This document shows positions 1 through 64,000 of a stretch of 64,000 nt of DNA, piece by piece (position 1 is the first letter of the stretch; each line of letters opens with the position of its first letter). The notes under the pieces are model-generated. The model made no database searches and was not told where the DNA came from. It saw nothing but the letters and a program-made list of their open reading frames with translations. The position numbers and the translations under genes were made by a program. Source of the DNA: Chrysomallon squamiferum (lineage: Eukaryota; Mollusca; Gastropoda; Neomphalida; Peltospiridae); the NCBI GenBank assembly GCA_012295275.1, contig CM022671.1:10669237-10733236 (forward strand), in the 5' to 3' direction.

Positions 1-3000
1 CCATAATTGTTACAATAACAATAATTATCTAGATTAATTAATATTTATTGCATTGGATTGGATAAAACACTCACACACACAAAATAAAATAAAATAAAAC
101 AAGTAAACATTTGTTTCAAATTAACGAATATTTCTAACATTAACATAGTCACATTATAATATCAGTAATTAGGCATTTCTTTAATATTTATTATACTAAA
201 GTGGTTAAAAAATGATAATTAAAACAAAATAAATGAATGTTGCTGTTACTAAAAAAATCACTTTATAGCAGGTAGATGTCAGTGCTTTAAAATTCACAAT
301 TTTGTCTGATGTGAATATATCTAATCACTGTGTAGTACATGATTTATATTCTATAGACATATTCCCTAACTGTTGTCATTTTCATCATATTATCCTTTGA
401 TTGATGTTACTACAATACTTTCAAATACCGTATTAAAACATAAAAATAAAATTTTCATAAAATAACAAATTTTAATGTTATGTTTATTTTTTTATAAAAT
501 TCAGTTTAGGTAACATAAAACACAAAACCTTTGTTTAAATGAATAAATTAAATCAGTTGGTTAAAATCACATCTTCATAAAGGAAACTTCTGCTTAAGAC
601 ACTTTGTAGAATTTGGAGCTTGGAGTCTTTTACTCTTTTGTGTATTACTAACAGTAAATAATTTTAACAATTAAATGGACAAGTTTTCATTTTTTATTAT
701 GATGTTTTAAATAATTAAGAATATCTCTATCTCTAATTATTCTATATTTGATCCAGTAACATTACTAAATTAACCTTATTAAAATACTAGGTGTCATCAT
801 TTCAAATTTACAATTCTGTCTCCTGTGATTATTCCTAATAAGTAACAAGTATTAGAGATAAAATTCAACTGTAATAACTATAAATTTTGGGATTATATCA
901 ATCAATTAAAGTAGCTGCCTGAGAGATATTTAAATTTTTCTGTAATATAATTTAATGGTATGATAAAATATTTTGATAAACATACTGATTTACAAAGCTT
1001 TTCTGTTTAACAGACAAATGAATTAATAAATCAATTAAAGAATAACACAAAATATCATGCTGTGATACATGCAGCTCAACGTTTATATTGTGTTTAAAAT
1101 ATATTTGCATTTGCTTCAAAACTACTATTACCACATGATTTCTTTTAAAGACATAATAAATGTTAACAGTAATTGCATCCACCCAGATTGAGACCAGTGC
1201 CGTGATACTGAGTGATGGTTTTTATGTCTCAATACAACTAATCATACCAGTTACTGGTAATAAGCTAAAATGTACAGTTTTGTCTGGTGAGCTTATTTCA
1301 TTTAATTTCTACAATAAATTCATTTTACTAGACAGATGCACATAAAATAAAATATTGCCAAATAACGAAGTAGTTTCTTGTCATCAGCAACGACAATTAA
1401 GATAATTAAAAAAAAAAAAAAATACATCAAAAATTGAAAATATACAACTTACTCTCATGAGCTTGTTTCTAATAACTAAAAAGTAATATTAGTGGTATAA
1501 TGATGTAGATCTTCATGTTTATTGTCACTATATATAACTCTTTTTAGCTACCAAACTGCCATTATTACAAAAAGAAAAATGACTAAATATTAATTTTTTT
1601 CCCTTTTATAGCAAAGTTAATTTTTTATTTCTTTATAATATATAAATGATGAAACAATTTGTTTGGTTATAAATACATAGTTTGTGTCATGTCTTAAGAA
1701 GGTACAAGTTGTACTTGGTTTTTCCTAACATTTAACATTAAACCAATTTAAAAGATATAAACTAACTTCAGAACTAATGCATCTGTATCTTAGTCATTCA
1801 TATTTTCTGGGATTTTATTGTTTCCATTTACCTTTTTGAATATATTCCTACCAGTTGTCACCTTTATTAAAAATCATTTAAATCTTCATTCACATTTAAT
1901 GCTGGTTAAAAAAGACAAAGGTCACATTTAACCTTAATTCAATAAATAAATAAATAAATAAATAAATAAATTACCTATGTTACATTATCAGTAACTAGCT
2001 AGGCATCTGTCTCTGGTGTGCTTATTTCTAAAAATTATCAAGTGCTACATTTAAATCATCCTGTGACATAACTTTCCTCTGATTATTCCATCTTCATTAT
2101 TTTAGATATTGAATTTAAAATTGTTACTTTTATTTTAGATAAAACATTACAATAAAGTTTTGATCATGTATTAAATATTGATATATTGTGACTAGATTTA
2201 ATTTGAATAAAGTTATTATTATAATATATAAAAAGACCTAGACAGCCTTTTCTCTCTCATTGTAAGCTATTTATTTAATTGGTGCTGGTTAAAATAGATT
2301 AAGTTAGAAGTTCTGTCAAAGAATCAGCAGGGTAAAAATTCACATAAATGTGCTTCTAAACATTGTACTGTTAACCATAAGTAATGTTTTTAAAAATATG
2401 TATATCACTACTAATTCATCCACCCTCATGAGACTGGTACCTTGTTGTGGTGGGGTGGCTTGAGAGTCTCGAGGACCCAGAGAGCTATGCCGGCTGGAGT
2501 ATCAACTCCTGATAGGTCTAACCATGTCGGAAAGGTCAAAGGAGAGAGTCCAGACAAAAGTCAGTCTCCCAGCCCTACTTCTTAAGAGAGTTTGGCTATC
2601 CTTTTATCTGCTAGTTTTTAGTTAAGTTTTAAGCCAAGGTTTATTTTAATTTTTTAAATGATAAGTAACTGATTTTACATCACAAATAATCAGGTTAATG
2701 AAAATATACAACTGTCTGGTGTGCTTATTTCTAACAACTAATAAACTTAAGAGAATATCACATTAATCATAATGTACTGGATGAGATTTTGGAGGATTTT
2801 ATTTGTCCAGTTCTTACTTCATTTAGAATTGCTGCATTGGAAGTTCTAATAAAGATAATATTATTATTATTTTTTCATTATTATCAAAGCATCATCATGT
2901 GTGAAGTCTTCACCATAAAGAACAAAAAACAAACAAAAACAATTATTTAACTGTTACGTACAAGTTTGTCTGGTGTGCTTATTTCTATGATCTAAACTGG

Positions 3001-3400
3001 CTTGTATTTTATTTAGTGCATTTAATTCTTCATTAAACAAAAAAATAAAATTAGTGACTATTTTATTTATAAAATATGAAAAAACTCTAAATTGAATTAG
3101 TTCCAAATGAAGCTGTTAAAATATTTCAAAAATTGATTTCTCATCAGCTAACCTTCATTTTAAATAATAAGTAATAATGATAGAGCTAAGTAAGACACAT
3201 ATAAATTGTTCTTCTAAAGGGTTTTTTAAATGTGGAGTTTTTTATTTAATTTTTATTATTATTTTCTTTTTTTTATTATATCAGGTTTTTCTCCTAAGTA
3301 CTTACACATTAAATGATCAAAAATTATTTCAAAGTAACCATATTTCATCTGTTAGTAATTAAATATAAAAATATATATATTGCTGTTAATTATTTATTAT
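1..3400. repeat. Outer-arm diverged repeat units (tctggtgtgcttatttcta family), left
   Basis: The phrase ttgtctggtgtgcttatttc or a diverged form occurs near 300, 825, 1,275, 1,450, 2,005, 2,710 and 2,965. Flanks are also partly alike (ttaaatgaagattaa-type, catctgattatatgat-type). Spacing is irregular. No gene is supported in this stretch. Confidence 0.65.
2411..2606 (+). mobile_element. GC-rich ~190-bp unit, left; possible retroelement fragment
   Basis: A sharply bounded, much more GC-rich block sits in AT-rich DNA (ccaccctcatgagactggta, ttgttgtggtggggtggctt, atgccggctggagtatcaac). The composition and motif style resemble the 5' region of non-LTR retrotransposons, but no open frame follows. 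That identity is a guess from appearance. Confidence 0.4.
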
Positions 3401-4349
3401 AAATTACCATCTTCCTCTAAAGATTTTAGTTTTTGTCATTTGTTTGTTAACTGGGTGATTTTCTCAATAATTTTAATACTGAGAAATACAAAATAAGAAA
3501 ACAAATATGAAATCTATTTTTGTTATTACATATATTTTTTGTAATTTCTACATAATTTCAGAAAATAAATATCAGAGCTTTTGGGGTAGGTTTGTCTTAT
3601 TTAAAATCAATGATGTTACATACCAGCAATTAGCATGACTTACATTAAAGTTAAAACTTTGATTAGTTTCCAGAATAATTGAAGATGTTTAGATTTGTAT
3701 TTTCACTGTTACCATTATACCCATTGGTTCTTGAAACTTCAAAAAAAAAAAAAAAAAAAAAACCCTCAAGTTATTATTTTGAAACATTTTGCACACCTCA
3801 GGTTTGAATTTCAGATTTCCTATAATATAGTAAGTCAAAATGTAAAATGTATTAGTAGCATAGATTACAGACAGGTAGTTTCATATTAGTAACCTCTTTT
3901 TCATTTTCGCTTTTTGTTTTGTCTTACTTTTCCTGTTTTACATTATAAATTTTCTTTTATCAAACTTGAATAATATTTTTGAGATTTCAGTTTGTTTTCC
4001 TGAGCTCATTTTTTAAGTGCTTTTGTTCACATGCATATGTTCATTTCATTGTAATACTTGAATACTGAAACAGTCAATTTTCATTCTTTTAGTTTCCATT
4101 CTATAGAATACTTCATCATTTGGGTGTTTATGAAAATTGGGTAAAGCATGTTCATAAAACTTTTTTCTAATTTAATTTTATTATTATTATTATTTAATAG
4201 AAAATTCAGTTAGCCAAGAATACATGTTAATTTGTTTTCTCTAATTTCATCTTGCTGGTTAGAAACAGAAGGTATGTTAAAGTTTGCAAAACATCACTTT
4301 TGAAACTCACTGGAATGTTAACTGACTATCTTCTTTTGAAAGAAACTGC

Positions 4350-4425
4350 AGTCTCAACTGACCATCTTTCTAAAATCACTGCTATGTTAAATGATCATCT
4401 TTCTAAAGTCAGTGCAATGTTGATA
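4350..4425 (+). repeat. ~36-bp tandem repeat, about two units
   Basis: gaccatctttctaaaatcac and gatcatctttctaaagtcag are consecutive related units. They give the 97-codon frame at 4,252 its internal repeat. The frame is also open in the right copy (42,165-42,560), but nothing else supports a gene. Confidence 0.6.
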
Positions 4426-5951
4426 CATCTTCTTTCTGATGCAACAGTATTTTTAAATATCAGTCTTACTCTGTTATCTTTCTCATTTTTCTATTTCATT
4501 TCTGTGTTCTGGCAATTCAGTGGTGGTGCCCTGTTGTTTTCCTAGAACACAGTTTAAAAAGATAATTTAAGCCTGTTTATTCCTTAATGCTCTGACTGAG
4601 CCATTTCAAAATCCAGTCAGTGTTCTGTGAGTTGTTTGTCAACTTTTCTCTTTCTTATTACATTCTGATACGTCAGTAAAGTTTTGTTCATTCATTCTAT
4701 AAATTGTAATATTTTATTAAACTTTTAGTTTATTTAAGATAATTTAGTCCTTCATAATAAAAACTGTGATCTTACCCATTCAACTTTCTCATTTTGTGTT
4801 CCCCAACTGTATGATCATTTTATTTACTTCTTTTCACTAAAATGTGTTACAGAAATTCTGTAAAAATGATTGCTTCTGGAAAGACAGTAATTCTTGTGTA
4901 CCTTTAGTGACCCCTATAATAGTTAGAAGTCTAGAGTTATCTTGTTCCTAACTACTTTAGGTGGTTCAGTCCACTGACCCACAATTTAAGCCCCTTTCTG
5001 GCATAGCAAGGTTTCATTGGCCAAATGCAATGAGTGGATATAATTTCCTTTCTGCTGTTAGGTACTTGCTATTTTTCTGAAATGGCAACAATGTCTAATT
5101 CTGAGTTTAAGCAGTCATTTCCATTACACTGAGTATGTTCTGATAAGATTTAATTTCACTTTTTAAAAATCAGATTTCAAAAATAGATTGTTTATGATAT
5201 ATACCACACCAGTGAATTATGGAATTCTACTCAAAAAGAAAAAGCCATATTCATGACAGGATGTGAACTAACTGAAGTAGAGTGCAGAGGTCATGTTTTA
5301 AAGCTGTTCTCTAGGTTCTTGCTCATTTGCTGGGATCATTCAAAAATCATTTTACTATCCTTCTTTAGCTCGTTCTTTCTTTAATATTGTTCTACAGTAA
5401 CTTGCTGTTCTGGGAATTCAGGATTACTGCCCCATTCTCTTTGCCCAGAACTGAAAGTTACTAGGGAATACTCTACTTTCACTACAAAGTCTTTTAATTA
5501 CTTCTTGGTTTAATTCACTGTTAAAGTTTTTCAGCAACACAATTCTTTAAGTTTAAATGATTTTCCTTCCACCTTTCTGTTAGTAAATCAATGGGTCCCA
5601 GCAAAATTCTGTCAGTTTTGGATTCCTTTAGGAATATTCTTCATCTGTTACAAGAAAATGAACAGCTTCTGCAAAAATTCTCTCTGCTTTTCTTACTGAA
5701 AGTCAAGTTACAATATCCTTTTCTGTATAAACAATTCTCTGAAGGAACAATAAGGAAAACTGTCCAAATTACTGGACAGTTTTAGTTCCAAACAGCATAC
5801 TAAAAAACTTAGTTGTCATCAATGTTTATGTATAGACACGGAAAACTAGGAAAACAGAAAGAAGAGAAGAGAAAAATGTGGAATAGCATTAAAAATTCAA
5901 ACTCAGAAAAACTAATGTTCTAAAAATCTTAGTATCATTAAAAAACACACT

Positions 5952-5952
<1 letters not shown>

Positions 5953-5996
<44 letters not shown>
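5953..5996. repeat. (CA)n microsatellite, left arm only
   Basis: An ACAC run of about 44 bases. The mirror site near 39,580-39,605 has a short interrupted TG stretch. Confidence 0.95.
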
Positions 5997-6001
<5 letters not shown>

Positions 6002-6123
6002 ACACAATCAGTTAATGCATTCTCTTTCTGGACACAGTTAACACATGAACAAAATAAATGTTAAAATTGTCAGTTAATTATTCTCTTTCTGGACACAGTT
6101 AACCACTCTTAACAAATGTTAAG

Positions 6124-6280
<157 letters not shown>

Positions 6281-7697
6281 TCTTTTGTTAGAAAAGTAAA
6301 AGTTCCCTTTTCTCTTTATGTTGTTTACTGCATCATTTTCTATGTCTTCTCCATTACTGGAAATTGAGCTTGGATTTATTAAAATCAATGTCACTTACAC
6401 CAAATTTAATAAAACAATTTTTGAAAACATTGATCAATTCATAAGTGTGATTTCTATTCATTATCAATTACACTTTGTTCTATGCTAGAACACCTCGTGA
6501 ATATTCATTCTAAATTTTATTTATTTATTTTTTTATTTATTTAATTAATTAAAAACAAAAGCAATCTTTGTAAATTTGAATGGTTTATTGTAACATTTTT
6601 TTTTTTAAACTGTTGATTTACAGTTAAAGGACAATTATCAGTATTTTGCTTTTTTTATTTTTTTTTTCTCCTGTACTTAGAAAAATCATCAGATGTATTA
6701 CTTCTTTCAGCATTTTTATTTTTAATATGAAAATAAAGCTATGCACTGCTGAATGTAAATGGTTTATACAAAACCATAGAGCAACTATTGAGAATGTATG
6801 ATTTATTGTTAATTATCTTTATATTTTGTGTCATTTACTCATTTTTAATGTTTTTATAACCAGTAACCATTGAGAATGTATAATTTTATTGACAACTTAC
6901 ATTTTGTGACAAATTCCTAATTTTTTATGTTTTTTAATCGGTAAACATGTTTACTGTTTTTACATGTATATTGTGTTATCTTAACCAACTTTTTACAAAA
7001 TGCACTCTTTATTTTATTGCCCATAATGCATTTTACATTGTTTGCTAAACAATTTAAATTTTTTAATAATTTATATTTTAAATTTGTATCTTTTTAAAAC
7101 AATATTTGGTTGTGCCAAATAAGTTTTCTATTGTTTGAAACCTGTATTATACCCAGTACATTTATATTCTGATAATAGTACTAGTACTATTACACTGTTA
7201 TACTGAAAATATTTCAATAAATGGCTTAATTGAATTTCTTGTTTGTTGTTATTAGTATAGTTATGTGTGCACAAATTAATTTTCAGCTTACAGAGTGTAA
7301 TTTTATAAATAACAAATACAAATGGTTTTTGATGTGTTTATGATTTGACACATCAATTGAAATAGTTTCATTGTTTCGTGAAAGAATATATGCTGGCATT
7401 AAAGTCAGTTAAGTAAAGAAACACCTAAAACACTGACGTCTATACATAAAATATTTTAAGAGGACTGACAATCTTGACAACAGTCATACCCTTGGATCAG
7501 TCTGTTGTTAAAACAATTTCTGGGATTCATAAATGATATTGCATGAAATGTAATGAATGAAACATGAATCAAAGTTCAACAAACTTGATTATTCTATTGA
7601 TGACTGGTACTGGGATGATCTTCAAGTCATACTGACAGATATCATAGAAGAAATGAATAACATTTGTTTGAATATACATTTAGGAAGGAATTTACAA

Positions 7698-7750
7698 TCA
7701 AAGAATAATCAGTCAAAGAATAATCAATCAAAGAATAATCAATCAATCTA
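7698..7750 (+). repeat. 16-bp tandem repeat, three copies, left only
   Basis: tcaaagaataatcaatcaaa-type units occur three times. The right arm at 38,088-38,118 has a single unit, so the array changed after the arms separated. Confidence 0.85.
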
Positions 7751-8454
7751 TTAAAAGAAGAAAGAAAGTATTTTACAAAAGTTAAAATGTTATTTTCAAA
7801 TAGCCCAAATCTGATGCATTAACACTAATAGATCATATATTTAAATTATTTCAGATCATATTATTTTACAACTTAAATCATGAAAAGAAAAAGAAACATA
7901 GGCTATCAAAATATTCTCTTAATTTTAAAAATAATAAATGTAAACACAACATCTAACGGTAAAGATTTCATTTATCACCATTATTACTTAGCATTTGTTT
8001 GATTATTGTTGTTGTTGTTGTTTTTAGTTTATTCTTAGTATTTTATCATTTTTTCTTTATTAACTTGTGCATTATATAGATACTTCTCCTATTAGTGATA
8101 TTTGAATGTAAAAGTTATTTCTCTTAGACCAATTTATTTAGAAAGAGAATCATGAATATATTGCTAGACATTTTGATGTCCATTAACAAGAAAGGAAAAA
8201 AGATGGATAAATATTCTGTTAAAGAGGTTCTATAAATCTGGAGTGTTTACTTTTTTCTGCATTTTTTCTTCAGTAATCAGGGCTGTTTCATCTAAATACA
8301 TGTAGAATAATCATTTAAAGTTACCATATTTCATCCATTAAAAAATATATTGCTGTTAATTATAAATTATTGTCTTCTTTGAAAGACTCTTCATACAATA
8401 TGGATCTTTGATGGATTTCAGTTTTTGGGTTTTTTTATTTGTTTTGAAGATAAT

Positions 8455-9515
8455 CTGACAACAGTCTGAATCTGATTCTGTTATGTTGTGTACAGATAAC
8501 AAAATAATCACCTGCTACATCTTGAGTGGAATGTCTGAGAAAAATCACCTAAAATTAGGTATTGCTAAACAGTTTGTAGATAACTGATGAAAGCTGCCTA
8601 AATCAAATTTATACATAATGTCAGAAACATCAGCCTAAATCAAACATTGCTATGAACTAGCAAAGTAACCCAAGTTAGATATTTTGTATGATGTGGAGAA
8701 TATCCAACGAAACAAAACAATATCCAGTTTGCGAACCTGAATCAGTTACTGATGTACAGTCTAATCAAGAGAAAGTCAGTTCACACAGACATTGCTTTGA
8801 AGTGTGATAAATCATCAAAACAACCTGAACTAGAAGATACTATTATGACATGTAGATCATTTAAGAAAACATATAAACAATTTAAATTATATACTGTTGA
8901 ACAGTTTATAGATAATCTAAGAAAAGAACATGAAACCAATGTTATCATTTGAAGATAATCCAAGAAAATGACCTGAATTAGATATTCTTAGTAAAGTTGC
9001 AGATAAAACAACAAAAAAAGCTAAAGCAGGTATTATCATCCATTTTGTAAATAATCTATGATATTAATCTGAATCAGAAACTGTTATCTAGTATCTAGAT
9101 ATTCCAGCAAAACAATCAATCTAAATTACATACTGTTATAAGTATTGTGGATTATCTAAAAACTATCCAGATTAGATAGTTGTACAGTTTGTAATTGATC
9201 TATGAACACCAAAATCACACATTGCTGTCAAGTGTATATAATCATGTAAAACAAACTAAAACAGATATTGCGTCTAACAAAACAACCTCATCAGATTGTG
9301 TTATCTGGTGTATTCAAAGAGAAGAACATGAATCATGTGCTGTAAACAAGTGTGTAGATAATACAACAAAGTGACAGATAATTATTCAACGTATACACAA
9401 TCCAACAAACACATCCTGATACTGTTAACAAATATTAGACAATCTATGAAAACAACCCAAATTAGATATTGATATCAAGTGTATGGAAAATCAAATCAAA
9501 ATAACATGAAACATT
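8455..9515 (+). repeat. Degenerate ~60-bp minisatellite, left
   Basis: About 16 diverged units follow one another here. Recurring pieces are gataatctaagaaaacaacc, ctgaattagatattgt and tatcaagtgt. Spacing is roughly 60-65 bases. Short open frames inside it (such as 8,752-8,952) come from the repeat and are not treated as genes. It lies just upstream of the lectin-like gene. Confidence 0.75.
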
Positions 9516-9579
9516 TATTTTTACATGTTTATTTCATTTCATTTAAAAAAAAAATAATTTAAGATGTTTTATTTTAAAG

Positions 9580-9640
9580 GTTATGCGGGTGTGGATTTGG
9601 ATAACAGGTTTTTTTAATCCACTGATGGATCAGATAAAAG
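9580..9640 (+). pseudogene. Partial duplicate of lectin-like exon 3, left
   Basis: After ttttaaag this stretch repeats the start of the exon at 10,507 (gttatgcgggtgtggatttgg) and then decays (aacaggtttttttaatcc). It lies upstream of the Cys-rich exon, so it is a leftover of a tandem duplication, or the tail of a neighbouring lectin gene. No other exon of such a gene is visible. Confidence 0.6.
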
Positions 9641-9875
9641 AACCTGCATCAAATGTTTTCATTCTGTCATTTGTGTTTCAGATTTTGATGTATTAGTTTA
9701 TATTTATTCATTTTTAACATCACAATTTTATTTATTTATTTTGTTATTATTTTAAATTAGTTTTATTTAAACACTGCTGTCACTCTCTATTTGACTATTT
9801 GAAGATGTTAATGATATTAGTGATAAAGTGATAAATAATATAAGCATCAATGCACAATGAAAAATGAAATTGCAG

Positions 9876-11547
9876 TCTGCACTTGTTTCAAAGGATCTAG
9901 ATTGTGGTGTGATGGATTTAAGTGTATAAAAGGTTAATGCAAATATGTTATAACATTTTTTTATTTATCGTTAATAATCATTTTTATCTGTAAAATATTT
10001 TTAAATTGATTATAATGTGAAATTATTTATGGCACCAAAAGTTATTTGTAGAAATGGAGAATATATTGTTTGATAATTTTTTTAAAATTCTTGAAAGGTT
10101 AATATAAGCAAATGAATGAATGTTTATTTTTGCATGTAAGAACAGGTTGTCTCTGTTTCTTTTGCAGATTATTCAGTTTACTTTAGAGTGTATAAAGAAA
10201 AGTTCACTTTTGAAAAGGGACAGGCTCAGTGTCTTATTCAAGGAGGTCATTTGACTACATTTTTTACATCTGAAGAATATAACCAATTTTCAGAGGAGCT
10301 AACACAAAGTGGAGTTGACAACCAATATTATCACATTGGTAATATTTCTGATTTGGTAACAGAAAATATATTTGGCACCTACTGAACACTAATAGTTGTT
10401 AAGCATATATTTACATAGTTACATTTATTTTTGCATGTTTATTTCATTTCATTTTTTAAAAATATCCTCAGAATTTAGCAATAGTTTAAGATGTTTTATT
10501 TTAAAGGTAATGCGGGTGTGGATTTGGATAACAGCTTCTTTAAATCCATTGATGGATCATATAAAACTATTATTCCTAATTTGGACAGACTAAAGGCACC
10601 AGGTTCAACAGTTGTAATTGGTAAACAAAACAGAAGTGTGATTTGGAATGCTGTTATTGACAGATAAGAATACTACATAAGCTGTCGTATTTCAAGTAAG
10701 TATGTCACCTTTTACAGATTTATTAACCTTTTGTTTGTACTCCTGAACAAGTTTGTAACTAAAATGAAGTTTTCTGAAAAGCTGCTGATTTGGGAGTACA
10801 AGAATGACTCAAATTTTATTTTCAATGATGATTTCACATACTTACATTATTAGCAAAATTTGGTGTTCATATAACTTTAAGTTCTGTAATAAAATATAAA
10901 AGGTTAGTTATGTGTGTAATCAAATCCAATAAAATTAAATAAGAAATGACAGCCGAAAGATGTACCTTCCAGAAGACAGGAAAAAAACGTAAATAAAATA
11001 AATAAAATGAGAATAAAATATAAAAATCCAAAATTAATATATGACAAGGCTTGATTTGGTAGAATATTCCTTGCATTTTCAATGACAAGTTAACTGATCT
11101 TATCCGTCATTCTGTCCACCCAAGTTTTGATGGCATCACTAGCTGTTTCTTTTTTAAAGGCATAATTTTTATTACAGCATTTATATAATAATAATAATGT
11201 GTTTGTGTGTGTGTATATATATTTGTTTTTCATTATGTTCCACAGAGGATGGTTCTTACTTATTCACTGGTTATCATGATGTTCATGATGATCAGTTCTC
11301 CTCATCATCTTGTACTACTCGAACATCTCTGCCTTCAAGTTTAGCATTTGGTCCAGCAATAAGTCGGCATGGTTCTAAGATGTTTGTAAAAACTGTCGCT
11401 GGATTTCTGTTTGGAGCTTACTGGAATCCTGATGCTCATACTAACACATTTTTGAGGCAATTATTATTTTGTAATGTATTTCATTTCATTGTGTACACAA
11501 TTTTTATTATTTCTGAAATTGCTATCTTAATTTTAAATAGTTTCTAG
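9876..11547 (+). pseudogene. C-type-lectin-like gene, left copy, with premature stop
   Basis: Four exons with consensus splice sites and compatible phases are visible: 9876-9932, 10168-10338, 10507-10695 and 11246-11547. The first encodes a small Cys-rich segment (CTCF, LWCDGFKC). The second and third together resemble one C-type lectin-like domain of about 120 residues: YKEKFTFEKGQAQC and GGHLTTFFTSEEY, then FFKSIDGSYKT, SVIWNAVIDR and YYISC. The last exon (SYLFTGYHD, AISRHGSKMFVKTV, FLFGAYWNPD) matches no domain I know, and ends in a hydrophobic tail or runs into intron. In this copy the codon after NAVIDR is TAA (10,666), where the right-arm copy has GAA, so the domain is cut before its last Cys. 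No signal-peptide exon was found. The lectin assignment rests on pattern only. Confidence 0.65.
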
Positions 11548-13313
11548 TTGTCTGGAAAATATTTAAGACATAATAAGAGATGAAAACTTTGCAAATTCAG
11601 AAAATTAAATGGAAATCAGCTAAAACAATTTTCTTTTCATTAAACCAATACATTATAAAACCATTTGATTAAAGCAATGCAATGTATACATGAGTGTTTC
11701 TATGTGTTTATGTATAAACGTGTATTCAAAAATAAAAAAAAGTATAAACATCCAGAGTCCAAATCACAATGCATCTTTTAGTTTTACTACGATTCAAGTA
11801 GTATTTATAAAGGTAGTCCTATAAATTATAGATAAATTAAAATTGTAAATAACATGTTCAGTAACTATGGAATGTCTGAATACCATTTGTCTAACAAATG
11901 TGACATCATCACATTTCTTGAATATTTATTTGGATGTGCCAATACTGAATCCTTCAAATGCTTAAGAGTAACTTTTGTTTCTGTTATTCAAATTCAAAAT
12001 TACTGAAGTTGAATATTTGTTTTAGTAAAATATTACACATGATTTTAAACATATTATATTCACATCAAAGAAACCTTCAATATGTTCATATAAACAGCAT
12101 TTCCAGTATGTACATTTTTGCACAATAACTATGTTGCAGGGCTTAAAAGAATAATTTTAATTATTTTGTTTATTATTTTAATAACAGTATGTTACCTGAA
12201 ATAAAAACTTGTTTAATCTCAAGCTTGTGATTTATTAATATAATCACAAAAAATAATGGATAATTGATTATTCTTCAGAGAAGCTGTTTTTCATATATAT
12301 CTATGTTTAATCCAGCATAGTTAGTTTGTTTTCTCTTTGTTTAATTTGGAAAAAATTACTCATTTCAAAATGTGGCAAAGCTTTTACTAGCAAGAGAGGC
12401 CTGGCTACAATTGTTAATATTTTATTTATTTTTTTAACTTGGCTTCCATTCTTGGTCTAACAGTAAAAGTACCTTTTTGTTCTAGAGCTTAATCTATTTC
12501 CTGTCACTATATATAATTAAATACAATTTAAAAACTGTAATTTCCTTCCCAACTGTTATGGTGTAGCCTTATTTGATAATTCTAAAACAAATGAACTATC
12601 AAGCATAATTGAAAAGAAGATATTCCATATGCATTAATTAATTTATTAAAATAGATAAAAGGAAGACAAATAACATTCATGTTTAGTAACTATAAATTTG
12701 TTTATATTATGTTCTCTGTATGACATTGTTGAATCAAAGTGAATAAATATGATGAAAACATGTTTGTACATATTTATTGTATTAATTAAATATTGGCCTT
12801 CAGACATTCACTTTTTAAAATGGTGCTGAAATTTTATTAATTTCTTTTTATACTACATGACTGAGTACAGTTATGGCACCTAATATATACAATAAGAATA
12901 AAAATTATAAAATGTTATTTATTATTTATTTTTTTTTACATTTTTTGCAGGGTTAAATCATAATTAAATGACTTTTTGGTTTTGTTTTAGGTTACTCTGT
13001 CAAAAATACATAGCGCATTATAAAAACATTTTATAACTCTGTGCCTTGCTTGTTCATTATTAGTTTTGTCAGTTTAATATATCGTAAATAAACATTAATG
13101 AAATGAAGAGGTTTGACTTGTACAAAAATAACAACAAATGTACTTCATTAGGCTTAAACACAATTGAAACCCTTTAAGAATGTTATTTTATAAATAAGCC
13201 TATATATCTGGTCTCAAATATATGTATATGTATTATTGATTTTTTTTACATTTTAATAATCACAGTTCAATACTGATAAATACTGAATAGGCAGATGGAT
13301 AGACATAACATAA

Positions 13314-13315
<2 letters not shown>

Positions 13316-13348
<33 letters not shown>

Positions 13349-13387
13349 TATAGACAGATATATATATATTGATAGATGTATAGATAT

Positions 13388-13434
<47 letters not shown>
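13316..13434. repeat. (GATA)n microsatellite, left
   Basis: GATA repeats are interrupted around 13,345-13,390 by ATATAT and GACA variants. An A-run follows at 13,439-13,462. The Tyr-Leu-Ser-Ile open frame on the minus strand comes from the repeat. Confidence 0.95.
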
Positions 13435-13437
<3 letters not shown>

Positions 13438-14418
13438 AAGAAAAAAAAAAAAAAAAAAAAAATACATTGATTTCACAAAAAAAAGAGAGACTATATATAT
13501 ATAATCTGTTTGATAGACTATACGTATATGTGCATGCATTTATATATTACATAAATATATACACATTCCCATCCACACCTGCATATATATACTTCATCAT
13601 AACTTGCTGATTTATCATTTAATTTTAATAAAGATCTCTATTAATTAACTACCTAAACTTATTTCAGTTTCTGGTTGATCAGTATATTCTTTTCCTTAAA
13701 TAAATAATAAGATAACATCCAGTACAAACGGCAAGCAATGACATTCTTGTCGGATACACCTCCGAACTCAATTATTAACGCTGATAATAAACCACTTGTA
13801 TTATAAAATTATTTCTAATTTTACTGTGTGACCTTGACATCAGAATGTTTAAAATTTAGTTTTGAGGCTGTTGGAGATAATTTAATCAGTTAATCAATTT
13901 TAATAGTTTCTGTGCAAGTCACTAAAGTTAATTATTTATTTATCATTTTATGTATTTATTATTATTCATTTATTCAAATTATTGTGTTTACCTTTTTTAT
14001 TATTCATTTTTTTTACGCGAATGAAATGTATTAATATTCAAATAGAAGATATGACCAATAACAAAGTTTTCTCAGGTGATCAAGATATGCAAAAATATTT
14101 AATATACTTTCATTTCAACCGCTAGACTGAAGAGAGAGTATATAATGATAATATAATAATACTCAGAATTTAGCGCTCAAACGCTCACCTTTCGTTTGTC
14201 TTGGGTTTCCTTGCAGAACTAAGTGCGTACCAACAAATACTGGAAAGTAGTGAAACTACCGTAAGAACTGTGCTACAATATTTTGTTTTACTGCTAACAG
14301 CTTGCTTCACAAATATGTCAGATCAACTAGCTTTTCAGATTCTGACACTGATCTGACAGGTGTACACGTAACTAGATCTGTTCTAAATGAAATTAGTTTA
14401 ATGAGCTGCTGCAATCTA

Positions 14419-14421
<3 letters not shown>

Positions 14422-14476
<55 letters not shown>

Positions 14477-14550
14477 CAAACAAACAAACAAACAAACAAA
14501 CAAACAAATAAATAAATAAATAAAATAAGTAAATTAAATAAAAATAAAAA
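14422..14550. repeat. (AAT)n, (CAAA)n and (TAAA)n microsatellites, left
   Basis: Three adjoining simple repeats lie about 300 bases before the CDC14 promoter. The poly-Asn and poly-Leu frames are artefacts. Confidence 0.95.
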
Positions 14551-14842
14551 CAATACAAACAAATGCATATTTCTATAATGGTATAGGTTTAAATTTTCTT
14601 GTGTATTGGGTCAAAATGTTTTGAAAGTAATTACTGCTACTACTACTACTGTTGTTATTATTAACATATACACTGTGTACTGTGTGAAGTCACATAGAAT
14701 TAATATAATTATATTTAGCCCAACCCTAATCTGTTTATTTACCAGGTAAAGAAAATTAAATTTAGTTTATTATCTTTAAAATTAGTTTACAGCCTTTAAA
14801 ATCGAAACCTTATTTTATATTCTTTTGCATGTTTCTATTCAA

Positions 14843-14930
14843 TTTTCCCCGCCAAACAGTTGATTGGTCAATCCAGAATTTGTCCCCGGCGACGGCTCTT
14901 GTAAGCGATTGGTTGAATGCTAGTCACGTG
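14843..14930 (+). promoter_or_regulatory. Putative CDC14 promoter, left: E2F-like site, two CCAAT boxes, E-box
   Basis: A locally GC-richer stretch lies 250-340 bases upstream of the CDC14 ATG. Seen in sequence: TTTTCCCCGCCAAA at 14,843-14,856 (its complement TTTGGCGG is a known E2F variant), ATTGG (inverted CCAAT) at 14,863 and 14,908, and CACGTG at 14,925-14,930. E2F plus repeated CCAAT boxes is common in cell-cycle gene promoters, which fits CDC14. The 5' end of the transcript is not known. Confidence 0.5.
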
Positions 14931-15507
14931 TAAGTGTTTATCATTTCTATCTGATTAAACTAGATGCCAAAACAGTTTTACGTATATTTCACAATATTTA
15001 TAAGCGGAAAGCATTATTATTACTACAGCTAAAGTAATTTATAATTCGTTGATTCCTGTTGATTCCTGCTGCTAAGGTTCCAGGTTTAAGACTTCAGTAA
15101 GCTGGACAATAAATAAGCATACCTGCGTAGCAAAACGGACCATAGAAATCGCAGCTTCGCTGTATTGACAAAGTCGTAATGACTACAAGAGCTAAGACCG
15201 CCTGTGAATTTATTCCAGGTAAATTTCGATCAATATTGACTATCACTGAATCGATCTCATTTACATCATTTTAAAGCGTTGCCAAGACTAAGGCGTCAAA
15301 GTTAAGTATTAAAATAAAAAAAATTCACACGATCATACTCATTGCCCCATTTTTTTATTCTTTAAAAAAACATAACAACCCCCACCCCCCAAAAAAAAGT
15401 AATAAAGAAATAATGGATAATCCTCTTGGCAACGTAGCTTTTACTAACTTTTATTATTATTACTTTTTCAATACTGCTAGTGATAAAACTGTGAATAATT
15501 GTTTTCT

Positions 15508-15805
15508 ACGATAACACAGCCAGCCATACTCCTGTTGTAACCGGTGTTTATGCAAAAACGGTTCTATGCAATCCAAACAAATCTAGTGAGCCACGTCGAT
15601 CTATTTTTCGGAAAAAGTATATGTATCTTTATTTATTTATTTTTGTATTATAAACAAAACGTATGCAAATTAAAAGTTACATATTTTTCCAAAAATAGAT
15701 CGGTGTCGTTCACTAGACTTGTTTTCAGTAACATTTTTGTTTTGCATGTAGTACATGATGTACACCGCTAATCGCGACAGCACAGCTAGCTGCCTCTGTT
15801 ATCGT
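15508..15805. mobile_element. 298-bp foldback element in CDC14 intron 1, left
   Basis: The two halves are imperfect reverse complements over nearly the whole length. The ends are acgataac and gttatcgt. Inner matches include aaatctagtgagccacgtcg against cggtgtcgttcactagactt, and gatctatttttcggaaaaa against ttttccaaaaatagatc. The loop is the AT-rich tatgtatctttatttattt region. There is no coding capacity. This is the form of a foldback MITE; the family is unknown to me and the target duplication is not clear. Confidence 0.7.
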
Positions 15806-15867
15806 TGGCGTAATTGGTCGACTTGTCGAGTTGGACAAGAAAAAACCAGTTTTTACAGTTATAAATG

Positions 15868-15899
<32 letters not shown>

Positions 15900-16187
15900 A
15901 TTTAAATTAATTTAATTTTTAAAGAATTACTTAACCTTAATAACGACAGTAAATTATTATTTGTGTTTATGTCGGTTTGGTCCGCGTTTTTAAGGTAAGG
16001 TAAATGCTAGTGTTTTATATAAATTTATAATGTTGAGTAAAAATATACATCCGACTTTTCATAGATTCGTTGACTCATTGTTTTCAGAGTAAGTGCTGTT
16101 TGCCAGAAAGTGTAACAGGCGACTAAACTATTAATAATGTCAGTGCTGACTGGATGATTGTGTGTTCTTTGTTAAGCATTATTAAAT

Positions 16188-16529
16188 ATGTTTTTTCAAA
16201 CCATTTATGACAGCCATGGAAGTAAACCGATGCCATCTCAGATCATTGTTTTCACAGAGGTTGTAATCAGTCATACTAAATATCTGACCTTGTTGACTTC
16301 TCTACATACATGTACTAACGATTCTAGGAAAATAAGTCACAAATATTTAATTAAGAAAAATATTAGAAATGAAAGATTGATTAAACACATTTTGTCAGAG
16401 GTCTTCGATTTTAATGTTAATGGTGTAGGCAGATACCAATACCACAAAGAAATTCTGCCAATTGCAACTAGATCTTTTGACGTATTTCAACCACTACTTT
16501 GTTTTGCGAGTTGCATGTTTGGTATATAA
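16188..16529 (+). other. 113-codon open frame in CDC14 intron 1, left; no known match
   Basis: An open frame starting MFFQTIYDSHGSKPMP is retained on both arms (right partner 29,229-29,612, 127 codons because of a late change). It has no recognisable domain, signal peptide or splice context. Its length is unusual for this AT-rich background, and its preservation may only reflect recent duplication. It could be an old transposon remnant. Confidence 0.25.
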
Positions 16530-19384
16530 CAGATTTTGTTATCACCCTTTTGCTATGAATAACTTCCATATTAAAAATACTTCTGATAGTAGAGCAGTCT
16601 GGAGACTATAGAGTGAAACACATTTTAACCTGGGATATTTTATAAATCATTTACAATAGGAAGCCCTCAATTTAAATATATCCTAATCCTGCCTGATCCT
16701 AATTAATAAGTGTAACAAGTCACTACCCTTGCACAATATGAAGCCCCTTTCTTTAATCTAACCTAATCAATAAGCTTAACAATTACTCCATGCATACTAT
16801 GATGCCACATTCAATACACTACAAATCCATACATTTTGTGACTTTTTCCTGTGATTTGTTTTCATGTAGATACTAAATTGTGACTTCATTCTGTGACTTT
16901 TTTCCAGCCACTGTATTAAGAAAGAAAACACTAACTGACAATTATTTCAATTATAGGAATGGCAAAAAAAAAAAAAAAAAAAAAAAAAATAATAATAATA
17001 ATAACAATAATGAAAACTGAAAGTCTGATAAATAAACATGCTTTTGAAGACTAAGGTTGGTAGCAAAGATTTTAAATCAGTCACAGACAGGAAAAAAAAA
17101 AAAAATTCCTCCACAACTAATTTAAAGTCTTCTTTCCCCTTCTTTAAATAAGATTGAAAATAAGTTGAATGACAATAAATTGTTTTACAAATTATTTAAT
17201 AAAAAATCTACATTCTGATACATTAAAGGTCCATTACTTTTGTGTTCACTCTTATGATTAGTTGTATTTAAAAAACAGAATTTTTGAACATGTACTGTAA
17301 AAATAGTTTAATAACTTATAATTACTACATACTTTGTATCAAATTATGTGCAGTGCCTTTTCCTTTTCTTTTTTTAAATCTTTTTTCAGAGTCTGGGTAG
17401 AGAAACAATATAAGATATAACTTATATTTTACAGGACATTTGTATTTTGTAAGCTTAAAGAGGAAGCCAAAGCCAACCTCTGAGATTTATTATTTTTCAA
17501 CAGATAATGAGTACATATATGATAAGTAAGTATAAATTTATGATCTGATTCAATAATGTAGAGTGTTTTCTCTCTGTATAGTGCAGGTTATTGTTTAGAA
17601 GTAGAAACTGATCATTTAAAGGATTTGAAGATGGAATTTTAAAAAGTTCATTTCATTGTCAGATAAAGTCTTAATTATAATATTTAAAAGCTTGGTATCA
17701 TAATTGTATATCATAAAGCCAGATAATATTTATTTCAACATTTGTTTCAGGCAAATTTTAAATTGATGTGTCGAATTGAAATTTATTTGTTTTTACATTT
17801 TTTTAAATTTGTTACTGACTAATTTAGAATTTTGATCTATTGTTAAAAATAGACTGTCATTTATTAATTAAAAATAAAGATTATTGTCCGTAAATAAACA
17901 CAGCGAATATATCGAGACTAATTGTTAGGATGGGAAACCAAAAAGACATGATAAGCTTTTCTTGTACGGTTTGCCAAAAATCTGACAGATCTTTAGAAAA
18001 TCTGACTCAAATGCAATTTTCTTCAGGATCACACATTATATAATATTTCTACAATTACATCCAAAAACTGATGATGAAATTAATTAAATATTTGAAATAG
18101 AAGCATGTTCTGTGTATAGAATATTTGCACAACAAAGGTTTTTTTCAAAGGATTAGATTAATGATCAGTATGTAAAATTCTGTGTTTAAACAAGATTTGA
18201 TCCCAAATTTACTAATAATGATTTACCACCTTTTGTATTTGAATTGTTTGCATATTATTATTATTTCATTACTTTGTTTCAGGATCAACTCAGACTTTGG
18301 GCCTCTGAATTTAGGACATGTTTACCGATTTTGTGAACGGATGCAGGAATTATTGTCTGTAAGAATTTACTGAATTGAGAACAAACCAAGATAATCACAT
18401 GATCTTTACTCAGAATTACAAATCTTTACACACTCTTTGAGTGGATCAGTGCTGATAATTTGTTGCTTCCATGCAGACTGGGTTTATACCAACTGTAATA
18501 GGCTTTTGTAATGGAAATTTTTAATAAAGTTCAGCATCATAAATTAACTTTGAGGAAAGAATATGAATAACTTTTCTCTCAGTTTTCAGTTTTGAAGTAA
18601 ATTTAAACCTTAATTATGTACACGTTACTTTACTACTTGTATACTCCTTGTTTTTCATAATGAAAAAAATGTATAGCTTTAAATGTTAAAAATAATTCTA
18701 TATTGCCATTAGAAATAACAGAGTTTTATTGACATAGAGATAATTTGCTATCATTCAAAAATTAAAGTTTTTTTTGTATTTCTGTTAACGCTGTAAATGA
18801 TTACTACTTTAGAGGGAAATATACATTTATATTTAGGATGTTTTAAAAATGTAAAATAAAAATAATTTAATAATCACAACACTTAATAGTTCATTTTTTT
18901 GTTTTCAGTGTTTGTCATTGGCAAACAAAAAAATTGTATATTACACCAGATATAATGCAAAAAAACGTGCCAATGCAGCCTTCTTGATTGGCTGTTATGC
19001 TGTAAGTATATATCTAGTTTGAACTAAGATACTGTTAATAATGTAAATTGTATTCAGATATACGTTTGATACAAATGCAAACCTTATGACAATTCAATCA
19101 TAATTTATGAATGGAAAAATGTAATGAATGTAATGCAGATTTTGACTGATATTTAAATAAAGAGGGAAAAAAAGAGTCGCCATTTCCTGAGCTTAAATTA
19201 AAACCTTTTATGTTGAATATTTTCCATTTTCAGACTCTATATTTGAATAAAACACCAGAAGAAGCCTACGACATGCTTGTTGCAGCAGCAGATCAGCCAT
19301 TCCGGCCATTCAGGTAAGACATACTTTGTCGATCAATCGTTTATATATTCATATACTTATCTTGGATTTTAGTGTATACGTTTG

Positions 19385-19386
<2 letters not shown>

Positions 19387-19434
<48 letters not shown>
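19387..19434. repeat. (AAT)n microsatellite in CDC14 intron 5
   Basis: About 16 AAT units. The mirror site at 26,314-26,370 is slightly longer and has one ATG interruption. Confidence 0.92.
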
Positions 19435-19436
<2 letters not shown>

Positions 19437-21581
19437 CTGTTTACAAGTTACATTGATCACTTGTAAATGCTAATTACTTTTCTTCATAATTGTTTTCAAA
19501 CATGATGTGACCTTGATAGGATGTAATGTAACTGACACAGAAACTGCCAAAGCTGAATTACTAGCTCAATATTGATTTCCTGTATTGAGCTGTCTTAATA
19601 AATAGTGAACTTTTTCATTCAAACAATTATGTAATTATATTTGCAAATTAAATTAATAACTGCACTGATGATATGCATGTCATTTATATTTACCCAATAT
19701 TTTGTTATTATTATATATTTTTGGAACTACATAAATTAGAATGCACATGTACATTAATTTCATTGAGGGGAAAGTTTATTGCTTTCTAAAGTCACTTTTG
19801 TTTTTCTTCTTCATGGTACGTTCTTCAAAACACTCGATTATAACTGTTGTCCGCCTTGACTTTCATAAAAAGTTCAGTGTGGTTGTACACTGACTCGGGC
19901 TTATTTTCTTATTCTGTGTCTTGTAGTTACAAAACAAAATGGTTGGGTGATTTAAAATCAAGCTTTTCTGTTTGTGTGGCTTTCTTATTATAATTTAAAA
20001 AATTTTAAATAACAAAAATCAAATAATTCCACTTGATTGAAAACAAAGCTGTGCTTAACATATGTATTCAACATTATCATAACTTTTAATATAACTGCCA
20101 TAAAATCAAACAAAATGTATTTTTTTCCCCCACATTTAACATTGTTTCAGTAAAAGTAACTGTGTTTTTAGAATAAACAACCCCAGCAAACATCTGACTA
20201 AAACAGTAGACAAAATAATTGTATTATTGATACTTTCCATCTCTGGATTTCAAAAGGTCATAAAAAGTTTCTGTACATAGATCTTGAAAAAAAGAATAGC
20301 TGTGAAGAATTAAAAACTATGCAGTAATGTAACCAGTATTATAATTTTATTTTATTATTTTCCAGGGATGCTGCATTTGGAGGTTGCTCGTATTTTCTTA
20401 CCTTGCTGGATTGCTTCAAAGCAATTAAAAAAGTAAATGTTACACCTGAAAATACCTCGTTATAACAGACTTAAATTTTATTATGAAATAAATTGGCATA
20501 TCTTTTTTTTAAATCTATTATCTCACCAGAATTTAATTTTGTTTAAAATTATCAGTTAAATAGAATATAAAAAAAAATAAAACTCAAATCAATTAAAAAC
20601 TGTTGTGATAAAGTTGTGTGATAGTACATTGATTTAAACTTACACTGGATAACTATTTGACTAAATAGGTTCTGCAAGTTTTAGTGCAGATATTTTTCTT
20701 AAACACTAATAAATTACAACAGAGAAGTGAAGTGTTTTGCAGTATGGAAAATTATGGGTTTTATTTTTGTAGTGATAAAACTTCTTGAACGCTAGAAGTG
20801 AGTTTCTTAATTGTTTTTGTATGTGTGTTGTTGTTATTGTTATTGTTATTATTATTATTGTTGTTATTGTTGTTATTATTATTATTATTATTATATTGCT
20901 AGGCACAGGACAATGGATTTTTCGATTTCCGTAACTTCAACATCTCGAAGTACGAATTTTACGATGTACGTATCCATAAAAAATATAACTTATTGAATCT
21001 ATTTCAGTCTAAACAATTATACTTTAATAAGTAATATCAGTGATGTATTTTTTTACAAGTCAAAAGATTGAGTTAAAGATGTAAATATTTAACATTCTGG
21101 TAACATCGTGTAGATAATATTTAAGTAAACTCTTGTTACTCAGTGTAATATTAATAGTTGATGGGAGAGAGAGGAAACATGTTGCTACCACCCAGTGAGC
21201 AACCATTATCACTACAACAATCTTTAAAAGTAAATAGCCCAAAACAGTGAGGGACAGAGCCATTTTATTAAATATATGCACTTTACATATTATTTTAAGA
21301 TTAAGAAGAAAAACCACATAGATCCATAAAACATTCTGAGCAAACACTCACCTTTTTTATATATTTTTGTTTATTTTCAGCATGTTAGATCATTTATATA
21401 ATATGTAATGGGGTAAAAAATAAAGTATCTTATTCTTAGACATTAAAGAACATTGTAAATAACATTCCTTGGTGAATTTAGGCTTTTAAAGCCCTATATC
21501 TGGAAATGTATTTTCTATGGGATTAAACTGGATGTAAAACATCAGTCCTATATATAATTAGACTCTTTTTGTTTTTTACAG

Positions 21582-21672
21582 AAAGTTGACAATGGAGATT
21601 TGCATTGGGTGATCCCAAACAAGTTTTTAGCCTTTTCTGGGCCTCGTCGTACAACAGAAGTCGACAAAAATG
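21582..21672 (+). CDS. CDC14: CDC14 exon 8a (linker/second-domain exon)
   Basis: The exon has a good acceptor (ttttttacag) and donor (gtatga), entry phase 0 and exit phase 1. It encodes KVDNGDLHWVIPNKFLAFSG and then PRRTTEVDKN, matching the conserved family block [20 protein letters not shown] at the start of the catalytic domain. It joins in frame to exon 7 (ending YEFYD) and exon 9 (starting [10 protein letters not shown]). A second version of the same exon lies 1.5 kb downstream. Confidence 0.88.
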
Positions 21673-23160
21673 GTATGAAATAATAAGGCATAATTTAAAG
21701 TTCCAACATCATAGTTCATGTTCATATTTCTAATACTAACATCATTGCGTGTTATTTTTGTTTTGTGAAATGCCAGCCAGAAATATTTATTTATTTGTTT
21801 ATTTTGTCAAACAATTTAGTATTGTTAAAAAAATTAGAAATTAATTTAAATTTATTTTTGACAAGTGAAGAATAATGCAGCCATCAAAGAAAACTTACAC
21901 CTGTGAAAACAATGTCTCTCTGCAAACATCAGTCAAAACACAGATATACATATAAATTCATGCCAGTCTATTAGTTTTTGTTTTCTAAGTTGATTGTTGA
22001 AATATTTACTAGTTAAATTTCAAATGCTTAGTTTTCTTTTAATTTTTGTTGATGTTGGTTTTGAAATTTTTGCTTCTATCAACTTAAAATAATTTGTTCC
22101 TTTGTTGTATTGTTTGAGACTTTTAAAATTGTGTTGAAATCATTACTTCTACATTAGTTCTTTTTCTTCCTTTTTATTAATTATGTGTCAAATATTCATT
22201 AAAAATCTTTTCTAATTTCTTAGTATTTTAATGCAGTAATTATTATTTCTGTGTATCAAAAACAACACATGAATAATTTAGATGAATGTATTTAAACTAA
22301 AATTACAGTAAATTAAAAGTGATAGTGTTAGAAAACAGTTTTTGATCTAATTTGATTTATAACTATTTCCGAGATAGCAAATAAATAATCTTTTTCTGGC
22401 ATGTGCTTGACAAAACAAGAAGGTTTAAATTTCTTATTGAGTTCTCTACACAAGCAGATTAATTGGTGCTCAAGCAATCGGCTCTGATTAAACTGCTGGT
22501 GTATGTTTTTTCTATCCACAACCAAATGAACTTTGCGTAAAATTGGTTTTGATTTTTGGAATACACATTTATGCCATTATTTCCTATTTTAATATTTTTG
22601 TCTCATATTTAAGTTGTGCTCACTTAAGAATTTCAGTTAACAGAAACTAATTAATTTTAAACTATGGCATACTTGTAAGTGATTCCAGGGAAATTCACTC
22701 TAGTTTTATACAGTTTTTATTTTGGTTGGTGGTGTATATTTTCAGTTTCAGAAATATCTGCCTTAAGATTGTGCATTTCCTTTGAGAAGAATACTTTTGT
22801 AGTAAATATTTTGTACATTTGCATTCTCCATGTTTGTTTTAACATTATTATTCACTACAAAGTATGCGAAATTATTTTTCTTTTAGGGGATCCAGAACAT
22901 CAGCTTTTCAACCAGAAAATATTAAAATAATTAGTAAATAATGAACATTCACCAATTATCAAAGATACCTATTTAATGTCATTGTTTTGTGTCAAAAAGT
23001 AAATAACAGTAACAAGTTTCTATTGAATCACTCCAGACTGCCATTGAGATGACACTTAACATGAACGCTTCTAAGACAGAGAATGCAATTTAACTTGGGA
23101 GACCAAAGATATTTCTTACCATTGTCACTAATTTTTCATGTATTCTGTTTGGCCCTGCAG

Positions 23161-23248
23161 TGAGTAGAAAATGAAGATCACAACTGGATTGTACCCAACA
23201 AATTTCTACCTTACAGTGGACCACGTCCAAAGAGCAACCTACAGTATG
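23161..23248 (+). pseudogene. CDC14: CDC14 exon 8b, duplicated alternative exon with in-frame TGA
   Basis: This is a second copy of exon 8. After ccctgcag the frame used by exon 7 reads TGA, then [20 protein letters not shown] and RPKSNLQY, before a gtatga donor in phase 1, exactly as in exon 8a. The phases make 8a and 8b interchangeable, the pattern of mutually exclusive exons. The first codon here is TGA where 8a has AAA, and no nearby AG restores an open frame (the AGs after tgag and gtag give a stop or a frameshift). It is 88 bases against 91 in 8a. It could be a decayed duplicate, or a poison exon whose inclusion lowers CDC14 output. Protein-level conservation is strong apart from that codon, so decay is recent or the exon is selected. 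Confidence 0.75.
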
Positions 23249-24149
23249 GTATGACTGAGAAATCTTTCACTTCAAAGCAAGCTTACTCACTTTGTGTGGC
23301 ATGCCTTTCCATATTTATTAACAGTGTTCTGTATCCATGATTGATGCATCTTGAAAGAGAGAAAGAAAAACAAACTAATTTTTGTTTTAACACTTGCTTG
23401 TAGCTGCTAAGAACACTTTCTTCTTGTCTTATTTTCACATCCAAGTTTTTTCTTCTTTCTTCAAGTTTATAAATGCACTTCCATTTTGTTGGTTTTTTGT
23501 TTGTTTGTTTTATTCATTTACTTACAAGCTGTTGTTTGTTCATATTGAAATATAACAGCATGTGTCAGGTTATAAGAATGTTTATTAATTTAATAGTGCA
23601 CTGAAATACTTCATTTATTCTATTTTTTTGTAGATTCTGAGTGATCGCTAAAACATCATATTTTTATATTTACAATCATCACAAATTAAAATATTCAAAA
23701 TGTTCTTTCTCAGTTCACTATAACATTTTAAAAATTGTTCTGAAAGATGCATTCCAGAGAAAAGTTGATAGAACGATACTTAGGAAAATTGTTACAGTCA
23801 GTCATAAGTGGATGACTTAGTGAGTCATTTAACTGAATAACCCACATACAGAAAAACAAAAAATAAAAAATAAACTTTGTTATGAACACTTTGAAAAAAT
23901 TGGTTAGTTTAATTGGTTTTGAAATGCAAACTGTACTCTAAAATGTCACGGAATTCTTAAATTAGTCTGCTTTCATTGAAGGGAAATAACTCATGAATAG
24001 TGATACAATGGGAAATTAAGAAACATTTTGAGCTATTAATTTAAATTGAATAAAATCTTTAAAATGACTTTTTTTTTTTTGCTTCAATATTTGCTATATG
24101 TGATTACTGTAAGTAGAGTGTATGAATAATCATTTTATCATCTTTTCAG

Positions 24150-24567
24150 GAACATTGTCATTTTCACCTGGAGACTATGTGCCCATTTTACAAAATCATA
24201 ACGTATCTAAAATCATTCGACTAAATCGGAAGATGTATGATGCCAGCATCTTTAAAAGTGCTGGATTTGAATTTTACGACCTATTCTTTGAAGACGGCAG
24301 CGTGCCGAGCGATGAAATCATCCAGAGGTTTCTGCACATATCAGAATGCCCCGGTCCCGCGATTGCAGTGCACTGCAAAGGTATAGCTTTGATATTTTCT
24401 CAGACTGGTTGAGGAATGTTTAAAACTTAAATGCTGATATTTGTTTACTAAGTAAATATTTAAATTCATTTTCAGCGGGACTGGGGCGGACTGGCACCCT
24501 AATATGCTGCTACATGATGAAACACCATAAATTCACTGCCGCTGAAGCAATAGCAACTGGGTGGTAA
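24150..24567 (+). CDS. CDC14: CDC14 exons 9 and 10: catalytic core and junction stop
   Basis: Exon 9 (24150-24380) carries the Asp loop and the His-Cys of the signature motif. A 95-base intron follows. Exon 10 (24476 onward) carries [20 protein letters not shown] and then TAAEAIA. Native family members continue with a Trp and the IC-RPGS segment. Here codons from 24,556 on read Thr-Gly-Trp-stop and belong to the right arm, which is the complement of intron 7 sequence near 21,190. The exon is therefore cut by the rearrangement, not by a splice site. Confidence 0.88.
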
Positions 24568-26330
24568 ACATGTTTACTCTCTCTCCATCAACTATTAATA
24601 TTACACTGAGTAACAAGAGTTTACTTAAATATTATCTACACATGTTACCAGAATGTTAAATATTTACATCTTTAACTCAATCTTTTGACTTGTAAAAATA
24701 CATCACTGATATTACTTATTAAAGTATAATTGTTTAGACTGAAATAGATTCAATAAGTTATATTTTTTATGGATACGTACATCGTAAAATTCTGTACTTC
24801 GAGATGTTGAAGTTACGGAAATCGAAAAATCCATTGTCCTGTGCCTAGCAATATAATAATAATAATAATAATAACAACAATAACAACAATAATAATAATA
24901 ATAACAAACAATAACAACAACACACATACAAAAACAATTAAGAAACTCACTTCTAGCGTTCAAGAAGTTTTATCACTACAAAAATAAAACCCATAATTTT
25001 CCATACTGCAAAACACTTCACTTCTCTGTTGTAATTTATTAGTGTTTAAGAAAAATATCTGCACTAAAACTTGCAGAACCTATTTAGTCAAATAGTTATC
25101 CAGTGTAAGTTTAAATCAATGTACTATCACACAACTTTATCACAACAGTTTTTAATTGATTTGAGTTTTATTTTTTTTTATATTCTATTTAACTGATAAT
25201 TTTAAACAAAATTAAATTCTGGTGAGATAATAGATTTAAAAAAAAGATATGCCAATTTATTTCATAATAAAATTTAAGTCTGTTATAACGAGGTATTTTC
25301 AGGTGTAACATTTACTTTTTTAATTGCTTTGAAGCAATCCAGCAAGGTAAGAAAATACGAGCAACCTCCAAATGCAGCATCCCTGGAAAATAATAAAATA
25401 AAATTATAATACTGGTTACATTACTGCATAGTTTTTAATTCTTCACAGCTATTCTTTTTTTCAAGATCTATGTACAGAAACTTTTTATGACCTTTTGAAA
25501 TCCAGAGATGGAAAGTATCAATAATACAATTATTTTGTCTACTGTTTTAGTCAGATGTTTGCTGGGGGTTGTTTATTCTAAAAACACAGTTACTTTTACT
25601 GAAACAATGTTAAATGTGGGGGAAAAAAATACATTTTGTTTGATTTTATGGCAGTTATATTAAAAGTTATGATAATGTTGAATACATATGTTAAGCACAG
25701 CTTTGTTTTCAATCAAGTGGAATTATTTGATTTTTGTTATTTAAAATTTTTTAAATTATAATAAGAAAGCCACACAAACAGAAAAGCTTGATTTTAAATC
25801 ACCCAACCATTTTGTTTTGTAACTACAAGACACAGAATAAGAAAATAAGCCTGAGTCAGTGTACAACCACACTGAACTTTTTATGAAAGTCAAGGCGGAC
25901 AACAGTTATAATCGAGTGTTTTGAAGAACGTACCATGAAGAAGAAAAACAAAAGTGACTTTAGAAAGCAATAAACTTTCCCCTCAATGAAATTAATGTAC
26001 ATGTGCATTCTAATTTATGTAGTTCCAAAAATATATAATAATAACAAAATATTGGGTAAATATAAATGACATGCATATCATCAGTGCAGTTATTAATTTA
26101 ATTTGCAAATATAATTACATAATTGTTTGAATGAAAAAGTTCACTATTTATTAAGACAGCTCAATACAGGAAATCAATATTGAGCTAGTAATTCAGCTTT
26201 GGCAGTTTCTGTGTCAGTTACATTACATCCTATCCAGGTCACATCATGTTTGAAAACAATTATGAAGAAAAGTAATTAGCATTTACAAGTGATCAATGTA
26301 ACTTGTAAACAGGTTATTATTATTATTATG

Positions 26331-26373
<43 letters not shown>

Positions 26374-28652
26374 CAAACGTATACACTGAAATCCAAGATA
26401 AGTATATGAATATATAAACGATTGATCGACAAAGTATGTCTTACCTGAATGGCCGGAATGGCTGATCTGCTGCTGCAACAAGCATGTCGTAGGCTTCTTC
26501 TGGTGTTTTATTCAAATATAGAGTCTGAAAATGGAAAATATTCAACATAAAAGGTTTTAATTTAAGCTCAGGAAATGGCGACTCTTTTTTTTCCTCTTTA
26601 TTTAAATATCAGTCAAAATCTGCATTACATTCATTACATTTTTCCATTCATAAATTATGATTGAATTGTCATAAGGTTTGCATTTGTATCAAACGTATAT
26701 CTGAATACAATTTACATTATTAACAGTATCTTAGTTCAAACTAGATATATACTTACAGCATAACAGCCAATCAAGAAGGCTGCATTGGCACGTTTTTTTG
26801 CATTATATCTGGTGTAATATACAATTTTTTTGTTTGCCAATGACAAACACTGAAAACAAAAAAATGAACTATTAAGTGTTGTGATTATTAAATTATTTTT
26901 ATTTTACATTTTTAAAACATCCTAAATATAAATGTATATTTCCCTCTAAAGTAGTAATCATTTACAGCGTTAACAGAAATACAAAAAAAACTTTAATTTT
27001 TGAATGATAGCAAATTATCTCTATGTCAATAAAACTCTGTTATTTCTAATGGCAATATAGAATTATTTTTAACATTTAAAGCTATACATTTTTTTCATTA
27101 TGAAAAACAAGGAGTATACAAGTAGTAAAGTAACGTGTACATAATTAAGGTCTTAATTTACTTCAAAACTGAAAACTAAGAGAAAAGTTATTCATATTCT
27201 TCTTCATAAAGTTAATTTATGAAGCTGAATTTTAGTAAAAATTTCCTTTACAAAAGCCTATTACAGTTGGTATAAACCCAGTCTGCATGGAAGCAACAAA
27301 TTATCAGCACTGATCCACTCAAAGAGTGTGTAAAGATTTGTAATTCTGAGTAAAGATCATGTGATTATCTTGGTTTGTTCTCAATTCAGTAAATTCTTAC
27401 AGACATTAAGCCTTGCATCCGTTCACAAAATCGATAAACATGTCCTAAATTCAGAGGCCCAAAGTCTGAGTTGATCCTGAAACAAAGTAATGAAATAATA
27501 ATAATATGCAAACAATTCAAATACAAAAGGTGGTAAATCATTATTAGTAAATTTGGGATCAAATCTTGTTTAAACACAGAATTTTACATACTGATCATTA
27601 ATCTAATCCTTTGAAAAAAACCTTTGTTATGCAAATATTCTATACACAGAACATGCTTCTATTTCAAATATTTAATTAATTTCATCATCAGTTTATGGAT
27701 GTAATTGTAGAAACATTATAAAATGTGTGATCCTGAAGAAAATTGCATTTGAGTCAGATTTTCTAAAGATCTGTCAGATTTTGGGCAAACCGTACAAGAA
27801 AAGCTTATCATGTCTTTTTGGTTTCCCATCCTAACAATTAGTCTCGATATATTCGCTGTGTTTATTTACGGACAATAATCTTTATTTTTAATTAATAAAT
27901 GACAGTCTATTTTTAACAATAGATCAAAATTCTAAATTAGTCAGTAAGAAATTTAAAAAAATATAAAAACAAATAAATTTCAATTCGAAACACCAATTTA
28001 AAATTTGCCTGAAACAAATGTTGAAATAAATATTATCTGGCTTTATGATATACAATTATGATACCAAGCTTTTAAATACTATAATTAAGACTTTATCTGA
28101 CAATGAAATGAACTTTTTAAAATTCCATTTTCAAATCCTTTAAATGATCAGTTTCTACTTCTAAACAATAACCTGCACTATACAGAGAGAAAACACTCTA
28201 CATTATTGAATCAGATCATAAATTTATACTTACTTATCATATATGTACTCATTATCTGTTGAAAAATAATAAATGTTAGAGGTTGGCTTTGGCTTCCTCT
28301 TTAAGCTTACAAAATACAAATGTCCTGTAAAATATAAATTATATCTTATATTGTTTCTCTACCCAGACTCTGAAAAAAGATTTAAAAAAAAGAAAAGGAA
28401 AAGGCACTGCACATAATTTGATACAAAGTATGTAGTAATTCTAAGTTATTAAACTATTTTTACAGTACATGTTCAAAAATTCTGTTTTTTAAATACAACT
28501 AATCATAAGAGTGAACACAAAAGTAATGGACCTTTAATGTATCAGAATGTAGATTTTTTATTAAATAATTTGTAAAACAATTTATTGTCATTCAACTTAT
28601 TTTCAATCTTATTTAAAGAAGGGGAAAGAACACTTTAAATTAGTTGTGGAGG

Positions 28653-28683
<31 letters not shown>

Positions 28684-28782
28684 CCCGTCTGTGACTGATT
28701 TAAAATCTTTGGTACCAAACTTAGTCTTCAAAAGCATGTTCAGACTTTCAATTTTCATTATTGTTATTATTATTATTATTTT

Positions 28783-28825
<43 letters not shown>

Positions 28826-29228
28826 CATTTCTATAATTGAAATAATTGTCAGTTAGTGTTTTCTTTCTTAATACAGTGGCTGGAAAAAAGTCACAGAATG
28901 AAGTCACAATTTAGTATCTACATGAAAACAAATCACACGAAAAAGTCACAAAATGTATGGATTTGTAGAGTATTGAAAGTGGCATCATAGTATGCATGGA
29001 GTAATTGTTAAGCTTATTGATTAGGTTAGATTAAAGAAAGGGGCTTCATATTGTGCAAGGGTATTGACTTGTTACACTTATTAATTAGGATCAGGCAGGA
29101 TTAGGATATATTTAAACTGAGGGCTTCCTATTGTAAATGATTTATAAAATATCCCAGGTTAAAATGTGTTTCACTCTATAGTCTCCAGACTGTTCTACTA
29201 TCAGAAGTATTTTTAATATGGAAGTTAT

Positions 29229-29612
29229 TCATAGCAAATGGGTGATAACAAAATCTGTTATGAGGGGTTTATATATACCAAACATGCAACTTGCAAAACA
29301 AAGTAGTGGTTTAAATACGTCAAAAGATCTAGTTGCAATTGGCAGAATTTCTTTGTGGTATTGGTATCTGCCTACACCATTAATATCAAAATCGAAGACC
29401 TGTGACAAAATGTGTTTAATCAATCTTTCATTTCTAATATTTTTCTTAATTAAATATTTGTGACTTATTTTCCTACAATCGTTAGTACATGTATATAGAG
29501 AAGTCAACAAGGTCAGATATTTAGTATGACTGATTACAACCTCTGTGAAAACAATGATCTGAGATGGCATCGGTTTACTTCCATGGCTGTCATAAATGGT
29601 TTGAAAAAACAT
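29229..29612 (-). other. 127-codon open frame in CDC14 intron 1, right; no known match
   Basis: This is the mirror of 16,188-16,529. The frame stays open 14 codons longer because the left copy has a stop right after SCMFGI. Differences between the copies are few (for example HTCTNDS against YTCTNDC). No function is assigned. Confidence 0.25.
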
Positions 29613-29901
29613 ATTTAATAATGCTTAACAAAGAACACACAATCATCCAGTCAGCACTGACATTATTAATAGTTTAGTCGCCTGTCACACTTTCTGGGAA
29701 ACAGCACTTACTCTGAAAACAATGAGTCAACGAAACAATGAAAAGTTGGATGTATATTTTTACTCAACATTATAAATTTATAAAAAACACTAGCATTTAC
29801 CTTACCTTAAAAACGCGGACCAAACCGACATAAACACAAATAATAATTTACTGTCGTTATTAAGGTTAGGTCATTCTTTAAAAATTAAATTAAATTAAAA
29901 T

Positions 29902-29939
<38 letters not shown>

Positions 29940-29999
29940 TTTATAACTGTAAAAACTGTTTTTTTCTTGTCCAACTCGACAAGTCGACCAATTACGCCA

Positions 30000-30297
30000 A
30001 CGATAACAGAGGCAGCTAGCTGTGCTGTCGCGATTAGCGGTGTACATCATGTACTACATGCAAAACAAAAATGTTACTGAAAACAAGTCTAGTGAACGGC
30101 ACCGATCTATTTTGGGAAAAATATGTAACTTTTAATTTGCATACGTTTTGTTTATAATACAAAAATAAATAAATAAAGATACATATACTTTTTCCGAAAA
30201 ATAGATCGACGTGGCTCACTAGATTTGTTTGGATTGCATAGAACCGTTTTTGCATAAACACCGGTTATAACAGGAGTATGGCTGGCTGTGTTATCGT
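30000..30297. mobile_element. 298-bp foldback element in CDC14 intron 1, right
   Basis: This is the mirror of 15,508-15,805 and has the same length, so the insertion predates the inverted duplication. The terminal acgataac and gttatcgt are preserved. Confidence 0.7.
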
Positions 30298-30874
30298 AGA
30301 AAACAATTATTCACAGTTTTATCACTAGCAGTATTGAAAAAGTAATAATAATAAAAGTTAGTAAAAGCTACGTTGCCAAGAGGATTATCCATTATTTCTT
30401 TATTACTTTTTTTTGGGGGGTGGGGGTTGTTATGTTTTTTTAAAGAATAAAAAAATGGGGCAATGAGTATGATCGTGTGAATTTTTTTTTTTTTAATACT
30501 TAACTTTGACGCCTTAGTCTTGGCAACGCTTTAAAATGATGTAAATGAGATCGATTCAGTGATAGTCAATATTGATCGAAATTTACCTGGAATAAATTCA
30601 CAGGCGGTCTTAGCTCTTGTAGTCATTACGACTTTGTCAATACAGCGAAGCTGCGATTTCTATGGTCCGTTTTGCTACGCAGGTATGCTTATTTATTGTC
30701 CAGCTTACTGAAGTCTTAAACCTGGAACCTTAGCAGCAGGAATCAACAGGAATCAACGAATTATAAATTACTTTAGCTGTAGTAATAATAATGCTTTCCG
30801 CTTATAAATATTGTGAAATATACGTAAAACTGTTTTGGCATCTAGTTTAATCAGATAGAAATGATAAACACTTA

Positions 30875-30962
30875 CACGTGACTAGCATTCAACCAATCGC
30901 TTACAAGAGCCGTCGCCGGGGACAAATTCTGGATTGACCAATCAACTGTTTGGCGGGGAAAA
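30875..30962 (-). promoter_or_regulatory. Putative CDC14 promoter, right copy
   Basis: All elements of the left promoter are kept here in mirror order: CACGTG at 30,875-30,880, CCAAT at 30,893 and 30,938, and the E2F-like TTTGGCGGGGAAAA at 30,949-30,962. If active, it would drive transcription leftward through exons 1'-7' and then antisense through the spacer. Confidence 0.5.
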
Positions 30963-31274
30963 TTGAATAGAAACATGCAAAAGAATATAAAATAAGGTTT
31001 CGATTTTAAAGGCTGTAAACTAATTTTAAAGATAATAAACTAAATTTAATTTTCTTTACCTGGTAAATAAACAGATTAGGGTTGGGCTAAATATAATTAT
31101 ATTAATTCTATGTGACTTCACACAGTACACAGTGTATTAACAAAATATGTTAATAATAACAACAGTAGTAGTAGTAGCAGTAATTACTTTCAAAACATTT
31201 TGACCCAATACACAAGAAAATTTAAACCTATACCATTATAGAAATATGCATTTGTTTGTATTGTTTTTATTTTT

Positions 31275-31350
31275 ATTTAATTTACTTATTTTATTTATTT
31301 ATTTATTTGTTTGTTTGTTTGTTTGTTTGTTTGTTTGTTTGTTTTATTTG

Positions 31351-31406
<56 letters not shown>
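31275..31406. repeat. (TTTA)n, (TTTG)n and (TTA)n microsatellites, right
   Basis: This is the mirror of 14,422-14,550, with an added TTTATTTG step between the TTTG and TTA blocks. Confidence 0.95.
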
Positions 31407-31407
<1 letters not shown>

Positions 31408-32380
31408 TAGATTGCAGCAGCTCATTAAACTAATTTCATTTAGAACAGATCTAGTTACGTGTACACCTGTCAGATCAGTGTCAGAATCTGAAAAGCTAGT
31501 TGATCTGACATATTTGTGAAGCAAGCTGTTAGCAGTAAAACAAAATATTGTAGCACAGTTCTTACGGTAGTTTCACTACTTTCCAGTATTTGTTGGTACG
31601 CACTTAGTTCTGCAAGGAAACCCAAGACAAACGAAAGGTGAGCGTTTGAGCGCTAAATTCTGAGTATTATTATATTATCATTATATACTCTCTCTTCAGT
31701 CTAGCGGTTGAAATGAAAGTATATTAAATATTTTTGCATATCTTGATCACCTGAGAAAACTTTGTTATTGGTCATATCTTCTATTTGAATATTAATACAT
31801 TTCATTCGCGTAAAAAAAAAATGAATAATAAAAAAGGTAAACACAATAATTTGAATAAATGAATAATAATAAATACATAAAATGATAAATAAATAATTAA
31901 CTTTAGTGACTTGCACAGAAACTATTAAAATTGATTAACTGATTAAATTATCTCCAACAGCCTCAAAACTAAATTTTAAACATTCTGATGTCAAGGTCAC
32001 AGTAAATTAGAAATAATTTTATAATACAAGTGGTTTATTATCAGCGTTAATAATTGAGTTCGGAGGTGTATCCGACAAGAATGTCATTGCTTGCCGTTTG
32101 TACTGGATGTTATCTTATTATTTATTTAAGGAAAAGAATATACTGATCAACCAGAAACTGAAATAAGTTTAGGTAGTTAATTAATAGAGATCTTTATTAA
32201 AATTAAATGATAAATCAGCAAGTTATGATGAAGTATATATGCAGGTGTGGATGGGAATGTGTATATATTTATGTAATATATAAATGCATGCACATATACG
32301 TATAGTCTATCAAACAGATTATATATATATAGTCTCTATTTTTGTGAAATCAATGTATTTTTCTTTTTTCTTTTCTTTTA

Positions 32381-32382
<2 letters not shown>

Positions 32383-32427
<45 letters not shown>

Positions 32428-32448
32428 ATATATATATCTATATATATA

Positions 32449-32483
<35 letters not shown>
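32383..32483. repeat. (TATC)n microsatellite, right
   Basis: This is the mirror of the GATA run, with different unit numbers and a different ATAT interruption. The neighbouring A-run is lost here. Confidence 0.95.
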
Positions 32484-34251
32484 TTATGTTATGTCTATCC
32501 ATCTGCCTATTCAGTATTTATCAGTATTGAACTGTGATTATTAAAATGTAAAAAAAATCAATAATACATATACATATATTTGAGACCAGATATATAGGCT
32601 TATTTATAAAATAACATTCTTAAAGGGTTTCAATTGTGTTTAAGCCTAATGAAGTACATTTGTTGTTATTTTTGTACAAGTCAAACCTCTTCATTTCATT
32701 AATGTTTATTTACGATATATTAAACTGACAAAACTAATAATGAACAAGCAAGGCACAGAGTTATAAAATGTTTTTATAATGCGCTATGTATTTTTGACAG
32801 AGTAACCTAAAACAAAACCAAAAAGTCATTTAATTATGATTTAACCCTGCAAAAAATGTAAAAAAAAATAAATAATAAATAACATTTTATAATTTTTATT
32901 CTTATTGTATATATTAGGTGCCATAACTGTACTCAGTTATGTAGTATAAAAAAAATTAATTAATAAAATTTCAGCACCATTTTAAAAAGTGAATGTCTGA
33001 AGGCCAATATTTAATTAATACAATAAATATGTACAAACATGTTTTCATCATATTTATTCACTTTGATTCAACAATGTCATACAGAGAACATAATATAAAC
33101 AAATTTATAGTTACTAAACATGAATGTTATTTGTCTTCCTTTTATCTATTTTAATAAATTAATTAATGCATATGGAATATCTTCTTTTCAATTATGCTTG
33201 ATAGTTCATTTGTTTTAGAATTATCAAATAAGGCTACACCATAACAGTTGGGAAGGAAATTACAGTTTTTAAATTGTATTTAATTATATATAGTGACAGG
33301 AAATAGATTAAGCTCTAGAACAAAAAGGTACTTTTACTGTTAGACCAAGAATGGAAGCCAAGTTAAAAAAATAAATAAAATATTAACAATTGTAGCCAGG
33401 CCTCTCTTGCTAGTAAAAGCTTTGCCACATTTTGAAATGAGTAATTTTTTCCAAATTAAACAAAGATAAAACAAACTAACTATGCTGGATTAAACATAGA
33501 TATATATGAAAAACAGCTTCTCTGAAGAATAATCAATTATCCATTACTTTTGTGATTATATTAATAAATCACAAGCTTGAGATTAAACAAGTTTTTATTT
33601 CAGGTAACATACTGTTATTAAAATAATAAACAAAATAATTAAAATTATTCTTTTAAGCCCTGCAACATAGTTATTGTGCAAAAATGTACATACTGGAAAT
33701 GCTGTTTATATGAACATATTGAAGGTTTCTTTGATGTGAATATAATATGTTTAAAATCATGTGTAATATTTTACTAAAACAAATATTCAACTTCAGTAAT
33801 TTTGAATTTGAATAACAGAAACAAAAGTTACTCTTAAGCATTTGAAGGATTCAGTATTGGCACATCCAAATAAATATTCAAGAAATGTGATGATGTCACA
33901 TTTGTTAGACAAATGGTATTCAGACATTCCATAGTTACTGAACATGTTATTTACAATTTTAATTTATCTATAATTTATAGGACTACCTTTATAAATACTA
34001 CTTGAATCGTAGTAAAACTAAAAGATGCATTGTGATTTGGACTCTGGATGTTTATACTTTCTTTTATTTTTGAATACACGTTTATACATAAACACATAGA
34101 AACACTCATGTATACATTGCATTGCTTTAATCAAATGGTTTATAATGTATTGGTTTAATGAAAAGAAAATTGTTTTAGCTGATTTCCATTTAATTTCTGC
34201 GAATTTGCAAAGTTTTCATCTCTTATTATGTCTTAAATATTTTCCAGACAA

Positions 34252-35941
34252 CTAGAAACTATTTAAAATTAAGATAGCAATTTCAGAAATAATAAAAATT
34301 GTGTACACAATGAAATGAAATACATTACAAAATAATAATTGCCTCAAAAATGTGTTAGTATGAGCATCAGGATTCCAGTAAGCTCCAAACAGAAATCCAG
34401 CGACAGTTTTTACAAACATCTTAGAACCATGCCGACTTATTGCTGGACCAAATGCTAAACTTGAAGGCAGAGATGTTCGAGTAGTACAAGATGATGAGGA
34501 GAACTGATCATCATGAACATCATGATAACCAGTGAATAAGTAAGAACCATCCTCTGTGGAACATAATGAAAAACAAATATATATACACACACACAAACAC
34601 ATTATTATTATTATATAAATGCTGTAATAAAAATTATGCCTTTAAAAAAGAAACAGCTAGTGATGCCATCAAAACTTGGGTGGACAGAATGACGGATAAG
34701 ATCAGTTAACTTGTCATTGAAAATGCAAGGAATATTCTACCAAATCAAGCCTTGTCATATATTAATTTTGGATTTTTATATTTTATTCTCATTTTATTTA
34801 TTTTATTTCTTTATTTATTTTCGTTATACGTTTTTTCCTGTCTTCTGGAAGGTACATCTTTCGGCTGTCATTTCTTATTTAATTTTATTGGATTTGATTA
34901 CACACATAACTAACCTTTTATATTTTATTACAGAACTTAAAGTTATATGAACACCAAATTTTGCTAATAATGTAAGTATGTGAAATCATCATTGAAAATA
35001 AAATTTGAGTCATTCTTGTACTCCCAAATCAGCAGTTTTTCAGAAAACTTCATTTTAGTTACAAACTTGTTCAGGAGTACAAACAAAAGGTTAATAAATC
35101 TGTAAAAGGTGACATACTTACTTGAAATACGACAGCTTATGTAGTATTCTTCTCTGTCAATAACAGCATTCCAAATCACACTTCTGTTTTGTTTACCAAT
35201 TACAACTGTTGAACCTGGTGCCTTTAGTCTGTCCAAATTAGGAATAATAGTTTTATATGATCCATCAATGGATTTAAAGAAGCTGTTATCCAAATCCACA
35301 CCCGCATTACCTTTAAAATAAAACATCTTAAACTATTGCTAAATTCTGAGGATATTTTTAAAAAATGAAATGAAATAAACATGCAAAAATAAATGTAACT
35401 ATGTAAATATATGCTTAACAACTATTAGTGTTCAGTAGGTGTCAAATATATTTTCTGTTACCAAATCAGAAATATTACCAATGTGATAATATTGGTTGTC
35501 AACTCCACTTTGTGTTAGCTCCTCTGAAAATTGGTTATATTCTTCAGATGTAAAAAATGTAGTCAAATGACCTCCTTGAATAAGACACTGAGCCTGTCCC
35601 TTTTCAAAAGTGAACTTTTCTTTATACACTCTAAAGTAAACTGAATAATCTGCAAAAGAAACAGAAACAACCTGTTCTTACATGCAAAAATAAACATTCA
35701 TTCATGTGCTTATATTAACCTTTCAAGAATTTTTAAAAAATTATCAAACAATATATTCTCCATTTCTACAAATAACTTTTGGTGCCATAAATAATTTCAC
35801 ATTATAATCAATTTAAAAATATTTTACAGATAAAAATGATTATTAACGATAAATAAAAAAATGTTATAACATATTTGCATTAACCTTTTATACACTTAAA
35901 TCCATCACGCCACAATCTAGATCCTTTGAAACAAGTGCAGA
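34252..35941 (-). CDS. C-type-lectin-like gene, right copy, open reading frame (partial 5')
   Basis: This mirrors the left copy. Exons in transcription order are 35885-35941, 35479-35649, 35122-35310 and 34252-34553, with identical lengths for the first three. The frame stays open through the domain (NAVIDREEYYISC) and across a phase-1 junction into the last exon, which ends at a stop near 34,252. One difference from the left copy is a Cys-to-Arg change in the Cys-rich exon (LWCDGF becomes LWRDGF), which would unpair a cysteine. If translated, the product would be a secreted or surface carbohydrate-binding-like protein, but no signal peptide or first exon is visible. The long lectin calcium-binding motifs (EPN/QPD, WND) are not clearly present, so sugar binding should not be assumed. 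Confidence 0.6.
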
Positions 35942-36177
35942 CTGCAATTTCATTTTTCATTGTGCATTGATGCTTATATTATTTATCACTTTATCACTAA
36001 TATCATTAACATCTTCAAATAGTCAAATAGAGAGTGACAGCAGTGTTTAAATAAAACTAATTTAAAATAATAACAAAATAAATAAATAAAATTGTGATGT
36101 TAAAAATGAATAAATATAAACTAATACATCAAAATCTGAAACACAAATGACAGAATGAAAACATTTGATGCAGGTTC

Positions 36178-36237
36178 TTTTATATGATCCATCAATGGAT
36201 TTAAAGAAGCTGTTATCCAAATCCACACCCGCATAAC
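36178..36237 (-). pseudogene. Partial duplicate of lectin-like exon 3, right
   Basis: This mirrors 9,580-9,640 and is better preserved: it reads GYAGVDLDNSFFKSIDGSYK on the minus strand before diverging. The left partner has lost the frame. The remaining half of the exon, with SVIWNAV and YYISC, is absent. Confidence 0.6.
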
Positions 36238-36329
36238 CTTTAAAATAAAACATCTTAAATTATTTTTTAATTCTGAGGTATTTTTTAAAAATGAAATGAA
36301 ATAAACATGTAAAAATAAATGTTTCATGT

Positions 36330-37390
36330 TATTTTGATTTGATTTTCCATACACTTGATATCAATATCTAATTTGGGTTGTTTTCATAGATTGTCTAATA
36401 TTTGTTAACAGTATCAGGATGTGTTTGTTGGATTGTGTATACGTTGAATAATTATCTGTCACTTTGTTGTATTATCTACACACTTGTTTACAGCACATGA
36501 TTCATGTTCTTCTCTTTGAATACACTGGATAACACAATCTGATGAGGTTGTTTTGTCAGACGCAATATCTGTTTTAGTTTGTTTTACATGATTATATACA
36601 CTTGACAGCAATGTGTGATTTTGGTGTTCATAGATCAATTACAAACTGTACAACTATCTAATCTGGATAGTTTTTAGATAATCCACAATACTTATAACAG
36701 TATGTAATTTAGATTGATTGTTTTGCTGGAATATCTAGATACTAGATAACAGTTTCTGATTCAGATTAATATCATAGATTATTTACAAAATGGATGATAA
36801 TACCTGCTTTAGCTTTTTTTGTTGTTTTATCTGCAACTTTACTAAGAATATCTAATTCAGGTCATTTTCTTGGATTATCTTCAAATGATAACATTGGTTT
36901 CATGTTCTTTTCTTAGATTATCTATAAACTGTTCAACAGTATATAATTTAAATTGTTTATATGTTTTCTTAAATGATCTACATGTCATAATAGTATCTTC
37001 TAATCAGGTTGTTTTGATGATTTATCACACTTCAAAGCAATGTCTGTGTGAACTGACTTTCTCTTGATTAGACTGTACATCAGTAACTGATTCAGGTTCG
37101 CACACTGGACATTATTTTGTTTCGTTGGATATTCTCCACATCATACAAAATATCTAACTTGGGTTACTTTGCTAGTTCATAGCAATGTTTGATTTAGGCT
37201 GATGTTTCTGACATTATGTATAAATTTGATTTAGGCAGCTTTCATCAGTTATCTACAAACTGTTTAGCAATACCTAATTTTAGGTGATTTTTCTCAGACA
37301 TTCCACTCAAGATGTAGCAGGTGATTATTTTGTTATCTGTACACAACATAACAGAATCAGATTCAGACTGTTGTCAGATTATCTTCAAAA
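36330..37390 (-). repeat. Degenerate ~60-bp minisatellite, right
   Basis: This is the mirror copy of the left array, with units read as tatctaatttgggttgtttt, catagattgtct on the plus strand. Unit order matches the left arm, so the array existed before the arms were made. Confidence 0.75.
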
Positions 37391-39322
37391 CAAATACAAA
37401 AAAAACCCAAAAACTGAAATCCATCAAAGATCCATATTGTATGAAGAGTCTTTCAAAGAAGACAATAATTTATAATTAACAGCAATATATTTTTTTAATG
37501 GATGAAATATGGTAACTTTAAATGATTATTCTACATGTATTTAGATGAAACAGCCCTGATTACTGAAGAAAAAATGCAGAAAAAAGTAAACACTCCAGAT
37601 TTATAGAACCTCTTTAACAGAACATTTATCCATCTTTTTTCCTTTCTTGTTAATGGACATGAAAATGTCTAGCAATATATTCATGATTCTCTTTCTAAAT
37701 AAATTGGTCTAAGAGAAATAACTTTTACATTCAAATATCACTAATGGGAGAAGTATCTATATAATGCACAAGTTAATAAAGAAAAAATGATAAAAATAAT
37801 AAGAATAAACTAAAAACAACAACAACAACAATAATCAAACAAATGCTAAGTAATAATAGTGATAAATGAAATCTTTACCGTTAGATGTTGTGTTTACATT
37901 TATTATTTTTAAAATTAAGAGAATATTTTGATAGCCTATGTTTTTTTTCTTTTCATTTCATGATTTAAGTTGTAAAATAATATGATCTGAAATAATTTAA
38001 ATATATGATCTATTAGTGTTAATGCATCAGATTTGGGCTATTTGAAAATAACATTTTAACTTTTGTAAAATACTTTTATTTCTTCTTTTAATAGATTGAT
38101 TGATTATTCTTTGATTGTAAATTCCTTCCTAAATGTATATTCAAACAAATGTTATTCATTTCTTCTATGATATCTGTCAATATGACTTGAAGATCATCCC
38201 AGTACCAGTCATCAATAGAATAATCAAGTTTGTTGAACATTGATTCATGTTTCATTCATTACATTTCATGCAATATCATTTATGAATCCCAGAAATTGTT
38301 TTAACAACAGACTGATCCAAGGGTATGACTGTTGTCAAGATTGTCAGTCCTCTTAAAATATTTTATGTATAGACGTCAGTGTTTTAGGTGTTTCTTTACT
38401 TAACTGACTTTAATGCCAGCATATATTCTTTCACGAAACAATGAAACTATTTCAATTGATGTGTCAAATCATAAACACATCAAAAACCATTTGTATTTGT
38501 TATTTATAAAATTACACACTGTAAGCTGAAAATTAATTTGTGCACATAACTATACTAATAACAACAAACAAGAAATTCAATTAAGCCATTTATTGAAATA
38601 TTTTCAGTGTAACAGTGTAATAAATACTGTTATGACATGTATATTCTGTAATCTAAGCCAAGTTTTTACAAAATTTACACTTTATTTTATTGCCCGTAAT
38701 GCATTTTACATTGTTTCCTACAGATGTTAAACAATTTTAATAATTTTAATAATTTATATTTCAAATTTGTATCTTTTTAAAACAATATTTAATTAAATAC
38801 TAGTACTATTAAACATGCTATAAAAACAAAATGTAAGTTATCAATAAAATCACACATTCTCAATGTAAGTTATCTGAAGATAATTAACAATAAATCATAC
38901 ATTCTCAATAGTTTCAATATGGTTTTGTATAAACCATTTACAGTGAGCAGTGCATAGGTTTATTTTTATATTAAAAATAAAAATGAAAGATATAATACAT
39001 CTGATGATTTTTCTAAGTACAGAAAAAAATTTAAAAAATCAAAATACTGATAATTTTCTTTTAATTGTAAATCATAATAGTTTATAAAAAAAATATTACA
39101 TAAACCATTCAAATTTACTAAGATTGCTTTTGTTTTTAGTTCAATAACAAAATAAATAAATAAATAAAAAATAAAAATTACAAAGAATGTTCATGAGGTA
39201 TACTAATATAAAACAAATTGTAAATGATAATGAAGAAACAAAGATCACACTTATGAATTTCATCAACTTTGTTTTATTAAATTTGTTTTATTGACATTGA
39301 TTTCAATAGATCCAAGCTAGAC

Positions 39323-39407
39323 TTCCAGTAATGGAGAAGACATTGAAAATGAAGTAATAAAAAACAAAAAGAGAGAAAAGTGAACTTTTACTTTTCTAAT
39401 AAAAGAA

Positions 39408-39466
<59 letters not shown>

Positions 39467-41111
39467 TAATAATAAAAATGACAATGAAATGATAACAAAA
39501 AGAAAATTCTTAATATTTGTTAACTATGGTTAACTGTGTGCAGAAAGAGAATACATTAAGTATTCTTTTTTCATGTCTACATGTTTGTGTGCATGTGTGT
39601 GTATTTTAATAATTTAATGATTCTAAGATTCTTAGAACATTATTTTTGTAAGTTTGAATTTTTAATGCTATTCCACATTTTTCTGTTCTCTTCTTTCTTT
39701 TTTCCTAGCTTATTTCTGTGTCTATACATAAACGTTGATGACACTAAGATTTATAGAAATGCTGCTTGGACCTAAAAATGTCCAGTGATTTGGAAAGTTT
39801 TCCTTATTGTTCCTTCAGTGAACTGTTTATACAGAAAAGGATACTGTAACTTGACTTTCAGTAAGATGGGCAGAGAGAATTTTTACAGAAGCTGTTCATT
39901 TTCTAGTAACAGATGAAGAATATTCCTAAAGTAACCCAAAAGTGACAGAACTTTGCTGGGACCCATTGGTTTACTAACAGAAATGTGGAAGGAAAATCAT
40001 ATAAACTTAAAGAATTGTGTTTCTGAAAAACTTTAACAGTGAATTAAACCAAGAAGTAATTAAAAGACTTTGTAGTGAAAGTAAAATTTTCCATAGTAAC
40101 TTTCAGTTCTGGGCAGACAGAATGTGGCAGTTATCTTGAATTCCCAGAACAGTAAGTTACTGTAGAACAATATCAAAGAAAGAACGAGCTAAAGAATGAT
40201 AATAAAATGATTATTGAATGATCCCAGCAAATCAGTGTGGATACATAGAAAGTTAAAACAGAAGATTATTGCAGCAAGAACCTAGAGAACAGCTTTAAAA
40301 CATGGCCTCTGCACTCTACTTTGGTTAGTTAACATCCTGTCATGAATATGGCTTTTTTGTTTTTGAGTAGAATTCCATAATTCACTGGTGTGGTATATAT
40401 CATAAACTATCTATTTTTGAAATCTGATTTTTAAAAAGTGAAATAAATCTTATCAGAACATACTCAGTGTAATGAAAATGAGTCTAAAACTCAGAATCAG
40501 ACACTGCTGCCCCTTTCAGAAAAATAGTGAATACCTAACAGCAGAAAGGAAATGATATCCACTCATTGCATTTGATCAATGAAAACTTGCTATGAGAGAA
40601 AGGGGCTTAAATTGCAGCTCAGTGTACTGAACCACCTAAAGTAGTTAGGAACAAGATAACTCAAGACTTCTAGCTATTATAGGGGTCACTAAAGGTACAC
40701 AAGAATTACTGTCTTTCCAGAAGCAATCATCTTTACAGAATTCCTGTTACACATTTTAGTGAAAAGAAGTAAATAAAATTATCATATAGTTGGGGAATGA
40801 AATGAACATATTCATATATGTGATAGAAGCACTGAAAGATTGAGTTCAGGAAAACAAATTGAAATCTCAAAAGTATTATTTAAGATTGATAAAAGAAAAT
40901 TTATAATGTAAAACAGAAAAACTAAGACAAAACAAAAACCGAAAATGAAAATGAGCTAACTAATATGAAACTGCCTGTCTGTAATCTATGCTACTAATAC
41001 ATTTTACATTTTGACTTACTATATTATAGGAAATCTGAAATTCAAACCTGAGGTGTGCAACATGTTTTAAAATAATAACTTCAGGGTAACTTATATTTTT
41101 ACAAGTTTCAA
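39323..41111 (-). repeat. Right-arm tandem duplication, copy 1
   Basis: This starts ttccagtaatggagaagaca and has a second copy starting at 41,112. Both copies correspond to one stretch of the left arm (about 3.7-6.35 kb). Copy 1 keeps the part matching left 5.0-5.7 kb but lacks the part matching left 4.1-4.8 kb. Confidence 0.75.
39411..39476. repeat. (AAT)n microsatellite, right
   Basis: This is the counterpart of the ATT run at 6.1 kb, much shorter. Confidence 0.95.
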
Positions 41112-42711
41112 TTTCCAGTAATGGAGAAGACATTGAAAATGATGCAGTAAACAACAAAAAGATAATAATAACAATAACAATAAAAATAATAATAATAACA
41201 ATGACAATGGCAATAATTATAAGAATAAATACTTAATATTTGTTAAATGTGGTTAACTGTGTGCAGTATTTTGTTTATGTGTACGTGTCTCTGTGTGTAT
41301 GTGTGTCTGTGAGTATATGTGTGTTTTAATAATTTAATGATACTAAGATTTTGAAGTTTGAATTTTTAATGCTATTTCACATTTTTCTCTTCTCTTCTTA
41401 ATTCGACCTTGTTTCTGTGTTTATACATAAACGTTCATGACATTAAATTTTTAAGTATGCTGTTTGGAACTAAAAATCTCCAGTAATTTGGACAGTTTTC
41501 CTTATTGTTCCTTCAGAGAACTGTTTATACAGAAAAGGATACTGTAACTTTACTTTCACTAAGAAAAGCAGAGAGAAGTTTTGCAGAAGCTGTTCATTTG
41601 CATACACTCAGAATTAGACATTGCTTCCCATTTCAGAAAAATAGCGAGTACCTAACAGCAGAAAGGAAAAGATATCCACTCATTACATTTGGCCAATGAA
41701 AACTTATTACAACAGAAAGGGGCTTAAATTGCAGCTCAGTGTACTGAAACCACTAAGGTAGTTAGCAACAAGATAACTCTTAGACTTCTTACTATTATAG
41801 GGGTCACTTAAGGTACACAAAGATTACTGTTTTTCCAGAAGCAATCATCTTTACAGAATTTCTGTAACACATTTTAGTGAAAAGAAGTAAATAAAATGAT
41901 CATACAGTTGGGGAACACAAAATGAGAAAGTTGAATGGTAAGATCACAGTTTTTGTTATGAAGGACTAAATTATCTTAAACTAAAAGTTTAATAAAATAT
42001 TACAATTTATAGAATGAATGAACAAAACTTTACTGACGAATCAGAATGTAATAAGAAAGAGAAAACTTGACAAACAACTCACAGAACACTGACTGGATTT
42101 TGAAATGGCTCAGTCAGAGCATTAAGGAATAAACAGGCTTAAATTATCTACTTTAAACTGTGTTCTAGGAAAACAACAGGGCACCACCACTGAATTGCCA
42201 GAACACAGAAATGAAATAGAAAAATGAGAAAGATAACAGAGTAAGACTGATATTTAAAAATACCGTTGCATCAGAAAGAAGATGTATCAACAGTGAACTG
42301 ACTTTAGAAAGATGATCATTTAACATAGCAGTGATTTTAGAAAGATGGTCAGTTGAGACTGCAGTTTCTTTCAAAAGAAGATAGTCAGTTAACATTCCAG
42401 TGAGTTTCAAAAGTGATGCTTTGTAAACTTTAACATACCTTCTGTTTCTAACCAGTGAGATGAAATTAGATAAAAAAATTAACATGTATTCTTGGCTAAT
42501 TGAATTTTCTATTAAAGATTTATAAACGTAAAACAGGAAAGGACACAAAACAAAAACCAAAAATCAAAGAGACATCACAAGTGTGAAACTGCCTGTCTGT
42601 AATCTATGCTACTAATACATTTTACATTTTAACTTTTTTTATATTATAGGAAATTCAAACCTGAAAACAAGTTTCAACAAACCTGAGGGTAATTTATATT
42701 TAACAAGTTTT
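41112..42711 (-). repeat. Right-arm tandem duplication, copy 2
   Basis: This is the second copy of the 39,323 unit. It keeps the part matching left 4.1-4.8 kb (including a short tandem repeat read as 'LSKITAMLNDHLSKVS') but has lost the part matching left 5.06-5.69 kb near 41,600. The deletions in the two copies complement each other. Confidence 0.75.
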
Positions 42712-43220
42712 TTAACAACTATTGTGTATAATGGTAACAGTAAAATTTAAACCTCCCCAAAAACTTTTCAGTTATTTTGCAAACTAAAAATATCAAAGTT
42801 TTAACTCAATGCTTTTAGTTTGCTAATTGCTTTTTTTTCAGTATTAAATTTGATTAAAACCACCCAGTTAATGAAAAACTAAAATCCATCAAAGATCCAT
42901 ATATATATATATATTATAATATACTAATGAATGAAATATGGTTACTTTAAAATAATTTTTGATCATTTAATGTTTAAGTATTTAGGAGAAAAAGCTGATA
43001 TAAAATACAAGCCAGTTTAATTCCTAGAAATAAGCACACCAGACAAACTTGTATATAATTAATTGGTTAATAATAGTTTATTTTGTTTTTTTTTTTTTTT
43101 TTTCGGGTGAAGAATAAAAATTATATCACATGTTTTAAATGTAGCATTGAAAAATAAACACACCAGACGGTTGTATATTTTACTTTAAATAACTAATTAT
43201 TTGTAATGTACCTTCAGGAT

Positions 43221-43415
43221 CTTATTTTACAAATTAAAATAAACCATGGCATAAGTCTTAGCTAAAAACTAGCAGATAAAACAATCTTATTTTACAAATT
43301 AAAATAAACCATGGCATAAGTCTTAGCTAAAAACTAGCAGATAAAACAATCTTATTTTACAAATTAAAATAAACCATGGCATAAGTCTTAGCTAAAAACT
43401 AGCAGATAAAACAAA
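43221..43415 (+). repeat. 65-bp unit, three near-identical tandem copies
   Basis: Units start cttattttacaaattaaaat at 43,221, 43,286 and 43,351 and look identical to the eye. The left arm has a single equivalent near 2.6 kb, so the triplication is specific to the right arm and recent. Confidence 0.9.
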
Positions 43416-43525
43416 AAGTAAAATGTTTTGATACTGCAGTTGACATGCTTTGATATTATTATTTTTATATTATTATCATCATCATTATCATTATCATTAT
43501 TATTATGGAACTTTCATACAGATAT

Positions 43526-44145
43526 TGTCTGTATTGAATTGTATTGGAATTTCCAATGCAGCAGGCAAAGTTTACGAGTTTTGACACCACGCCAGGGACT
43601 CGCAATCTTATGGCCTCATTTCAAGCATGCCAGAAGATTGCGTCCTGCTGGATTGGAATTGCAATGCAACACAATCCAGAAAATACCCGGAGCACTATTG
43701 TCTGTATTGAATTGTATTGGAATTTCCGATGCAGCAGGCAAAGTTTACGAGTTTTGACACCACGCCAGGGACTCGCAATCTTACAGCCATATTGCATGCA
43801 TGCCAGAGGATTGCGTCCTGCTGGATTGGAATTGCAATACAACACGATCCAGAAAATACTTTGAACACATAATAATAATAATAACAATAATAATAATTAT
43901 AATAATAATAATAATAACAATAACAATAGCAATAATAATAATAATAGTTATTATTATTATTATAAATCTAATCTTCATGAAGATACTTTCTGTATTGAAT
44001 TGTATTGGAACTTCCAATGCAACAGGCAAAGTTTACGGGTTATGACACCATGCCAGCCACTTTCAAAAACTTTCAGCCATATTTCATGTCCTGCTGCATT
44101 GGAATTGTAATACAAACAGATCCAGAAAATACTCTGAACACATGA
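43526..44145. mobile_element. Three copies of a small fold-back element, right arm only
   Basis: Copies start at about 43,526, 43,698 and 43,988. Each begins tgtattgaattgtattggaa, ttccaatgcagcagg and ends cctgctggattggaattgca. The two ends are reverse complements, giving a hairpin of about 155 bases, as in a MITE. An ATT/ATA microsatellite block splits copies 2 and 3. The left arm at 2.76-2.9 kb has at most a short trace (attgctgcattggaagttc). Composition is less AT-rich than its surroundings. Confidence 0.65.
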
Positions 44146-44389
44146 TCATTTTTTACAAGCTGTTTTAAAAGTAGCAAGAATTAGCTAAGTAAAATACTTC
44201 AAAATGTCATCCAGTACATTATTATTACTGTTATGTTCTCTTAAGGTTATTAATTATTAGAAATAAGCACACCAGACAGTTGTATATTTTCATTAACCTG
44301 ATTATTTGTGATGTAAAATCAGTTACTTATCATTTAAAAAATTAAAATAAACCTTGGCTTAAAACTCAACTAAAAACTAGCAGATAAAA

Positions 44390-44580
44390 GGATAGCCAAA
44401 CTCTCTTAAGAAGTAGGGCTGGGAGACTGACTTTTGTCTGGACTCTCTCCTTTGACCTTTCCGACATGGTTAGACCTATCAGGAGCTGATACTCCAGCCG
44501 GCATAGCTCTCTGGGTCCTCGAGACTCTCAAGCCACCCCACCACAACAAGGTACCAGTCTCATGAGGGTGGATGAATTAG
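44390..44580 (-). mobile_element. GC-rich ~190-bp unit, right
   Basis: This is the mirror of 2,411-2,606, almost unchanged. It shows that the block was present before the arms formed. Confidence 0.4.
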
Positions 44581-45021
44581 TAGTGATATACATATTTTTA
44601 AAAACATTACTTATGGTTAACAGTACAATGTTTAGAAGCACATTTATGTGAATTTTTACCCTGCTGATTCTTTGACAGAACTTCTAACTTAATCTATTTT
44701 AACCAGCACCAATTAAATAAATAGCTTACAATGAGAGAGAAAAGGCTGTCTAGGTCTTTTTATATATTATAATAATAACTTTATTCAAATTAAATCTAGT
44801 CACAATATATCAATATTTAATACATGATCAAAACTTTATTGTAATGTTTTATCTAAAATAAAAGTAACAATATTAAATTCAATATCTAAAATAATGAAGA
44901 TGGAATAATCAGAGGAAAGTTATGTCACAGGATGATTTAAATGTATAACTTGATAATTTTTAGAAATAAGCACACCAGAGACAGATGCCTAGCTAGTTAC
45001 TGATAATGTAACATAGGTAAT

Positions 45022-45052
<31 letters not shown>

Positions 45053-45899
45053 TTCATTGAATTAAGGTTAAATGTGACCTTTGTCTTTTTTAACCAGCAT
45101 TAAATGTGAATGAAGATTTAAATGATTTTTAATAAAGGTGACAATTGGTGGGAATATATTCAAAAAGGTAAATGGAAACAATAAAATCCCAGAAAATATG
45201 AATGACTAAGATACAGATGCATTAGTTCTGAAGTTAGTTTATATCTTTTAAATTGGTTTAATGTTAAATGTTAGGAAAAACCAAGTACAACTTGTACCTT
45301 CTTAAGACATGACACAAACTATGTATTTATAACCAAATTGTTTCATCATTTATATATTATAAAGAAATAAAAAATTAACTTTGCTATAAAAGGGAAAAAA
45401 ATTAATATTTAGTCATTTTTCTTTTTGTAATAATGGCAGTTTGGTAGCTAAAAAGAGTTATATATAGTGACAATAAACATGAAGATCTACATCATTATAC
45501 CACTAATATTACTTTTTAGTTATTAGAAACAAGCTCATGAGAGTAAGTTGTATATTTTCAATTTTTGATGTATTTATTTTTTTTTTTTTATTATCTTAAT
45601 TGTCGTTGCTGATGACAAGAAACTACTTCGTTATTTGGCAATATTTTATTTTATGTGCATCTGTCTAGTAAAATGAATTTATTGTAGAAATTAAATGAAA
45701 TAAGCTCACCAGACAAAACTGTACATTTTAGCTTATTACCAGTAACTGGTATGATTAGTTGTATTGAGACATAAAAACCATCACTCAGTATCACGGCACT
45801 GGTCTCAATCTGGGTGGATGCAATTACTGTTAACATTTATTATGTCTTTAAAAGAAGTCATGTGGTAATAATAGTTTTGAAGCAAATGCAAATATATTT

Positions 45900-48560
45900 T
45901 AAACACAATATAAACGTTGAGCTGCATGTATCACAGCATGATATTTTGTGTTATTCTTTAATTGATTTATTAATTCATTTGTCTGTTAAACAGAAAAGCT
46001 TTGTAAATCAGTATGTTTATCAAAATATTTTATCATACCATTAAATTATATTACAGAAAAATTTAAATATCTCTCAGGCAGCTACTTTAATTGATTGATA
46101 TAATCCCAAAATTTATAGTTATTACAGTTGAATTTTATCTCTAATACTTGTTACTTATTAGGAATAATCACAGGAGACAGAATTGTAAATTTGAAATGAT
46201 GACACCTAGTATTTTAATAAGGTTAATTTAGTAATGTTACTGGATCAAATATAGAATAATTAGAGATAGAGATATTCTTAATTATTTAAAACATCATAAT
46301 AAAAAATGAAAACTTGTCCATTTAATTGTTAAAATTATTTACTGTTAGTAATACACAAAAGAGTAAAAGACTCCAAGCTCCAAATTCTACAAAGTGTCTT
46401 AAGCAGAAGTTTCCTTTATGAAGATGTGATTTTAACCAACTGATTTAATTTATTCATTTAAACAAAGGTTTTGTGTTTTATGTTACCTAAACTGAATTTT
46501 ATAAAAAAATAAACATAACATTAAAATTTATTTTTTATGAAAATTTTATTTTTATGTTTTAATACGGTATTTTAAAGTATTGTAGTAACATCAATCAAAG
46601 GATAATATGATGAAAATGACAACAGTTAGGGAATATGTCTATAGAATATAAATCATGTACTACACAGTGATTAGATATATTCACATCAGACAAAATTGTG
46701 AATTTTAAAGCACTGACATCTACCTGCTATAAAGTGATTTTTTTTGTTAACAGCAACATTCATTTATTTTGTTTTAATTATCATTTTTTAACCACTTTAG
46801 TATAATAAATATTAAAGAAATGCCTAATTACTGATATTATAATGTGACTATGTTAATGTTAGAAATATTCGTTAATTTGAAACAAATGTTTACTTGTTTT
46901 ATTTTATTTTATTTTGTGTGTGTGTGTGTTTTATCCAATCCAATGCAATAAATATTAATTAATCTAGATAATTATTTTTATTGTAACAATTATGGTTATT
47001 TTAAGATATATTTGTTAACTGAAAGCATTTTTTTTTTTTCCAACACAGTAATATCACTATGAAAATATAGTAGCTACCATAAATTAAATGTAATAGTGAA
47101 AAATTATATGACAACTTAAATAATAAGATGAATGCAATATTTGTCAGTATTAACTTTAGTAACTTTAATCAAATGATATTATGACAAAAATGAAATATGA
47201 AAAAACAAATATATCACGGTAGCATAGAAATCTTAAACTTGTTGGCAATTTGAAATAAGCACATCAGAAAAAGCTGTAAAATTTAAACAATTAACACCTA
47301 GTAACATCTTTTAATATTAAAAAAATAATTTCATGGAATATATGTATTTTAACCTCTCCAAATCAGTATATATTACATAACCTAGCTCATTACTGAAATT
47401 GTAATATTGTTATTTTAAAATAGGAAATATTAGTTAATTTGAAGCAAATATTATATGGGGAATTTTACCATTCCAATACAATAATTATGATTACACGGTT
47501 TAGGCATGTAAGATTTCACCAGATAATTATCAGTAATTTAATATGGTTTTTGTCATAAATAAATAAATAAATTAAAAAATGCAAAACTGAAATACTAAAT
47601 TCAAAGATTCAAAACCATGCCACCATCATCCTATTCACTGGAGGAAAAGTGTCATATTTACAGATTAGGGATGTTAAATTCTGGCTCTCACTGTTCTATG
47701 TGCTTAACAATTAGTGCATCATAGTAAGCACTTAATAAGTAAAATGCTAATACTATAAACATACTTATGTTCTAATAGATACTTATCAGACTGAATCTTA
47801 ATGAGGAGACTGGTACTGTACCACAGTTAAAAGTGAAAGCTCTACAATGATCTGTCTGCCCCACAGGAGTAATGAATTTGTTCCAGATTATTCTCTGGTC
47901 ATTCACTGCTACTGCACAGAGCATCATAGAGAAGACAGAATTGTGCTGTAATTCTCTGGTGATCTGTCTGCCCTACAGGAACAATAACGTCATTCCAGTT
48001 ATGTATCGGTCAGTCACTATTCCTGCCCAGATCATCAAAGAATTAAAATATTTAAGTTTACATTACATAACAGTGCAATAAACAGTTTTTTTAATTTTAT
48101 TATTGTTTCTTTTTTCTTATTATTTTTTATCTAGTGCTTCTTAGATACCTCTTGTATGAATGCACAAATGAAATTAACTAGCAAGAAATATGAATCTATG
48201 ATTTTGATAGTAGAATTTGATATCAAAATTGAAATTTTAGTAGACATTTTCAAATAAGAACCAGAATTATCAGTAAGTATGACACACATCAATCAGCAGA
48301 CAGGAGGGTGGAAACAATCACAATCTAAAATGGATGTTTCAAAAGGTCAGCAAAACACGATAGTCAAGCATCAGAATTATCAGGGATTAGACTACATTCA
48401 CAGGACTGTTTTATCTAGGGTGGTTACACCATTTATGGGGCACAGCTTTAATGAAATGTGCTTATTTCAAGCAACCAACTCAGCTTTCGTTCAACTGTTT
48501 TCTTATATAATAGTTTTATCTGTTGAATTTTATAGATCTGATTAGAAACTTCTGAATTTA
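45900..48560 (+). repeat. Segmental direct repeat, copy 1
   Basis: Many stretches recur in order at about 50.2-52.2 kb. Examples are 46,166 (aataatcacaggagacag) with 50,450, 47,831 (aaagctctacaatgatctgt) with 51,452, and 48,295 (gcagacaggagggtggaaac) with 51,955. The offset falls from about 4.28 to 3.62 kb, so copy 2 has lost roughly 0.6 kb. Copy 1 spans the point where the window-left edge pairs. Open frames inside are short and not conserved between copies. Confidence 0.7.
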
Positions 48561-50200
48561 TAAATATAGTATAACAAAATGCAACATTGCTTAAAAATAT
48601 CAAAAAGTGTGCATGAGTCTGATCTCATCAATGATTGTTAAAAGAAACCGAGACTATTCTTGGTTTGTGTTGAATGGCCAAACGTAGAATACATTAAAAT
48701 AAATCTAACAGTACTTAGTATTTCATCACTGTACATAATTTAAATAATGTCAAGTTTGTTGATCTTTTAAAAAAAAAACTAATATTATTTCCTTTCGTTT
48801 AATTTAATCTACATATTGTAATTGAGAATTTCAAAAAAGTAAAATTTATGCCAGATGTACTTATTACTAGTAATTAACATTACTTCAGTTCAGATACTTT
48901 ACTACAGTAACCAACAATTTAAACTTAATACAAAGATCTTTCTTTCCATCTTGTGAGCATTTTTTCATGTTTAATTCTTTATTATATATAAATTTTAAAG
49001 CTCCCAAATAACTATCTATCTGCTATTCAATTGCTTTTAGTATTTAGTGTTATTACTTTTTATTTTTCTTTGTTTTGTTTTTCACTGATGACTGTTTATG
49101 TGTTGGTTTACACGAATTGTTAGTGAACTCCAAACCCTTACTGAAAATATAAATCTAACTCGGATGTATTTATTTCTACTAACTTCACTTCTATTCACTT
49201 GCTAGATTATAGAAACCAGAACTTGAATACCATAAAGTTTAAATCAGAACTTATTTTTATTCAGTAACCTAACTTCTTTTCACTTATATTACAACCATTA
49301 TCAGTAATTATTATTTTATATAATAAATCTGCTGATCTGTCTCCTGCCCAGATTGTCTGAGAATTAAAATGTTTTAACTGTTAGTTCACATTATATTAAA
49401 TATACTTTTATTGTTTACTAAATGCTTATTAAATATCTGTTCCCTGAGGACTGAAATTATTTAGAAACTATTACAACCATTACCAGTAACAGTTTACCCA
49501 GAATTTAACCTCTTCACTACCAAGTGTTTATCTAATGCAAACATATGTTAGAAGTAGATGATATCCAGTATAGGACTGATGACAATGAGGAAATTCACTG
49601 GAATTTGTACAGTGACAACTAATCTGTCAGTGTTTGTACATGGGAAGTCAAACCTGACCAGTATAGCAGATACTGCAGCTACTCAAGAGATTAAATACTA
49701 TCGTCTGCTAATACCTATCCTAAATAATTTTGAATTGCTTTAAACAAATGAATAGGATATCTAAATCTGTATTTATTTCTAAGGCTGGAAAACATTCCTT
49801 TTCTTTGATTTTGCTTTACACAGAATCAGTAATTTCTACTCAATGATTTTTTTTTATTATTATTATTTTTTTTACAAATAATCCATTTAAAACCTCAATC
49901 TTATATTACTTTTCTTTGTTTTCTTCTGTATTCATCATTTTAAATTTTTGGAAAATTCCCCTTACATTTTTCTACAGTGCAAAATGCCTAGATTTGTTTC
50001 ATCGATTCATTGAATTTATTGTCATTCTTATTGTCATAATGTTTACATAAACAACTCATCAACTAAAAACTTTTTAATGCATGTTCTGTATTATATTTTA
50101 TAAAACTAAATTAACATTAATATTTAATACTTTATTCTTTTACTTATAGATATTATATAGATTTTCCATAAAGTAGCTACTATTAGTTCTTTTCTTTTCG
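48560..50200. other. AT-rich interval, no gene recognised
   Basis: It holds scattered members of the gtgcttatttcta-type repeat (for example 48,855 and 49,165) now in plus orientation. A 61-codon open frame at 49,558 has no splice or domain support. Confidence 0.5.
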
Positions 50201-52215
50201 TTTCTTTTCTTTTCTTTATTTCTTAGAAAAAAAGAAAGAGAAAAAAGCATTCATTCATTCATTTCAGTATACTATAAACAGAAATGGTTTCTAAATCAGT
50301 ATATTTATATCAATATTTTATCATATATAAAATCATTAAAACAATATTTAAGGTATTCTCTTTTAAACACATTATTTTAGTTATAATAACTAAGGCAGCT
50401 ACTTAATTAAATAATAAAAACATTAAATTGAAATCTCATACTTGTTAGTTATTAGAAATAGCCACAGCAATGTTTTATATTTGAAATAATGTCATCTAGC
50501 TTGAAATTCATGTTTTACTATAATTACTTTAAAAAATGTTACTGCATGAAATATAGAATAATTACTGATATATATCCTTAAGTATTTAAACCATGAACAA
50601 TAAAAAAAATTCGAATTCTAATAATAATACTAATAATAATACTAATAATATATCTTTGAAAAGTAAACATGACATTAAAATTTACTATTTTGTAAAAAGT
50701 TTAATTTTAATTTTAAATGCAATATTTATAAGTATTCTAGCTAATATTAAGTAAATGATAATATGATGAAAAAAGTAATTATATCACCATAGAATATAAA
50801 TGTTATACCTGTCAGGGATTAGAAATAAGCACATCAGACAAAGTTGTAAATTTTAATGTTAATTTATTTTCTTGTTTGAAACAAAGAGATTTTTAAACTG
50901 ACAATGATTTCCCTTTTCATTTGTAACTTTTTTTGTATTGCTGCTTTAAATAATAATGATAAGAATGAAACTTTAAAATATATTGAAAATGTAACTAAAT
51001 TACCCCATATTAAATAAAGTATATATATATAATTTTTTAAGGTTTACTTTCTGTTTTAATATGTAATGACTTAAAGGGATATGTAGACTATAATCCCCAA
51101 CTGTTTTGGTATTACAGCACACTTGGCTGGTCAACCAGCATATTGACGCATGACAGTTCAAAACTTATAATGTTTGTTTTCTTACAAATGAAAATATAAT
51201 GAGCATACTGCACTTTCTCAAGATTTTATTGATAAATTTAAACAAAACGTATCACTGTTATGCTCCCCATTGGTGGAAGTGTCATATTTACACACTAGGC
51301 ATATCAGATTATGGATGTAACCCTTCTATCTGTTTATCAATTAGTGCAGCATAGCAAGTGTTTGATAAGTAAAATGTTTATGTGATAAATTTAATGTTTT
51401 GAAGACACCTATCATTCTGAATCTAAATCGATAAATTGAAATGAAATGAGAAGTGAAAGCTCTCCAATGATCTGTCTGCCCCACAGGAGTAATGAATGTA
51501 TTCCAGATTATTCACTGGTCATTCACTGCTACTGCACAGACCATCACAGAGTAGAAAGACTTGTGCTGTTAGGCAAGAGAAATAGACAAAAGATTTTTCA
51601 AAGTTATTATTATTAAATCTCTGATGATCTGTCTGCCCTACAGGAAAAATGACACCATTCCAGTTATCTACTGGTCAGTCACTATTCCTGACCAGATCAT
51701 CAAAGAATTAAATATTTTAAGTTTACATTACATTAGAGTGCATTAAACAGTTTTTGTTTTAAATTTTATTATTATTCCTTTTGTTTTTCTTTATCTAGTG
51801 CTTCTTAAATACCTCTTGCATGGATGTTTAAGCGAAATTAACTACCAAGAAATATAAAGCTATAATTTTAATTGTACAATTTGTTAACTTACTGAAATTT
51901 TAGTAGACATTTTCAAATAACTGGAATTATCAGTAAATATGACACTCATCAATGAACAGACAGGAGGGTGGAGACAATCCCTATCTAAAATGGATGTCAG
52001 CAAACAGGATAGTCATGCGTCAGAATATCAGGAATGAGACTGCATTACCAGGACTGTTTCTGCCTAGGATGGATTATCAACTACAGGGCACAGTTTGGGC
52101 AATGGTATTGGAATGCCTTAAACCTGCTGAAAATATGGACACCACCCATCTAGTGTTGTTGATTTTTTCTAAACAATTTTTAGTTTTCATTTTTTGTTTT
52201 AAGCAATGATTATAG
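50200..52215 (+). repeat. Segmental direct repeat, copy 2
   Basis: This is the partner of 45.9-48.56 kb, clearly more diverged than the palindrome arms are from each other. It ends in a long A-tract at about 52,222-52,275. Confidence 0.7.
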
Positions 52216-52220
52216 AAATG

Positions 52221-52221
<1 letters not shown>

Positions 52222-52259
<38 letters not shown>

Positions 52260-52275
52260 AAAAAAAAAAAAAAAA
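52222..52275. repeat. Long poly(A) tract
   Basis: Nearly pure A of about 50 bases closes the segmental repeat. It may mark the 3' end of an old retroposed copy. Confidence 0.9.
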
Positions 52276-52439
52276 CATGATATGAAAAACATAAATTCCC
52301 CACTATGCTTTTATGACTGTAAAGTTTCCCATGAAGTTATATCAATAAGTTTCAAAGTGTTTATTTATTTCACATTTCGTTTATCTCTGTACCTGTATTA
52401 CATCTATTCAGCTGTTTATTTCAGCTACCAATGTAAGAG

Positions 52440-53303
52440 TTTAAATAACAGAACATTTAAATCAGATGTGCTTATTTCTAATAACTAACTCAATTTATAT
52501 TCAGTAGTTTTACTATAATTATTACTATTAACCATCAACTTCAATATTAAATACAAGGAAAAGAAAAGAAGTAAAAATAGATGCATTTGTTCCACAATAT
52601 CCTAGACTGTTCAGTGGAAGCATTTTCAATAGATTTCCAAAACTAACATTTAAATGATGCAATGGTTAGTAAGCTTTTTTTGAAGAAACTAATGCTATTT
52701 CTTTTCATTTATTTTCATAAATATCTGAGAATATCAAAATGGTAAAATTTATATCAGATGTGCATGTTTCTTTTAACTAACATTACTTCTGTTCAGTTAT
52801 TTTATTAAACCAACAACTGAATGAAATCTGAACAAAAATGTACTTGTTTCTAACACTATCCATCATGCCTATGTGTTTAAATTTTAAAAATTATTTATAT
52901 ATTTATTTATTCATTTGTTTATTTATTTATATTTATTTATTTATTTATTTATTTTATTTTTATTTATTTATTTATATTTATTTATTTATTTATTTATTAT
53001 ATAATGTATCTAAATAAACAAGCTGTCTTCTCTTTCGCTGCTTATTTATGATTTCTATCACAAAAACTAACTGTCTGTGATTTTATATAATACACTTTAA
53101 ATCAAATGTGCTTATTTCCAGTAACCAGCCCAACTTCTATTCTACTCTGCTGTTATATAAGAATTTTAGTACAATTTATATCAGGTGTACTTATTTTTTT
53201 TTACTAACATTACCTCTGTCCAGTTATTTTATTAAAGTATCCAAATGTATTTGTTTCTAACAATATCCATGATGCTTATGTGTTTAAATTTTTAAATTCT
53301 GAT

Positions 53304-53354
<51 letters not shown>

Positions 53355-55214
53355 TTATAATACTTCTAAATATACAAGCTGTCTTCTGTTTAGTTGTTTA
53401 TTTTGGACTAATATCAAAAGAGCGATCTCTGAGTTTATATAATCCTCAGTTTAAATCAGATGTGCTTATTTCCAGTAATCTGATCAACTTCTATTCAACT
53501 GTTTAATTATATAATAATTTTAATAAAATTTATGCCAGCTATAAAAATAATTCTAACAGTACTTAGCATTTCATCACTGTACACAATTTAAATAATGTAA
53601 TGTCTGGTGAGCTTCTTTAAAGAAACTAATGTTTTTTCTTTTTATTTTTTTTTTTTTTTTGTCCAAATGTTATAAATATCCACCCATTAAGAATATCAAA
53701 CTGGTTAAATTTATATCAGGTGTACTTATTTCTTTTAACTAACATTACCTCAGTCCAGTTAGTTTATTAAAGTATCCAACAACTGAATTCAGTCAACTAA
53801 AATGTATTTGTTTCTAACACTATCCATCATGTATATGTGTTTAAATTTTAAATTTTATTTAAATATTTATTTATTTATTTGTTTATTTATTTATATTTAT
53901 TTATTTATTTATTATATAATGTATCTAAATAAACAAGCTGTCTTTTCTTTGGCTGCTTATTTATGATTTCTATCACAAAAAACTGTCTGTGATTTTATAT
54001 AATACACTTTAAATCAAATGTGCTTATTTCCAGTAACCAGCCCATCTTCTATTCTACTCTGCTGTTATATAAGAATTTTAGTACAATTTATATCAGGTGT
54101 ACTTATTTCTTTTAACTAACATTACCTCTGTCCAGTTATTTTATTAAAGTATCCAAATGTATTTGTTTCTAACAATATCCATCATGCCTATGTGTTTAAA
54201 TTTTAAACTTTATTTATTTATTTATTTATTATATAATGTATCTAAATAAACAAGCTGTCTTCTCTTTAGTTGCTTATTTATGAATTCTATGAGAACAGCT
54301 GTCTCTGTTTTATATAATACAGTTTAAATCAAATGTGCTTATTTCCAGTAACCAGCCCACTTCTATTCTACTCTTTTCTTACATAATTTTAGTCAAATGT
54401 ATGTTAGGTGTACTTATTTCTAGTAACTAGGATCACCTCTGTTCAGTTGTTTTGTTGGAGTTGCCAACAACAGAATTATATAATGTTTCTAAATAATCAA
54501 GCTGTCTTCTCCTTAGTTGCTTATTTATGATTTCTATCACAACAGCTAACTGTCTCTGATTTTATATAATACACTTTAAATCAAATGTGCTTATTTCCAG
54601 TAACCAGCCCATCTTCTATTCTACTCTGCTGTTATATAAGAATTTTAGTACAATTTATATCAGGTGTACTTATTTCTTTTAACTAACATTACCTCTGTCC
54701 TGTTATTTTATTAAAGTATCCAAATGTATTTGTTTCTAACAATATCCATCATGCCTATGTGTTTAAATTTTAAACTTTATTTATTTATTTATTTATTTAT
54801 TTATTATATAATGTATCTAAATAAACAAGCTGTCTTCTCTTTAGTTGCTTATTTATGAATTCTATGAGAACAGCTGTCTCTGTTTTATATAATACAGTTT
54901 AAATCAAATGTGCTTATTTCCAGTAACCAGCCCACTTCTATTCTACTCTTTTCTTACATAATTTTAGTAAAATGTATGTTAGGTGTACTTATTTCTAGTA
55001 ACTAGGATTGCCTCTGTTCAGTTGTTTTGTTTGAGTTGCTAACAACAGAATTATATAATGTTTCTAAATAATCAAGCTGTCTTCTCCTTAGTTGCTTATT
55101 TATGATTTCTATCACAACAGCTGTCTCTGATTTTATATAATACACAGTTTAAATCAAATGTGCTTATTTCCAGTAACCAGCCCAACTTCTATTCTACTTT
55201 TTTCTACATATATG

Positions 55215-55215
<1 letters not shown>
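52440..55215 (+). repeat. Higher-order tandem array with TTTA blocks
   Basis: Units begin aaatcaaatgtgcttatttc at about 53,101, 53,450, 54,010, 54,322, 54,575, 54,900 and 55,150. From 54,010 the spacing alternates about 310-325 and 250, giving a higher-order period of about 570. Units contain caagctgtcttctctttagt and runs of TTTA of different length. No coding capacity. Confidence 0.8.
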
Positions 55216-57800
<2,585 letters not shown>

Positions 57801-57814
57801 CATATAGTAATTCT

Positions 57815-57970
57815 AAATAAAATAATAATAATAATAACAGTAATAATAATAATAATAGCTCTAATAATAATAGTACTAGTAGTAGTAGTAAATAAATAAA
57901 TAAATTAAACTAAAATATTTTTAAATTCATAACAGTAAAAATAAAAAAAAAAAAAATAAAAATTAAATAA

Positions 57971-58034
<64 letters not shown>

Positions 58035-58375
58035 GTAGTAGTAAAAAAAAAATAAATAAATTAAAATAAAAAAAATTTTAAAATCAAAAAAAAGAAAAAA
58101 ATTATAAATTTAAATTTAATAAAAATAATAATAATAATAATAAAAAAAAATAAATAAATAAATAAATAAATAAAAAAAAATAAATAAAAAAAAATTTTAA
58201 AAATATGAAATAAAATTAAAGATTTTTAAAATCAATGTCAGAGAAAAAAAAAAAAAAAAAAATAAATATTAGAATAAAAATTATAAATTTGAAAAAAAAA
58301 AAAAAAAAAAAAAAGTAAATACATTTTAAACCAATCAAAGTAAGCAAAAAAAAAAAAAAAATAAAAAAAAGTATT
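57815..58375. repeat. AAT/AAAT/poly(A) low-complexity block
   Basis: AAT microsatellites (the longest at about 57,970-58,034) and A-runs alternate over 550 bases. There is no coding potential. Confidence 0.9.
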
Positions 58376-58632
58376 TAGAACTTTTTTAAACACAGCAATA
58401 AATGAAACTTCATTTGACTGATGAAAATACTAACATACTTGATACTAGGAATGCTAATTCTAACATTACAATAGCAATGTAGATAAAATACAGCAATTCA
58501 GAAATTATCTCGACTTACTAATAACTGTGGCTTGCTCATTATTGCTTTGTTCACTTCCGTTCAAGCTTCCTTTTATAATGTCTTTTTTTTTCTTCTTTTT
58601 TTTCTACTGTTTTCTATCTTTTCTTCCTTATT

Positions 58633-59166
58633 TTAATTTTTGATGTCCGTATTTTCACCATTTTCACAAATTTGAAGAAAGTTTCCCTCATAAATTCCTG
58701 TAATCAAAAAAATATATGTACATGTTACTATTCATGGTTAAAAAGTTAGCAATAATAAATCAAAAATTGTTTTAATTTGTGAAACAAACACAATTTTAAA
58801 TATCAGTATATATTTATGGATGATGAGGGAAAAAGATATTGGAGGTTTTTCAGTTTATTTTGCTGTTGTTTATTTGTTTCTTTGTTTCTTTCTTTTTTCT
58901 TAATTGATGAGATTTATATAATTGTTATAAAAATTTAGATTTTCTTAAAGAAATATTTATAGAACATAAGTTTTTTATGCAAAATGAAACTGTTTATACT
59001 ATTTTACAAAGTGTACTATTTCAAGAAATAAAATATTTTTTTATTACTTACTGTTCATACAAGCCACAGTAAGTATATGCACATGTGTTGTTTGTGCATG
59101 TATTTTGTAGACAGCATCTGTTTTCTGCTTTGCTTGTGCTTTATATTCTTTTTGAAGCTTCATAAT
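58633..59166 (-). CDS. 3' end of an unidentified gene, two exons
   Basis: On the minus strand an exon 59166-59052 is framed by acag and gtaagtaa and is open for 38 codons in phase 0: IMKLQKEYKAQAKQKTDAVY, then KIHAQTTHVHILTVACMN. It leaves one base (A). The next acceptor (gattacag) at 58,698 opens an exon 58697-58633 that starts in the fitting phase and reads IYEGNFLQICENGENTDIKN before TAA. The two exons make 180 coding bases in frame. The basic, Lys/Gln-rich first part could be a helix. I do not recognise the family. Earlier exons would lie to the right, in or beyond the T-rich repeats. The match of phases and splice sites is the only support, so a chance pair is possible. Confidence 0.4.
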
Positions 59167-59439
59167 CTGTAAAATAAAATTAAAATAAACAATAATAAAT
59201 GATCATTAATTTTACAAATCTTTAATGTTCAAACAGTTTTCACATATTTTATCAATTCAAAAAAATACTGTATTTTTATGAAAGAATTTAAAGCCATGTG
59301 CAGTTCTAAGCTTCAGTCAACAGTCTTGAATAATAACATTATGCACGACCGACTGACCAATAGGCATCAAACCGTATCTCAAAATTCCATTCAATCTGCT
59401 TTCCATTATATTTTTTCTGCATTTATTATCTGATTTTTT

Positions 59440-60600
59440 ATTTTATTTTTTTTTGTCTGAGTTTTGGATAACATATCTGATTCAGGCTATTTGTTATGTA
59501 TTTTGGGCTTGTTTATTTTTTATTTATTTATTTTTCTGTATTTTTGTGGCTTTTTTCTTTTTTTTTTCTTCTTTTGTTTCTTTTTTTTTAGTATCTGATT
59601 ATTGTTGTTTGTTATTGTCTGTACACTGCATTTCAATATATGGGTTTTTTTTTTTTTATTTTGCTTTTGTGTGTTTACAATATATGATTCAGGTGTTTTT
59701 TCTGAGGAGGTGTTTTTTTTTTCAGTTATGTTTTCCTTTTAGTATCTTTCAAAAAATATGTTTAACTGTATCTGATCCAGGCATTTTTTTTATTTTTTAT
59801 TTATTATTTTTGCTTCATAAATGATCTGGCATCAGTACTACCTACTATTTAATAAAGCTGAACCAAAAAAAAAAAAAAATAATAATAATTATAATGGAAA
59901 GAATATATACTAAAAGACTGTTTATTGTTGTTGGTTTTTGTTGTTTTGTTTTATTTCTAAATCTTGCAAATTTTGGAAAGCCAAAAATATTATGTGCATC
60001 AAAGACATGTAAATTAGATAAACTGAAATTTATTAATTATTTATATTTACCAACAGCATCTGCTCATCACAATTTAATTTCATTATGCTTATTCAGTAAC
60101 TATATAAAATACTTAATTTTTGTTTTCTTTTTTTTTTTTTTGTTTGTTATTGTTTACACATTGGTTAACGGTGTCTATTTGACATTTTGTGATATTTTGG
60201 TGTTATTTTTTTTTTATTTCTTTTATTTCTTTATATTTTTTTTTTATTTTGTTAAAATTTATTATTACTATGGATAATACAATCTCCTGCCAGATTTTTT
60301 TTTTACATTTTTTTTTTTTTTTTTTTTTTTTTTATATTTTTGCTCCCTTTTAGTATCTGATTCAGACCTATTGTTTTTTTTTTTTTTATTTTTTTTTTTT
60401 CTTTTTCTAATTGTCAAAAAACATTACATAACATGTGATTCAGGTTCTTTTTGTCTTTTTTTTTTTGGAGGAGTTTTTTTTTTTTTTTTTTTTTTTCTTT
60501 TATCTGTTGTTAATTTTTTTTTTTCTAAACACAGGATTATGGCATCTGATTCATGCTGTTATTTTCATATGAGGCTGATTATTTTGTTTTTTTTTTCATT
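59440..60600 (-). repeat. T-rich degenerate repeat related to the ~60-bp minisatellite
   Basis: Phrases such as atctgattcaggctatttgt, gtatctgatccaggcatttt and catgtgattcaggttctttt recur between long T-runs. They resemble the plus-strand form of the 36.3-37.4 kb minisatellite (tatctgattcaggttgtttt type). The long Phe-rich frames here are artefacts. Confidence 0.6.
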
Positions 60601-60639
60601 TTAAATTTTTCTCTTTTTTTTATTTTTTCTTTTTTTTTT

Positions 60640-61918
60640 TTTCTTTTTTTCACATTGTGATATTGAGATAAATTGTAATTATGGTAATTTTGTTTTCAGT
60701 TAATTTGAATTATTTATAAACATTTTTCAATAGTTTCAAAAACATTACTAAATTATGATTTCTATATTTTTTTGAAAATTTAACTCTATCTGATTTGAAT
60801 GTATGGATTTGTCCTTCATATCTATTTCTTTTTTTTTTTTTCATCTTACTGGATTACTGCATCTAAATGCTTTTTTTTCATTTTTTTCAAAAAAAATGTT
60901 TTTTTTTTTTATTATTTTTTATTTGCTCTTTTTTTATTTCTTTTTTTGAAGACACCTATCAGTTAAAATGGTTTCTAATTTCTAATATGTGAAGTAAGGT
61001 CTGTTATGTTATTAACTTTTGTTACATTTTAGATTTTAATATTTTAGTGAGAAATATTTATCTTACATACTTCTGTAATTTTCAAATTTCAATTTCTCTA
61101 CACTATTTTCAAAATTTAATGTACTATAGAAAAGAATTGCTAAATAATAATAATAATAAAAATAAAATAGTAGTTTTTATTGATTATATTTTTTTTAACC
61201 TCTATACTCCTGAAAAACAAGATTAATTGAGGCTTTTAAACAAAAATTAATGTTACAGAATGGTTTTTTCTTTATTACTTAGTTTACATTATATTTCCAA
61301 AAAATCTGAAAAGATAAGTTAACTATGAGTTAAACAAAACTTTAAGAATGTGAATGATTTAATCAGAAATGTCTGAATAAATGTGTAACATTACAGCAAT
61401 TGGAAACAATGCTCGGCTATTGGCAGAAACAGTGAATGATTCACAAAAAGAAAGTCATTTTAAATGCAATTTAATTTGATTCTTATTTATTATTTTTTTT
61501 CATTGTTTTTAAAATTATATTCACTCCAAGAAAAAAAAATTTGACAAAGCAGGTAAAAGAAGAAATTAACTAAATAAAATCAATGAATTTATAACAGATT
61601 TAGTTAATGGACAAGTCTGTTAGAGATTGAGCAGCTGATCTCTAACACGTCTGTGAAATTTGAGATCATTACCAATATATCAATAATATCACGGGCAGTG
61701 CAATATTACTGATGTCATTATTTTATATTTTTAAATTTATAATATCCCTGCTTGTCATTTCTCCTTTCTGGTAGTGAAAATTAGGTGTTGTTTTTGAGAT
61801 TATGATAGAATGTCATAGGATCTGATAAACTGTTATCATAATAAAACTTACTTGATCTATTATTTTCAATAGTTTCTTGAATTATATGTAAATAGAACAG
61901 TAGTTTCAAAGCAATGCT

Positions 61919-61952
<34 letters not shown>

Positions 61953-64000
61953 TCAGTCTGATTTGAATTTTTGCATTGTTTCCTTCATGCTGTATTTATT
62001 TTATTTTAAATCTTAATGACTGACTAAATTTTTATAATTTATTTATTTTTTTAATAATATATATTTTATTATTTATTATTTTCTCTTTTTTAGTCAGTTT
62101 AGAAAACTAAAAACTTAAAAAATCCTTAATCATATATTAATATTGACACTTGATTAGAATGAAGAAATATTTAATCCTTTTTTTTATTACTTAGTTCATT
62201 TTGTGATATTGAGATTACAATAGAATGACTTAGTACCAGTTAGATAAATTGTATTTATGATAATACATGCTTTAACCATTGTTTTCAGTAGTTTCTTGAA
62301 TTATCTATGAATATACCCTCTCATTCAAATTAATGCTAAGTGACTTTTATATTTTATTTGAAAATTTTACTCAATCTGATTTGCATTTGTCGATTGTTTC
62401 CATCATAATATATATATATTTTTTTTTTAAATCTTACCTACTGCAGTTAAACTTTTATTATTTATTCATTTTTAATAATATGATTTATTATTTATTATTT
62501 TATTTTTTTTCAGTTTAGAAGAGTATGCTTAACAACAAACCCTTGATACACAGATTAATATCAACATTGAAATAGTCTGAAAAAATATTTAATCTTAATT
62601 CAACAATGAAATCAGTGCAATCATTTCACCAGTTCTTTTGATGAAAGAGAACTATGAGTTAAAATGGTTTCTAATTTCCAATATCCGAAATAAGGTCTAT
62701 TAATTTGTTGTTACATTTTAGCTTTTAATATCTTATCAGAAATATTTACCTTACTTACTAGTAGAATTTTTAGTTGACAATTTGTGTACAGTTTTCAAAC
62801 TTTAAAGTACTACAGTTTGATTTGAATAAAACCAAAATGGCTAACAATAACAGCAATATTAATAATAATAAAAATACAGTAGTTGAGCTGCTTATTATTT
62901 CTAAAGCTCTATACTCCTGAGAAATAAACTTAATTAAGAATGTTTAAAAAGAAATTAATGTTACAGATTTTTGTTTTTATTACTTAGTTCACATCGTGAT
63001 ATTCAGGTAAATTGTAATTATGGTAATACATACATAAAGCATTGTTTTCAGTAGTTTCTTGAATTATTTATAAATATACCGACAGTTTCGAATTAATGCT
63101 ATGTAATTTTTATATTTTTCTTGAAAATTTAACTCAATCTGATTTGAATGTATGGATTATGTCCTTCATACTATTTTTTCTTTTAAATCTTACCTACGGC
63201 AGAAAACGTTTCATTTTCTCTTTTAGTCAGTTTAGAAAACTAAGCTTAACAAATTCTTGATGCATATATTAATATCGACACTTGATTAGAATGAAGAAAT
63301 ATTTAATCCTTTTTTTATTACTTAATTCATATAGTGATATTGAGATTACAATAGAATGACTTAGTACCAGTTAGATAAATTGTATTTATGGTAATACATG
63401 CTTAAAGCATTGTATTCAGTAGTTTCTTCAATTATCTATGAATATACCCAGAGTTTCAAATTAATGCAAAGTGATTTTTATATTTTCGTTGAAAATTTTA
63501 CTCAATCTGATTTGCATTTGTGGATTGTTTCCATCATAATATATATATTTTTTTAAATCTTACCTACTGCAGTTAAACTTTTATTATTTATTCATTTTTA
63601 ACAATATGATTTATTATTTATTATTTTCTATTTTAATCAGTTTAGAAGACTACGCTTAACAACAAACCCTTGATACACAGATTAATATCAACATTGAAAT
63701 AGTCTGATGAAATATTTAATCTTACTTCAACAATGAAAAAATCAGTGCAATGATTTCAGCAGTTCTTTTGATGAAAGAGAACTATGAGTTAAAATGGTTT
63801 CTAATTTCTAATATCCGAAATAAGGTCTATTAATGTGTTGTTACATTTTAACTTTTAATATTTTATCAGAAATATTTATCTTACTTACTTGTAGTATTTT
63901 TAGATGATTTTTTGTGTACAGCTTTCAAACTTTAAAGTACTACAGTTGATTTTTAAACCAAAATGAAAAATTTTTTTTATAAAACAAAATGGCAAATAAC
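60640..64000 (+). repeat. Tandem array, ~1.13-kb unit, continues past window
   Basis: The stretch from gaatgaagaaatatttaatc at about 62,158 recurs at about 63,290 with high similarity over several hundred bases, including gaatgacttagtaccagtta and aaaccttgatacacagatta-like parts. A half-unit relation is also visible (tgtaattatggtaatacata near 63,010 and an older form near 60,675). Earlier units are more diverged. No genes seen. Confidence 0.75.

Follow-up and report, generated by a model that had tools for sequence, protein, structure and literature searches.

A 64,000-nucleotide stretch of the Chrysomallon squamiferum assembly (GCA_012295275.1, contig CM022671.1, positions 10,669,237 to 10,733,236; hereafter the window) contains a giant palindrome. 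Its two inverted arms are chimeric with a common boundary and mosaic in their divergence, they surround a single spacer, and the spacer meets the second arm at a blunt joint in the middle of a CDC14 exon, within an N-free stretch. On balance, we lean towards a real and fairly young fold-back duplication, which would have occurred within a duplication cluster of C7 after a CDC14 fragment had been captured there.

Extent of the palindrome and its setting in a duplication cluster

When the window was compared with itself by blastn, minus-strand matches bore out the giant inverted repeat proposed in a preliminary description: positions 7188-21196 paired with 38622-24556 at 97.7% identity over 14,143 columns, and positions 1-2828 paired with 46995-44163 at 98.3%, with broken matches of 84-95% connecting approximately 2.8-7.2 kb to 38.6-44.2 kb. 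Chance origin of the pairing is ruled out by the length of the matches. The spacer (21197-24555), described beforehand as 3.4 kb, measured 3,359 bp, and its CDC14 exons occur only once in the window. The arms had been put at about 21-22 kb, and sequence of that length is indeed paired in the window, but the estimate was too short because pairing runs beyond both window ends. With flanks added (negative coordinates denote the flank before position 1, which is a mere window edge), -6190 to -1145 paired with 53124 to 48086 at 98.9%. The left arm (plus strand) occupies 1-21196 and continues to -6190, and the right arm (minus strand) comprises the portion first noted, 24556-46995, and a remainder at 46996-53124 whose partner in the left arm is -6190 to 0, giving full lengths of at least 27,387 bp (left) and at least 28,569 bp (right). 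Two inverted arms of at least 27 kb around a non-duplicated 3,359-bp spacer are the arrangement found in fold-back duplications. The window is free of N, as is the whole sequence between -6190 and 104000 (more than 110 kb). Gaps of 200 N lie at -51029 to -50830 and at -6390 to -6191; pairing of the left arm stops at the second of these, with its outer end outside the contig.

The palindrome is located in a 0.6-Mb cluster (C7:10.19-10.82 Mb), where three probes detected units in both orientations. There were 5 copies of the first probe (97-100% identity), 6 copies and one partial copy of the second (95-100%), and 7 copies of the third (96-100%), so that several near-identical local copies longer than 1 kb are present, as in a segmental duplication cluster. 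Probe positions suggest further mirror centres near 10.445 and 10.58 Mb. One unit, K2 (-30942 to -6391), repeats the right arm and its flank in direct orientation (93.8-98.7%) and is without the C6 piece described below. The copy order in the scaffold is K2 direct, left arm inverted, and right arm direct, with a 200-N gap between K2 and the left arm. TTAGGG-type repeats were abundant (927 matches, against 2 in the control), which fits an animal with that telomere repeat.

Chimeric arms and their mosaic divergence

Judged by sequence comparison, each arm is chimeric, with an outer part belonging to the C7 duplication cluster and an inner 8 kb of CDC14 type. The inner left part (A, 13207-21196, plus strand) and its inverted copy in the right arm (A', 24556-32589, minus strand) begin at boundaries located at 13200-13210 and 32585-32595, respectively, and the boundary sequence is identical in the two arms. 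At this same point, the C7 sequence of the units K1, K2 and D, and of a locus near 99200, continues into a different, native flank. Since one boundary is common to both arms, capture of the CDC14 fragment would have come first, and inverted duplication second.

A probe made from A gave 28 matches, 2 on C7 (the two arms) and 26 on C6. Among the matches listed for this probe and for a spacer/joint probe, no other CDC14 copy was found on C7, both probes matching C7 only at the palindrome; as far as the two probes reach, C6 is the site of the other CDC14-like copies. The end of the spacer, 23000-24555, differs from C6:27594602-27596156 by only 2 mismatches and 1 gap in 1,556 bp (0.13%), and a gap ends the C6 contig carrying this match 24 bp beyond it. 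At 27.53-27.58 Mb on C6, a pair of arms approximately 17 kb apart (97.8-98.7% identity) look inverted, but their contig orientation is unproven because a 200-N gap separates them. The C6 relative at 16.155-16.195 Mb is linear, as no internal inverted match of at least 150 bp was found in it.

Differences of the SNP type between the arms, which had been noted beforehand, amounted to 0.78% substitutions (173 of 22,230 sites, with gap-adjacent sites and the divergent patch left out), and much of the 2.3% difference seen by BLAST consists of indels. The substitutions are clumped, with a variance-to-mean ratio of 3.70 that none of 2,000 shuffles reached. Kilobase-scale changes, also described previously, do exist, although they come down to a single patch of 4-5 kb in which the left arm carries the version of another array unit: the left patch (2829-7187, plus strand) is of the type of C7 units D and E, resembling D, and the right patch matching it in position (38623-44162, minus strand) is of the type of K2. 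Outside the patch, 15 one-kb bins were comparable with K2, and in 14 of them the two arms were closer to each other than either was to that unit.

The bins adjoining the joint showed only 0.11% and 0.31% divergence between the arms, which, together with the near-identity of the spacer end to C6, fits a recent origin of both steps. Parts of A, in contrast, diverge by 1.4-2.2%, and this difference from the 0.13% of the spacer end calls for either later exchange of tracts or arms that differed beforehand. A single converted tract fails to explain the derived changes in A, because they occur in both arms (of 73, 37 in the right and 26 in the left).

CDC14 exons and the putative fold-back joint

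The domain search covered 89 selected ORFs (minimum length 50 aa). They came from a list of 171 ORFs outside 24.6-38.6 kb from which low-complexity entries had been filtered, plus two additions; 13 families were obtained at E values up to 0.05. We took DSPn, DSPc and related phosphatase models as real. A zf-C2HC_2 match (E 4.5e-04) was also obtained, and the remaining families were weak. No Rfam family reached its gathering score, and the one small ORF that was compared with viral contigs for a viral or phage origin had no relative there.

Four plus-strand ORFs of the left arm correspond to exons of the CDC14 N-terminal domain: 17401-17526 (DSPn positions 4-34, E 3.9e-05, 24.5 bits, under the curated cut-off of 28.2), 18176-18370 (36-60, E 7.3e-07), 18855-19019 (63-93, E 1.6e-08), and 19150-19314 (87-117, E 0.025, under the cut-off). 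The last three have mirror copies on the minus strand of the right arm, at 27583-27389, 26903-26739 and 26608-26444, and to the extent of these three CDC14-type exons, the mirror order of features described beforehand was upheld. At the protein level, one of the three pairs is identical, and the others have one and two changes. A possible further exon at 20903-21031 (plus strand) is weak, with a CDC14B2 match at E 0.21 only. The spacer continues the gene on the plus strand with an exon at 21558-21680 (CDC14A chain 9rib_A, E 5.3e-07), a catalytic-domain exon ORF at 24113-24390 (CDC14B2 1ohc_A, E 2.1e-22) that ends with HCK and a GT donor, and a phosphatase-loop exon (AGLGRTG) at 24477-24555, contained in ORF 24424-24564 (DSPc, E 2.4e-06, under the cut-off). 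The order is that of CDC14, DSPn followed by a catalytic domain with the HC-x5-R loop, some of these exon matches being below the Pfam cut-off, and the loop is split by an intron. In the literature search for CDC14 expansion, nothing relevant appeared among the matches listed, and CDC14 itself was absent from them.

The joint (24555/24556) cuts the last of these exons next to the active-site loop, and leaves the catalytic domain incomplete at a point where the C6 copies continue. Strict homology at the joint was 0 bp, measured with the left arm and C6 unit 2 as proxies for the parents, and only an imperfect resemblance is seen beside it; no short homology in inverted orientation, as marks the human fold-back class, links the end of the spacer with the start of the inverted arm. 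The reading frame across the joint meets a stop four codons on. A joint-spanning match occurred once among the 61 matches listed, for which 40 of 751 candidates were scored. The arms are distinguished by 1 mismatch and 3 indels within the 100 bp closest to the joint. A read-through hairpin from the same molecule, already doubted in the preliminary description, is rejected by these differences next to the joint and by the 3.4-kb spacer.

Both gene copies point inward. The left copy stops just past the phosphatase loop and the right one has no catalytic exons, and protein function is not expected of either broken copy. It is very doubtful that the palindrome is a hairpin-RNA gene whose dsRNA and small RNAs would silence the CDC14 family of C6, and we give as little credence to its route, transcription from a putative left CDC14 promoter through the spacer and into the inverted copy. 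If true, the phosphatase family would be under a natural brake based on RNA interference, or would be the target of a selfish element. Nearly complementary exon pairs were noted beside this reading.

Origin of the palindrome and comparison with known systems

The order of events, the mechanism and the youth of the duplication are what we infer. A C7 array unit would first have been broken at the point now represented by 13207 and 32590, and joined, by end joining or copying, to a C6 copy of the CDC14 gene (A, the spacer, and probably more). In the next step, the end of this piece (24555) would have connected, by joining or by a template switch, with the opposite strand at 21196, a distance of 3,359 bp back; synthesis returning through A and out into C7 sequence would have produced the second arm, with the loop remaining single. 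Tract exchange among the arms and other array units would have followed, with the result that diverged stretches now alternate with near-identical ones and a patch of 4-5 kb is swapped. We count the lack of joint homology, the left end at a gap, and the parts of A with 1.4-2.2% divergence against this explanation.

A possible, if rather unlikely, alternative is that an older inverted pair of complete CDC14 copies existed in the C7 cluster, and that a deletion running from 24555 in one copy to 21196 in the other took out the middle and closed it up into a tight palindrome. The blunt joint is as in simple end joining, C7 units occur in both orientations anyway, C6 itself has the inverted arms approximately 17 kb apart (though across the 200-N gap), and arms that differed beforehand would account for divergence up to 2.2% in A next to the 0.13% of the spacer end. 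Such a history, however, requires, besides the deletion, that two events took place at one and the same chimeric boundary, and C7 has neither a complete CDC14 copy nor the downstream part among the matches listed for the spacer/joint and A probes. Less probable still is an assembly artefact, in which the assembler, or a chimeric read, linked two haplotypes or array units head to head. Assembly is difficult in this region, with 200-N gaps both here and among the C6 relatives, reads from two loci may be mixed where the spacer end is near-identical to a C6 contig ending at a gap, and the 0.78% arm divergence would fit heterozygosity in many animals. Overlap assemblers, however, join on long shared sequence, and the joint shares not a single base; moreover, the N-free sequence around the joint exceeds 110 kb, arm differences beside it are not those of a same-molecule hairpin read, and its spanning match was found once among the matches listed. 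The preliminary description had offered a true fold-back or joined haplotypes; the N-free sequence, the blunt mid-exon joint and the common boundary favour the former, and a haplotype mis-join is unneeded and unlikely.

An ODIRA-like, replication-based inverted triplication is suggested by the direct-inverted-direct order of K2, left arm and right arm (K2 being 93.8-98.7% identical to the right arm and flank), but it is most improbable, as K2 lacks the C6 piece, has a 200-N gap between it and the left arm, and is more distant from both arms than the arms are from one another, and as the spacer of 3,359 bp with 0 bp homology is far from the 5-6 bp inverted repeats, 40-80 bp apart, of yeast ODIRA junctions in the part of the study drawn on here (PMC10766186). 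That source permits later lengthening of the spacer; its system resembles ours in copy order, and differs in that ours has a far longer spacer, no short inverted repeat at the joint, and a gap in the copy order (PMC10766186).

If reads confirm the fold-back duplication that we favour, it would be an inherited one, in which donor chromosome, capture boundary, loop and later unit exchange are still legible, and it would illustrate how inverted, truncated copies of a gene, from which hairpin RNA might come, can originate away from the parent family. Fold-back duplications are known mostly from patients, tumours and yeast. In primate Y palindromes, arm-to-arm exchange takes place, and near-identical and diverged tracts alternate; the palindrome described here shows the same alternation along its arms, with the difference that exchange would also involve other array units.

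The male-determining locus on housefly chromosome V, as far as the cited portion of its description goes (PMC11252125), likewise has a gene in a palindrome with a 3,046-bp spacer and a tandem-repeat setting, but its two gene copies are intact and accompanied by TIRs and 9-bp direct repeats, whereas the copies here are truncated. Among the 21 junctions of human fold-back inverted duplications in the portion of the report used here, spacers range from 766 to 70,466 bp with a median of 3,428 bp, 13 junctions have 2-8 bp of homology, 3 lie in repeats, and 5 have insertions (PMC3907307). Our palindrome is like them in its inverted arms, its single-copy spacer of 3,359 bp (against that median of 3,428 bp), and a possible connection with joining to a different chromosome (PMC3907307). 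It lacks microhomology, and because its joint homology is 0 bp we class it as working like the human fold-backs, not as a member of them. In each arm C7 sequence adjoins C6-type sequence, at an interstitial position. This placing within a duplication cluster distinguishes the palindrome from those duplications (PMC3907307), as do arms that would be old enough for divergence and tract exchange.

Extent of the palindrome and its surroundings on chromosome 7

The inverted repeat claimed in the preliminary description was borne out by self-BLAST of the window (C7:10669237-10733236, in an assembly of 404.6 Mb and 22 contigs), its arms (1-21196 and 24556-46995) enclosing a single-copy spacer (21197-24555). 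Comparison of the flanks showed that the repeat runs past the window, to -6190 leftward (negative positions lie left of the window start) and 53124 rightward. Only two 200-N gaps occur between -60000 and 104000, at -51029..-50830 and -6390..-6191, and thus the palindrome, its left end excepted, sits in an N-free piece.

An outer-arm probe (45000-47000) matched five C7 copies at 97-100% in both orientations, besides a diverged copy at 10.33 Mb and weak matches elsewhere. Two further probes matched six copies at 95-100% plus one partial (75018-76560), and seven at 96-100% across C7 10.19-10.82 Mb (55800-57400); the latter probe also matched, more weakly, at 14.07 Mb and on C1. Duplicated units of either orientation occupy about 0.6 Mb at C7:10.19-10.82 Mb, and the probe positions suggest that more mirror centres exist around 10.445 and 10.58 Mb. 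K2, the array-unit copy left of the nearer gap, begins on its left with an inverted partial copy (-50829..-49595) of right-arm 37423-38618 at 87.6%. Other features are a perfect (GA)67 tract (55671-55804), satellite-like units recurring in many copies from 61 to 71.7 kb (window 61000-64000 and beyond), a zf-C2HC_2 match (E 4.5e-04) in one of 89 ORFs compared, and a small inverted repeat at 15575-15724 (arms 41 nt, 68 nt apart), perhaps the foldback element described earlier.

The CDC14 segment and its chromosome 6 relatives

Both arms carry an inner CDC14-type segment (13207-21196 in the left arm) with C6/C7 boundaries at 13207 and 32590. Of the C7 copies read, none but the two palindrome arms shows CDC14 sequence here: in units K1 and K2 sequence ending near 99200 joins directly onto that starting at 32590, an arrangement shared by unit D and, for the initial few hundred bases, by the locus near 99200 itself. 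Since the boundary is common to both arms, the C6/C7 join would be earlier than, or simultaneous with, the inverted duplication.

A probe from the segment (18100-20100) gave 28 matches, some simple repeats included: the two arms on C7 and 26 on C6, the top C6 ones at 89-90%. A probe across the joint (24000-25000) gave at least 61 matches, one crossing the joint, with 40 of 751 candidates scored; matches on other chromosomes were confined to a short repetitive stretch (query 840-952). The palindrome's CDC14 exons span the DSPn domain through the phosphatase loop, with a weak possible exon at 20903-21031. One exon, uncut in C6 copies, is cut at 24555 and joined there to the inverted strand of 21196. 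The spacer end differs from C6:27594602-27596156, which adjoins a 200-N gap, by 2 mismatches and 1 gap in 1,556; the remaining C6 units are 8-17% away. The segment part of that nearest unit is absent from the assembly stretch read on C6.

C6:27525001-27625000 holds a CDC14-type array in both orientations, piece orientation being unproven across its gaps (200 N at 27546716 and 27596181, 7,500 N at 27611381), and more diverged stretches lie near 15.84, 16.17, 16.49, 16.53, 22.11 and 22.26 Mb. The CDC14 family looks expanded on C6.

Divergence between the arms

In a three-way alignment of both arms and K2, the arms differed per kilobase by 0.00-2.17%, except within right-arm 38.6-44.6 kb, where the figure was 2-25%. 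Omitting this patch and sites near gaps, 173 of 22,230 sites carried substitutions, clumped beyond all 2,000 shuffles. Outside the patch, K2 stood about 0.5-5.3% away from the arms; the arms were the closest pair in 14 of 15 bins, K2 being nearer the left arm in the other. With C6 as outgroup, derived changes in the CDC14 segment numbered 37 on the right arm, 26 on the left and 1 on neither, with 9 unassignable.

For the patch, the comparison was widened to unit D (C7:10520001-10535000) and unit E (C7:10352001-10367000). The left arm matched each without interruption (1813-6234 at 95.9% and 1411-6217 at 96.6%, respectively). Across ten 500-bp bins (2400 to 7399), its divergence from D was 1.0-3.5% in nine bins and 13.2% in the other, which contains simple repeats; its divergence from E was 0.2-2.1%, a range confined to the first seven bins. 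Over the same bins the right arm was 0.2-4.9% away from K2. Bin 4400 was non-discriminating. As the left arm here resembles D and E while the right resembles K2, the sequences point either to tract exchange between arms and array units or to different sources for the two arms.

Coding prospects, origin and known counterparts

Both CDC14 copies face inward and are truncated; the left reading frame reaches a stop codon four codons past the joint, and the right copy is without catalytic exons in the window. Neither is expected to function as a protein. A hairpin RNA from the palindrome is possible; an inverted-duplication hairpin reportedly underlies a pollen drive in maize.

The blunt joint and 3.36-kb spacer would be compatible with homology-free fold-back or template switch, and also with end joining. 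An older inverted pair of complete CDC14 copies closed up by deletion would also be compatible with the joint by itself. Low divergence beside the joint and over the spacer end (0.1-0.3%) suggests a young event; the stretches at 1.4-2.2% would in that case call for exchange with other copies, unless the arms differed beforehand.

In human fold-back junctions, Hermetz and colleagues (PMC3907307) found spacers with a median of 3,428 bp and usually 2-8 bp of homology, whereas the present joint has none. This kind of structure is already known; one in which the donor, the capture boundary and the subsequent exchange can all still be read appears uncommon in a non-exhaustive literature search.
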